Position numbers and translations under genes: made by a program. Positions 1-64,000 of a DNA stretch of 64,000 nt are shown here, piece after piece. The stretch is from Aplectana chamaeleonis (Eukaryota; Nematoda; Chromadorea; Rhabditida; Cosmocercidae): the NCBI GenBank assembly GCA_029168955.1, contig JAPDOI010000439.1, positions 434,001 through 498,000 on the forward strand, written 5' to 3'. Below the pieces are notes generated by a model that made no database searches, was not told the origin of the DNA, and saw nothing but the letters and a program-made list of their open reading frames with translations. Positions within the stretch are counted from its first letter, which is position 1. Each line of letters begins with the position of its first letter.

Positions 1-284
1 CAGGACATCATGGAACGTGTGCAGGACCGTAGTAGGAGTGGGCAGGACATCATGAAACGTGTGCAAGACCCCTGTAAGGATGAGCAGAACTTCGTGGAAT
101 GTGTGCAGGACATCAGTAGGAGTGTGCAGGACATCATGAAACGTGTGCAAGACCCCTGTAAGGATGAGCAGGACTTCATGGAATGTGTGCAGGAACCCAC
201 TAGGGGTGTGCAGCACGTCATGGAATGTGTGCTGGATCTCAGTAGGAGTGTGCAGGACCTCAGTTTAATGTTCAGGACACCGTA
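1..284 (+). repeat. 42-bp satellite, array A (cut by window start)
   Basis: Tandem units of about 42 bp begin at the window edge. Each unit is two related 21-bp halves starting GTGTGCAGGAC, the second ending in TCATGRAA. Units are more diverged than in the arrays at 4.2 kb and 53 kb, and some are partial. The array is open in one frame as a Q-D-rich peptide repeat, but that follows from the period and is not evidence of a gene. It ends where a palindromic repeat begins at about 305. Confidence 0.85.
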
Positions 285-304
285 TGCAAGCCAGGCCTCC
301 GAAT

Positions 305-642
305 CAACAAGAACGATAGTTAAGTCCGCCAGAACAGGGCTACCGTAATCTCACTCGAGTTGGCTCTAAAATTTTCCAAGTTCTGACTCCGAATTCGCTT
401 CATCTTCCCTACAGGTGGTGACGTTTTCCTGCTTTGTAGTCCAGGCAGATCCTCAACTGCTGACCTCTGGAGAAGGGCGGTGTGTGAATCAAGACACACC
501 GCTCTTCACTTCTTTTATACTTTACCCTTGGTCAATTTTGTATCATCCAATTTGTTTACGAGAGCCGAATAACATTATTCCTAAGATTACGGTAGCCCTC
601 TTCTGGCGCTCTTAACTATCGTTCTTGTTCCGAAACAGACAT
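305..642. repeat. Palindromic element with GGGCTACCGTAA arms
   Basis: The segment after AACAAGAACGATAGTTAAG (308-326) is matched in reverse complement by CTTAACTATCGTTCTTGTT near 613-631. Inside these, AGGGCTACCGTAATC (about 338) pairs with GATTACGGTAGCCCT (about 587-601). The same inner arm AGGGCTACCGTAA recurs in another palindrome inside the 42-bp array at 40.75-41.0 kb. No coding content is seen. Confidence 0.75.
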
Positions 643-1134
643 ATGGGCCGGCGCAGACGAGCCACATCAGCATGAACCGGTGAAGTTTGGCTAGAGCGGC
701 TGACCCTGGGTCTATCCTAGACGTGGTGGGGCCACACAAGATTTACTCATAGAAATGATGAAAAACTCTGATAAAAGATGCCTGATACTGGGCTATCAAT
801 CTTTGGTTTTACAAGAGCTCTATGGAAATTTTTTGACTGGTAGCCTTACCAATTGCCGGTTCATTTCATTTCTGTCTTGGTGCCCCTCCCCCCCCGCGTA
901 GGGTAGTGCCTGGACCCTGTACAATTGGGTCATTTTAAAATTCATTTCTTCATTTTTTCGACTTTTAAATTCAAAAAGTATATACCTTGTATGTATCTTA
1001 TTTGTAGGGAGCCGCGTTGCAACTATTATCTTGCAGTCTTAGCAGCGGAGCGGTTGTTTCTTCATTTCTACCACTATGTTTTCGAAAAAAAACAACTTGA
1101 CTTTTAGAGCTTGACGATATTGTAGAAAGGAAAC
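643..1134. other. Non-coding stretch with dispersed repeat pieces
   Basis: No gene is recognised. Bases 690-910 resemble 38945-39340 (shared CTATCCTAGACG, AAGATTTA.TCATAGAAATGA and a C-run before GTAGGGTAGT). Bases 1005-1090 resemble 26925-27005 (shared GCGGAGCGGTTGTTTC). These are dispersed repeat copies of unknown class. Confidence 0.55.
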
Positions 1135-1947
1135 ACTTGGAAAAAGTTGTGAAATTTCTGAAAGTTAGGCTCCGCAGAAAAGGTCAAGGATTTGGCATTG
1201 CTCTAAAATGTCGTGAAATTGTTCCATTGGATTTGGCTATCAAACTGATTTCCTGAATGTAGTGACATTATTGAATCGATTTGGCTGTTGTTGGTATATG
1301 CAGATAACATAATCATTAAATGTAGTGAAATTGTTGCAAACAGATTTGGCAGGAGCTCTATGAATTACCACAGTCAAATCACGCGCCAGAAGGGGTTTTG
1401 CTTAGAGCGCATATTGAATCAAATGAGAACAAGAATAAGTCCAGCAACAAAAACGTTTCCATACAATGTGAACCGTGAAAGCGTTGAGGACACGAAGACA
1501 TACCGCCAGTAGCGAATAAATTGCGTTAGATTTCTTTTTCATGATTTTTTATCTAATCGGTGAGGGAAGGTCTGGTACCTTAGTGGGAGCTACACTGAAA
1601 AGGCAGAATAATATTCGAAAACCTTATTTCTAGCCCATAAGGCCACGTTTCGTTCAGCATTGTTAATTGAGAAGTAGCTTTTTCCTTTTGTGTTTATTTG
1701 CTGGGCCAGAGGACCTTCTGACGCGTGATTTGACTGTGGTAATTCATAGAGCTCATGCCAAATCCGTTTGCAACAATTTCACTACATTTAATGATTATGT
1801 TATCTGCATATACCAACAACAGCCAAATCGATTCAATAATGTCACTACATTCAGGAAATCAGTTTGATAGCCAAATCCAATGGAACAATTTCACGACATT
1901 TTAGAGCAATGCCAAATCCTTGACCTTTTCAGCCTAACTTTCAGAAA
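1135..1947. repeat. Long palindromic element with GATTTGGC motifs
   Basis: Bases about 1150-1395 are repeated in reverse complement at about 1710-1945 (for example CGATTTGGCTGTTG near 1277 against CAACAGCCAAATCG near 1828). The left arm carries GATTTGGC about every 40-60 bp, a motif shared with the palindromes at 23.5, 34, 40 and 44 kb. The left arm contains a short insertion relative to the right. No coding content is recognised. Confidence 0.85.
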
Positions 1948-2211
1948 TATAAAACTGGTTTTTGGAAGTTAGTGAATCAAAATGACTGAGCGGTTGTAAT
2001 GAGTGACGAACAGAGAAGATGCGGAAGTGGAGCTGCTGCTTGTTTCGTCAGACTGGCGAGGAAGTGTCGCCAGAATTTCGCGTACTCCTCAAAACGCGTT
2101 GCACGCTTTTCAAGATAAAGGATTTCCTATTTGTTTTCTTCGCTACCCAAGGGCTAGGGTTTCGAAAGAAAAACTTACAAAATCTCGCTGTGTCAATTCT
2201 ACTTTCTTCAT

Positions 2212-3140
2212 GACGTCCTGCACACTTCCACTGCGGCCCTGCTAACTTTCTATGACGTCCTGCACATTCCCACCTGGGTCCTGAACACATTTCACGACTT
2301 ACTGCACACCCCTACTGGGGTACTGCACCCATTCCATGACGTCCTGCACATTCTTACTGGGGACCTGCGCACTTTCTATGATGTCCTGCACACTTCCATT
2401 CGGGTCCTGCACTCTCACACTGGGGTCCTGTACACTTTCTCTGACGTTCAACACACTCCCACTGAGGTCCTGCACACTTTCTATGACGTCCTGCACACTC
2501 CACTGTGGTCCTGCACACTTTCTACGACGTCCTGCACACTCCCATTTGGGTCCTGCACACTCCCACTGGGGCCCTACTCACTTTTTATGACGTCCTGCAC
2601 ACTCCCATTTGGGTCCTGCACACTTTCTACGACGTTCTGCACACTCCCACTGTTTTCCTACACACTTTCTATGACGTCCAGCACACTCCCATTTGGGTCC
2701 TGCACACTCCCACTAAGGTCCTGCACACTTTCTATGACGTTCTGCACACTCCCACTGGGGCCCTGCACACTTTCTATGACGTTCTGCACACTCCCACTGA
2801 CGTCCTGCACACTCCCACAGGGGTCCTGCACACTTTCTACGACGTTCTGCACACTTAAACTGTGGCCCTGCACACTTTTTGCGACGTCCTGCACACTCTC
2901 ACCGGGGTCCTGCACACTTTTTATGACGTCCTGTACACTCCTATTTGGGTCCTGCACACTTTCTATGAAGTCCTGCACACTCCCGCAGGGGTCCTGGCCA
3001 CTTTCTATGACGTTCTGCACATTCTCACTGGGGTCCTGCACACTTTTTATGACATCCTGTACACTCCTATATGGGTCCTGCACTCTCCCATTGAGGTCCT
3101 GCACACTATCGACAACGTCCTGCACACTCCTCAAACCCTG
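2212..3140 (-). repeat. 42-bp satellite, array B
   Basis: About 22 tandem units lie in minus orientation, read on + as GTCCTGCACACTCCCACTGG followed by a half ending TTTCTATGACGTCCTGCACAC. Both 21-bp halves share GTCCTGCACAC, so the 42-bp unit is a dimer of 21 bp. It forms the left arm of the foldback element at 1949-5132 and faces array C. Confidence 0.95.
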
Positions 3141-3857
3141 GCGGGTCTGAACGGCGTCCCATCCACCACTACTAAATACCTGTCGCCTTGATTAGGGCTT
3201 AGCCTTTCTAGCGCTACACGACTCACAGAAGTTTTCATGACCCAAGGCCAAAAGTGCGCCCCATGGACAAACTCGGTTGCCCCGAGGCGCGCAAGAGGTG
3301 ATTCAGGCTGATTTTTTGGTAATCGATGGATGTCCCACCCAGAGTCAAGCGGGGTTGCGAAATTTCGCAACGGGGGGTGAGGGGGGGTCGCAAAAATTTT
3401 GCCCGAGAAGATTACGGTAGATCGCAAAAGTTTCGGACCAAAAACGAAATTTCGGTGAAAATATCCTAACAATTCTCAATATTTTTGGTGACCGAAGGGA
3501 AGGATCGTAGCTTTGCTCGTGTTTCGGACGCTTGAGTCCGACCACTAAACAAATTTTCGGCGTCTGACAGTTTTGGTAATCGATTATATTGATTGCTTTG
3601 GTTTTCCGAACGACCAGATAATCCAAATGCAAAAAAGTTTTTTTTGGAAAAAATAAACTGCCCAAAAATCGCTCCTCGGAGGGATCGCAAAACTTTTGAA
3701 TTCTGGGAAGAAATTTTTGATGGTGGGAGGGGGGGTCGCTCGGATTCCGAAAAATTACGCGACGCCCCGCTTGACCCTGGTCCCACCCACCCAAATGTTT
3801 GTACCATTTCATCCCTGTTTTCATCGGCCGTTCCGGAGATCCGCATGGAAACGCAAT

Positions 3858-3955
3858 TACACACACACACACACACACACATACATCCTTATACTCAAAG
3901 CAGTTAGGTCCCGATGTTTGTATGTATGTATGTATGTATGTATGTATGTATGTGT
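3858..3955. repeat. Two microsatellites at the palindrome centre
   Basis: An (AC)n run at about 3858-3882 and a (TATG)n run at about 3917-3950 sit in the centre of the foldback element. They are separated by a short spacer reading CATCCTTATACTCAAAGCAG. Confidence 0.9.
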
Positions 3956-4235
3956 GTGTAATTGTGTTTTCCCGTGAATCTCCGGAATAGCCGATCAAAA
4001 CAGGGATGAAATGGTACCAACATTTGCGTGGGTGGGACACTCATCGATTACCAAAAATCAGCCTGAACCACCCCTTGCGCGCTTCGGGGCAACCGAGTTC
4101 GTCCGTGGGGCGCACTTTTGGCCTTGGGTCATGAAAACTTCTATGAGTCGTCTAGCGCTAAAAAGGCTAAGCTCTAATCAAGGCGAGACGTATTTAAAAG
4201 TGGTGGATGGGACGCCGTTCAGAACCGCCAGGGTT

Positions 4236-4868
4236 TGAGGAGTGTGCAGGACGTTATCGATAGTGTGCAGGACCTCAGTGGGAGTGTGCAGGACCCCAGT
4301 GAGAGTGAGCAGGACGTCAAAGAAAGTGTGCAGGACCCCAGTGGGAGTGAGCAGGACGTCATAGAAAGTGTGCAGAACCCCAGTGGGAGTGGACAGGACG
4401 TCATAGAAAGTGTGCAGGACCCCAGTGAGAGTGAGCAGGACGTCATAGAAAGTGTGCAGGACCCCAGTGGGAGTGAGCAGGACGTCATAGAAGGTGTGCA
4501 GGACCTTAGTGGGAGTGAGCAGGACGTCATACAAAGTGTACAGGACCCCAGTGTGAGTGAGCAGGACGTCGTGGAAAGTGTGCAGGACCCTAGTGGGAGT
4601 GTGCAGGACCCTAGTGGGAGTGTGCAGGACGTCGTACAAAGTGTGCAGGACCCCAGTGGGAGTGTGCAGGACCCCAACGGAAGTGTGCAGGACATCATAG
4701 AAAGTGCGCAGGTTCCCAGTAAGAATGTACAGGACGTCATGGAATGGGTGCAATACTACAGTAGGGGTGTACAGGACGTCGTGAAATGTGTTCAGGGCCC
4801 AGATGTGAATGGGCAGGACGTCATAGAAAGTTCGCAGGGCCTCAGTGGAAGTGTGCAGGACGTCATTA
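4236..4868 (+). repeat. 42-bp satellite, array C
   Basis: About 15 units lie in plus orientation, the mirror image of array B across the centre of the foldback element. Halves read GTGTGCAGGACCCCAGTGGG and AGCAGGACGTCATAGAAAG. One frame is open over 226 codons with a heptad-like peptide period (S-V-Q-D-P-S-G, S-V-Q-D-V-I-E). This is a consequence of the 21/42-bp period. Confidence 0.95.
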
Positions 4869-5132
4869 AGAGAGGAGAACTGAAACAGCGAGTTTTTGTC
4901 AATTTTTTCATGTGAAATCTTAGCCTTTGTGTAGCGAAGAAAACAGATATGAAATCATGTATCATAAGAAGCGTGCAGCGCGTTTTGAGGAGTACGCGAA
5001 ACTCTGGAGACACTTCCTCGCCAGTCTGACGAAACAAGCAGCAGCTCCACTTCCGCATCTTCTCTGTTCGTCACACATTACAACCGCTTAGTCATTTTGA
5101 TTCACTAACTTCCATAAACCAATTTTATATAT

Positions 5133-5587
5133 GTTGAAAGTCTGAGCTTATCAAAATCTGCTTCACAAAAACATAAACATCAACGGACATATTTCATTTA
5201 TTGAGAACAAAGGCATGGTGTTGGTCAACAAGGGAAACCACATCTAAAATGCGAGTGTTTTTTTCTTAACGAGACAGGGATGGTAAAGCGAGAATAATAG
5301 CTTGGGTACATTACAGATGGAAGGGGTCGTAAATAAGATGCCGGTAACAACCGACGATCTACCGCTGGCTTCTTATGTTTTGCTTTTTTTATGCCACGTT
5401 TTTTATACCCTACGCCCTGCTATAAATGTCCGGCAGCCAGTTCTGCTCAGGAGAGTCCATAGGGACAGCAACTTTCGGATATACGGAAGGCATTCAACAC
5501 CGTTTTGTCAGAATAATCTGTCTCAGGAAGCTAGCGGACATGAAATTTTTCTTGAGCGAAAACTTCGCTAGGTCTCGCTAGTATGAT
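5133..5587. other. No gene seen
   Basis: A-T-rich sequence with no recognised coding exon, RNA gene or repeat structure. Short open frames here show no family resemblance. Confidence 0.5.
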
Positions 5588-5957
5588 CTAGTTCCGCTAT
5601 CGCGTTCAGTCCGCAAAGTCTCATTATCACAATCGTAGAAGCGAAGCGGTTGTTTTGAGAATAATTCTAGTTCAATTTTTCAACAACAACCGCTTCGCTT
5701 CTACGATTGTGATAATGAGGACTGAACGCGATTGCGGAACTGAACTATATAGTGGAGTCCACCAAGAGTGTCTCAGTTACTTATCAATAGGAAGCGGTCG
5801 GCTGGGAATCAATGTGCATGAATCCCATACGAGCACGCTCGATACCGATTGAGCGAGAGCGGTTGTGCTCCAAAGAGTTTAATGTTCATTGATCCCCAGC
5901 CGACCGCTTCTTATTGATAAGTCAATGCGACACTTGGTGGACTCCGCTATACATACA
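5588..5957. repeat. Two adjoining palindromic MITE-like repeats
   Basis: The first palindrome (about 5588-5746) has arms meeting near 5665-5685, with GTAGAAGCGAAGCGGTTGTT against AACAACCGCTTCGCTTCTAC. The second (about 5748-5957) follows within a few bases, with GAAGCGGTCGGCTGGGAATC near 5791 against the reverse complement near 5895. Neither has coding capacity. Abutting small palindromes suggest one element inserted at the edge of another. Confidence 0.8.
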
Positions 5958-6127
5958 AACATCGGGACATAACTGCTTTAAGTATAAGGATTTCAAATTT
6001 CGTAAAGCGTAATTACGGTGAAACCACCGTAAATCGTAAACAGCAAATTGCAACAATAACTGCTAAAAAGTTATTATTGCTATTATGTTGAAAAGGAATT
6101 TGAATACTTTCTATCAATAAGCTATTT

Positions 6128-7860
6128 CGGGGGTTTATTGCCTTCTGAGCTGCAGATTTACAATAGCCATGATCTTATCTATTCGTCGTTTAGTAGTGGT
6201 ATTATTCCTGCTCGATGGAAACAAGCTCTTGTTCTCCCCATCCCCAAGCCTGGCAAACCAGAGGATAAAGCCACGTCACATCGTCCCATATCCCTATTAT
6301 CCCCTATCGCTAAGCTGGCGGAAAAAAATCATAAATCCGCATCTCCAAGGCGCACTACAGCAGAACGTCCATCAGCATGGCTTCAAGAAGGCGCACTCCA
6401 CCATCACCGCACTAACGTCAATTACTGAACACATCATCGCCGGTTTCAATAGGATAGCTCCCGCCGGCAGAAGTCTGGTCGTAGCAGTCGATTTGACTTC
6501 CGCTTTCGACAATGTCAGCACTTCATTGTTGTCAAAATCGATACTGGACTGTAATATGCCCGACTGGTGTAAACGATGGACTGACAACTTCGTCAAGAAC
6601 CGCTCCATACGTGTGAAGTTCGACGGACACTTGTCGAAGTCGGTTCCCCTGAAGGCAGGCGTTCCTCAAGGTGGAGTTTTGTCACCAAGCCTATTCTCTC
6701 TGTATCTATCCGATATTCCGAAGCCGCCACCCAACATCCATCTATGTCTGTATGCTGATGACATCACAATTGTATGTACAGACCCTGTTATCGACCGTGC
6801 CACTGCGGAGATGAACAAATACCTCTGCAGCCTGGCCAAGTTCCTCGAATCGAAGCAGCTAAAGGTCTCTCCTTCAAAGTCTAGTGTTACTCTGTGCACT
6901 ACTGCAACGGTTGAGCATCAACTGCATTCCGGGGTTCTCTGGGAAGGCAATCGGCTGCCCTTGTCTAAGCACCCTCGGCTACTTGGAGTCTTCCTAGACC
7001 CCTCACTGCGCTTTCACGAGAACACGCGCATTCGAGCCGCAACTGCTAACACGCGAAATAACATCCTCCGTGCTCTGGCGGGCACCACTTGGGGTAGCAC
7101 AAAGGAAGTTCTACGCACAACGTATAAGGCCATGATACAGCCTACTCAGGAGTATGGAGCTCCGATATGGACTAGACACCTGTCGGATGCCTCTTGGAGC
7201 AAGCTTCAACGTGTACAAAATACTGCACTACGTGTCATCACTGGCTGCCCAAAGTCTACACCTATATCCCACCTTCATCAAGAATGCGCCGTACTTCCTG
7301 TAAAACAGCACTGCCAACTGCAGTCGCAACAGTTTCACATTGGCATAGTCAAGAATGCCGCACATCCCAACTACCCACTCCTGTCATCTGATCCTCATCC
7401 CCGTAATATTCGCACACCGCTCCATATTGCTATTTCTACATTGGATCGTCAAAGATGGGCTACCTCTGAGCTCACAAGGAAGAGGCTGCAGCAAATTGAA
7501 CACACCAGATTCGTGTCTGAATACCTGTCCTGTGCCCTTCCAAATCCCATCCTTGGTACAGTGCCTCCTACGGTCGATGACAGCGAGAAGACTCTGCCCA
7601 GACGCTCCCGCGTCACTCTAGCGGGTCTACGTTGCGGTCACTCTTCGTACCTCAAAGCCTACGTACATAGGATCGACGAATCGGTCCCGGATAAATGTCC
7701 CGACTGTCAAAATACTGGTCATGATTCACTACATCTATTTTCATGCTCTGCCAGACCTACTTCTCTGCCTGCTCGTGATATGTGGAACAGGCCGTGTGAT
7801 GTGGCCACCTTTCTACGTCTATGAGAAGAAACTCCGATGTGGCTGATAAGAAGAAGAAGA
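6128..7860 (+). mobile_element. 5'-truncated non-LTR retrotransposon with RT
   Basis: This is the reverse-transcriptase half of a non-LTR retrotransposon. The RT begins at about 6138 with the P-I-P-K-P-G-K and R-P-I-S-L-L-S blocks. A shift of frame near the A7 run at 6325-6333 leads into the long frame ending at 7824. That frame has the V-P-Q-G-G-V-L-S-P block near 6663, the catalytic Y-A-D-D at about 6751-6762, and a C-terminal zinc-binding C-P-D-C...H...C segment at about 7696-7752. The endonuclease and ORF1 are absent, so this is a 5'-truncated copy, typical of target-primed reverse transcription. The 3' end is rich in AAGAAG. It is related to, but distinct from, the family at 14.5-19 kb and 27-32 kb, and shares its 3' end with the scrap at 47870-47968. 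Confidence 0.9.
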
Positions 7861-9849
7861 CAATAGCCAAACGAATAGAAGGGAGAAACAGTTTGCAGAT
7901 TTGAGTGCCCATCGCAGACTCAATAGATATACGCTTCATGTAGTGCTCTGTTACGAAAGGCATCATAGTTATAGTACAAGGAAGGGGCTGTCCTTAGGCG
8001 AACTCAGTTGTCCACGCACAGGCCGATGGAATGCCATTTCTAAAACCGCTCCATGTTGACAACAAAGCTAAGCATGCTTACCACGGTAGATCTGTCTGTC
8101 ATTCCGAAAAATGTGCCTGCTACCCCTAAGGCCCCGTCATAGTCTGCCGATCGGCTGTAGCCAGTCCGGTCGATGAGCAACTACATCATGCAAATCTGGT
8201 GTAAAAAATGTGGCCTGACTGAGCAAGCCTGAACCGTCCTTGGCCATTCCTGTCGATACGCATTTAACAAATTTCTCATTTAGATCGAAAAATTTCCCAA
8301 ATGTTGCCGGACTGTTCCCGCCTGGTCTGTCCTGATCCAGCTGTGGCCGCCTCGGTCGATAGGTATGCGTTGCTTTCCTCACTGAGGTGGGAAATCCCCC
8401 CATTGTGGCCGGACTGAGCTGGCCGTAGTACGCTCATAATCGACTGGCATGCGTCCGACACAATAGGGGCGGCGCAGGACAAAGCATGGACGGGTCAGGG
8501 TTACTAGAGACGTTAGAGGACGGCTCAGACCGGCCTTTGACAGACTATGAAGGGTCCTGAAACTAAACCGCTGGGCCACAGGGACACACTTGTTTTCGTG
8601 ATACTTCTCCCCGAACGTTGACGCCGTTGTTAGCGTTGAAAACGAGCAAAAATTACCGTGTTTGAGCCACTGAATAGACGAATTCACGGACTTCGCCTAT
8701 TTTCTACTCAGGCGAATCTCGTTGCCCTGACAGTAACAGTAGAGGCCCGGAGACTGGCAGAACGAGCCAAACTGTCAGGTGGCTCCGACTCTTGCGTGGT
8801 GCGGCTGGGGGCTGAGAATCGTCTGAGTATGTTTCGCTTGTTGATCTTTGTGACCTCTGCTGAGACGTAACCTTCTCAAATGGCGGGCCAAGAACACTTT
8901 TCGAAGCCATTTTTGGCTTCATTAGAGGGCATTGTTCAATTTTTTTTTACTCCAATCAAGTTTTGAGATTCAGGACAGTCACTCATCATGAAAACCTTAA
9001 AAACGAAATTCCTCGTGAAAAGTGTTTTTAGACTGCATTGCTATGTAGACGGCAGCTAATGAGACGCGCGCAGTACGCGACGCGGATCTGGTATCCAGCG
9101 CCCCCAACTCCGATCGTGTGTCCCGCGTTATATGGTGGGTGTAGCCGCAAAATGGATAGCTGCGGACCACTCAGCAGTCCGCGTGGCTGCCGCGTGCGCT
9201 AATCGATCACCACATTTCTCATGGGCACACACGACTCAGCGCAGGCTGCTGAAGTGTCCGCAGCTATCCTTTCCGTGGTTACCTCAACAATAATAATATA
9301 ATCACGTCGAAAATTGATAATAAAGTCGAACTGTAGCCAGACGCCGGAGCTGGTCTCATCTCCTTGCCAAAAACATTAGTTTGCGCAAAGTGATAATAGA
9401 GCAGGTCAACTGGAGCTGCCTTGCATTCATGTTTTTATTTACGAAATTTTACAATTTACGGTCCAAATTGTTGTGAATCGTGAACCGTAATTACGCGCAC
9501 CCCTGGTGTGTGATACGTCCTAACGAGCCGCAGGAATGAGCGCGCTCGGCTAGGGCAGGGCTGTCAGCGCATTCGAAAGATGCCCTGCGAGGGCAGATCA
9601 CAAAATCAGTTATGCCCCAGGTGCCATGTGCACACCTTTCTTTGAGCTTCTCCTCGAAGCCTCACTGTGGTTGATCATCAGGCCTGATTGAACAATCAGA
9701 GATGGCCTTCTCGGGGAGAGATGTGCGCACAGCCATCGAACAGTTTGCACTGCCCCAGTCACTAGCTGTGTTGGCTGGGGCAGCGAAACGCACTGCTTGG
9801 GTGCTATCGATTTAGCGATCTACTGCTACCTATTTGAGCTTTCAAGGGA
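7861..9849. other. Long stretch without recognised gene
   Basis: Several 70-100-codon open frames exist on the minus strand at 8137-8690, but none resembles a known family and none has a convincing exon structure. Around 9030-9290 the sequence is CpG-rich with a weak inverted repeat (GATAGCTGCGGAC near 9157 against GTCCGCAGCTATC near 9256). No RNA gene was found. Confidence 0.4.
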
Positions 9850-9857
9850 GTGCCGAT

Positions 9858-10701
9858 CAGGGATGTGCGGCAATTGCCGGTTGCCGTTTGCCGGCCGTTT
9901 TCGGACGAATTTTGTCGATTGTCGTTTGCCGTTTTCCCCTCGATTTTCGACAAAATTCGGCAAAATTGAGCGCAATAGATAATAAACGCCGAGATTAGAA
10001 TGCGCATGGTAAGTCCGACAAGCCGAGCTGCGACTGGCTCGGAAGGAAAGAGACATGCTATACTTCGAAAACTTTGAGCCGGTGGGTATAATCCACAGCG
10101 CGATCGATCATTTCTAAGCAATGGCTAGTATCGTATGGTCATGCTCATGTAGATCCACTTGTCTGGAAGAGTACCGAATCCCCCAACCCCTTCTTGTTGA
10201 GGCCTGGGCAATTACGCAGGACTCTTCGGGCCAAAGTTAACACCCTAAACATTTTTAAGGAGAGGACACAAATATTTCAGGAAAAATAGTGAATGTCTCA
10301 ATTCGTTTCAGGTATTTGAAAACAGATTTCTATTAGTATCATCTTACATCATATTAAACGGATAGGAGTTGACCGGTGACCGTTTACCCCAGAATATGCG
10401 GATCTTTTATACCTTACCCTTTATCAATTGGTTATCATCAATTCCGTTTACCGTGAAAATTTCGTTCCATTGGCAATTTATAATCGTCTTTGAAAACTAT
10501 TTCTCATCTTCCTATTGAAATACGAAATGTGCTTTAGAAAAAAAGTAATTTTTTAGCTTCATTTCTAAGACATTAGTATCGTTTTTTTGTTTAAGGTTTC
10601 TTATTTTGCCGTTTGTCGATTGCCGTTTGCCGGCCGTTTTTGGGCAAAATTTGTCGATTTTCGCTTGCCGATTTTTCAAAATCGTTGGCCGCACATCCCT
10701 A
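9858..10701. mobile_element. Non-autonomous hAT-like element, 8-bp TSD
   Basis: The left end CAGGGATGTGCGGC and right end GCCGCACATCCCTA are inverted copies. They are flanked by direct repeats GTGCCGAT at 9850-9857 and 10702-10709. CAGGG-type ends and an 8-bp target duplication are characteristic of hAT transposons. Both ends continue into GCCGTTTGCCGGCCGTTTT-like inverted sequence. No transposase ORF is present. The interior near 10360 holds AGGAGTTGACCGGTG, also found at the left edge of the satellite at 53.3 kb. Confidence 0.85.
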
Positions 10702-10788
10702 GTGCCGATGCTTGATTTATGTCGATATTATTTTTCTATAGGGGCTTTCAGAGTGGCGTCGCCGCGAGATTCGCTGTCGAAAGGATTG

Positions 10789-11665
10789 TATTAGGTTGTA
10801 ATGGAAGATTTTTTTGAATTTTTTTAATCTTTATTGCTTCACACATTAAATGCACAATATAATCACCATATGTAACTATCTACAACCTTACTCCATCTAA
10901 TAGGCAAGTCGCTGATTCCCTTTTCCCAGATCCCAGGAGTCTGTGCACCGAAGAAGTCAGCGACAGCCAGAACTACATAATCAAGTTTAGAATATTTTTT
11001 CTTGGCTAGGAACGGTTTGAGAGGGCGGAAAAAATGATAGTCAGAGGGAGCTAGATCAGGAGAATAGTTTGTGTGAGAGACCGTATCCCAGCCGAGCTCC
11101 GTTAGTTTGTCACGCGTGACATGAGAGATGTGCGGTCGAGCGTTATCATGCAGCAGGTGTACCGAAGTCTTTCTCAGCCGCTTTTCTCCTATTGCTTCCC
11201 TCAATCTCTGAAGTTGCTCACTGTAGTTTGTTGCGGTAACTGTCTGACCTTCCGGTAGTATCTCATAGAAAAGCATACCGCGGGAATCCCAGAAGCAACA
11301 AAGCAAAACCTTCTTGGGATGAAGGTCTGGTTTTGACTGAGTTGGCGGCTGTTCTCCTCGAGGAAGACTGCGAGCGTCTGCGTCGTATAGTATCCAACTC
11401 TCATCTCCAGTCATCACATCCTCCAGAAAGTCCTTCCTGTTGGAGCGGAGGAGAAAAAATATTCTAAACTTGATTATGTAGTTCTGGCTGTCGCTGACTT
11501 CTTCGGTGCACAGACTCCTGAGATCTGGGAAAAGGGAATCAGCGACTTGCCTATTAGATGGAGTAGGGTTGTAGATAGTTATGGTGATTACATTGTGGAT
11601 TGAATGTGTGAAGCAATAAAGATGAAACTTTTTTTGAATCTTCCAAGACTTATGTTGCAGCCTAT
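10789..11665 (-). mobile_element. Rearranged mariner element with transposase C-terminus
   Basis: The minus strand encodes the catalytic part of a Tc1/mariner transposase between about 11440 and 10865. Visible are T-G-D-E-S-W-I (first acidic residue), H-D-N-A-R-P-H (second) and Y-S-P-D-L-A-P-S-D-Y (third), followed by the usual hydrophobic tail. The N-terminal DNA-binding half is missing. In its place, 11455-11640 is an inverted copy of 10800-11000, so the C-terminal coding end and terminal region occur twice, head to head. The left terminus TTAGGTTGTAATGG (10791) and a right terminus near 11645-11664 resemble the common mariner end TTAGGTTG...CATAAGT. A TA precedes the left end. The copy cannot be active. 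Confidence 0.85.
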
Positions 11666-11667
11666 AT

Positions 11668-11720
11668 AAAACATAGAGAGTGCTACGCAGTACTACGTAA
11701 CACTCCCTATGTTTTGTACA
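11668..11720. repeat. Short perfect-stem hairpin
   Basis: AAAACATAGAGAGTG is matched by CACTCCCTATGTTTT about 20 bases downstream, giving a stem of about 15-18 bp. Flanking sequence GTGGCGTCG..GCGA.ATTCGC.GTCG occurs inverted on both sides of the mariner (10754-10780 and 11725-11755). Confidence 0.6.
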
Positions 11721-12244
11721 ACCCCTGCGACGGCGAATTTCGCAGCGACGCCACACCGAAAGCTCCGGCGATACTGCTGATTCGAGCCCTTTGTAAGGAT
11801 TGTCCTAAGCCTGGAGATGTCAAAACGTATGTCACATTCATGAATAAGATGCCAGGTGGCTCCTCACATTGAGCCGTTTTTAAAGACGGATTCAGCCTGA
11901 AAAGAATACACAACTAAAGCTGGGTGTGATGGGGTTAAATCCCCGGAAACACCACTAGTCGCGTTTACCAGGAAAGAGATCCAGAAAAAAATCATTGGGC
12001 ACCACACACCGTTTTCATCTTCCTCTCGCTTACAATGCTCGCGACACTATTGGGTTTCCCCATCTCTCAGCGGCTTGTTCCAATCCAATCGGTCAGACTG
12101 CTGCGAAATAACTGAAGTTCAGCCAACATAGTATTCAGAAAACCGGATATTTCCACTTCGAAACATCTCGCGAGGACTTAACGAATTTTCCTTTGAACTC
12201 CGCTGTATCATTTCTGTACTTCGTTCACTATGAAGGCTTTTTAG

Positions 12245-12380
12245 GTCCGCATATGGCGATTTGAGTTCGAACAGTGTGCTAAAGTACCGTCCAAATACCA
12301 GTTGGCTGTGACTTTTCTGGCAAACCTTGTTGGGCATAACGTCGCTATCAACCAAGTGAAATTCAGCCAAAATCCCGAAT
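12245..12380 (+). CDS. CHAF1B: CHAF1B exon (first one visible), start of the WD40 propeller
   Basis: The acceptor GGCTTTTTAG precedes GTCCGCATATGG, coding V-R-I-W. The donor is GAAT|GTAAGT. The exon ends in phase 1. Its translation contains F-L-A-N-L-V-G-H-N and V-K-F-S-Q, aligning with the p60 segment that leads from the first to the second WD repeat. An in-frame TAG lies in the acceptor, so the upstream boundary is firm. Confidence 0.9.
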
Positions 12381-14916
12381 GTAAGTATCATTTTTTTTGA
12401 TTTCCTGTGAATTTTGTAAATTAATTGCTATACTACCTTATGAAAGAGGTGTCATACATCTCGTGAAGAGTATTTCACCCATATCAGCCGAAATTCTATC
12501 TGTCTGATATCTAATGTTGTCTATCCCTCATCGTGAAGAGAATAGCAAATCCTTAGTGAAGGCAGTCTGATAATTAATTGAGAAACACGATTTTCAAACG
12601 TTACAAGAGAGTGGTATAACTACCGCATACTGGCCGTGCAAAAAGTCCTGCTCAGTAGTCCCTGGAAAAAAGGGAAACGCACAAGAAGAGTTTTCAGTGA
12701 ATCTGCTTGCATCTGGAGATTCTGATGGTCGTGTCGCGGTTTGGCAACTATCCGATACACCAAGCAGCGCACCTGCAGTTGATGACTTGCCGCCCAACAA
12801 GGAAAATTGGGTGCGATTGCGGGTGAGTGTTTTTATGCTGTCAATCTGCACACTGTCCTCGCTGAGCCCCTCGCATGGTTACGCCTCGCCAATTTCGCCA
12901 CTTCCAAGCACTAATGGTTCGGAAGGGGAAAATTAGGCAGGTTCGATCATTCAAGCGCGGCAGGAGTCGCGAGTTTTCAGAAGGAGTATCAAATCTGATG
13001 CTGCTATCAGCCCATCGTGTGTGTGTGTGTGACTCATCAAATTGTTTTTTTGTAAAATAGTGGTGAAATAATCTTTTTGACTTAAAGCAACGCGTGGGGA
13101 GGAGAGCAGTGAAAAAATCTTTTTCTTGCTCCGAACTTCAGATTGTTTTCATTTATCAAGTGGCCTGGCGCCCCACAGTCCTTTCTGGTTTAGGTTCTCG
13201 GCGCAACGTGGTCGTGATCCTGTTGGAAAGTGCTTTTTACTTCGCCCCTATGTTTTCTGTTATTTTACGATATTAGCTACCATCTTCGTCTTCACTTTAG
13301 CTACCATCTTCGTCCTCAAAATGAGCAATTACCACTGCGAAGCAGGGTACGGCATGAGGTGTGGATATCCACATCGGGGGTTCTGAGCTCCGCCGGAAAA
13401 GCAAGTGAACCATTCTGAATGGAGGTACACACTGTTAGAAGTCATTTTTACGAAGAATTCGGATATGCCGTCAAATTTACATGAAATCGTGTTGTGACTA
13501 AGTTAGATTAGTAGTTATCCAAACATAATCTTGCTCTTGGAACGCTTCCGTCCGCATGAAATACTGCGATTGTAACCCGCTTCTAAAAAAGGCACCAGCT
13601 GTTCAGGTCTCGAACTATCGGCCCATCAGTTTAGCCTCATCAGTATGCAATGTACTCGAAATCATTATCAAAGATTGTGTTCTCTCTCATCTTGCGTCGA
13701 ATGACCTCCTCAGCTCTGCGCGATATGGTTTTCTGCCTGGTAGGTCAACGCTATCTCAGCTGGTATCCTCGTTTCACGACTGGAGCTGGGCTGTAAATGA
13801 GAACTGCCTAATTGATGTTGTGTACATAGTTTATGCTAAAGCTTTTGATACAGTCAGTCATCCAAAGCTACTATTTAAACTTGAAGGCTGCGGCATTTCT
13901 GGTGACATTTTGAAATGGTTGAATTCCTTTCTGACACCTCGTGGCTTCACAGTCAAAATTGGCGACTTTTGTTCTCATCCTTGCCCAATCGCCCCAGCGG
14001 TGTTTCCCAGGGTAGAGTTCTGGGTCCTTTGCTTTTCCTCATTTATGTGAACGACATTTCTGACGGATTCTCGAGCGCATGCAAGTTTTTTGCTGATGAT
14101 CTGAAGATATATCGTCCCCTTCGCAACCCGCCATCGATTTTCACGAGCCTCAGCGTGATCTGAACCAGCTTGCAAATTGGTCCAAGCTATGACACGTAAA
14201 AATATCAGCTTGTTTCATATCAATTTCCAACACAAGTGCTTTTTACGCCTAAACGATGTAGCGCTTCCCGTACGCAAGACTGCCAGTGATTTTGCTGTGC
14301 TTATTAGCACCGACCTTAAGTGGGAATCCCACTGCAAGGAACTCTAAGAAAGCTTCTCGTGTGGAAAATTGCATCCTGAGATCTGTGCAACACCCATGTC
14401 TCGAACATTATAGGAAAACATACATTGTCTACTGCCGGCCGCTCTTGGAATACTCTCTTCTCCTTCTGCAGCCACAGAGAGGGTCCTACATAGATTGAGG
14501 AACTCGGCTACTAGCGTAGGATTCGTCCAAAGATCTATTGTCGTTAACGATGTCGGTCTCATCGGGCAGTTGAAAAGGTGCGCAGTCGTATGCCTTTTTA
14601 TCGCAGCCTTTATTACCACAATCCGGGCACTCGTCAGGTCTGCTGCTATCGATCTTATGTAAATAAGACATGAGCATGGGGGAGTGCCCAGAGCGCAACG
14701 AGACAAGGGTGCACCTGGCACGCCTACCGAGTTCCATCTCGGTTTCGCTGACCTCAGGCGGACTCTTCTCCCAGAATGGAGTGTACGGCGGCCTTGCACA
14801 AGTGATCCTTGAGGAATTGGGTATGCTCCGCACGTAAGAGACGGAGGCGTTCTTGTTGTGCGTTGGTCCATCTCTGAATGTTGATTTTCGTGGGAGCATC
14901 AACAAACGGCTTTCTT

Positions 14917-14973
<57 letters not shown>

Positions 14974-17900
14974 GGTCTAATACTCTTCGCGGCGGATGAT
15001 TCGGCTGCTTCAGAATGTTTAAGTACAGCTGTTGTGCGTGGAGTTGGCAGTGGTCCTTAACTGGTAGGATGCGAGCTTCGGCGTGTCAGTGCTTTACTGG
15101 AGAGCTTTTAGAACAGCCTGTTGCGATTCGCAGTGCTTCATTTTGGATGCGCTGCAGCTTGGACCAAGATGTGTCCGACACGATGTGCTGCCAGACTGGT
15201 GCTGCATACTCCAGGGCGGGCTGTACGATGGCCTTGTACGTGGTCAGGATCGTTTCTTTACTGCAGCCCCAGGACGTTCCACCGAGAGCACGTTGGACGT
15301 TGAGTCTAGTTTCCACTGTGGCTCGCTTCTGCTCAGTGTTCTTATGAAACCTTAACGAAGGATCTAACACGTGTTCGAGTAGCTTCTCAGAGAGTCGGGG
15401 GATCCGATTCGACCACGATAGGCTTTCTAATCGAGTACCCAGTCGAGTTGAAAGGAATTTTCGCAGCAGCACGTGCTGCTCCGAGGAGCACGTGGCCTGT
15501 TCGATAGGACTACGTGGCGCAGAGAGAAAAAACCCTTGCCGCACCCTCATTTTCCACGCGGCAGCACGTGGCCTGTTCGATAGGACTACGTGGCGCAGCG
15601 AGGCAAAACTTTTGCCGTACCCTATTTTCCACGCCGTACCACTTGACCTGTTCGATAAGACTACGTGGTGCAGAGAGAAAAAATCCTTGCCGCGCCCCCG
15701 TTTCCCACGCAGCAGCACGTGGCCTGTTCGATAGGACTACGTGGCGCAGAGATAAAAAACCCTTGCCGCACCCTCATTTCCCACGCGGCAGCACGTGGCC
15801 TGTTCGATAGCACTACGTGGCGCAGCGAGGCAAAACTTTTGCCGCACCCTATTTTCCACGCCGCACCACGTGGCCTGTTCGATAAGACTACGTGGCGCAG
15901 AGAGAAAAAACCCTTGCCGCGCCCCCGTTTCCCACGCAGCAGCACGTGGCCTGTTCGATAGGACTACGTGGCGCTGGGCCCCACCCCTTCGATGGGAGCG
16001 GGTCTCCCCCCAACAAGGATACGGTTCGAGTCACGGCCCGCAGCAGGGGATCACCCCCACAGCAGTCCGCGACAGGGACATCACCCTCGCCACGGTCGAC
16101 AGCGAGGGACCTCCCCTCGCTGAGGACCGTGGGGGAGACCACTTAACGGTTCAGAAGTCGTCCAGAAAGTGACTCGTAGTCACCTTCCAGGAGTGGCCCC
16201 GAAAGGCGGACTGCGCTCTCTTTGGGATCGGACACCTTATATACGTGCTCTGCGGCTGATATGCTCCGGGTCAGTTCTGAAGCGATCGATCAACGTGTTC
16301 AATCATGGTCATTGTGGCTCGTTCGTCGTCCAAACTCATCGTAGTCGAATCAAAAGCGTATCGTGGTCGAGTGAAACGGCTATGATTGGCGACAAATGCT
16401 TCACACTTGGACGACGATCAGGCCACGTGGCGCACGGAATGTACGTGGCCGTATCGTCGTACAACTGCTTTGTAGTCGAATCGAAAGCCTATCGTGGCCG
16501 AATAGGACCCCCGACTCTCTGAGTTAGGGAATCGGGCGGCCGGAAAGTGAGTTTCGTCCCATTTCTATTTAGAATCAGAGACCGTGAGCATTTTACTATC
16601 GAGAAAACATTTCAATTCGATCAAGTAGTCATTGATCTTACTGGCAGCTACATTTATGTCGCGATCCCGGCACAGAATAGTGATATCATCCGCATATGCG
16701 ACCTTGATGTCTCCAGATTAAACGGGTAGATCTTCAATATACAGACTGAAAAGAGCGGGAGATAGAACTCCTCCTTGGGGTACGGGGATGCTGTTGGAGA
16801 CGTGTCCTCGAAATAGCTCGTTTGCCCGACGTCCTTTGGCGAATGCGGTTATCCATCGCTTCTGCCAGGGCGGAATGGTAGACCTTAACAGGCTCTCCGA
16901 CAATATGCCCAGGTTTACAGTGTCAAAAGCCTTCGTTAGGTCGAGGGCTTCACCTACGCTTCGCTGAGGTTTCTTGGCATTGATATCCAGAACATAGCTC
17001 ACAATTTCCAGCAGGGCCGTAGTGGTGGAATGTAGTTTACGGAAACCATGTTGGATTTTTTGTTTGCTGTTATGCTCGGCAAGTTCCTCCACAGCCAATT
17101 TTTAGGCAACTTTAGCAATAGGTGAGAGAAGACTGATTGGCCTGTAATCTTTTGCCGTGGATGGTGATTTACCCGGCTTTGGCAGTGGGATGACGCGTGC
17201 CACTTTCCAATCTTGAGGTAATATACAGGTACGAAACGATGCGTTACTGACGTCAGCGAGAAGGGGTAGAAGTTCACTGGGCAGTCTCTTCAGGAATGCT
17301 AGGCTCAAACCATCTGGCCCTACTGCCTTCGAGTTACTAATTTCCTTGATCACCTTCTCGACCTGTGCAGGCGTGACTGCTTCATCTTCAGCCATGAGTG
17401 GCAATTTACAGAGTTCCCGTACAGTTACTCTATTCTGCTTCTCTCTTTTTGTTCTGGTGATGAAAAAAAATGCTTCCCAAGAGCATTTGCGGCCTCTTTC
17501 CTTGACTTGAAGACTCCGCCGTCAAATTCAATCGTGGAATTGTTGACGGAGGTGTACTCTCCGGAGATCCTTCTCAACGCTTTCCACGTTGCTGCAGCAT
17601 CACTCTTGAAGTTCATTTTCTCGGTGAACTTTTCCCAGGACTCCTTCTTGTGCCTGTCCAGGTCCCTCCTGATCTCATTATCCAACTCGGCAGTGTCTGG
17701 GTCAAGATGATCAGCAGCTCTCTTTGCATCCCTTGTCCTTATCTTCTGCAGTGTCTCCCTGGTGACATTGGGAAAGAAGGTTTTGACACGACCTTCAGGG
17801 ATCGCAGCTTTCATAGCCTTCCGGATGGCATCAGAGAGGTGGCGCTCCTCCTGGTGTGCATTGCCACTCCACGGATATTCGGCGGGTTGGCGGAGTGCAG

Positions 17901-20900
17901 CCTCCCTGAGCAGGCTCCAGTCTACTAGGCCTAAACTGAGATAAGAACGATGACGAACCCCTGAATAGGGAGCAAGAGAGTTAGAGAGATCAATATTGAC
18001 AAAGACAGGGATGTGATCACTGGAAAGAGTTGTGGATGTTGACCAAGAGCAAGCAATCGAGAGATTGGAAGAGACAAGGGAGATGTCTGGGCTAGAAGAT
18101 CGGCCGTTGTCAGGGAGACGAGTGGGCTGATCATCTTTTAGGATAATCAGATCGCGCTCCTCCGCCCATACTTCGACGTCTTTTCCTCTAGCATGAAAGT
18201 CAAGCGACGAGCAGAACGTGTGAGCATTGAAGTCACCCGCAAAGACAATTGAGGGAGATAGAGAGCAGTCATACAGCTGCTTGAGAAGGGGGATAAGATT
18301 CTATGTCGATGGACAAGAAGTAGAAGGAGGGATGTATATATTAAAAAGAGAAAGTGGTGTTTTTAGTGGTAGATGGATGGGTATGTACTCGAGAGTGCCA
18401 TCCACTGGAGTGTTTGGAATGATGTGATAGGGAAGAGAGGACCGAACAAAAGTAGAAACTCCGCCTCCTTAAGATGACCTAGGAGTATGATAAGCAGTAT
18501 AGCCCGGGATGTTTGGATGCCGAGAGGTAGCAGAGGGAGAGAGTTCGGTTTCCTGAACCATGATAACATCCGGGTGATGAGTATGGGCAAAGAGAGATGA
18601 TTCAGAAAGCTTGGCGCGAAGGCCGTTGAGATTTATGTGTACAATAGAGAGGGGGCGGTTGGTAGATTAGGAATTTGGGTTACTGGAGGCGGATCACACA
18701 ATACAACGAAAGGAAGAATCTTGGTGCCTCACAGAACTGAGACCCGAACAAGAGAAGTGCACCCACCTTTCGCATCCAAAACATTGGACTATGGTTCGAG
18801 TCCAAGTGGCATCTCTGCCGCATGTGGCACATGGGTACTTCTTCTTCTGAGCGAGTCCTGGATTCCTCTCGACGCCGGCTCTCTGTAACAGAATCCCCAG
18901 GAGAGCTGCAGCCAGCCAGCACCTCTCCCATGACTAAAACCCTCTCCGCGGAGGGATTGACGTCTATTTGCACGGAGGTGGTCTTCTTTCCTCCACACTG
19001 CCACGGCACGAACGTACGACATCTCGGCAGCTGGAATACTGTACGCAGGTCTGGTCACCATCTTCTGTCGGGGATGATGAAGTCAGCGAAAACGTGCAAA
19101 GGCGGTACTCAAAATGTGTTTTTGTCAAAGTTTTTCCTACGCGAGAAGTACCAGACTATACGACTAGGCTTGAAGTGTTGGGGATCGAAACCCTACGATA
19201 GCGTAGAACCGAGATTGATTTACACTTATAAAATTGTTAACGGTCTTTGCGACATCCCATTTGAGAGTGTTTTCGTGTTCACCAGCCGCTGTACTCGCTC
19301 CCGCCAGCACGCGTTTCAGCTCGCACGTAGATTTACAGCGAAGTCCAACGTACTGCATTCCTTTGTATTCAGAGTCATCCCAATTGGGAAAAATTGTTCT
19401 CAGAGATCTTTGAGGCCGCGCATTTTCCGATTTTCAAAAGCAGGCTGTCCCACTTCAATCTCAGGTCATTGCATGGGGCCGATAGCCGTGCTTTCTGCTA
19501 AAGCTTTGAATTCAGAGTGCTCTCATGCGTACGAGTGTTTTCTATGTCTGCTATTTTGTTTGCCTGCATGTCCAGGCTGACGTGTTTCAACCTGTATCAC
19601 ATACAATTTGTATGTTTATTTGTCGCCAGATAAAGCTATTGAATTGAAAAAAGCGTCAAGGTCAAAGGCATAGTAAGGCTTTCTTAGGTTTGAATATAAA
19701 TTTTACAACAAAAAAATGGATCATACTCCTAGGAGCGGGTCTGAGAATGAGAAAATCGTCAGTTTTTCTCTTGGTGGGAGGCAGGGATGAGCGGAATTTT
19801 TTTCTGAACTTCGGAAATCGGAAATCGGAAGGACCTTCTCAATTTCGGAAATCGGAACGCCAAAAACCATCGGAAATCGGAATGCGGAAATCGGAAATAC
19901 ATTCAGTGAAATTCTTAACGCTCCCCCTGGTGACTGCGTGTACCAAAGAACTTGAACTTATCCTTCTTCACTGAAAGTGTTCATGCAAACACAATTAACT
20001 ATGGCTTTGTGAAAAGACCTCGAATCCGAATTCAGCGCCCAAAATAACCCTCTGGGAATTTGGCCAGGGAGAGCGTAAAAATTTTTTATCTCGTGAATAT
20101 TTCCGATTTCTTCCGCATTTTCAGGCTTTTTTTCGGAAATCGGAAGGCCAAAAACCATCGGAAATCGGAATTCCGCTCATCCCTTCTGGGAGGGTCGGAA
20201 TACAGTTGGCTTTGTCCACACCTTGTGCGGTGAGCCTTTGGCGCCGTCCTCATATAGCCGTTCTCAGACATTTCGGGCCAAGGGAAGTCAGCACGGAAGC
20301 GGTAGTCTATGGCGAAATATAACTTTGATAACTATAGCTAGACATGATCGACCTTGAAGCGGTTGGCTTGTTCTACGAGGATTTCTCCTCGTTCCAGGTT
20401 CTGAATCACGATAGCGAGGTTACGTGCTTGGCATGGGGTCCGCAGGGCAAGCTGCTTGCTTCAGTTTCTAATGATGAGTCTCTCATGATACACGATGTGA
20501 CGACAGGTACATTTTTGTGATATCCGTGTAATTTTTGTTACTATTCGTTTCGTTGCGCTCGATTTCCATGTCGCAATTTACAATACTCATCTGGTGCTTA
20601 CCTTACAATGGAATTCTTCATAGTGATCGTGGCTCAAAGAAACTCACGGCCCGTCCACAGCGCTTTTGCAGTATCGTCCGCGGCCGACGACCGGACGATC
20701 CTTCACCGAAGCCGGTAAAGCGCCGGCAAAATGCCGCGGACCATCCTGCAGGCGCCGTGAATCATCCTGCAGGCACCGCGGATCATCCTGCAGGCACCGC
20801 GGATCGTCCTGCAGGCGCCGTGGACCGTCCTTCCCTGCAAATGTGACGTCGAATAGCGTTCCTTGTTCCCAACTACACAAATAGCGCGCATTCACAGTAT

Positions 20901-23900
20901 TTCCGCCGAGGTCTGTGGTGAGGAACCACCATCCCTGCGGACCGCGGCGAAAACCGCCCCCCCCCCCCAACCGTGAGGATCCCTTATCCCCCAGCGGTCA
21001 AAAATATGCTGGCCTCCGGAGAGGGACCCAAAGTCACCTTCCAGGGCCGGCATCAGAATGCCGAATGAGAACTCGAAAGAGACGAAGCGTCTTTTTTTAC
21101 CGGCTGTGCATGTGATAAACACATTAGGACGTGATCATTCGATTTTGTTTTTTCATGTCTGCCACAGCAGCCGTGCCTGCGGTCAAGTGAGATGTGAGTG
21201 AGTGAGATGAAGAGGTGTAGTCGTTCAACTGCCGGTGCGCCCCGGACACCCCTATCGAGAACAATCAGCGCTGCGGATGGGCCGTTTGACCAACCCGCTA
21301 CCCATTGTGCCGCGGATCAGCCGCCAAGCGCCGCCGACCGTCCGGAGAGCTCATCTGCTGCCGTGGACGGGCCGTGAGTTCCTCTAAGATCCTAATGTGT
21401 TTATCACATGCATAGCCGGTATGGCAGGCACTCACTCACCTCACTCGAGTCCTCATTCGCCATTCGGATGCCGACCCTGGAAGGTGACTTTGAGTCCCTC
21501 TCCGGAGACCAGCATAATTTTGACCGCTGGAGGATAAGGGATCCTCACGGCGGGGGGCGGGGCGGTTTTCGCCGCGGTCCGCAGGGCGGTGGTTCCTCAC
21601 CGCAGACCTCGGCGGAAATAATGTGAAGGCGTCCTTTTTGTGTAGTTGCGGACGAGACACGCTATTTGACGTCACATTTGCAGAAAAAGACGGTCCGCAG
21701 CGACTCTCAGGACGATCTGTGGCGTCTGCAGGGTGGTCCGCGGAGCTTTGCCGGCAGTTTACCGGCTTCGGTGAAGGATCGTCCGGTCGTCGGCCGCGGA
21801 AGATCCTGCAAAAGCTCCGCGGACGGGCCGGGAGTTTCTCTGAGAAGGCCGAACTGGGGTGCGTTCCAAGAACATTTCCATGGCAAAATGCGTTCATGGA
21901 AACGTAGCCACGGCCGCGTGGAAGCAATTTACAGCTATAATTCGTGGCCATGGGAAGCAATCTTGACCATGGAAAGGCCTTTTGCCCTCCCACGCCGTCG
22001 TGGTAACATTCTTGGAACGCACCCCTGGGCCGTCTCCTCCCGCCCGTAGTGATCCCTCCGACATTCGGAACGTTCAACTACCGTCGAATTTCCGTTGAAC
22101 TAATGTCTACACTGGAAATCAGCAGAATTTCCCCGTCAGTTTAACGGAAATTGTTCGGTAGTTGATATGGATTTCCACCAAAGTTGAACAGAAGTGCTGA
22201 TTGGAGGGAAATTCGAATAACTTCTGCATGGATATTCCTACGTTTTTCCTAGTTTCTCCATACGGTTGAATGTTATTTCAATATATGTAAGGATACCTAT
22301 CCACACCTGGCCCCTAACTAGGTGTGCACTTACTGTGCTCACCAAAAATCATTCATTAGTACGAGTGCTCCGCCTCCTGCTTGCTCCCATGATGGAGCGC
22401 CAGGGGTGTGCGGCAAAGGAATTTGAAATTTTGGCAAACGGTAACGGCAAACCCCAAAAATGACCGGCAAACGGCAAAATCTGCTTTGAGCTATATGTGA
22501 TACACCAACATTTGTTTAGTCGTGTAGTTTTCATCTGCCAGTTACTGTGTACCTGACGTTTCAATAGCCCTTACAGGAAGAGAAGAGTCCCACTTATAAA
22601 AAGCCTCAGATGATCAGAGAATGCCAGTAGCGCTGTTGTGTAGATATGTGATTTGTATAGGTGTCACTATCAAGTTCAACAAGGCCGTTAGCTTATGCCT
22701 CGCCGAAGATAATTCTGTTATTCCTTCCCAGCTACATAATAGAAATTTCCGTACGAATAGATGCTAGAGATCTAAAGAATGGGCTTGCGGCCAGCGTGAC
22801 CCAGCTTAGTTGATCCGGGGGCATGCAGCTAACCGTAAGCAACCTCGGTGGTGTGGGAGTGTACGCCGACCCTAAGGCTGGCCGATACATGTACGGCATT
22901 CATGTGAATAGATGGTTAAATACGCAATGATTGGTCGATAATCGTGGAGAAAGAAAAGACGATCCACACCGCGCAGCGCGCGATTTAGGTTGTGACAGGT
23001 GTCACTCACAATTTGTGCTGTTAGTAGCAAGTAGTAGGCTAAAGGTTCTTAATTTGCTTAGTGAAAATCACGCTTGAATGGTTTTCCTTGCAAGGCTGCA
23101 GAAGTGGAGTGAGACTAGACTAGTTGAATACAGTGCTCACGATAATAGCAGCCTTTGAATTTTCACCGGAAATTAAGAGCTCCGAGGAGCATGCTGATCG
23201 ATTACACAGAATGAGAGGCACCTAGTGACAGTTCGACTGGTACAAGCAACGCGCGCGATGGAGAGCCGTTCCTCTCACGTCGCCGCTGGAGCGCCGCGTA
23301 AGGTGCATTCAGCCAGCCGGACTGCTCTTCGGCTATTCGCTTTCTGTGTACTCAGTCTACAAGCCGGCACGAGGCCCATTACGACAACACTGGAGGCTAA
23401 AAACGAGTTGCTATTGGTTGCCTGTTTTAAGCCGGTATTCGAGACTGCTGTTGCATTGAGCATCGGACTTTTCGATTTCCGGTGAAGAGATCTGCAAATT
23501 TAGCTTCCTGGCAAAAGTAACGATTTGGTAATGATAAAAAAAGTTTCAAAAATGTCTTGAAATATCTTTAAAAAATGATTTGGCCTAAAATAGCCTGGAA
23601 AAATAAAAAAAGCTAGGAAATGAAGTGAAATAATCAAAAATGCGATATGGTGGTCGACCATTTCACAAGCTTCTCCGTTAAACTTATCAAAACGAAATCA
23701 AGCACGATATGGAATGGAACGTTGCGTTTTGACCTATTTCTTATTACAGCTTTCAAAAATGGCCTAATGTTTCCGTTGCGCGCTTGATTTCGTTTCGATA
23801 AGTTTAACGGAGAAGCTTGTGAAATGGTCGACCACCATATCGCATTTTTGATTATTTCACTTCATTTCCTAGCTTTTTTTATTTTTCCAGGCTATTTTAC

Positions 23901-26900
23901 GCCAAATCATTTTTTTAAGATATTTCAAGACATTTTTGAAACTTTTTTTTATCATTACCAAATCGTTACTTTTGCCAGGAAGCTAAATTTTCAGAAATTT
24001 CACATATTTTTCCCGAAGGTTCCCTTTCTGACTTCAATTTTGCTCAACGATTTCCATTTCGGAATGATGAAACATCTAACAACGAGATTGTCGAATGAGT
24101 ACAATTTTTGAAACTTATTACCCAAAACCATAAACATACCACTCATTGCCGCATTTTGTGCAACATGTGAGAACTCGATATTATTGATCATTAATATTTG
24201 ATCTTGCATGATGAGAAGAATTTCCCAAACAAGTGACTTAGAGCCATCAACAATCAAAAATCATTGCGGCATTTTGTGCAACAGGCGAAAAAATCAATAT
24301 TATTGATCGGTATTTATCGATAATGACTGATGAGCAAAATTCTCCAACCAAGTAAACCAATCCCATCAGCAATCACCACTCCTAGCCGCATTTTGTGCAA
24401 AAAGCGCGAAAATCGATAATATTGATTATCGATCGATGACGTGTCAAGAGTACGGATCTGGACTAGTTCAGCACTTATCCCCGACGACCTGTGTTGATTG
24501 GCTGCAGATTCACCCACACACCCCGGTCTCCACAGCCGTAGCAGAAAAAAAGCAGTTTTCGTGCTCCACGGCTAATTTAGTATATAAACCCAAGATTTTG
24601 AGGTACCCTTCAAGGTTAAGGTATCCAGGTGTGCGTTCCAAGAACATTCCCATGGCAAAACGCGTTCATGGAAACGTGGTCACTGCCACGTGGGAGCAAT
24701 TTTCAGTTATAATTCGCATCCAAGGAAAGCAAAGTTGTCCATGGAAAGGTTGTTTTTCCTCCCACGGCGTCGTGGGAACGTTCTTGGAACGCACCCCAGT
24801 TCAAATTGGAATAGGAGCGACCTGCATCCATTTCCAGCCTCCCGTCCAAAAATGAGCTCCCTAGCTCAATTTTAAGTGTACCAACAAGATCGTGTACGCC
24901 GTCTGAAAAAAAAGGAGATTAACAACAAAAACGCGCGGTCTTTCAATTTTTACTCGAAAACCAGTGAACCGTTCTAAACCATTTTTGGGTACTTATACCA
25001 ACTTTTTGAGCTATTTTTAATGCAATTTAGCTCTAATTTCTACGTTCACTGTCAACTGAGATTTCGAAAAAGGCGTTGCGCGCGGGGCCGATTCAAAACC
25101 AAATCTGGTGCGCGCGATAAAGGCGGTATTAATCGTTGCCTTCAAAAATTTTTCGATATGGGCCTCAGGTTCTTGTTCAGCACCCCAGCACTTTCCATGA
25201 GAATTTTGTCAGTCAGATCTGAAAGGTTTTCCTTGGTCGCTCGTATAGCCACCTGATTTATATAGGGGAAACGCCCAACCAACGATGTAAAATAACGGTA
25301 TACACCTATAACTTCTCTCATAGTAATTCTATGCAGCTCCGGGGAAATTTTCGGTTGTAAGCCCAAAGTAGTTTCAGAAAGGCACATTTCATTTGAAATG
25401 ACCACCATTCATGGAAGGAAAGGGTTTAAGCCAAGCCCCTCTCAACACGTCTAGCCAAAAGAAAAACAAAATGTTTTTTCCTTGATTGAAATAAAGAGGT
25501 AGAAAGGAAGCTCAGGGAAGGAAGTTTTTTCGCACAATTATGTGTGATGTAAAATCTTTCTCCTTTCTCCCATTTCGGTTCCTTTCGTTAACCAGTCATA
25601 GGTTGACAGGTATTCTGCACTTTCACCTCATGATTTTATCGATATGCTATCTATCATTGCATCTCTGGTTACAGGCAAGCGATGTGTTACGGTACGAAAC
25701 CTCCGGCACTTTCCCAATGGTGTAGCATGGGATCCGAAGGGGAAATATGTCGTAACAATGTCAACGGATCGTAAAATGGACTTGATAGATGCGGCGAAGG
25801 GTACTAGGTTACGAATGTTCGGAGTGTCAGCTTTACCAGCAGTAGCAGTTGGAGATGTGCCTTTAGAGCATAAGGTTTGAATAGTGACGAAGTTCTACCT
25901 TTGGGTAAGCTTTCTCTATACATACTCGGTTTTTACAGGTCTACAAGCTTTTCCATGATGATCAACTCATGAGCTTTCAACGAGGTGTGGCCTTTTCGCC
26001 ATGTGGGCAGTTGATATTCGCTCCGTGTAGGTTTAATTGATAGAGCTGAATGTCGCTAACAATGCTTTACTTCTGCTTTGCAGGCGCAAATTTAGAAGCC
26101 GGAACGCATGAGATTTTTGGGACTTACATTTTCAAAAGAAGCGAACTGGAAAGGTATATTTTGGGTTTATGAATACATGCGATGCCATACAGGCACAAAC
26201 GGCTTTACCGGTAACTTTAGCGACAAACCGTTTGCATTTCTACCTTGCCCGAAGGCCACGTTTGTTATCCGATGCTGCCCGCTGATAATGGCTCTTGAAG
26301 ATGACGAAGAAAATTATTCTGGGTGGGACTTACACTACTAACCTCCACTGATTTCTGTGCTGTCCTTTTGTGCCCATAATGATGTTGTGATTTCTATTCA
26401 GGCTTCCCTATCGATTGATATGGTTGGCTCTAACCAAGGATAGCGTGTACTTCTATGACACTCAACACTATAACCCGATTGGGCTTGTCGAAAATATCCA
26501 GTACAATAGTCTAACGGAGGCAGCTTGGAGCGCAGACGGGAAAAATATTGTAATTTCGTCCTTAGAAGGATACTGTACATTCTTGAAACTCACTGTTGAA
26601 CGGTGGGGAAGCAAGGTAGATTCTGAAAGATCTATTTTGATTTTATTGATTGCGGATGCTCAATGTTATGTGATGACAACAAGAAATTTAATGACCTGGT
26701 GACGCTAGATTTACTAGTCTGAAATCACTATATAGTATGTCCTTCGAAACATAGTGACCATCCTCTTAAGCGACTTCAAATGCCATCCCTTGAATTATAG
26801 TGGTATTTAGGGTACGACGAGGGGTGTGACCCAGACAAATTTAGCTCAGACCCTTCCTTCCAACCATGGCCCCCTACCCGCGAAAATTTCTCAAGCAAAG

Positions 26901-29900
26901 GTGTGGTTGGTGTAATATCTGCTGGAAGCCGCGACGCAGCTACTACCTCGCTATCTTAGGAGCGGAGCGGTTGTTTCTCTCTTCTACCCTTGTGTTTTCT
27001 CGATAGCAACCCTTCGGTTTCTATGATAAAGATATCACAGCCGGCTGCCGAGATGTCGTACGTTCGTGCCGTGGCCGTGTGGAGGAAGCAACATCAACTC
27101 CGTGCAAACCGACATCAACCCCCCACGAAGAGGGTTTTTGCTATGGGAGAGATGCTGGCTGGCCTCAGCTCTCCTAAGGATTCTCCTACAAAGGGCCGGC
27201 GTGGAGAGGAACCCAGGACCCGCTCAGAAGAAGAAGAAGTACCCATGTGCCACATGCGAAAGAAATGTCACTTGGAATGGAACCAGTGTCCAGTGTTTCG
27301 GATGCCAAAGGTGGGTGCACTTCTCTTGTTCGGGTCTCAGTTCTGTGAGGCATCATAACTCTGCCGTTCGCTGTATTCTATGCTCCTCACCTTCCAACTC
27401 TGATTCCTCTACCTCCAGTCGCCCCCTTTCTATTATACATATAAATCTCAATGGCCTTCGTGGCAAACGATCTGAGCTCTCTCTCTTTGCTCGTACTCAT
27501 CATCCAGATGTTATCATGGTTCAGGAAACCAAACTCTCCCCCTCTGCTACCTCTTCTCACCCTAATATCCCTGGCTATACTTCATACCATGCTCTAAGAT
27601 CGTCTCTCAGTGGAGGAGTTTCTACTTTTGTACTATCCACTCTTCCTTCTCACCTAATTCCCAATGTCCCTAAGGACGGTACTCTCGGGTACGTCCCCAT
27701 CCATCTCCCACTCAAAACTCCCCTATCTCTCTTCAACATCTACATTCCCCCAACTACATCTTGTCCCTCAACCTATAACCCTATCCCTCTTCTAAAGCAG
27801 CTCAGCGACTGCGCCCTATCGCCCTCAGTCGTCTTCGCGGGCGACTTCAATGCCCCATACTTTTTGCTCTTCACTTGACTCTGATGACAGAGGAGAAGAC
27901 GTCGGAGAATGGGCGGAGAAGTGCGACCTGGTCATCCTAAACGATGATCAGCCCACTCGCCTCCCTGCCATTGGCCGATCTTCTAGCCCAGACATTTCGC
28001 TCGTTTCCTCCAATCTTTCTAGTGCTTGCTCGTGGTCCACTTCTACAACTCTGTCCAGTGATCACATTCCCATTTTCGTCCATATCGATCTCTCAAATTC
28101 TCTAGCCCCTTATTCTGGTATTCGTCACCGTTCTTATCTCAATTCAGGCCTTGCAGACTGGAGCCTATTCAGAGAGGTTGCACTCCACCGAGCGGCTGAA
28201 TATTCATGGAATGGCGATGTGCACCAGAAAGAGCGTCGCATAACTGATGCTATCCGGAAGGCTATGAAAGCGGCCATACCAGAAGGACGTGTGAAAACTT
28301 TTTACCCTAATGTCACCAGGGATATACTTCAGAAAATCAGGACAAGAGATGAAAAGTGATCTGCCAACCATCTGGACCCGGAGGTCACTCAGCTTGACGA
28401 TGAGATTAGAAAATACTTGGACAGGCCCAAGAAAGACGAGTGGCAGAAGTTCACTGATAAATTGAACTTCAAGGCAGATGGTGCTGCGACATGGAAAATC
28501 CTGAGAAAACTTTCCGGAAAAGCCACACCCGCCACCGTATCTACTATCGTGTTTGAGAACAATGTATTCAAGTCAGAACAAGATGCCGCTTACGCTTTGG
28601 GCAAGAGCTTCTTCATAACATGAGCGAAGCGTGGCCTGCAAAACCGAGTGACAGTAAGAGAGCTGTGCCGCCTTCCGCTTATGGGCGCGGCTGATGCCTT
28701 CACTCCTGCGCAGGTGGAGAAGATTATAAAGGAAATGCATGATTCCAAAGCCATTGGACCTGACGGAATCTGTCCAGCAGTCCTAAAGAAGCTCCCCAGT
28801 GAATTTCTCTCGCTGCTCACCGATTTAATGGAGACATCATTCCGAACCTGCACACTGCCACAAGACTGGAAAACAGCAAATGTCATTCATCTGCCTAAGC
28901 CCGGTAATTCGCTGTCATCAGCGAAAGGATACAGGCCAACAAGCCTTTTGTCACCTCTAGTCAAGGTTGCTGAAAAGCTTATCGTCAATGACTTGGCTCA
29001 GCATAATGAGAAACCACATCACCAGCACGGCTTTAGGAAGCTATATTCCACCAAGACGGCGCTTTTGGAAATCGTTGGCTATGCCATCGACGGCTTCAAC
29101 AAGAGAAAGCCCCTCAGGACCGTTGCTGTAGCCCTGGACTTGACAAAGGCATTCGACAGTGTTAACCTGGGGTGTTTCCAAATAGACACCCCTGCAGAAA
29201 CGTACAACCGTCAACTAGGCAGCACTGTCTGCAGGCCACAACGAAACGCGCCATTCACGCGCAAAAATTTTTAATTGAGGCCGAGTGATGATCGCCGGTT
29301 TTTTTCATTTTTTTTTGTGTTTTCCTCGTTTTTCCTGCTTTCTCTTCTATTGTTTTTTGTTTCTTCTGCGTGGTTACGAAGGAAAGTAGTGTTTTTAGGG
29401 GTCTCAGTGCTGATTAGGGTGACAAAATCCTGATTTGATGCCAGGGAATAATCGAAATATCATTTATGATAATTTTTCATGGAATCACTATTTCTTACCC
29501 TTATCATTTACACCAAGCAGAAGATACAAGACTATAGAAGAGTGGAAGAAACGGCGAAACATCAAAAATATGACATCGATCATGCCTTGAAGGCTGGAAG
29601 AATAGAAAAGCTGAAGGGACGTTTTTTTATTCAGTGTTTATAACCGTTATTAAGTACAAAGCTGCACCGTCCAATCTGGATGTCCCATGATTCCCACCTC
29701 CCGGAATCGCTCGGGTAAAAATTAGCCCACCCGGGTTTTCCTCCCCTGCCAGACGGTGCAGCCGAAGGCTGCACACAGTCCAATCTGGATTCCCCTGATC
29801 CCCACCTCTCGGAATCGCTAGGGTAAAAATTAGCCCTTACCAGGTTTTCCTCCCCTGCCAGACGGTGCAGCCGGAAGGCTGCACAAGTCCAATCTGAATT

Positions 29901-32900
29901 CCCCTGATTCGCAATCTCCCGGAATCGCTAGGGTAAAAATTAGCCCACACCCGGGGTTTTCCTCCCCTGCCAGACGGTGCAGCCGAAGGCTGCACCGTCC
30001 AATCTGATTCCCCTGATCCCCACCTCTCCCGGAATCGCTAGGGTAAGAAATTAGCCCACACCCGGGGTTTCCTCCCTGCCAGACAGTGCAGCCGAAGGCT
30101 GCACCGTCCAATCTGGATTCCCCTGATTCGCACCTCTCAGGAATCGCTAGGGAAAATGGCCCACACCCGGGTTTCCTCCCCTGCCAGACAGGTGAGCCAG
30201 AAGGCTGCACCAAGTGTCTCTAGATTTCCGATTCCCACCTCTCGGAATCGCTAGGGTAAAATTAGCCCACACCCGGGTTTCCTCCCCTGCCGGACGGTGC
30301 AGCCGAAGATCTGCACCGTCAATCTGAATTTCCCCTGATTCTGCAGTCCAATTCGGGTTTCTACGATCGGCCCTCATTGAAGATTGGTACTTCAAAATAT
30401 AAGACATTTCACCTAATATTTTCAAGGTCTGAAAAATGGATTACATTGTATGGCTCTGCGCCTCAAATTTCTGTATTGAACGCTTCAGGATAAAAAAGTC
30501 ACTTTGCTTACTACAAGGTTAAATGTGTCGTAATCTGAGCATTTCCTCCTAATACGTTGACACAAGAGTAATTCATAATGATTCGTTGTAAAAAACTCTT
30601 CTGTGCGAAAGAACAACTTCCTGTCAATGACTTCGTATTTTAAAAATGCGCGTATGGTATGGTGCACGTGGGCCACAGCTGCGGACACATCGGACTTGAC
30701 GGTTGTACATTTCTGCAGGGGTGTCCAGCTGCCGACAGCCGTTAACCTGGGTATTCTATCGGATAACATACTGAAGTCCTCCATTCCACCGTGGCAGAAG
30801 CGTTGGATAACAGCATTCGTCAAGGGCCGTCGAGCAAAAGTTATGTTTCAAAATCATGTCTCTAAAAGTATCCCCATAGCTGCCTGTGTTCCGCAAGGCG
30901 GAGTCTTATCGCCCGCTCTGTTCAATCTGTACTTAGAGGACGTTCTGGCACCTCCCCAGGACATCAAAGTTGTCGCCTACGCTGATGATATGACTATCAT
31001 GTGCCAAAACCGCGACATACAAGTGGCCGCGAGCAAGATCAACGAGTACCTGATTGATTTGAAAAGCTATTTCGATAACAAGATGCTCAGGGTCTCAGCT
31101 GCCAAGTCTTCAGTATCAGTTTTCACAACGGACCCCAAGGAGCACAGCGCCCATCCCGATGTCAGCTGGGGTGGAGGTCGCCTGCCTGCTGCTCGCTTCG
31201 TCAAACTACTCGGCCTTATACTCGATCCGTCGCTGAAGTTTCACAAGAACACCGACCAGAAGCAAGCAATTGTTAAAGCTAAACTCAATGTGCTAAGGGC
31301 GCTGGGAGGTACATCATGGGGCAGCAGTAAGGAAACTATTCTGACCACGTATAAGGCTAAACTGCAGCCCGCCCTGGAGTATGCGGCACCGGTTTGGCAG
31401 CACTTAGTGTCGGACTCATCCTGGACTAAGGTGCAGCGTGTACAAAACGCTGCTCTTCGGATCGCCACCGGATGTGCTAGGAGTTCGCCAATCGAGCATT
31501 CACACGCCGAGACACGGGTGCTACCAGTAAAGGAACACTGGCAGCTTCAGGCCCAGCAGCTGTATATTAACATCGTCAAGCAGCCCAACCACCCATCTTG
31601 GAGAGTACTTGAGCCTGTATGAGAGAGAGGCATCAGAAAACCTTTTGCCGATGCTCCAGATAGAGTCAAACTGCAGAGATGGCACGATGAAAGAACGCCT
31701 CCGTCTGTTGCGCGAGGAGCACACCTAGTTCGTCCGAGGGTATCTGGAAAGAGCGGCTGTTAATCCTATTCTGGGTACTGTGCCGCTTCGAGTTTCTGAG
31801 TCTGAGTCTCAGCTTAGTAGACGTGCCAGATGCACTCTAGCCTCGTTGCGCTGTGGGCACTCAACGTTCCTGAAGTCCTACGCGAACAGGATCGACAGTA
31901 GCACTCCCGACGTTTGCCCGGACTGTGGTGGTTCTGGCCACAATACCCTACACTTATTCAACTGTCCAAAAAACGTCTTAACATTGACTACAATAGACCT
32001 TTGGACGAATCCGACGGTGGTCGCCCAGTTTCTGAACCTATAGCAATTACTCTCTTCGCGGCTGCAAAGAAGAAGACAGCCGCTTTCTGGAAAACACGAA
32101 TCAGCGGTACTATCCAATATTTTTGTGACATCACTTGATATGATAGGTGATATAGCACCTACCGCTGCAGGTGGCACCTGGATACTTCTGAGCGAGTCCA
32201 GGATTCCTCTCCACGCCGGCCTTCGTAGGAGAATCCTTGAAAGAGCTGAGGCCAGCCGGCATCTCTCCCATGGCTAAACCCTCTTCGCGGAGGGGTAGAC
32301 GCCGGGTTGCACGGTGTGGTCTTCTTTCCTCCACATTGCCACGGCACCGTCGTGCGACATCTAGTTCGAGAGCTTATTGAAAACACGGCTATAAATCTTA
32401 TTCTAGGTGCAGTGGAGTTACGTCACCCTTAAATGCAGTGTTCAAGATGATCATCCTCGTTGACTTTTTACAGTAAAATGATAGGGGAGAAAGATCCTAG
32501 GCTCCCAGTGCCAAAGGAACGGCAGAAAACGAGCCAAGAGTGGCAAAATAACGGCTGCAAACAAGCGTTTTGGTGCCACAGACACGCCCCGTGCCCCAGA
32601 TCCGCCCCTTGAAAGGAACAATTGAAGACTCAGATTATAGGAATGATCAAGTGAAGGAAGTGCTGATAAGTGAGCTGTTTGCTTCATTGCACTGATAGGT
32701 ATCAGCCTTCTAGCGGTCAATTCCTCCACGCTCAAAAATCAAGGGAGAGCCTATTTTGGCTCAAAAACGCGTCTTTCGTGTCCTTTTTAAGCATGCCTTG
32801 CTATATAGGGCACCAAACCTCCCGTAAACCGTGGAGATATCGGAAGAGAAATTTATCGTGAACACTGCCTTTAAGTGATTTTTTTGAATGTCGAAAAAGT

Positions 32901-35900
32901 CGACGTTCTCTTGAGATGGAGATGCTGTTTGAGGACCTAAAATTTCCAACAAAAAATTACGTCTGTGTAACTTTCATTATATTTTTATAATTAGCGCTAC
33001 ATCCTTTCGATGACCCTCAGGTAGTGTCTTTTGAATTTTGATGAGAAACACCCTCAGAAAACTTCGAAAAATCTGCAGGAAATTTTGCTCAAAATTTTTC
33101 AAGCTATTCTCCCCAAAGCCTCACCTTTTTCAAAATTTTCACCTTCCCCCTCCCCTCGTTGTCCCTTTTGACAGTAAACGCTTGACTCTGGCTCTGGGTT
33201 TCCAAGCACAGTACGGCACGAGGTCTGGACAAGGCCAACTTTACTCAGATTTAGATGTGGACAGTTAGGTTGTTTTCTGCAGTAGTCTACGCCAAGATTC
33301 TTTTTGGCAAGCATTCTCTGGGCGGTTAAGGTATTATTCCGTAGTGTTTAAAGCGTAGTTCATAAAACCCATGACTCTTCCAAGTACCTCATTTAGAAAT
33401 TAGGTTACTACAGTTTTAGTACTCATGTTTAGGTTCGTGGGCTTCGATGTTTTTTCCACCTTCACACTATTACTGTAGCGATCTTCGGCGTTGTTAGAGA
33501 ATGTCAATTCAATCCAACCTTAATTTAAGATCGAAAGGGATCAAGTAGATGAATGCCCGCCGTCTCCACAACTAATTCAGACAAAGAAGAGGAAGCCTAG
33601 AGAGAAAAAGAACAAAGGTAAGTAGTAGGAAGACTTTCACGACTTCATGACATATAATGGTCCTTGTCACTTTTTTCAGGAAGCTGCGACGCAGACACGT
33701 GACGCGAAATCATTCGATCGATGATTATCCTCTCGTAATCACGTGTGCCACGTAACTGCGTTGCGGCTTCCCAAAAAAATGGGTACGGGCCAAACCAACC
33801 TTGATGGGAGGTGTACGGTCGACGCGAACCTGTTCTTCCTCTAGCATTTGCATACCGCGTCCGAAAAAATTTAGATCTCGGTAGGGAAAGTCTGAGATAA
33901 ATCTGACCTGCTTTTTGAGAGAGTTATAGTCAGCGAAAATGACGGTGATTAACTTGGCTTGTTCTCAACCATCCCCTAGCTCCGCAGTAAGAGACTGCTT
34001 GAGCCGGATAGAACTGAACGGCAATGTTTTCCTGTAATAATAATAATAATTTCCGAAATTTTAGTTTCCTGGCAAAAGTAACGATTTGGCAATGCCTTTT
34101 TTTTCTTATTCTTTTTTTTTCTCTTTTTCCCCTTAAGTTTCAAAAATATCTCGAAAAATGATTTGTCGTAAAATAGTCTGGAGTAATAAAAAGCTAGGAA
34201 ATAAAGTAAAATAACAAAAATTACGATTTGGTGGTCGATCATTTCACAAGCTGCTTCCCTGTTAAACTTATCAAAGCGAAATCAAGCGCGATATGGAATG
34301 GAGCGTCGCGTTCAACTAGATTGACCTATGCTGGTTCCCTTATTACAGCTTTCAAAAATGGCTTAATTTTTTCGTTTCGCGTTTGATTTCGTTTTGATAA
34401 GTTTAACAGAGAAGCTTGTAAAATTATCGACCACCAAATCTTATTTTTGGTTGTTTCAGTTCATTTCCTAGCTTTTTTTATTACTCCAGACTATTTACGC
34501 TATATCATTTTCCTAAGATATTTCAAGATATTTTTGAAACTTTTTTTGACTTCTAAATGGCATTGCCTATCGTTACTTTTGCCAGGAAGCTAAACTTTCA
34601 GAAATTCCACATAATTTTTCCGAAGGTTCCCTTTTTTCCGAAGGTTCCACGATTTCCATTTTGGAATGATGAAACATCTAACAGACGATATTGTCGTGTG
34701 AGTACAATTTTGGAAACCTATAACCACAGCCATTAAAACACCACTCATTGCCGCATTTTGTGCAACATGTGAAAAATCGAAATCATTGATCATTATTATT
34801 CGATTTTGCATGATTAGTAGAATTTCCCCAACAACTGACTTAGAGCTATCAACCATCAAAACGCGGCATTTTGTGCAAAAGGCGAAAAAAGCGATATTAT
34901 TGATTGGTATTTATCGATAATGGCTGATGAGCGAAATTCCCCAACCAGGAAACCCAACCCCATCAGCTATCACCACTTCTTGCCGCATTTTGTGGAAAAA
35001 GCGAGAAAGTTTACAATATTGATTATCGATCGATGACGTGTCATGAGTACGAATTCTGACAAGTTCAGTACAGTTAGGTCCGTGGCTTGTTTTCTCAAGA
35101 AAAAAACATTTAAATCTCACCTGCTGCTGGCGGTGTGGTAAGCTGATCAGCTGCACTATTCTCTCGGCGTGAATCCATGAGCGGGCAGGCGCACGAGACC
35201 ATTCCCGCCAGCCGCGGATGAGATTTGAGTCGTTTTACCTGACGAAACGAAGTCAAAGCGATCTGCATCCATTTCCATCCTCCTGTCCAAAAATGAGCTC
35301 TCTAGCTCAATTTTAAGGGTACCAACAAGATCGCGAACGCCATCTGAAAAAAAGAGGTTAACAAAAACGCGCCTTTTTTCACTTTTCTTCTCGAAAACCA
35401 GTAAACCAGTACAGACCAACATTTTGCGCTCTTTTTAATGCAATTTAGAGCTAATTTCTACGTTCACTCTGAACTGAGATTTCGAAAAACGGGTTTCGCG
35501 CTTGGCCAATTCAAAACCAAATCTATTGTACTATCTATTGTATGATCCGCGTTCTATTGTTCTAATCTGTTGTACGCTTCGCGCGCACCACAATAATTAT
35601 AATAAGTTAGAGTACAATTGCGACACTCGAAGAGTCAGGTGGCCCTACGACCAGTCCATAAGCGAACAAAATCTGGCCAGCTCCTAATGATTTATTGCTG
35701 CGAATGAAGCATCAGGTCTTCCCGTGCTTATTGTTACTTCGTTTCCAAAGATATTACCCGAGACGGATAGGCATTTGATAGGTATTGATATATAATATAC
35801 CAGCGGGAGCTTTTTCCTTTCTTTCAGCGGCGATAAGCGCGGCTCCTGATCCGCTTCCGAACTGGCTGACAGTATTGCTCGCTAGTTACCTTATTACAAA

Positions 35901-37863
35901 AAAAAATCTGTGAGAACTGTACGGCATCTCGGCATGATTCTGTTAACTCTCAGCTACCATCAATGGCTACGACAGAGAACATGTGCATAATTCAAAATGT
36001 CTCACACACTCGTAGTTGTGTTCCGCCAGACCGGTGTTGTTTCTGCTTGTCTCGGGGGGAGCGCCAGATGTTTCGGAGAAAACCAGGCGTTAAAGAAAGC
36101 GCCGAAAAGCGATGTCACGGGATAAACGGCGGCGTTTCGGGGCAACGAGTTCGGCTTTCATACGGCAGCGGTCTGGCGGAGCACAACTAAGTACGAGTGT
36201 CTGAGGTATTACCGTCCTAGCAAACAAATTTCTAATAAAACTACGGAAGCTGATGTTCACAAAAATTAGGATGTCATCGTAGCACTTGCGTGGACCTTTT
36301 GTCTGGGTGTCGGCTGAACCGATAGACTCAGCCTGTTTCTTGATCCATTGTTGGGATTCTACTTTCAACCGTTTAGACGCCAGTACTGAAGAAGCTTGTG
36401 CGAGTCCTATACCATCAACAAAGACCACACCGTTGCGACCAACTCAACCACCCGTAACGACGCCTAGATCGGGAAGCCTTTTCCGTTTTCTACAGAACAA
36501 AGGAGAAGACTCACCAAAGTTCACAGTGGAACCCCACAGTCCTACTACACCAACGAGGTATGCATTATGTTGATAAATATATACCAGTAATCAGGAATGA
36601 GCGGAGTTCCGCGTTTCGCGTTCCGGAACCCGCAGTTTCGCGCATTTTTGGCATTCCGCATTCCGAAAACCGCAGAAAACGCTGCGGAATGCGAAAATAT
36701 CGGCTCATCTGGGACGTAAAAAAACATTAGATGATATCTGAATTTTTCCGCGTTTCGCGTTCCGAAAACCGCATTTCCGCGCATTTTCAGGCGTTTCGCG
36801 CCCGATTTTCGAAACCCGAAAAAGCAATTTCTGTTCCGAAACCCGAAAACCGATTTCCGAAATTTCATATTTTTGTTCCGCTCATCCCTGCCAGTAATAC
36901 CTCTACTACATTTCGTAAACTATGGCTCACGCTCCTTATGATCTAGATAATTTTTTTAGTCGAGTCCCGTATTGATGGTCATCCGAAAAAAAAACAACTC
37001 CCAATGGCTTTTGTCGTAATGTAGTTCACCGCTAGCGAGGTACAAAAAAGAAAGTTATTTCAAAAATTGCACCCCTTACAAGGGAAGAATACTTGCTAGA
37101 ATTCGAATTTTTACATAATAGCTGCGGAACATTTTTCCAGCCCGTAGTTAGGAGCGTTTTTCAATAGATTTCTATAGCTATATGACATTATACCTTTCGC
37201 AACCTACAGAAATCGTCGAAAAAAACCGAAAACGGATCTCGTATTCGTGTTAAGCACTCCAAATACGCCCTGAACAAAAATTGGACAATTTTTTTTCCCG
37301 AATTTTGGTCACCCAGAAGTGGTTTTCAGCTAGAGGAGCTGCGAAGGTCTATTTTTTAGTTTTCAGCTAGAGGGGCTGCGAAGGTGTATTTTTTAGTTTT
37401 CAGCTAGAGGAGCTGCGAAGGTCTATTTTAGTTTTTTTTGTTGTACATGGGTATGGAAAGCGATTGGGAATGAGGATGTGTATTTCCTTCTAGTTGGGTA
37501 CTAAGCAAATCCATGAAGTTGAGGGTCACCGTGGAAAAGCTGTAGTCTACAACTCCGTAATGGTTACTTGGATTAGGCATCCCTTCCCTTGTAAAATGCC
37601 TAAGAATAGTTGTGAGGTGATTATATTATTGGCTGAAGCCAGCTGAATTCCTTTCCCTCGCTGGCCGCCTGTTTGATGTTCGCGTATTGAAAACCACTTG
37701 CTAGTCAAGTTGATGATGTCAAACTCTTCCAGTTTTGAGGAAAGTAGAGAAAACATTCAGGAATTCGAAATTATGTCCACTCTTTTTCAGACCAGTTAAC
37801 GCCGACGCACCAAATCCACCGAAGGCAAAGAAACGGATCGAATTGATTACGTTGACAGACTAA
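12245..37863 (+). CDS. CHAF1B: Chromatin assembly factor 1 subunit B (p60), 11 exons, 5' partial
   Basis: This WD40 propeller protein is the middle subunit of CAF-1. CAF-1 deposits new H3-H4 on replicating or repaired DNA, working with p150, RbAp48 and ASF1 in the nucleus. Eleven exons (12245-12380, 12698-12822, 20398-20506, 25675-25874, 25939-26026, 26084-26153, 26221-26322, 26402-26615, 33530-33617, 36377-36557, 37791-37863) join in phase to 461 codons plus TAA. Blocks typical of p60 appear in order: V-R-I-W, L-x-N-L-x-x-H, L-L-A-S-G-D-S-D, N-K-E-N-W, F-H-D-D, L-P-C-P-K-A-T, R-C-C-P, L-P-Y-R-L, Y-D-T-Q and G-Y-C-T-F. The C-terminus K-K-R-I-E-L-I-T-L resembles the ASF1-binding B-domain-like motif of p60/HIRA proteins (inference). 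The human protein is about 560 residues. The initiating exon is missing, either upstream of the window or unrecognised within 1-12244. Large introns hold transposons. Confidence 0.92.
12698..12822 (+). CDS. CHAF1B: CHAF1B exon, second WD repeat
   Basis: Acceptor GAGTTTTCAG, donor CGG|GTGAGT. It codes L-L-A-S-G-D-S-D-G-R-V-A-V-W, a WD-type blade, followed by a linker ending in N-K-E-N-W, the diagnostic p60 segment between repeats. The following intron is 7.6 kb and contains two nested retrotransposons. Confidence 0.92.
12823..13555. other. Intron sequence, no separate gene
   Basis: This is CHAF1B intron. It holds a short GT microsatellite at 13018-13031 and a tandem duplication of TAGCTACCATCTTCGTC at 13276-13310. 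The 5' edge of a truncated retrotransposon lies somewhere near 13500-13560. Confidence 0.5.
13540..14454 (+). mobile_element. Non-LTR retrotransposon B, 5' piece of split copy
   Basis: RT fragment with L-L-K-K near 13580, N-Y-R-P-I-S-L near 13613, the F-L-P-G-R-S segment near 13733 and F-A-D-D at about 14088-14099. Frameshifts occur near 13990 and an in-frame stop near 14161. The reading ends in P-L-L-E-Y at 14454, where a second retrotransposon is inserted. The remainder resumes at 19041. There is no endonuclease, so the copy is 5'-truncated. Confidence 0.85.
14921..14970. repeat. (CT)25 microsatellite
   Basis: A pure CT run inside retrotransposon C, that is (GA)n on the element's own strand. 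It lies between the RT and the C-terminal zinc-binding region and breaks the reading frame. Confidence 0.97.
15386..16523. mobile_element. TIR element splitting the RT of retrotransposon C
   Basis: The left end CAGAGAGTCGGGGG (15388) and right end CCCCCGACTCTCTG (about 16508-16521) are inverted. The inversion continues inward through CCACGATAGGCTTTC against GAAAGCCTATCGTGG. The RT of the surrounding element reads up to A-A-R-F on one side and resumes at K-L-L-E on the other, so this is an insertion. The interior holds a 76-bp tandem array and a GC-rich segment (15975-16150). No transposase is seen, and the target duplication is not clear. Confidence 0.8.
15487..15970. repeat. 76-bp tandem repeat with trimer higher-order structure
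   Basis: The marker CCTGTTCGATA recurs at 15496, 15572, 15647, 15723, 15799, 15874 and 15950, a spacing of 75-76 bp. Units come in three types (spacer GCAGAGAGAAAAAACCC with CCCTCATTT; GCAGCGAGGCAAAAC with CCCTATTTT; GCAGAGAGAAAAAA with CCCCCGTTT) repeated in the same order twice. That gives a higher-order unit of about 227 bp. Confidence 0.92.
19041..19655 (+). mobile_element. Non-LTR retrotransposon B, 3' piece
   Basis: This continues the split copy: C-T-Q-V-W-S-P follows directly on P-L-L-E-Y of 14454 once the insertion is removed. Downstream reads the usual thumb/C-terminal segment with Y-K-I-V-N-G-L near 19230 and frameshifts. The 3' end near 19620-19650 is ATAAAGCTATTGAATTGAA, a short tandem tail of the kind seen at the 3' end of CR1/Jockey-like elements. 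Confidence 0.85.
19782..20185. mobile_element. hAT-like MITE, TTCCGATTTCCG-rich
   Basis: The left end CAGGGATGAGCGGAAT and right end ATTCCGCTCATCCCT are inverted. Direct repeats GTGGGAGG (19774-19781) and CTGGGAGG (20186-20193) flank it with one mismatch. The sub-terminal sequence is a reiterated CGGAAATCGGAA. There is no coding capacity. It lies in the CHAF1B intron upstream of the exon at 20398. Confidence 0.85.
20398..20506 (+). CDS. CHAF1B: CHAF1B exon, third WD repeat
   Basis: Acceptor CTCGTTCCAG, donor ACAG|GTACAT, ending in phase 1. It codes V-T-C-L-A-W-G-P-Q-G-K-L-L-A-S-V-S-N-D, one complete WD blade, then I-H-D-V-T-T. It lies isolated between transposon-filled introns of 7.6 and 5.2 kb. 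Confidence 0.9.
20635..21845. repeat. GC-rich foldback element
   Basis: Arms of nearly 500 bp are inverted. GAAACTCACGGCCCGTCC (about 20640) pairs with GGGCCGGGAGTTTC near 21822. TCGTCCGCGGCCGACGACCG (20674) pairs near 21785. The TCAAAAATATGCTGG region near 21000 pairs near 21500. TGTGATAAACACATTAG pairs with CTAATGTGTTTATCACA across the centre near 21240. It contains a 21-bp tandem repeat in the left arm. It is non-coding and lies in a CHAF1B intron. Confidence 0.85.
20740..20836. repeat. 21-bp tandem repeat (CCTGCAGG-containing)
   Basis: Four to five units of ATCATCCTGCAGGCACCGCG type, spaced 21 bp, lie in the left arm of the GC-rich foldback. The right arm holds only degenerate counterparts. 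The 21-bp period and the TCCTGCA core resemble the half-unit of the 42-bp satellite, but homology is not proven. Confidence 0.8.
21847..22032. repeat. Small TIR element, GGGGTGCGTTCCAAGAAC ends
   Basis: The left end GGGGTGCGTTCCAAGAAC and right end TTCTTGGAACGCACCCC are inverted, with the arms continuing through CCATGGCAAAA.GCGTTCATGG. A second copy is at 24628-24802. It has no coding capacity. It abuts the foldback at 20635-21845. Confidence 0.85.
22033..23489. other. Intron sequence with one hAT-like end fragment
   Basis: No exon is recognised. At about 22390-22480, CAGGGGTGTGCGGCAAAGG followed by GGCAAACGGTAACGGCAAAC resembles the left end of the hAT-like element at 9858, without a visible partner end. 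ATTTCCACC/GTTGAAC-type short inverted repeats occur at 22070-22190. The rest shows nothing assignable. Confidence 0.45.
23495..24000. repeat. Near-perfect palindrome of R1 copy 1
   Basis: Arms of about 215 bp are inverted around 23745. TAGCTTCCTGGCAAAAGTAA pairs with TTACTTTTGCCAGGAAGCTA, and ACAAGCTTCTCCGTTAAACT pairs with its complement. The left arm carries the GATTTGG motif (23529, 23577). Confidence 0.95.
24628..24802. repeat. Small TIR element inserted in R1 copy 1
   Basis: Second copy of the GTGCGTTCCAAGAAC element. The related uninterrupted sequence near 62845-62870 gives the empty site: GGTATC and GTTCAAATTGG are adjacent there, apart from two bases. The insertion therefore left no target duplication longer than a base or two. 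Confidence 0.85.
25142..25408 (-). CDS. Unassigned 88-codon ORF inside a CHAF1B intron
   Basis: An ATG-to-TGA frame on the minus strand with ordinary, non-repetitive amino-acid composition (aliphatic residues, charged segments such as R-A-T-K-E-N-L-S-D-L-T-D-K), unlike the repeat-derived frames around it. I do not recognise a family. An in-frame TGA just upstream makes the ATG the only start unless there is an upstream exon, and no good acceptor is seen there. The 3' end lies close to the edge of repeat R1. It could be a decayed gene fragment or chance. Confidence 0.25.
   Translation of the reverse strand: MVVISNEMCLSETTLGLQPKISPELHRITMREVIGVYRYFTSLVGRFPYINQVAIRATKENLSDLTDKILMESAGVLNKNLRPISKNF
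25675..25874 (+). CDS. CHAF1B: CHAF1B exon, fourth WD repeat
   Basis: Acceptor TGGTTACAG, donor AAG|GTTTGA. It codes G-V-A-W-D-P-K-G-K-Y-V-V-T-M-S-T-D-R, matching the p60 blade with conserved W-D-P-x-G-x-Y-V. It ends at the lysine before the F-H-D-D block of the next exon. Confidence 0.92.
25939..26026 (+). CDS. CHAF1B: CHAF1B exon with F-H-D-D block
   Basis: Acceptor GTTTTTACAG, donor CCGT|GTAGGT (phase 1). It codes Y-K-L-F-H-D-D-Q-L-M-S-F followed by F-S-P-C-G. F-H-D-D-x-x-x-S-F is a signature of p60. The alternative donor three bases downstream breaks the frame of the next exon. Confidence 0.92.
26084..26153 (+). CDS. CHAF1B: CHAF1B short exon
   Basis: Acceptor CTGCTTTGCAG, donor GAAAG|GTATAT (phase 2). 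It codes A-N-L-E-A-G-T-H-E-I-F-G-T-Y-I-F, matching the p60 segment with T-Y-V-F followed by basic residues. Introns on both sides are under 70 bases. Confidence 0.9.
26221..26322 (+). CDS. CHAF1B: CHAF1B exon with L-P-C-P-K-A-T and R-C-C-P
   Basis: Acceptor GTAACTTTAG, donor TCTGG|GTGGGA (phase 2). The L-P-C-P-K-A-T...I-R-C-C-P block is highly diagnostic of the p60 family. An acidic tail E-D-D-E-E-N precedes the donor. Confidence 0.93.
26402..26615 (+). CDS. CHAF1B: CHAF1B exon, last propeller blades
   Basis: Acceptor TCTATTCAG, donor AAG|GTAGAT. It codes L-P-Y-R-L, D-S-V-Y-F-Y-D-T-Q, A-A-W-S-A-D-G and G-Y-C-T-F, which close the WD40 propeller. The donor is moderate. An in-frame stop follows at 26700 if read through. 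The next intron is 6.9 kb and carries a retrotransposon. Confidence 0.92.
26616..27036. other. Intron sequence with a dispersed repeat
   Basis: No exon. Bases about 26920-27010 (GGAAGCCGCGACGCAGCTAC, GGAGCGGAGCGGTTGTTTC) resemble 1005-1090 and the palindrome at 33674-33775. It ends at the insertion site of the retrotransposon that follows. Confidence 0.5.
29172..30740. mobile_element. Mutator-like non-autonomous DNA element inside the RT
   Basis: It interrupts the RT exactly between direct repeats GTTAACCTGGG (29161-29171 and 30741-30751). Removing it restores V-N-L-G-I-L-S. Its ends are inverted: ACACCCCTGCAGAAACGTAC (left, about 29187) against ATTTCTGCAGGGGTGTC (right, about 30710-30727), continuing through TACAACCGTCAA. 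A 9-11-bp target duplication with long imperfect inverted repeats points to the Mutator/MULE superfamily; this is inferred because no transposase is present. The interior includes a 109-bp tandem repeat. Confidence 0.85.
29655..30345. repeat. About 109-bp tandem repeat, six units
   Basis: The marker CCTCCCCTGCCAGACGGTGC recurs at about 29741, 29850, 29961, 30070, 30174 and 30284, with small indels. Each unit contains the short inverted pair GGTGCAGCCG..AAGGCTGCAC, so each can form a small hairpin. It lies within the Mutator-like insertion. Confidence 0.92.
32157..32366 (-). mobile_element. 5'-end fragment of retrotransposon C
   Basis: A minus-strand piece carrying only the start of the element: the GATGTCG.ACG..GTGCCGTGGCA leader, then A-G-V-E-R-N-P-G-L and the beginning of the PHD finger (Y-P-G-A-T-C). 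It stops there. A 5'-only fragment is unusual for elements that normally lose their 5' ends. It is probably the product of a later deletion or rearrangement. Confidence 0.75.
32375..33529. other. Intron sequence, no gene recognised
   Basis: CHAF1B intron. A lone end of the TTAA-flanked repeat lies at about 32848-32874 (ATTTATCGTGAACACTGCC before TTAA). Around 33180-33240 is a short segment related to 13345-13375 (GTACGGCA.GAGGT.TGGA). Nothing else is assignable. Confidence 0.45.
33530..33617 (+). CDS. CHAF1B: CHAF1B exon, basic linker
   Basis: Acceptor TTAATTTAAG, strong donor AAAG|GTAAGT. It codes a short acidic stretch then a lysine/arginine-rich stretch (T-K-K-R-K-P-R-E-K-K-N-K) that could serve as a nuclear localisation signal. 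It is assigned by phase: it starts in phase 0 after the propeller exon and ends in phase 1, fitting the exon at 36377. Confidence 0.7.
33674..33775. repeat. Small palindrome in CHAF1B intron
   Basis: GGAAGCTGCGACGCAG...CACGTGACGCGA at the left is mirrored by CACGTGTGCCACGTAACTGC and GTTGCGGCTTCC at the right. The left arm directly follows TTTTTTCAG, which looks like an acceptor, but reading on from the preceding exon gives a stop after six codons. Confidence 0.7.
34050..35605 (+). repeat. Composite dispersed repeat R1, copy 2
   Basis: Same order of blocks as 23490-25110. It opens with a palindrome (about 34058-34600, arms around 34320; the left arm has extra T-rich sequence at 34100-34135). 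GCCGCATTTTGTG blocks and the AAATGAGCTCTCTAGCTCAA block follow. It ends at CGCTTCGCGCGCACCACAAT (35577-35596). A short insertion of ATCTATTGTACT-type repeats lies near 35520-35570. It lies in a CHAF1B intron. Confidence 0.85.
36003..36203. repeat. Palindromic repeat, GTAGTTGTG..CCGCCAGACCG ends
   Basis: ACTCGTAGTTGTGTTCCGCC (left, 36009) is mirrored by GGCGGAGCACAACTAAGTAC near 36176-36195, with further inner pairing. No coding content. It lies about 170 bases upstream of a CHAF1B exon. Confidence 0.75.
36377..36557 (+). CDS. CHAF1B: CHAF1B exon, Pro/Thr-rich tail
   Basis: Acceptor CAACCGTTTAG, donor ACGAG|GTATGC (phase 2). It codes a low-complexity tail rich in P, T and S, with a hydrophobic patch S-L-F-R-F-L-Q. 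Low-complexity C-terminal tails are usual in p60. The intron behind it contains a hAT-like MITE at 36592. Confidence 0.8.
36592..36890. mobile_element. hAT-like MITE with perfect 8-bp TSD
   Basis: It starts CAGGAATGAGCGGA and ends TCCGCTCATCCCTG, flanked by CCAGTAAT at 36584-36591 and 36891-36898. The sub-terminal sequence reiterates TTCCGCGTTTCGCGTTCC. It belongs with the element at 19782 by its ends. It has no ORF. It sits in the last CHAF1B intron. Confidence 0.92.
37322..37432. repeat. 37-bp tandem repeat, three copies
   Basis: GTTTTCAGCTAGAGG recurs at 37322, 37359 and 37396. The unit includes TTTTCAG, so it repeats an acceptor-like sequence three times within the last CHAF1B intron. 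The true acceptor used by the frame is at 37790. Confidence 0.92.
37791..37863 (+). CDS. CHAF1B: CHAF1B terminal exon with B-domain-like motif
   Basis: Strong acceptor CTCTTTTTCAG. It joins phase 2 of the previous exon to restore R-P-V-N. It codes K-A-K-K-R-I-E-L-I-T-L-T-D and stops at TAA 37861-37863. The K-R-I-x-L-x-x-L pattern resembles the ASF1-binding motif R-R-I-x-L-T-P-L near the C-terminus of vertebrate p60. Confidence 0.85.
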
Positions 37864-37926
37864 CAAATTGGCGATGTGTGTATACATTAAGATTTCCTAC
37901 GATTTTATCGTGGCTGATCTCACAAG

Positions 37927-37932
37927 AATAAA
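37927..37932 (+). promoter_or_regulatory. Candidate polyadenylation signal for CHAF1B
   Basis: An AATAAA lies 64 bases after the CHAF1B stop codon, a usual distance in nematodes. It overlaps the tail of the convergent gene by a few bases, so the two transcripts would overlap at their 3' ends. Confidence 0.6.
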
Positions 37933-37934
37933 AT

Positions 37935-38192
37935 TTACAATGGAAATGAGATCTTTGTCGATTTTGGAGGTCGCGTCACGTATCCCAGGAAAGGCTGCTC
38001 CTTTAGCACACGTCGCATGAGCATCAGTCGTCCCCCACGAGTCTTAGTGCGTGCTTCGACTGTGTCCACGTTGAGTTTTTCTCGCAGCTTGAATGGGAAG
38101 AAGCAAGGACGGAAGCTGTTCCGATGCCATGGACAATTCCATCGTATGCTCGTCTGTTGGGGTAGCATCGTCCGAAGTAATCGGCCCAACAT
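37935..38192 (-). CDS. MRPL34: Probable mitochondrial ribosomal protein bL34m
   Basis: An 85-residue minus-strand frame with a clear start and stop. The first 17 residues (M-L-G-R-L-L-R-T-M-L-P-Q-Q-T) have the basic, leucine-rich, acid-free character of a mitochondrial presequence. Residues about 52-72 (T-R-G-G-R-L-M-L-M-R-R-V-L-K) align without gaps to the conserved C-terminal bL34 motif T-x-x-G-x-x-x-x-x-R-R-x-L-K, followed by L two turns later. Family length (about 90 residues) fits. The product would be a large-subunit protein of the mitochondrial ribosome. It extends about 14 residues past the usual end, and the K-R-x-x-x-H-G part is weak, so the call is probable rather than certain. Convergent with CHAF1B. 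Confidence 0.6.
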   Translation of the reverse strand: MLGRLLRTMLPQQTSIRWNCPWHRNSFRPCFFPFKLREKLNVDTVEARTKTRGGRLMLMRRVLKEQPFLGYVTRPPKSTKISFPL

Positions 38193-38208
38193 TACACCTG
38201 TAAAATTG
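38193..38208 (-). promoter_or_regulatory. Probable trans-splice acceptor before bL34m start
   Basis: On the minus strand, CAATTTTACAG is followed after five bases (GTGTA) by the ATG. An acceptor this close to the start codon with no upstream coding is the usual picture for spliced-leader addition in nematodes. A cis-spliced non-coding first exon is the alternative. Confidence 0.5.
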
Positions 38209-38214
38209 CTCAGT

Positions 38215-38461
38215 TAACGTACAGACGCGATATCAAGGACCAGTTCCATCAAGTAGAATCGGTAGATTTATTAGCTCTATCAATGAATGTGAATGGAAAC
38301 TTCTTTGCTTTTAATAGCAACCAATTACAGATGATGAACTTCTGCCAGGGACATGGAGCAAGAAGTTCGTGACTGAAAGACCTGATAATAACTATGATTT
38401 GTTTGGCCTTAGCTGTACTCTTGCCCTAGCGACCTCTATTAGGCGCATTACTTGTGCATAA
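38215..38461 (+). CDS. Possible pair of coding exons, unassigned
   Basis: Candidate exons 38215-38261 (acceptor TTGCTCAG, donor ATCG|GTAGAT) and 38331-38461 (acceptor CCAATTACAG, stop TAA 38459) join in phase across a 69-base intron. They read R-Y-Q-G-P-V-P-S-S-R-I-D-D-E-L-L-P-G-T-W, then a mixed charged/hydrophobic tail. I do not recognise the family, and no upstream exon is evident because the preceding 260 bases are taken by the opposite-strand gene. It may be the end of a gene, a relic, or chance. Confidence 0.25.
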
Positions 38462-39427
38462 TTTCTGAGTCGCAGCGGAAGGTCGAAAATGTATAGTTGC
38501 AGAGTAGACGGCGTTGGGGATGAACCTTACACGTGAAGGGCGGGGGGAGGGGGCGTGAGCTGCGTAGGGGAGACCGGCCATAGCTCGTAAAGGTACCCTT
38601 TTGAAATCATGGTCCAAAATCGCAATGAGAAGCTACGCGCAGTGCGAGTGTTTGGAGGAGAGGCCCTTTAACTCTCACAACTAACTTTTAGAGTCGACGA
38701 GCTGAGGGCAGTGCGAGTACCTGGATATGGGTTGAGCAACCCTTTGCATGTAGTTTTGAACAGCATTGGAGTTCAAAAATCTTTCAAATGTACTGGGCCC
38801 TCTAAAACTGGTTTTGTACGCACTTATTTTCAAATCAGCTCAAACTGACAAGGGAAGCATGTTTAGTTATCTTGGCCGTTCCAAAGAATGAACTCTCCAT
38901 CTCGGAGCGGAATTCCCAAGAATCATCGCGCGAATAAGCTGCTCTCTCGGCTCTATCCTAGACGGGGGGTCATGCAAGATTTATTCATAGAAATGAATGA
39001 AAACACTGATAAGAGATGTTTGACACTGCTATCCTCTGTCCCAAACGAGCTGACAAGCGGAGAGTCCAAAGAAACAGCACTCCCTGTGCGTCTGACGTTT
39101 TTGGAGTACGGTAAGACAAGTGCTGCGTTGCGAAACGTCAGAGACGCAGTGGGAGCACTGCTTCTTTGGACTCTTCGCTTGCCAACTCGTTTGGGACAGA
39201 GTATATCAATTATTGTTGTTTTTGACACTCGATTTGACTGTTTTTGACACAGTAGAAATACTTCGATTGATAGCGTTTCCGATGGTGGTTCATTTCATTT
39301 CTGTACTGAATCATGGGTGCCCCCCCCCCCGTCTAGGGTAGTACCACTCTCTCTACCCCCCCCCGAGAAGCGCGGTTGTGTAATTTCACATCGGGCTCTA
39401 TGAGGGGTCTTAAATATGATAGTCCAG
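38462..39427. other. Non-coding stretch with a palindrome at 39025-39212
   Basis: No gene. CTGTCCCAAACGAG...CGGAGAGTCCAAAGAA (39037-39085) is mirrored by TTCTTTGGACTCTTCGC and CTCGTTTGGGACAG (39163-39202), inserted in a segment that resembles 690-910. Elsewhere nothing assignable. Confidence 0.5.
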
Positions 39428-39891
39428 AAATTGTGGTGAGCGCGAAACGCTCACCTGATTTGGTTTTAAACTGCACGTGCGCAAATCCGCGATACCGAAA
39501 TCGACGTTCTGAGAAAACTTGGGGAAGTGGTTCTTTTTCCATTGAAAGAGCATAAAAAGTTAGGGTAAACACCCAAAAATGGTTAGGAATGGTTTACTGG
39601 TTTTCGAGAAAAATTGAAGTACCCGCCAAGTTATGATGCAAATCTCCTTTTTTCAGTTGGCGTTCACGATCTCGTTGGTACACTTAAAATCGAGCTAGGA
39701 AGCTCATTTTTGGACAGGAGGCTGGAAATGAATGCGGGTCACTCCTATTAACATTTGGAGTTGAAAGCTCAATTTTTGCGGAACCTCAAAATTGAGGTCG
39801 AATATAGGTAAAAACAAGTAAACATGTTTATACAAACCAGCCGACGTTCTCTTCAGTGACTGTGTTGATTTTCATTAGTTCATTCCTGAAA

Positions 39892-40552
39892 GTTTAGGTT
39901 CCTGGCAAAAGTAAAGATTTGGCATGGCCGTTTTTTCGAAATTTCAGAAATATACTCAGTTAAAAGGGGAAGGTGAAGAAAAATGGAAAAAGTTTTGAAA
40001 TATTCCTGAGAACGATTTGGCGTAGAATAATTTGATTTTTAAGAAATGTAATGAAATAGTTGAAAGTATGATTTGGCAGTCGAGTTTGAACCAACTATTT
40101 ATAAGAGTTGTGCGAAACGAGAGATCGCATTGTATGAGCTTATCCGTAGAACATATCAAAGCAAAATCACGCGTGATAAGGCAAGCAGTAAAAGCTCGTT
40201 TGTGAGCTGGAATGCCGCGATCTTCACGTATCAAGTGAAGTAAAATCAAGTGTTTGTTTCATATCACGCGTGATTTTGCTTTGATATGTTCTACGGATAA
40301 GCTCATACAATGCGATCTCTCGTTTCGCACAACTCTTATAAATAGTTGGTTCAAACTCGACTGCCAAATCATACTTTCAACTATTTCATTACATTTCCTA
40401 AAAATCAAATTATTCTACGCCAAATCGTTCTCAGGAATATTTCAAAACTTTTTCCATTTTTCTTCACCTTCCCCTTTTAACTGAGTATATTTCTGAAATT
40501 TCGAAAAAACGGCCATGCCAAATCTTTACTTTTGCCAGGAACCTAAACTTTC
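39892..40552. repeat. Near-identical 660-bp hairpin
   Basis: About 300 bp from AGGTTCCTGGCAAAAGTAAA (39897) is repeated in reverse complement up to 40552. Over 230 bp both arms encode the same peptide on opposite strands, so they are essentially identical. That suggests recent origin or gene conversion between arms. It carries GATTTGGC motifs at about 39917, 40014 and 40071. Confidence 0.95.
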
Positions 40553-40654
40553 AGGAATTTCATTTATTTTTCCTGAAGGTTTCCTTTCTAACATGGTTTA
40601 TGCCTGGTGGTGTTCATTCAAAGCAAACCCACTGATGCCCTGCCCCCCCCCCCC

Positions 40655-40740
40655 CTTCTATGACGTCCTGCACGCTCACACTGATGTCCTGCACACGTTC
40701 TACGGCGCTCTGCGCACACCCATTTGGGTCACAAGCACGC
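40655..40740 (-). repeat. 42-bp satellite, short array D1
   Basis: About two units (TTCTATGACGTCCTGCACGC and TTCTACGGCGCTCTGCGCAC types) after a C15 run, separated from the main array D2 by the palindrome 40741-41030. Its first unit resembles array B and its second resembles array D2, so it is intermediate between the two sequence types. Confidence 0.8.
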
Positions 40741-41030
40741 TCATGCCGATCATTTTTTCCGCAGGGCTACCGTAACCCTCCTTCGGAAGTTTTCCAAGTG
40801 TCAGCCTGGATATGAGCACATCGTTATAGCCAACCATCATCTTTGCACAATTTCGACCTCCTCAGCCACTTCCCAGTGGCTTCTCGAAGAAAGAGCGGTG
40901 TGTGGATGACTGCTTCCCGCTCCTTCTCCTTTTTATATCCCGCATGTTATGAGCGTGTGTTATCGTTCGTTATCATGTTTTGTTCAAGAATGATTACGGT
41001 AGCCCTGCGGAAAAAATTATCGGCATGGGC
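40741..41030. repeat. Palindrome splitting array D
   Basis: CATGCCGATCATTTTTTCCG (left) is mirrored by CGGAAAAAATTATCGGCATG (right, about 41008-41028). Both flank the AGGGCTACCGTAA arm also present at 338. Satellite units continue on both sides, so it is an insertion into the array. Confidence 0.85.
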
Positions 41031-41039
41031 GTGCTTGTA

Positions 41040-42825
41040 TTTGGATCCCGCAAACTTTCTACGGCGTCTTGCTCACTTCCACTTGGTCACCTCACAGTTT
41101 TTATGGCGTCCAACGTACTTTCATTTGGGTCGCGTACACTTTCTACGGCGTACTGCGCACACCCATTTGGGTCCCGCACACTTTCTACGGCGTCCGACGC
41201 ACTGTTATTTGGGTCCCACACACTTTCTACGGCGTCCGACGCACTGTTATTTGGGTCCCACACATTTTCTACGGCGTCCGACGCACTCTTATTTGGGTCC
41301 CACACGTTTTCTACGGCGTCCGACGCACTCTCATTTGGGTCCCACACACTTTTTACGGCGTCCGACGCACTCTCATTTGGGTCCCACACACTTTCTACGG
41401 CGTCCGACGCACTCTTATTTGGGTCCCACACATTTTCTACGGCGTCCGACGCACTCTTATTTGGGTCCCACACGTTTTCTACGGCGTCCGACGCACTCTC
41501 ATTTGGGTCCCACACACTTTCTACGGCGTCCGACGCACTCTCATTTGGGTCCCACACACTTTCTACGGCGTCCGACGCACTGTTATTTGGGTCCCACACG
41601 TTTTCTACGGCGTCCGACGCACTCTCATTTGGGTCCCACACGTTTTCTACGGCGTCCGACGCACTCTCATTTGGGTTCCACACACTTTCTACGGCGTCCG
41701 ACGCTTTGTTATTTGGGTCCCACACATTTTCTACGGCGTCCGACGCACTGTTATTTGGGTCCCACACATTTTCTACGGCGTCCGACGCACTGTTATTTGG
41801 GTCCCACACGTTTTCTACGGCGTCCTACGCACTCTCATTTGGGTCCCACACGTTTTCTACGGCGTCCTACGCACTCTCATTTGGGTCCCACACACTTTCT
41901 ACGGCGTCCGACGCTTTGTTATTTGGGTCCCACACATTTTCTACGGCGTCCGACGCACTGTTATTTGGGTCCCACACGTTTTCTACGGCGTCCGACGCAC
42001 TGTTATTTGGGTCCCACACGTTTTCTACGGCGTCCGACGCACTCTCATTTGGGTCCCACACGTTTTCTACGGCGTCCGACGCACTGTTATTTGGGTCCCA
42101 CACATTTCTACGGCGTCCGACGCTTTGTTATTTGGGTCCCCACGTTTTCTACGACGTCCTACGCACTCTCATTTGGGTCCCACACTTTCTCCGGCGTCCG
42201 ACGCTTTGTTATTTGGGTCCCACACATTTTCTACGGCGTCCTACGCACTGTTATTTGGGTCCCACACATTTTCTACGGCGTCCGACGCACTCTCATTTGG
42301 GTCCCACACACTTTCTACGGCGTCCGACGCACTCTCATTTGGGTCCCACACACTTTTTCCGGCGTCCGACGCACTCTCATTTGGGTCCCACACACTTTCT
42401 ACGGCGCCCGACGCACTGTTATCTGGGTCCCACACATTTCTACGGCGTCCTACGCACTCTCATTTGGGTCCCACACATTTTCTACGGCGTCCTACGCACT
42501 CTCATTTGGGTCCCGCACGCTTTCTACGGCGTCCGACGCACTCTCATTTGGGTCCCACACACTTTCTACGGCGTCCGACGCACTGTTATTTGGGTCCCAC
42601 ACGTTTTCTACGGCGTCCTACGCACTCTCATTTGGGTCCCACACACTTTCTACGGCGTCCGACGCTTTGTTATTTGGGTCCCACACATTTTCTACGGCGT
42701 CCTACGCACTGTTATTTGGGTCCCACACACTTTCTACGGCGTTCTGCGCACTCCTACTGGGGTCCCGCACACTTTCTACAGCGTCTTGCGCACCCCTACT
42801 GGGGTTCCGCACACTATCTAAGGCG
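41040..42825 (-). repeat. 42-bp satellite, array D2 (about 42 units)
   Basis: Units on + read TTTCTACGGCGTCCGACGCA then CT.TCATTTGGGTCCCACAC. The array is highly homogeneous, with two main variants (GTTATTTGGG and CTCATTTGGG) plus one GCTTTGTTATTT variant that recurs. One-base deletions near 42105, 42139 and 42440 switch which frame is open. All three plus frames are open for about 600-700 codons, as expected from the period. Confidence 0.97.
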
Positions 42826-43570
42826 TTCTGTGGATTTCTTCTGATTCACACCGTGCGGCGTTCTAAAAAATACATCCAAGATCCCGCCGTATTGATTGAG
42901 GCGTTCAATCCTAAACAAATGCCTATCAGTGACGGTGTTTATTTCATTAGATCATTTTTACGAATGAGTAAACGTCGGATGGTCTATAATAACATGTTTA
43001 CGTGTTTTTGTCTCACTTGACCCTCAATTTTGAGGTCCCGCAAAAATTGAGCTACCAACTTCAAATTTTGTCAGTAGCTAACGGCAATCATAACAAACTT
43101 TCTGGCCAAAAATCAGCTTTCTAGCTCAACGATAAGTGTTCCAACAAGATCATGTACGCCAACTGAAAAAAAGGAGATGAACCCTTTTTTCGACCAAAAT
43201 CACGTGGTTTTGACAATTTTTCTCGAATCTCAGGTAACCATTCCAGACCATTTTTTGAACAGTTATTCAACTTTCTAAAGTATATTAAATGCAAAAAGAA
43301 CGAACTTCCTACGTTCACTCTGGACCCTGATACTGAGATCAGGGGGTTGCGCGATGGCGAATCAAAGCCAAATCTGGTGAGCGCTTCGCGCTCACCACAA
43401 TTTTTAAGAATTTTTAAAAATGAACTAATGAAAATCAACCCAGTCACTGATAGGCTTCCAAACAAGATTGTGCCCTGTTCGAGACGGTTTTGGTTTCAAG
43501 CAGTACGAATTCGACGAGACCTGAGAAGTATTTTTGGGACCGCCGTATGGTGTGAATAGGATTCCAAGAG

Positions 43571-43915
43571 CGCGCAGGATGCCGTAGAAGGCATACGGGA
43601 ACACAGTGAGAGTGGCAGGACGCCGTAGAAAGTGTGTGGGACCCATATGGGAGTGCGCAGGACGCCGTAGAAAGTGTGTGGGACCCATATGGGAGCGCGC
43701 AGGACGCCGTAGAAAGTGTGTGGGACCCATATGGGAGTGCGCAGAACGCCGTAGAAAGTGTGTGGGACCCATATGGGAAAGCGCAGAACGCCGTAGAAAG
43801 TGTGTGGGACCCATATGGGAGTGCGCAGAACGCCGTAGAAAGTGTGTGGGACCCATGTGGGAGTGCGCAGGACGCCGTAGAAAGTGTGTTGGGCTCAAGT
43901 GGGAGTGCGCCGGAA
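43571..43915 (+). repeat. 42-bp satellite, array E
   Basis: About eight units (GTGTGTGGGACCCATATGGG then AGTGCGCA.GACGCCGTAGAAA type), inverted relative to D2. Sequence just left of it (TTTTTTGGGACCGCCGTATG) is mirrored at the right end of D2 (GCGGCGTTCTAAAAAAT, 42859-42872). D2 and E therefore form another inverted pair of arrays. Confidence 0.95.
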
Positions 43916-44014
43916 AGATTACGGAAGATAACGACCGGAGAATCATGAAGGATCTTTTGTTTCTTTTTTTTCAAAGGGGACATTTGCTAAAATAAAATGA
44001 AATTTGTAACTGTT

Positions 44015-44645
44015 TTGCTTCGCTACAAAAGGTTTATGATTTGGCATTAAAGAAATTGTGAGAATCCCGTTAAAAGAAGTGAAGTACTTAATGCGTATGA
44101 TTTGGCATGCAACTCGGAGGAAACGCTAAAAATCCAGTGAAATGATGGACCGTTGATTTGGCTGTGTTTTTGTTTAGTAAATAGCAAAAATTCAGAGTAG
44201 CATTGGAGAAAAAAATCACGCCCGTCTTTTCTAGAATCGGTTACAGCTTAAGTTTGCAAAGGTGAGAACCACGTTTTGGCTCACACTCAAATATCCAGGA
44301 ACAGCGATTCTGAAAAAATTTATTCGATAAAAGTGTAAACAACATCAAACAACGTGTTTATACAAATGCCGTAGACTAAAATAATTGCGGCCACACGAAT
44401 ATGAATGGGTGCTCGGTAGCACGTGCGTAATTTGTTTTTTCCAATGCTACACTGCATTTTTGCTATTTACTAAACAAAAACACAGCCAAATCAAGGGTCC
44501 ATCATTTCACTGGATTTTTAGCGTTTCCTCCGAGTTGCATGCCAAATCATACGCATGAGGTATTTCACTTCTTTTAACGAAATTCTCACAATTTCTTTTA
44601 TGCCGAATCATAAACCTTTTGTAGCGAAGCAAAACAGTTACAAAT
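44015..44645. repeat. Long palindrome with GATTTGGC motifs
   Basis: TTTTGCTTCGCTACAAAAGG (44018) is mirrored at 44618-44637. Arms of about 210 bp pair with few mismatches. GATTTGGCAT occurs at about 44038 and 44100 and GATTTGGCTG at 44155 on the left, with complements on the right. No ORF. Confidence 0.92.
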
Positions 44646-45109
44646 GAGAACTTTGGATGGGGATCGTGAGATTTTAGAATTCCAGCCCAAAAACGGAAAT
44701 TTAAAGAGGGAACTCTGATTTTCTCGGCTTTGAGCGATCAATGGCCGAACCGGTTTTTGATTATTTTTGAAGAGTTTTTAGAACGTTCTACGCCCTAAAC
44801 TTTTGGGCATTTCTAAATAACTTTCCACTTTATTCGACAATCAGTCGCAGGAGCCGCTCATGGCAAAATATAAATGGCGATAACAATGTTCGGGCGAAAA
44901 ATACGACGCTCGCTCCTGGCGAACTTCTTAGTGCTAAGCTCTTTGAAGATGTCCCAGACTTTATATAAGGGCTTACACTTAGTTGTAAAACGAGTACAAT
45001 TCAAACCTAGTAAGACGATAGTCGATTCTTTACGTGCGGAGCACACGTAATTCGTTGAGGAGCACTTGAGTAAGGTAAACGTCAATACCCATATTGGGAG
45101 CAGCGCCGC
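44646..45109. other. No gene seen
   Basis: No recognised exon, RNA gene or tandem structure. A 75-codon minus frame at 44858-45085 has no family resemblance. Confidence 0.45.
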
Positions 45110-45113
45110 TTAA

Positions 45114-45519
45114 AGGCAAAGTTCACGATGATTTTCGTACCGGATCGTTTCTCAGTGACATTATTCTATAACATGCGCTAGTTGTCCGGTTGGACGAACG
45201 TGTTCATGGTGGTTGTCACCGGTGGAAAATTGGGTAAATCGAAAATAGAAGAATATTTCATGCAAAGCAGGATTAGTTAGGCCCAAGGAAAGAACGGAGC
45301 GATAGAGAGTAGAGATTTGCAAAGGATGGGTCCACAAAAGATTTCATTGTCGCAACAAACACTTCCTGTGATGCTTAAGAGGCGGGCTGACACCACAAAA
45401 GATTTCGTGTACTTCTGGTGCGTTTTTCTCACTTTCTACGTCACTTTAGTTCTACCCGGGGGCCACTTAATCAATATAGCAAATAATCTCGAATTTGAAG
45501 ATTATCGTGAACACTGCCT
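45114..45519. mobile_element. TTAA-flanked MITE, copy 1
   Basis: The ends AGGCAAAGTTCACGATGAT and ATTATCGTGAACACTGCCT are inverted and bordered by TTAA on both sides (45110-45113 and 45520-45523). Internal sequence is shared with 49486-49968 (TGTCCGGTTG.A.GAAC.TGTTCATGGTGG, TTCTACCCGGGGGCCACT). TTAA duplication is the piggyBac habit; class assignment is inference since no transposase is present. Confidence 0.8.
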
Positions 45520-45584
45520 TTAAAGCCAGCGACACCGAGATGGAACATGGTAGACGTGCTAGGTGTTCATCAAAATACAAGTAG

Positions 45585-45695
45585 TGCAAGTATGGCATCA
45601 ACATAATGGTATGCCCACAGCGTAACGAGGCGTTCCCTCGCCTAGTTACGCTGTGGGCATACCCCTATGTTGATGCCATACTTGCACAATATTGA
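45585..45695. repeat. Short near-perfect hairpin
   Basis: GTGCAAGTATGGCATCAACA pairs with TGTTGATGCCATACTTGCAC, and TATGCCCACAGCGTAAC pairs with GTTACGCTGTGGGCATA. The stem is about 45 bp with a loop of roughly 15 bases. Confidence 0.92.
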
Positions 45696-45714
45696 TAAGC
45701 GCATCTATTTAACT

Positions 45715-45835
45715 ACCCGCGAAGACCTACAACACTGACTACAATAGATTTGGGGGCGAATCCAACTTTGGTCGCCCGGCTCATGAACCTGTGACAAAAA
45801 CCTCTGCGGCTGCCAAGATCAAGTCGGACACTGAA
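45715..45835 (+). mobile_element. 3' scrap of retrotransposon C
   Basis: Reads L-T-T-I-D-L-G-A-N-P-T-L-V-A-R-L-M-N-L then stop, matching the C-terminal end of the copies at 14.5 kb and 32.0 kb, followed by their CTCTGCGGCTGCCAAGA 3' tail. It is severely 5'-truncated. Confidence 0.75.
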
Positions 45836-46104
45836 GGGCCTGAAGAAGCAGCGCTCCCTCTGCGTCTCTGGGGGTACGGAACGCACGTCACCTACGGAGT
45901 CAAATATGCTTTCCACGTAGCAGTTCGTTTGTTTCTGGTTATGGATAACACTCGTAGAACACGGAATCGTCTGTTTTTGCCAATAATTTTATTCACGGTT
46001 GGCAAAGTGCACGATTGGGACAGGGTATAAGCACACTCCGGCAACAAATTCCATATTTTAATGACTTTTGCCAGTTTGGGAATTTTTGGACTCACTCAAG
46101 AATT

Positions 46105-46850
46105 TCTGATAAAGTTACATGCGAATTAACGACTCTAACTCGTTACCTGCGACTTATTTTCATAACTTTAGGTTACATGTGACCTTCAAAAAAGTAAGTA
46201 ACGTCGGCGTGGATCGCGAAGACTTCGCGTTCACTGTTGAAAGGTGGCGCAAACTCGGTGCCATGTGCTATAACATAGGTGCACCGAGTTGGCGCCAACC
46301 TTCAACAATGCACGCGAAGTATCTCCCCGATCCATGCCGATGTTATATTGCACGGTGACAGTTGACTTACACGTGACATAAAGTACTGACGGTTAACTTC
46401 AATGTCCTATTTTATCGCACATGTTACTTATCTCGGGGCGGGCTGTTTCCTAGGGAGGTATACGACGCACTCTTGAGCCAGGACTAGGATGTCGATAGCG
46501 TCGTCAGTTCAGTTACCCAAGTTAGAGGTACTTCGGTCCGCACACCGGTGGAAGACACTGCCTAGCCGCTGGCGCCCCCTGGCATGCTCGGCGAGCATGC
46601 CGCGCGTCGGTGTGCTGATCGCGTCGCGTGTCGGCCGCGTTGCGTGTGGATGTCAGGTAACATGTAACAACGGGGCAAGTTACTCACAAGGTTGCGTATT
46701 ACTAGAGCAAGTTACATGTAACTTTACCCGAAAATCTGGTCAGGTTTCACGTAACATCGTTTCAAGTTACTTGTGAACTTAAAGTAAGTTGCGTGAAGCC
46801 ATCACGCAACTTGCGTTAAAGTCTCAGGTAACTTGTTCGGGAATTCTTCA
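46105..46850. repeat. Cluster of GTTAC(A/T)TG palindromic motifs around a foldback
   Basis: GTTACATG/CATGTAAC-like sequences occur repeatedly: for example 46111, 46141, 46172, 46656, 46672, 46702, 46739, 46764 and 46826. GGTAACATGTAAC and AGTTACATGTAAC are near-perfect palindromes. Inside lies a hairpin (about 46195-46352) in which CGGCGTGGATCGCGAAG pairs near 46310-46350 and ACTCGGTGCCA pairs near 46290. It is unassigned. Confidence 0.7.
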
Positions 46851-46981
46851 GCAAAGGTGCAACGATGAAATTTGTAGGGAATCTCTACGGTATTCGCAAG
46901 ACTGAATTTGCCCTGTTTTCTAGCTGTAGCTGATTGGGAGATTTCTAGCCACACATGTGGCGGAAGTCCCTCAATTACCTA

Positions 46982-47268
46982 TCGTCAAGGCTGCGATGAC
47001 CAATCCGGGCGGCGCCGAGTTGAAGCGGGCGCGGGGCGGCCGCGCAGCGCGACTTGTATGAGATTTCCCCGCCACTGATGTGATTCTGCTAGCTTTTTGC
47101 TTTTGTTCCTAACATATTTAGAATTTTTCATCATCAAATTCACAGGAATATGGTAAGTAGGCTGGTGAAATCATTTTTAACAGTGGCTGGGGCAATCTAA
47201 TACACGCACCGCGGCCGCTTTAACTCAGCGCCGCCCGGCTTAGTCATCGCAGCCTTGACGGTGCAGCC
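46982..47268. repeat. Palindromic repeat with GC-rich arms
   Basis: TCAAGGCTGCGATGACCAAT and CCGGGCGGCGCCGAGTT (46983-47022) are mirrored at about 47219-47262. The intervening 190 bases are A-T-rich and non-coding. Confidence 0.8.
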
Positions 47269-47869
47269 TCTGCCACTATCCGCCGGCGGTGGGTTGAGCA
47301 GCATTCTAAACCCGCGTTGGATACGCTGAACGCTCTGAGGCTCCGTTGTTCCTCGCTGATCTAAGCTTCTCACAAAATGATTACTTGACACTGTGTGGCT
47401 GGTCGTAGAGAATAACCCCAAGATATTCTCTGGAGACCTTGCCAAAAATAACTCTGGCCTCAGAGGTGGATTTGCCGTAGACCATGAGGAGGAAAAGACA
47501 TGCGATTGATCGCAGCTGGGATCGCTTTATGGCACGGATCAGGAATGTGGATTGATCCAGGGGAGAATATCGCACCTTTCTCTCAATTCGAGGCTGAAAA
47601 TCCCGTAGGTGATAGCAGGCAATCTAGCAAAAAGTTCTGTATATTTTCTCCATCTGGGGCTAGAAAATCCGTAGCTTGATGAATTTCTTGCGTCAATATT
47701 AGACTAGATGCTTCCAAAACCCTAGGTATGCCTTTTTCTGGGTGGGACATCTAACTACCCATTGGGAGAGTAATTTGGTGAACTTCTCGCGTCAGAATTA
47801 GGCTAGAAGCCTAAGAAGCCTAGGCACCTAGTGTTTCAGCACATGATTCACTTAATTTATTTTCATGCC
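47269..47869. other. No gene recognised
   Basis: Minus frames at 47197-47445 and 47381-47575 look weakly transposon-like but match no family I can name. GGGCTAGAAAATCCGTAG and GAGGCTGAAAATCCCGTAG (47587, 47656) form a loose tandem repeat with CTTCTCGCGTCA and CTTGCGTCA segments further on. Confidence 0.4.
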
Positions 47870-47968
47870 CGGCGAGAACTTCTCTGACAGCTCTGGATAT
47901 GTGGAACAAGCCGTGCGATGTGGTCGCCCTTTCGCGCCTATGAGAAGAAGTGGCTCATAAGAAGAAAC
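47870..47968 (+). mobile_element. 3' scrap of the 6.1-kb-type retrotransposon
   Basis: CTGGATATGTGGAACAAGCC then GTGCGATGTGGTCGCC and TATGAGAAGAAGTGGCT match the last codons and 3' tail of the element at 6128-7860. Only about 100 bases remain, the result of extreme 5' truncation. Confidence 0.75.
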
Positions 47969-48431
47969 AGTGCAGGAGCATCAGACATCAACAATCGTTA
48001 ATTAGTGAAACATCTCGATTATGAGCACGAAAATGCTTCCGACTTAGTGATGAGACGTTGATACAATACGAGAACCAATATTGACGTGTTATTTCCTTCC
48101 AAATGGAATCCTCTCCTCATACCCAGGTCAAGCCAGACCAACATGGCAAGGAGATCCTGCTCATATCTGAGATTCGTAAGGATTGCTTCACCGCGAGTCG
48201 CTTCCGTCTTCTCAGACAGTTGGTGCGTCCGTATATAGCAGGCTACTGAGGAAACACCTTGTCGACGCTGGGCTGGGAGTTATTACCTCATTTATCACAT
48301 AGGCCTGGCTTCACACGATCCGAATATCAGCTGTTTGCTTCTCTCAGGAACTCTCTAGAATCCAATCCGTTCAGAACCGATGTATCATCTAGAACGAGGT
48401 TGAGCAATTCTTCGCTTTGAAGTCCCCTTTA

Positions 48432-48556
48432 ATGTGGACCGAAGGAGTCGGCAGGCTACCAGATAGATGGCAGGGGGTCACAAATAGCTATTTTGAATAT
48501 CAGGTCGATTACAATGTTCAAGTGTTGGAACTAAATAAAACCAAAATAAAGCGATG
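48432..48556 (+). pseudogene. Probable mariner transposase C-terminal remnant
   Basis: A 41-codon frame reads G-R-L-P-D-R-W-Q-G-V-T-N-S-Y-F-E, resembling the mariner transposase ending L-P-x-R-W-x-x-V-x-x-x-x-G-x-Y-F, then N-K-T-K and stop. No catalytic residues are preserved upstream. The fit is short, so the assignment is tentative. Confidence 0.45.
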
Positions 48557-49335
48557 AAAACGTTCGTTGACCCCAAGAACATGCGAACAGAACGATTCTT
48601 GGCGTAGAATCCGAAGACGCCTTCCAGAGCTGTCCGGTCACTGTAAACGGGGCGGCGGCCAGGTGGTAAGCCGCGTGCGACGGCAAGCGTGCGTCGCGTG
48701 TCGTGTGGCGGCGTACCACTACGCGTTTATTAAGTCATTTTCCTTCAACGAGACGTTTGAAAAGTCGCCTACCACTCATATGATTAGATCAGTGCAAGAA
48801 GTTAACAGAAATGAGGTTCAAAGAAACGAACGTCCATCGGTAACTTGAGAACGATTTCTTTTGCCGCCTTATTTCTGTGAGCGTGGTAGGTTCTAATCAA
48901 GATCACTATGAATTCTATATTTTTGGGTTATATATAGTAGGATGAAACGCCCTAGCATCCACAGACGGTTCTTAAATTAAAATGCAGTCACATTCTTTGT
49001 GTTAACTCCACCATGCAACGATGAATCGATGGTGGTACGCCACGACGCAGCACGCGTAGCGTGTCCTCGCCGCGCGCGGCGTACCACACTTCCCGCACCC
49101 CTGTGAAGGGCTGCGAAGTGAAATAACGGTATTTTCTTCTATAGGAATTCTTCGATGAGCTGAAGGCTAAATTCTTAGATTACGGATAAAATAGGCTCCG
49201 AAATTGTCCCGCCAGACCGTGGTGACGTCACAACCCGGTGTTTCACCCACCCTTATCTGCACCCCAACCCGGGGTTCTCTTCCGCTTTCAAAATCAGGAG
49301 GGTAATTGACCCTGTGGCTTCATCTTCCACAAGAA
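48557..49335. repeat. CpG-rich imperfect inverted repeat
   Basis: 48660-48725 (GTGGTAAGCCGCGTGCG, GGCGGCGTACCACTA) is imperfectly mirrored at 49030-49095 (TGGTGGTACGCCACG, GCGCGGCGTACCAC). No gene is seen between the arms or up to 49335. The 49200-49330 segment is unassigned. Confidence 0.5.
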
Positions 49336-49339
49336 GTCA

Positions 49340-52300
49340 GACTCCAGAGTGCTCATTTGGCAGATAGCAGCGGGTACGAGTCCTCCAAGTATACCCTTTG
49401 ATATGATTGAGCATGATTCACCAAGTTCACGTAAGCGAATTTCGTACGATTTCGTTAATACATGTAGTATCTTGGATTTCCTTAAAGGCAGAGTTCACGA
49501 TGATTTTCGTCCCCGAGTTTTTCACATAAAACAATGCGTTGGTCTCCAAGTGTTACCGAAATTACGAAGAGAGTGCGAGAAACGCATTAAAACGTCGTAT
49601 TTCAGTGTTAATATTCCATGACAAGGACTAGTTGTCCGGTTGTATGAACATGTTCATGGTGGTTGTCACCGGTAGAAAATTGGGTCAGTCGAAAATATAA
49701 GAATATTTTATGCAAAGCAGGATTAGTTAGGGTCCTAAAGGAAGAACGGCACAATAGAGAGTAGGGAATTGCAAAGGAGGGGTCCACAAAAGATTTCCCT
49801 GTCACAACAAACCCTTCTTATGATACTTAAGAGGAGGGGTGATATTCAAGGATTTCGTGTACTTCTGGTACGTTTTTCTCGATTTCTACGTCATTTTAGT
49901 TCTACCCGGGGGCCACTCAATCAATTTAGCGAATAATCTCAAAATTGAAGATTATCGTGAAACTGCCTTTAATTTAGAATGCAATCCTTTGACAGTTTAT
50001 CGTCTTGGAAAACCGTCACGAGGCATGAATAGGTTGATTAAGGTTGTATTGCCGACTAAGACGTTTCAACGTATTGCTGTAGCGCGGGCCCGTCGACTCC
50101 GTTCCTACCCGGGGTTAAGGCTTTTCCTGCGGGAATCGCTAACCAAAGAGGAGTTGGAACGCAGACGACAGGAACGCATGAGTCGCAGAGTTGATACTGT
50201 TCGTGTCTCGCCTCCTGGCATAGTCCAGAATTCGGCATACACAAGCGAATCAAGAACGCAAGGTGACTCTTCTCTCGTTTCGAATCAGGAAAACTAGGTA
50301 GGCTTCCTCGGTATTTTTGTGGTTATTTGCAGTGTTTATACTGTAATGTAAGGTCCATCTCAAAAAACTCGGATTATGTCCCGCTCGTTCTTTCAAAAAA
50401 TTACGATATCTTGGCTTTCTCTGAAACTTGTCTTCCGTTTTGGGCAATATGATGTTGGATTATGATTTCTTGAGGTGTGACAGGCCTAGAAAATCTGGCG
50501 GTGGGGTTATTCTTCTTGTAAATCGCAGACTATCTTTTTCAACCGTTTTTGTGGAATCAGTTGAGAACTCGTACGAAATACTATAGGCCGATATTCTTTG
50601 CGAAGGTCACAAATTCAGGTTTATAGTGGTGTATAGAGCTCCCTCCTGCCTATCCGTAAAAACTGAGCAGCTAGTGAAAGTCTTGAGCGATTTAGTAGCT
50701 TGCTACGTGCATGCAGTTGTGGTAGGGGACTTCAACTTGCCTAATTTTAATGCTAGGGACACAAATTCTGAAAATTCGTCCCCACTTAGCGGGTTGGAAG
50801 AATTGGTTTCTTGCAACAATCTTTCTCAACATGTAACAGAACCGACGAGAGGTGTAAATATTCTTGATCTTGTGTTTTCGACCAGTGACAGCTTAATAAG
50901 GGATGTAAAAGTTTCGTCTCCTGTGGGATTAAGTGATCACAATAGCATTTTGTTGAAAATTCATAGTTGGGAAACCCCAGCCACACCAGTTCATCGTAGG
51001 ATTTACTCCAAATGTAATTTTGATGTGATTCGAGCAAGTTTGGCCGGAATACGATGGGTTGATTTGTTCGAAACAAAAAATAATGTGAATGAAAAATATG
51101 AGCTTTTCTTATCGGTTTTGCATGAAGCCATAGAGCTTCATGTTCCATTGGAAAAATGTGCGTCACTAAAGTCTGTAAAGCTGCCGCAGTATTTACAGAA
51201 TATGCTCGAGCATCGGAATTGTCTCTTTCACGAAGCCAGACGCACCAATGACTGGTCAAAATTTAGAGACTTTTCCTTGAAGTTTGAAAGTAGACTCAAA
51301 AAGTATAACAGCTCCTTAGAAAAAAGGATGGTTGAATCTAGAAACAAGCAGCATTTTTATAAATACCTGAATGGGAAAATCAGGGAGAAAAGACTTCTAG
51401 GTTGCCTGAGTCATAATGGAACTCTCGTAACTACTGCATATGAACAGGCCAATTTACTAGCGAATCGATTTGTCAATTCTTTCCAAGAAGACGATGGATC
51501 CTGCACATCTTTCACGGGATCTAAAGTAGAGAGAATGGGGGATTTCCCATGGTTTGAAGCCACGAAGCTTTTTGAGCTTAACACCTGACTTTTTACCACT
51601 TTTCTTCATTCAAAAGTTAGGTTATCTATTACGTGGTCCTCTTGCATACATTTTCAATCAATCACTCATGCATGGTGAGGTTCCTCTACGATGGAAACAC
51701 TCTTTTGTCACTCCCATTCTGAAAAAGGAGCCGTCCTGTAATCCCGATAACTATCGTCCTGTGAGTATAACTTCTCTCTTGTGCAGACTTTCTGAGAAAG
51801 TTTTGAAACATCACATAATGGAATATCTATTAGATCGGAAAATCATAACAGAGCATCAGCATGGGTTCATTAGTGGCAGATCAGTAGAAACAAACCTGCT
51901 AGAGTGTTTGGACGATTGGACAGTTGCACTCGACAACAAACTTGGCTGTGATGTAGTTTTCTTCGATTTTGAGGAAGCCTTTGATCAAGTATCACACAAA
52001 AAGTTGCTATTCAAATTAGAGAACTTGCAGTTCCACCCTGTTGTCTTCAAATGGATAGCTGAGTATCTCAGCGACAAAACTTTCCAAGTAAAGCTAGGTG
52101 AGATCTATTCTGATACCAAGGCCATTGCAAGTGGAGTACCTCAGGGAGGTGTCTTGTCACCAATTCTTTTCATCATTTTTACGGCTGACTTACCCGAATC
52201 GTTCAAGGTCTAGGGGTCAAAGTCAAAATGTACGCAGATGATGTCAAAATGTATAATGTCATTTCTGATCCAGAGGATTCCGTCAACCTACAAAACTCCA

Positions 52301-53200
52301 TAGATTCGCTTGTGAAATGGACTGAAAAATGGCAGTTGCCTTTGTCTCCGCAAAAGACTACTTTTATGCAGCTAAAATCTCACCCACGCTCAACTGTTAC
52401 TTCGTACTCAGTGGATGGCGAAACCATTTCTGCTGTTGATTCCGCGAAAGATCTTGGTTTTCATTATAATGACAAACTTGATTTCACTGCGCATATCAAA
52501 GTTCGATGTAATCAAGCTAAACTGAGAACGTTTCACATTTTCAAAGGTCTTTGCAGCAGGAACAAGTCTGTTCTACTTCGGGCATACAAAACGTATGTTC
52601 CCCACTCTTAGAAGCCAGTGTTACAGTATTCAATCCTCCATCGAAGAGAGACATTCATGCTATTGAAAAAGTACAAAACAATTTCACACGTAAACTTCTC
52701 ACACGAGTAGGTGGATTTTTGTACGAAAGAATCCCAAGCGCCTCTATAAGGAATAGATACTTGAATCTGCCTTCGCTCAGGTCCCGGCGTAGAGTATTTG
52801 ACGTATGCAATGTTCATAACTGGATTTACAACCATAAAATGCTAAACATGAAACGTCTGTTCAATTTAAATTCCTCTCGGACGAGAGGAAACTCGTTCAA
52901 AATTGTTTTACGCGGACCAAGAACCAGTTTGTATGCCAACTCCTTCAAATACAGAGCTGGCAGGTCATACTCCGACATCACAAAAAATATGCCTCCAGGG
53001 CTGCCATTGAGTAGTAAGTAAAGCACGTGCTAAAAAGATCCTGTTGGATTTTGAAACCTAGTTTTTCGAGATGAGCCGCTGCTTCTGCTTTCATGATTAT
53101 GAGCATATGTTGGAGCATTTCTGTTACAGTTGATCCTCGTTATAATTTTTTTCTCACATTTGCCTTTAGCGGTTGTAATAAACTTATAAACTTATATAAG
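49340..53200 (+). mobile_element. Two-ORF non-LTR retrotransposon D, degenerate
   Basis: ORF1 (about 49349-50297) carries the conserved V-Y-R-L-G-K-P segment and R-L-I-K-V-V-L-P, typical of nematode CR1/Jockey-like first ORFs. It is split by a TTAA MITE. ORF2 starts near 50340. Decayed endonuclease follows with I-L-A-F-S-E-T, V-V-G-D-F-N-L-P (about 50715) and G-L-S-D-H-N (about 50935). A linker leads to RT with N-Y-R-P-V-S-I-T-S near 51750, V-P-Q-G-G-V-L-S-P near 52135 and M-Y-A-D-D near 52230. The C-terminus V-Q-N-N-F-T-R-K-L (52675) ends at 53023. Frameshifts occur near 51585, 52200 and 52605. The 3' tail near 53170-53200 repeats AATAAACTTATAAACTTATA. Confidence 0.9.
49486..49968. mobile_element. 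TTAA-flanked MITE, copy 2, inside ORF1
   Basis: Inverted ends AGGCAGAGTTCACGATGAT and ATTATCGTGAAACTGCCT, with TTAA at 49482-49485 and 49969-49972. Removing it with one TTAA joins I-L-D-F-L to N-L-E-C-N-P in a single ORF1 frame. This shows both the insertion and its 4-bp target duplication. Confidence 0.88.
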
Positions 53201-53284
53201 ACACTAAATTAGACTGATTGATTTGTGGGAGGGTCACTCATAATAAACGGCTAGGAGTTGACCGGTGGCCTGCGACCGGTGGCC

Positions 53285-56200
53285 GCAGAATGTATGGGAC
53301 CCAACTGAAAGTGCGCCGAGCGACGGAGGAAGTGTACGGAACCCAACTGAAAGTGCGCTGAGCGACGGAGGAAGTGTACGGGACCTAACTGAAAGTGCGC
53401 TGAGCGACGGAGGAAGTGTACGGGACCCAACTGAAAGTGCGCCGAGCGTCAAAGGAAGTGTACGGAACCCAACTGAAAGTGCACTGAGCGCCGGAGGAAG
53501 TGTACGGGACCCAACTGAAAGTGCGCCGAGCGTCAAAGGAAGTGTACGGAACCCAACTGAAAGTGCGCCGAGCGCCGGAGGAAGTGAACGGGACCCAACT
53601 AGGAGTGCGCCGAGCGCTGGGGAAGTGTACGGGACCCAGCTAGGGGTGCGCCAGGCGCCAGAGAAAGTTTGTGGAACCCAACTGAGGATGCGCCAAGCGC
53701 CGGGTAAAGTGTGCGGGACACAAGTGGGAATGCGCCAGGCGCCGCGAAAAGTGTGTGGGACCGAACTGGAGGTGCGCCAAGCGCCGCGAAAAGTGTGTGG
53801 GACCCAATAGAAGGCGCCAAGCACCGGGTAAAGTGTGTGGGACCCAAGTGGGAGTGCGCCAGGCGCCGGGAAAAGTGTGTGGGACCGAACTGGAGGTGCG
53901 CCAGGCGCCGCGAAAAGTGTGTGGGACCCAACAGAGAGTGCGCCAAGCACCGGGTAAAGTGTGTGGGACCCAAGCGGGAGTGCGCCAGGCGCCGCGGAAA
54001 GTGTGTGGAACCGAACTGGAGGTGCGCCAGGCGCCGCGAATAGTGTGTGGCACCCAACAGAGAGTGCGCCAAGCACCGGGTAAAGTGTGTGGGACCCAAG
54101 TGGGAGTGCGCCAGGCGCCGGGGAAAGTGTGTGGGACCGAACTGGAGGTGCGCCAGGCGCCGCGAAAAGTGCGGGACCCAACTAAGGGAGCGCCAAGCGC
54201 CAGGGAAAGTGTACGGGACCCAACTGCGAGTGCGCTGAGCGCCGGGGAAAGTGTGTGGGACCCGGATGGGGTGCGCCGAGACCCGCGGAAAGTGTGTGGG
54301 ACCGAGGTGGGAGTGCCCCAGGCGCCGGGGAAAGTGTGTGGGACCGAACTGGAGGTGCGCCAGGCGCCGCGAATAGTGTGTGGGACCCAACACAGAGTGC
54401 GCCAAGCACCGGGTAAAGTGTGTGGGACCCAAGTGGGAGTGCGCCAGGCGCCGGAGAAAGTGGGTGGGACCGAACTGGAGGTGCGCCAGGCGCCGCGAAA
54501 AGTGTGTGGGACCCAACAGAGAGTGCGCCAAGCACCGGGTAAAGTGTGTGGGACCCAAGTGGGAGTGCGCCAGGCGCCGGGGAAAGTGTGTGGGACCTAA
54601 CACAGAGTGGGCCAAGCACCGGGTAAAGTGTGTGGGACCCAAGTGGGAGTGCGCCATGCGCCGGGGAAAGTTTGTGGGACCCAACTGAGAATGCGCTAAG
54701 CGCCAGGAAAAGTGTATGGGACCAAAGTGCGAGTGCGCTGAGCGCCGATGAAAGTGTGTGGGACCCGAATGGGGTGCGCCGAGACCCGCGGAAAGTGTGT
54801 GGGACCGAAGTGGGAGTGCCCCAGGCGCCGGGGAAAGTGTTTGGGACCCAACAGAGAGTGCGCCAAGCACCGGGTAAAATGTGTGGGACCCAAGTGGGAG
54901 TGCGCCAGGCGCCGCGAAAAGTGTGTGGGACACACCAGAGTGCGCCAAGCACCGCGAAAAGTGTGTGTGACCCAACAGAGAGTGCGCCAAGCACCGGGTA
55001 AAGTGTGTGGGACCCAAGTGGGAGTGCGCCAGGCGACGGGGAAAGTGTGTGGGACCGAACTGGAGGTGCGCCAGGCGCCGCGAATAGTGTGTGGGACCCA
55101 ACACAGAGTGCGCCAAGCACCGGGTAAAGTGTGTGGGACCCAAGTGGGAGTGCGCCAGGCGCCGGAGAAAGTGTGTGGGACCGAACTGGAGGTGCGCCAG
55201 GCGCCGCGAATAGTGTGTGGGACCCAACACAGAGTGCGCCAAGCACCGGGTAAAGTGTGTGGGACCCAAGTGGGAGTGCGCCAGGCGCCGGAGAAAGTGG
55301 GTGGGACCGAACTGGAGGTGCGCCAGGCGCCGCGAAAAGTGTGTGGGACCCAACAGAGAGTGCGCCAGCACCGGGTAAAGTGTGTGGGACCCAAGTGGGA
55401 GTGCGCCAGGCGCCGGGGAAAGTGTGTGGGACCCAACAGAGAGTGGGCCAAGCACCGGGTAAAGTGTGTGGGACCCAAGTGGGAGTGCGCCAGGCGCCGC
55501 GAAAAGTGTGTGGGACCCAACAGAGAGTGCGCCAAGCACCGGGTAAAGTGTGTGGGACCTAAGTGGGAGTGCGCCAGCCGCCGGGGAAAGTGTGTGGGAC
55601 CCAACACAGAGTGGGCCAAGCACCGGGTAAAGTGTGTGGGACCCAAGTGGGAGTGCGCCAGGCGCCGCGGAAAGTGTGTGGGACCGAAGTGGGAGTGCCC
55701 CAGGCGCCGGGGAAAGTGTTTCGGACCCAACAGAGAGTGCGCCAAGCACCGGGTAAAATGTGTGGGACCCAAGTGGGAGTGCGCCAGGCGCCGCGAAAAG
55801 TGTGTGGGACACACCAGAGTGCGCCAAGCACCGCGAAAAGTGTGTGTGACCCAACAGAGAGTGCGCCAAGCACCGGGTAAAGTGTGTGGGACCCAAGTGG
55901 GAGTGCGCCAGCCGCCGGGGAAAGTGTGTGGGACCCAAGTGGGAGTGCGCCAGGCGCCGCGAAAAGTGTGTGGGACCCAACAGAGAGTGCGCCAAGCACC
56001 GGGTAAAGTGTGTGGGACCCAAGTGGGAGTGCGCTGAGCGCCGGGGAAAGTGTGTGGGACCCGAATGGGGTGCGCCGAGACCCGCGGAAAGTGTGTGGGA
56101 CCGAAGTGGGAGTGCCCCAGGCGCCGGGGAAAGTGTTTGGGACCCAACAGAGAGTGCGCCAAGCACCGGGTAAAATGTGTGGGACCCAAGTGGGAGTGCG

Positions 56201-59200
56201 CCAGGCGCCGCGAAAAGTGTGTGGGACACACCAGAGTGCGCCAAGCACCGCGAAAAGTGTGTGTGACCCAACAGAGAGTGCGCCAAGCACCGGGTAAAGT
56301 GTGTGGGACCCAAGTGGGAGTGCGCCAGGCGACGGGGAAAGTGTGTGGGACCGAACTGGAGGTGCGCCAGGCGCCGCGAATAGTGTGTGGGACCCAACAC
56401 AGAGTGCGCCAAGCACCGGGTAAAGTGTGTGGGACCCAAGTGGGAGTGCGCCAGGCGCCGCGAAAAGTGTGTGGGACCGAACTGGAGGTGCGCCAGGCGC
56501 CGCGAATAGTGTGTGGGACCCAACAGAGAGTGCGCCAAGCACCGGGTAAAGTGTGTGGGACCCAGAGTGGGAGTGCGCCAGGCGCCGGAGAAAGTGGGTG
56601 GGACCGAACTGGAGGTGCGCCAGGCGCCGCGAAAAAGTGTGTGGGACCCAACAGAGTTGCGCCAGCACCGGGTAAAGTGTGTGGGACCCAAGTGGGAGTG
56701 CGCCAGGCGCCGGGGAAAGTGTGTGGGACCCAACAGAGAGTGGGCCAAGCACCGGGTAAAGTGTGTGGGACCCAAGTGGGAGTGCGCCAGGCGCCGCGAA
56801 AAGTGTGTGGGACCCAACAGAGAGTGCGCCAAGCACCGGGTAAAGTGTGTGGGACCCAAGTGGGAGTGCGCCAGGCGCCGGGGAAAGTGTGTGGGAACCA
56901 ACACAGAGTGGGCCAAGCACCGGGTAAAGTGTGTGGGACCCAAGTGGGAGTGCGCCAGGCGCCGGGGAAAGTGTGTGGGACCGAAGTGGGAGTGCCCCAG
57001 GCGCCGGGGAAAGTGTTTGGGACCCAACAGAGAGTGCGCCAAGCACCGGGTAAAATGTGTGGGACCCAAGTGGGAGTGCGCCAGGCGCCGCGAAAAGTGT
57101 GTGGGACCCAACAGAGTGCGCCAAGCACCGCGAAAAGTGTGTGGGACCCAACAGAGAGTGCGCCAAGCACAGGGTAAAGTGTGTGGGACCCAAGTGGGAG
57201 TGCGCCAGGCGCCGGAGAAAGTGTGTGGGACCGAACTGGAGGTGCGCCAGGCGCCGCGAATAGTGTGTGGGACCCAACACAGAGTGCGCCAAGCACCGGG
57301 TAAAGTGTGTGGGACCCAAGTGGGAGTGCGCCAGGCGCCGGAGAAAGTGGGTGGGACCGAACTGGAGGTGCGCCAGGCGCCGCGAAAAGTGTGTGGGACC
57401 CAACAGAGAGTGCGCCAGCACCGGGTAAAGTGTGTGGGACCCAAGTGGGAGTGCGCCAGGCGCCGGGGAAAGTGTGTGGGACCCAACAGAGAGTGGGCCA
57501 AGCACCGGGTAAAGTGTGTGGGACCCAAGTGGGAGTGCGCCAGGCGCCGCGAAAAGTGTGTGGGACCCAACAGAGAGTGCGCCAAGCACCGGGTAAAGTG
57601 TGTGGGACCTAAGTGGGAGTGCGCCAGCCGCCGGGGAAAGTGTGTGGGACCCAACACAGAGTGGGCCAAGCACCGGGTAAAGTGTGTGGGACCCAAGTGG
57701 GAGTGCGCCAGGCGCCGGGGAAAGTGTGTGGGACCGAAGTGGGAGTGCCCCAGGCGCCGGGGAAAGTGTTTGGGACCCAACAGAGAGTGCGCCAAGCACC
57801 GGGTAAAATGTGTGGGACCCAAGTGGGAGTGCGCCAGGCGCCGCGAAAAGTGTGTGGGACACACCAGAGTGCGCCAAGCACCGCGAAAAGTGTGTGTGAC
57901 CCAACAGAGAGTGCGCCAAGCACCGGGTAAAGTGTGTGGGACCCAAGTGGGAGTGCGCCAGGCGCCGGAGAAAGTGTGTGGGACCGAACTGGAGGTGCGC
58001 CAGGCGCCGCGAATAGTGTGTGGGACCCAACACAGAGTGCGCCAAGCACCGGGTAAAGTGTGTGGGACCCAAGTGGGAGTGCGCCAGGCGACGGGGAAAG
58101 TGTGTGGGACCGAACTGGAGGTGCGCCAGGCGCCGCGAATAGTGTGTGGGACCCAACACAGAGTGCGCCAAGCACCGGGTAAAATGTGTGGGACCCAAGT
58201 GGGAGTGCGCCAGGCGCCGGAGAAAGTGTGTGGGACCGAACTGGAGGTGCGCCAGGCGCCGCGAATAGTGTGTGGGACCCAACACAGAGTGCGCCAAGCA
58301 CCGGGTAAAGTGTGTGGGACCCAAGTGGGAGTGCGCCAGGCGCCGGAGAAAGTGGGTGGGACCGAACTGGAGGTGCGCCAGGCGCCGCGAAAAGTGTGTG
58401 GGACCCAACAGAGAGTGCGCCAGCACCGGGTAAAGTGTGTGGGACCCAAGTGGGAGTGCGCCAGGCGCCGGGGAAAGTGTGTGGGACCCAACAGAGAGTG
58501 GGCCAAGCACCGGGTAAAGTGTGTGGGACCCAAGTGGGAGTGCGCCAGGCGCCGCAAAAAGTGTGTGGGACCCAACAGAGAGTGCGCCAAGCACCGGGTA
58601 AAGTGTGTGGGACCTAAGTGGGAGTGCGCCAGCCGCCGGGGAAAGTGTGTGGGACCCAACACAGAGTGGGCCAAGCACCGGGTAAAGTGTGTGGGACCCA
58701 AGTGGGAGTGCGCCAGGCGCCGCGAAAAGTGTGTGGGACACACCAGAGTGCGCCAAGCACCGCGAAAAGTGTGTGTGACCCAACAGAGAGTGCGCCAAGC
58801 ACCGGGTAAAGTGTGTGGGACCCAAGTGGGAGTGCGCCAGGCGCCGGAGAAAGTGTGTGGGACCGAACTGCGAATGCACTGAGCGCCGGGGAAAGTGTGT
58901 GGGACCCGAATGGGGTGCGCCGAGACCCGCGGAAAGTGTGTGGGACCGAAGTGGGAGTGCCCCAGGCGCCGGGGAAAGTGTGTGGGACCCAACAGAGAGT
59001 GCGCCAAGCACCGGGTAAAGTGTGTGGGACCCAAGTGGGAGTGCGCCAGGCGCCGCGAAAAGTGTGTGGGACCCAACAGAGAGTGCGCCAAGCACCGGGT
59101 AAAGTGTGTGGGACCCAAGTGGGAGTGCGCCAGGCGACGGGGAAAGTGTGTGGGACCGAACTGGAGGTGCGCCAGGCGCCGCGAATAGTGTGTGGGACCC

Positions 59201-61945
59201 AACACAGAGTGCGCCAAGCACCGGGTAAAGTGTGTGGGACCCAAGTGGGAGTGCGCCAGGCGCCGGAGAAAGTGTGTGGGACCGAACTGGAGGTGCGCCA
59301 GGCGCCGCGAAAAGTGTGTGGGACCCAACAGAGAGTGCGCCAAGCACCGGGTAAAGTGTGTGGGACCCAAGTGGGAGTGCGCCAGGCGCCGGGGAAAGTG
59401 TGTGGGACCCAACAGAGAGTGGGCCAAGCACCGGGTAAAGTGTGTGGGACCCAAGTGGGAGTGCGCCAGGCGCCAGAGAAAGTGTGTGGGACCCAACAGA
59501 GAGTGCGCCAAGCACCGGGTAAAATGTGTGGGACCCAAAAGGGAGTGCGCCAAGCACCGGGGAAAGTGTGCGTGGCCCAATTAGGGTACGCCGAGCGCGG
59601 GGGAAGGTGTGTGGGACCCGACTGGGGGTGCGCCAGGCGCCGGGGAAAGTTGGTGGGACCCAAATAGGGGTGCGCCAGGCGCCGCGAAAAGTGTGTGGGA
59701 CCCAACAGAGAGTGCGCCAAGCACCGGGTAAAATGTGTGGGACCCAAGTGGGAGTGCGCCAGGCGCCGCGAAAAGTGTGTGGGACCCAACAGAGTGCGCC
59801 TAGCACCGCGAAAAGTGTGTGGGACCCAACAGAGAGTGCGCCAAGCACAGGGTAAAAGTGTGGGACCCAAGTGGGAGTGCGCCAGGCGCCGGAGAAAGTG
59901 TGTGGGACCGAACTGGAGGTGCGCCAGGCGCCGCGAAGTGGGAGTGCGCCAGGCGCCGGGGAAAGTGTGTGGGACCTAACACAGAGTGGGCCAAGCACCG
60001 GGTAAAGTGTGTGGGACCCAAGTGGGAGTGCGCCAGGCGCCGGGGAAAGTGTGTGGGACCGAACTGGAGGTGCACCAGGCGCCGCGAAAAGTGTGTGGGA
60101 CCCAACAGAGTACGCCAAGCACCGGGTAAAGTGTGTGGGACCCAAGTGGGAGTGCGCCAGGCGCCGGAGAAAGTGTGTGGGACCGAACTGGAGGTGCGCC
60201 AGGCGCCGCGAAAAGTGTGTGGGACCCAACAGAGAGTGCGCCAAGCACCGGGTAAAGTGTGTGGGACCCAAGTGGGAGTGCGCCAGGCGCCGGAGAAAGT
60301 GGGTGGGACCGAACTGGAGGTGCGCCAGGCGCCGCGAAAAGTGTGTGGGACCCAACAGAGAGTGCGCCAAGCACCGGGTAAAGTGTGTGGGACCCAAGTG
60401 GGAGTGCGCCAGGCGCCGGGGAAAGTGTGTGGGACGCAACAGAGAGTGGGCCAAGCACCGGGTAACGTGTGTGGGACCCAAGTGGGAGTGCGCCAGGCGC
60501 CGGGGAAAGTGTGTGGGACGCAACAGAGAGTGGGCCAAGCACCGGGTAACGTGTGTGGGACCCAAGTGGGAGTGCGCCAGGCGCCGGGGAAAGTGTGTGG
60601 GACCTAACACAGAGTGGGCCAAGCACCGGGTAAAGTGTGTGGGACCCAAGTGGGAGTGCGCCAGGCGCCGGGGAAAGTGTGTGGGACCGAACTGGAGGTG
60701 CACCAGGCGCCGCGAAAAGTGTACGGGACCCAACAGAGTGCGCCAAGCACCGCGAAAAGTGTGTGGGACCCAAGTGGGAATGCGCCAGGCGCCGGAGAAA
60801 GTGTGTCGGACCGAACTGCGAATGCACTGAGCGCCGGGGAAGTGTGTGGGACCCAACTGGGGTGCGCCGAGCGACGCGGAAAGTGTGTGGGACCCAACTG
60901 GGTATGCGCCAAGCGCCAGGGAAAGTGTACGGCATCTAACTGGGGATGCGCCAAGCACCGGGTGAAATGTGTGGGACCCAAGTGGGAGTGCGCCAGGCGC
61001 CGCGAATTGTGTGTGGGACCCAACAGAGAGTGCGGCAAGCACCGGGTAAAGTGTGTGGGACCCAAGTGGGAGTGCGCCAGGCGCCGGAGAAAGTGTGTGG
61101 GACCGAACTGGAGGTGCGCCAGGCGCCGCGAAAAGTGTGTGGGACCCAACAGAGAGTGCGCCAAGCACCGGGTAAAGTGTGTGGGACCCAAGTGGGAGTG
61201 CGCCAGGCGCCGGGGAAAGTGTGTGGGACCCAACAGAGAGTGCGCCAAGCACCGGGTAAAATGTGTGGGACCTAACTGAAGGTGCGCCAAGCGCCGGAGG
61301 AAGTGTACGGGACCTAACTAGGAGTGCGCCGAGCGACGGGGAAGTGTGTGGGACCCAAGTGGGAGTGCGCCAGGCGCCGCGAAAAGTGTGTGGGACTCAA
61401 CAGAGTACGCCAAGCACCGGGGAAAGTGTGTGGGACCCAAGTGGGAGTGCGTCAGGCACCGGGAAAAGTGTGTGGGACCCAAGTGGGAGTGCGCCATGCG
61501 TCGGGGAAAGTTTGTGGGACCGAACTGGAAGTGCGCCAGGCGCCGCGAAAAGTGTGTGGGACCCAACAGAGAGTGCGCCAAGCACCTGGTAAAGTGTGTG
61601 GGACCCAAGTGGGAGTGCGCCAGGCGCCGGGGAAAGTGTGTGGGACCGAACTGGAGGTGCGCCAAGCACCGGGTAAAATGTGTGGGACCCGAGTGGGAGT
61701 GCGCCAGGCGCCGCGAAAAGTGTGTGGGACCCAACAGAGTGCGCCAAGCACCGGGTAAAGTGTGTGGGACCCAAGTGGGAGTGCGCCAGGCGCCGGGGAA
61801 AGTGTGTGGGACCCAACTTGGGGTGCGCCAGGCGCCGCGAAGAGTGTATGGGACACAACTGAGGGTGCGCCATGCGTCGGGGAAAGTTTGTGGGACCCAA
61901 CTGGGGGCGCGCCAGGCGCCGGGGAAATGTGCGAGATTGGACTGG
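53285..61945 (+). repeat. 42-bp satellite, array F (about 200 units)
   Basis: An 8.7-kb array of 42-bp units built on GTGTGTGGGACCCAAGTGGG with second halves of GTGCGCCAGGCGCCGGGGAA type. Three main variants (CCCAAGTGGGAG; CCGAACTGGAGG; CCCAACAGAGAG, the last with AAGCACCGGGT) alternate in recurrent order, and the whole pattern recurs at about 1.0 and 2.05 kb. Edge units (53285-53640 and near 61280-61340) are more diverged, with GTGTACGGGACC. Many frames are open, the longest 1993 codons on the minus strand (53599-59580), because the period is a multiple of three and stops are rare. Confidence 0.97.
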
Positions 61946-62519
61946 GTTCCGAGAAACAATAACTAAGTTCTCATTTGGCAATGATTCGAATATTTTATGA
62001 GTCATAATAAGCGCCTACAAGTACGCCGCGAAGCGGCGTGGGTGTGCACCTTGTTTTTCAATAAAGAAACATACGGAATGGTTAGGTCCGTGGCTTGTTT
62101 CCTCAAGAAGTATTTTGCAGCCTTTGCCAACGGGCTGCTGGACCCTGAGTGAAATGCTCCTCCGAAATCCCAAAATAGGTTAGAAGCCCAAGTTATCGAT
62201 TTTTTGACGTGGGTGCGAAACTGTTCTTCGAATCTACAACCCCCCCCCCTACTTCCCTCTCCTGCATTTGAGCCCTTTCATCATTATAAAGTGACATACT
62301 TGTAAGAAAGGATCTGTTCTGAGATCGCCGGATTGGATGTCTAGCCAATGAACAGCTTGCTTATCTGTGTTGACGTCAGAAAAAGTTACTCGTTAAAACA
62401 GCCTGCTCTATGTGAAGGCAATTATGTGAAGTTGGAGTGTCATAAGTAGATTCCACACATCAACCTTGTAGAACCTATTAGTTAGCAGAAGGACAAAACT
62501 GAAAAACTCGAAACATAGG
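61946..62519. other. Non-coding spacer
   Basis: A short palindrome lies at about 62021-62033 (CGCCGCGAAGCGGCG). GGTTAGGTCCGTGGCTTGTT (62081-62100) also occurs at 35067-35086. No gene is seen. Confidence 0.5.
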
Positions 62520-64000
62520 CGAATTGTGGTGCGCGCGAAGCGCGCATTATATTTGGTTTTGAATTGGCCACGCGCGCAACCCCTTTCTCGAAATCTCAGT
62601 TCAGAGTGAACGAAGGAATTAGAGCTACATTGCATTAAAAAGAGCGCAAAAAGTTGGTATATGTGCCCAAAAATGGTTTAGAACGGTTCACTGGTTTTCG
62701 AGTAAAAATTGAAAGACCGCGCGTTTTTGTTGTTAATCTCCATTTTTTTCAGACGGCGTTCACGATCTTGCGGGTACACTTAAAATTGAGCTAGGGAGCT
62801 CATTTTTGGACAGGAGGCTGGAAATGGATGCAGGTCGCTCCTATTCCAATTTGAACTTGATACCTTAACTTTGAAGGGTACCTCAAAATCGTGGGTTCAT
62901 ATACTAAATTAGCCGTGTAGCACGAAAACTGCTTTTTTCTGCTACTGCTATGGAGACCGGAGTGTGTGGGTGAATCTTCAGCCAATCAACACAGGTCGTC
63001 GGAGATAAGTACTGAACTTGTCAGATTTCGTACTCATGACACGTCATCGATCGATAATCAATATTATCGATTTTCACACTTTTTGCACGAAGTGCGGCAA
63101 GGAGTGGTGATTGCTGATGGGATTGGTTTTCTTGTTGGAGAATTTTGCTCATCAGACATTATCGATAAATACCAATCAATAATATTGATTTTTTCGCCTG
63201 TTTCACATTATGCCGCAATGATTTTTGATGGCTCTAAGTCACTTGTTTGGGAAATTCTTCTCATCATGCAAGATCCAATATTAAACTAGATTTTCTTCAA
63301 TTATCAATAGTATTGAGTTCTCACATAATGCACAAAATGCGGCAATGAGTGGTATTTTTCACTGTTTTGAGCCATAAGTTTTGAAAATTGTACCCATACG
63401 ACAATATCGTCTGTTAGATGTTTCATCATTCTAAAATGGAAATCGTTGAGCAAAATTAAAGTTAGAAAGGGAACCTTCCGGAAAAACATGTGAAATTTCT
63501 GAAAATTTAGCTTCCTGGCAAAAGTAACGATTTGGTAATGGTGAAAAAGCTTCAAAAATATCTTGAAATATCTTAAAAAATGATTTGGCGTAAAATGGCC
63601 AGGAAATATAAAAAAGCTAAGAAATGAAGTGAAATAACCAAAAATGCGATTTGGTGGTCGATCATTTTACAAGCTTCTCCGTTAAACTTATCAAAACGAA
63701 ATCAAGCGCGATATGGGATGGAGCGTCGTGTTCACCTAGCTTTACCAATGCTAATTCGCCTATTACGCTTTCAAAAATGGCTCCTTGTTTCCATATCGTG
63801 CTTGATTTCGTTTTGATAAGTTTAACGGAGAAGCTTGTGAAATGATCGACCAACAAATCGCATTTTTGATTATTTCACTTCATTTCCTAGCTTTTTTATT
63901 TTTCCAGGCTATTTTACGCCAAATCATTTTTTAAGATATTTCAAGATATTTTTGAAGCTTTTTTCACCATTACCAAATCGTTACTTTTGCCAGGAAGCTA
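62520..64000 (-). repeat. Composite dispersed repeat R1, copy 3 (cut by window end)
   Basis: The inverse of 23490-25110. It starts GAATTGTGGTGCGCGCGAAG and runs through AGCTAGGGAGCTCATTTTTG, the TGACACGTCATCGATCGAT block and GCGGCAATGAGTGG. It then enters the palindrome (63505-64000), whose second arm reaches the window edge. It lacks the small TIR insertion present in copy 1, so it shows the empty site. Confidence 0.87.

Follow-up and report, generated by a model that had tools for sequence, protein, structure and literature searches.

The six 42-bp tandem arrays (A to F) in a 64,000-nucleotide stretch of the Aplectana chamaeleonis genome, hereafter the window, are very probably internal tandem tracts of non-autonomous rolling-circle (Helitron-type) transposons belonging to three terminal families: family I (arrays B and C; 5'-TC...CTAG), family II (A, D and E; 5'-TTYCTGAAAG or TTTGTAACTG...hairpin-CACCACAA), and family III (F; 5'-TC...hairpin-CTTG). 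Canonical Helitrons start with 5' TC, end with CTRR after a short hairpin, and insert between A and T without target-site duplication. The evidence common to the three families consists of defined 5' and 3' ends on many dispersed copies, 3' hairpins, and a T after the 3' end. In the genome as a whole (1.0366 Gb, 2087 contigs), the exact 3' end followed by T is found 1266 times for family I, 2841 times for family II (D-type hairpin only), and 602 times for family III, whereas another base follows in 9 and 44 cases for families I and II, respectively. All six window arrays sit between element ends, and nested insertions account for the apparent inverted pairs in the window. A sequence-only reading of the window had described the arrays as a free satellite superfamily, missing the host elements altogether; a satellite in the classical sense is a tandem array outside a mobile element, and none of the six is one.

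The repeat itself was described correctly. Tandem Repeats Finder (TRF) recovers arrays with a 42-bp period at all six places, and for B, C, D, E, and F the autocorrelation peaks at lag 42 (0.70-0.85), and for A at lags 84, 126, and 42. The proposal of one alignable superfamily also holds: the consensus units are identical at 29-42 of 42 positions in all 15 array pairs. Comparison with shuffled sequence had been set as the test of this grouping, and the observed value was reached by none of 2000 shuffles per pair (shuffle maxima 24-27); a consensus scan of the shuffled window gave no matches. With all units in one orientation, the consensus of B and C is AGTGTGCAGGACGTCATAGAA followed by AGTGTGCAGGACCCCAGTGGG (first and second half), from which that of A differs at 3 positions; the corresponding halves are AGTGCGTCGGACGCCGTAGAA and AATGTGTGGGACCCAAATAAG for D, AGTGCGCAGGACGCCGTAGAA and AGTGTGTGGGACCCATATGGG for E, and AGTGCGCCAGGCGCCGGGGAA and AGTGTGTGGGACCCAACTGGG for F. 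The columns invariant over these five consensus units (B/C, A, D, E, F) are AGTG.G...G.C..C...GAAA.TGTG..GGACCC...T..G. A search of Rfam returned nothing at gathering scores.

Two arrays need redrawing (Table 1). Array A is present at 1-284 as claimed, but these 284 bp are just the tail of a 5.7-kb array whose start lies approximately 5.45 kb to the left of the window (L009, positions 4543-9994). The repeat at 40655-42825 is likewise real, although it is not a single array D but two blocks split by a non-satellite spacer, and of the 19 other D-type stretches fetched, 15 align with this arrangement of B-type units, spacer, and D. In array F, units of 84 and 126 bp match better than 42 bp in TRF, whereas the autocorrelation is not higher at these lags (0.74 at 42, against 0.71 and 0.67). 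F also contains exact 200-bp repeats up to 5.8 kb from each other, which suggests recent long exchanges. As a coding sequence F was rejected: its long frames are uninformative, the consensus having no stop in any of the six frames.

Table 1. Arrays and host elements. Positions refer to the window unless the adjoining stretch L009 is named; arrays A to F are delimited as in the sequence-only reading.
Feature	Position	Strand	Content
Array A	1-284		
Array B	2212-3140		
Array C	4236-4868		
Array D	40655-42825		
Array E	43571-43915		
Array F	53285-61945		
D region, first block	40635-40739		B-type units
D region, spacer	40740-41035		~295 bp
D region, second block	41036-42836		D proper
A-element, right (5') part	1-1947	-	5' end 1947 (TTTCTGAAAG, preceded by A), X1 palindrome about 1154-1947, spacer-like module about 300-637, array A 1-284
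A-element, left of window	3' end at about L009:3690		5.45 kb of array; 3' end ..CACCACAA
B Helitron	1948-3885	-	3' module 1948-2200, array B 2201-3140, inner region, microsatellite
B Helitron, remainder of 3' module	ends at about L009:3240		ends ..CTAG
B Helitron, 5' end remnant	5951-5990	-	TCCTTATACTTAAAGCAG; severed by insertion of the C Helitron into B's microsatellite
C Helitron, whole	3886-5581	+	5' TCCTTATACTCAAAGCAG, (TATG)n, inner region, array C 4236-4868 (+), 3' module, hairpin 5555-5569, end GGTCTCGCTAG followed by T
E-element, 3' module	39431-39848	-	71% identical to that of D; a TIR transposon (about 39849-43457), which carries the D-element, lies between it and array E
D-element, whole	39883-43400	+	5' TTCCTGAAAG, 680-bp palindrome, B-type units 40635-40739 (-), spacer 40740-41035, array D 41036-42836 (-), 3' module 42821-43400, hairpin 43376-43396, end CACCACAA followed by T
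E-element, 5' part	43458-44644	-	start of 3' module 43458-43567, array E 43568-43915 (+ on window, - in element), 5' palindrome 44002-44644
F-element	53234-62053	+	5' TC (53234, or 53238), short GACCGKT repeats, array F about 53285-61940 (+), ~110-bp 3' module, hairpin 62023-62039, end GTGCACCTTG followed by T

The halves of the unit had been read as a series leading from a 21-bp monomer in A-C to a homogenized dimer in D-F. The halves are indeed closer in A-C and diverged in D-F, with identities between consensus halves of 14, 15, 15, 11, 11, and 9 of 21 for A, B, C, D, E, and F, respectively, and a 21-bp ancestor is plausible, as the halves still agree at 9-15 of 21 positions. The series, on the other hand, is unsupported, since the 42-bp dimer already exists in A-C, where the half types alternate too. 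Neighboring half-units are of the same type in 2 of 12 cases in A, 6 of 43 in B, 3 of 29 in C, 0 of 84 in D, 0 of 15 in E, and 1 of 413 in F. Consensus first halves are nearer to the first halves of other arrays than to their own second half (F1-D1 16/21 vs. F1-F2 9/21). For single half-units, the nearest relative in another array group is of the same half type in fractions of 0.93-1.00 for D, E, and F and 0.68-0.85 for B and C; in A the fraction is 0.50 among 2 first halves and 1.00 among 6 second halves. Because half-units match their own type across array groups, the dimer preceded the separation of the arrays. In A, B, and C, slippage by 21 bp still occurs, and their less diverged halves probably permit exchange in 21-bp steps, as opposed to recording an ancestral series.

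The case for family II rests on 20 stretches of 10 kb, of which 19 surround other D-type matches and one lies to the left of the window. The D-element has sharp ends, starting with TTCCTGAAAG after an A and ending with GCGCTTCGCGCTCACCACAA before a T. Across the fetched family II loci, all 15 exact outer 5' ends are preceded by A and all 21 exact 3' ends are followed by T, a tally without the 11 inner palindrome ends (also after A) and without L018 and L021, whose 5' ends are altered. Genome-wide, the exact D-type 3' end, excluding variant hairpins such as those of A and E, is followed by T 1429 + 1412 times on the two strands and by another base 27 + 17 times (T in 2841 of 2885). The same end is also carried by satellite-free relatives (3' ends at 35594 and 62523), so the count of 3' ends is not a count of arrays. 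When the joined flanks of 12 copies were compared with all fetched sequence, three (L013, L014, and L022) matched an uninterrupted paralogue, with no duplication. The empty sites of L013 and L022, both in one and the same L029 stretch, read A^T; in that of L014, the paralogues have A to the right of the junction, where T is expected. The A-element gives a further case, as it is inserted in the 3' module of the B Helitron and cuts it in two: B resumes at L009:3691 and ends in CTAG, and comparison of the insertion site with C reveals no duplication. E is a second, older member of family II, in the opposite orientation to D.

The D copies also indicate how the arrays spread. Their 3' modules are 96.8-98.8% identical to that of the window in 17 of 18 matches (89% in the remaining one), while the arrays span 0.8-7.5 kb across copies, some being ended by the stretch boundary. 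Homogenization of units locus by locus was considered and is not seen: unit identity is 0.874 within arrays and 0.871 between loci. Exact blocks common to D loci are mostly 100-250 bp long, compared to 60-126 bp when the unit order is shuffled. Since units are equally alike across loci and the common blocks are longer, the arrays appear to have been copied as arrays and then to have changed length.

In its termini, family II departs from the canonical pattern: the 5' end is TTCC, TTTC, or TTTG in place of a strict TC, and the 3' end has the hairpin but reads CACAA, not CTRR. Family II could therefore be a Helentron/HINE proper and not a Helitron variant, a classification that we consider possible, though the less probable of the two. 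It would agree with the 3' stem-loop near the end, the internal tandem repeats, the lack of target duplication, the T-rich right flank, and an 8-bp subterminal inverted motif, GATTTGGC, whose pair GATTTGGC/GCCAAATC lies from base 34 at the 5' end and 26 bp from the 3' end in the window D copy. However, the junctions fit A^T and not T^T, so that the TT target is not seen, and the observed subterminal repeat is 8 bp compared to the 11 bp described as used for Helentron families (PMC4067079).

Family I is closer to the canonical form. Its order is 5' end, (TATG)n, ~290 bp, array, and 3' module; the 5' end is TC (TCCTTATACT.. in the window and in L029-L032), and the 3' end is CTAG with the hairpin AGCGAAAACTTCGCT ending 12 bp before the element end. 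The 3' end ..GGTCTCGCTAG followed by T is alike in the window, L032, and L009, and altered in L031. Genome-wide it is followed by T 633 + 633 times, the strand counts being equal as returned, and by another base 6 + 3 times (T in 1266 of 1275); a reversed-pattern control for this 3' end gave 0 matches genome-wide. The 5' end, counted in its A-preceded form only, occurs 561 + 532 times, and A precedes 7 of 8 fetched 5' ends, the exception being L029, where it follows C. The two ends also pair: when 100 listed 3' ends (of 1266) are compared with 96 of 100 listed 5' ends (of 1093) on contigs C1-C19, 58 of the 3' ends are preceded within 8 kb by a 5' end on the same strand and 4 have one within 8 kb on the opposite strand, while 42 have no exact 5' end nearby. 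The 58 pairs among these listed ends span 1.5-5.9 kb, with a median of 2.7 kb.

In the window, the two family I elements lie in opposite orientations and resemble a single symmetrical structure. A foldback model was considered for both B/C and D/E. In such elements, like Drosophila FB, Tetris, and the nematode Tm1, the arrays would be the tandem-repeat arms of long inverted repeats. B and C do form an inverted repeat over ~3.2 kb with unique arms at 89-92%, in which 1937-2855 pairs with 5141-4241 and 3141-3341 with 4228-4029, and the units at the outer edge are positional homologues (0.913 at offset 0 vs. at most 0.774 elsewhere), the signal at the inner edge being weak (0.826 vs. 0.798). Yet the four stretches fetched with the C core (L029-L032) are each single-armed with a C-like start of their own, TCCTTATACTTAAAGCAG-(TATG)n, and two of them, L031 and L032, also have a ..CTAG end within reach; the array of L029 runs to the stretch end, and the 3' module of L030 stops close to where a family II element has its 5' end. 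Moreover, B's 5' end (5951-5990) lies beyond C, from which it follows that C jumped into B's microsatellite. The D/E pair is explained in the same manner, by D being nested in a related, older element of the other orientation: the similarity between the inner flanks of D and E (score 54, 0 of 300 shuffles) is real but represents the common 3' module of the two nested elements. Other pairs of inner or outer flanks gave nothing clear (4 of 300 shuffles for C-F inner, 16 of 300 for C-D outer), and the empty sites of family II lack an 8-10 bp duplication. The single-armed copies and the nesting of D/E rule the foldback model out for these pairs, and we give it practically no credence as an overall explanation.

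Family III, the third group of rolling-circle elements, consists of almost nothing except array (8.6 kb in the window) and ends. The sequence to the right of F is repeated in the genome to about 62054, and in some copies to 62069, among the 40 places listed. In all four copies fetched, taken from the best of these 40, an F-type array lies directly upstream of the same ~110-bp module, which has the hairpin ACGCCGCGAAGCGGCGT and the end GTGCACCTTG; the next base is T in all five copies (window and four fetched). Genome-wide this exact end, counted in its T-followed form only, occurs 313 + 289 times. The hairpin is thus in place, while the end reads CTTG and departs from CTRR. On the 5' side, TCATACATAATAATAAACGGCTAAGAGTTGACCGG is common to L042 and L043 with small changes, in both after A, and partly to L040 and the window. 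L042 and L043 start with TC (TCATACATAATAAT), and the window has a near form of it; the 5' end of the window element, placed by comparison among the fetched copies and the window, follows G or C (at 53234 or 53238); in L042 and L043 this base is A. A family II element in L009 contains F-type units as well.

Wherever it can be assigned, the orientation of the unit is the same throughout a family. Counted manually from the scan listings, arrays with an assignable end are in the minus orientation in 22 of 22 cases for family II, and in the plus orientation in 7 of 7 for family I and 5 of 5 for family III. This count takes E by module homology and leaves aside L012 and L025, where the 3' end is beyond the stretch, pieces with fewer than five scan matches, the short loci L001-L008, and six arrays without an assigned end (L010 8050, L016 7, L019 1056, L022 278, L028 6628, and L030 12). 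Those six fetched arrays would be compatible with a free satellite superfamily, dispersed and homogenized by itself, with the transposon ends as chance neighbors; so would the length of the arrays (8.6 kb for F), the common unit, and the many dispersed satellites described in holocentric nematodes (PMC5765664). Chance neighbors, however, would not recur as the same ends, on the same side and in the same orientation, in every assignable case, nor would they bring the same flanks, and ~1.15 kb 5' of the array is common to 15 of 19 fetched D-type stretches and the ~0.58-kb 3' module to 17 of 19, the array running past the stretch boundary in most of the remaining ones. A free satellite is contradicted for A-F in the window, and we regard it as very unlikely in general. 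Because the orientation in family II is opposite to that in families I and III, the unit either entered at least two families separately or was inverted once.

We propose that Rep/helicase proteins of Helitrons in the same genome would move these elements in trans, that the whole array would travel to the new site with each jump, and that it would then lengthen or shorten via slippage or unequal exchange in the 42-bp register (in A-C also in the 21-bp register). Helitron_like_N (PF14214) has 42 matches at ~36 places in the genome, several of them in open frames of more than 1000 aa. The best-scoring match, in L037, is closest to proteins of Nippostrongylus brasiliensis (67-71%), followed by those of hookworms and Haemonchus (55-58%), a similarity pointing toward strongylid nematodes. 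No autonomous element with the present ends was found in the scanned parts of 6 of the ~36 places (L033/L037, L034, L035, L036, L038, and L039), the sole match there being a weak one with 7 edits in L037. A more speculative idea, to which we assign a low probability, is that the 2 x 21-bp unit moves as a module of its own among rolling-circle families whose ends are unrelated, keeping one orientation in each. It would then perhaps be functional for the transposon, as an array that binds proteins or stalls replication and whose period is two helical turns, and not passive cargo.

Helitron-borne satellites are already known. In C. elegans, Helitron1_CE and HelitronY4_CE are described with satellites of ~15-40-bp units in complete and partial Helitrons (PMC9918286). 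They resemble the present case in being nematode tandem repeats that are parts of Helitrons, but differ from the 42-bp (2 x 21) unit reported here, with its many-kb arrays and its presence in three terminal families with their own orientation. The HINEs of Crassostrea gigas with Cg170-type satellites are reported to have a left part with a mostly 4-base microsatellite, an array, and a right part with a 3' palindrome (PMC7492417), the same order of parts as in family I. They are also reported to lack target duplications and to have related satellite subfamilies in related elements, but with a TT target preference and subTIRs of 11-12 bp (PMC7492417); in family I the ends are TC and CTAG, and the next base is T. 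DINE-1/Helentron elements are likewise non-autonomous rolling-circle elements with a 3' stem-loop, central tandem repeats, and no target modification, but are described with a TT target and longer subTIRs (PMC4067079). Tetris/TIR-220 of Drosophila virilis offers a parallel in that a transposon's internal tandem repeats seed satellite arrays of kb size, but Tetris is a foldback element with 8-10 bp duplications (PMC4079207), which the elements here are not. The Mutator/foldback element Tm1 of root-knot nematodes similarly has short tandem units inside its ends, but these are mostly 14-bp units in inverted ends, with 9-bp duplications (PMC3169594). The novelty here is that a single unit occurs in three terminal families and has an orientation of its own in each. 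In a search of one open-access library, no listed paper dealt with this 42-bp unit or with a single satellite shared by three Helitron families, a negative that is weak evidence.

Our results caution that nested insertions can look like inverted pairs, or like an ancestral series, when a single window is read. They also indicate that transposons can carry what looks like a satellite superfamily over a 1-Gb genome, with exact element ends, numbering hundreds to thousands, as anchors. With D copies ~98% identical in the 3' module and an approximately ninefold range of array length, satellite growth would become datable copy by copy, and with three families sharing one unit, the exchange of satellites between transposons becomes testable.

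Family II, the terminal family of the elements that carry satellite arrays A, D and E, also has three relatives in the window (table), in the visible part of which the 42-bp satellite is absent. The 3' end CACCACAA of these relatives lies at 35594 and 62523, and the copy at 23491-25115 contains 119-bp repeats.

Repeat and transposon features of the window
Feature	Position	Detail
Family II relative	23491-25115	matching 5' palindrome
Family II relative	34048-35594	matching 5' palindrome
Family II relative	62523-64000	matching 5' palindrome
Spacer module	40740-41035	adjoins array D
Spacer module	about 300-637	adjoins array A
Insert in B Helitron core	3339-3785	TCCCACCCA on either side
Non-LTR retrotransposon remains	49990-53200	endonuclease and reverse transcriptase (RT) matches
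Additional matches to RT, endonuclease and DDE transposase (Transposase_1)	6121-7821, 10866-11804, 13529-14047, 17428-18300, 27030-27875, 30582-31619	
Tandem array	15487-15974	periods 76/227 bp
Tandem array	29661-30341	period 109 bp

The two further tandem arrays showed no kinship with the 42-bp unit. The non-LTR remains lie immediately upstream of the F-element, the family III element carrying array F, and the insert within the family I Helitron of array B has the ends GAGTCAAGCGGGG...CCCCGCTTGACCC, its flanks possibly representing a 9-bp duplication.

At the insertion site of the A-element, in the stretch fetched from left of the window (L009, 3660-3760), the element's 3' end and flank form a short inverted duplication. 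The spacer module, which has the termini AGGGCTACCGTAA...TTACGGTAGCCCT and includes a TATA-like stretch, was found in 15 of the 19 D-type stretches fetched from the same genome. Another fetched stretch, L019, contains a macro-repeat within a single element (3080-8495), in which the D array recurs together with the 295-bp spacer in several copies, one about every 1.2-1.4 kb.
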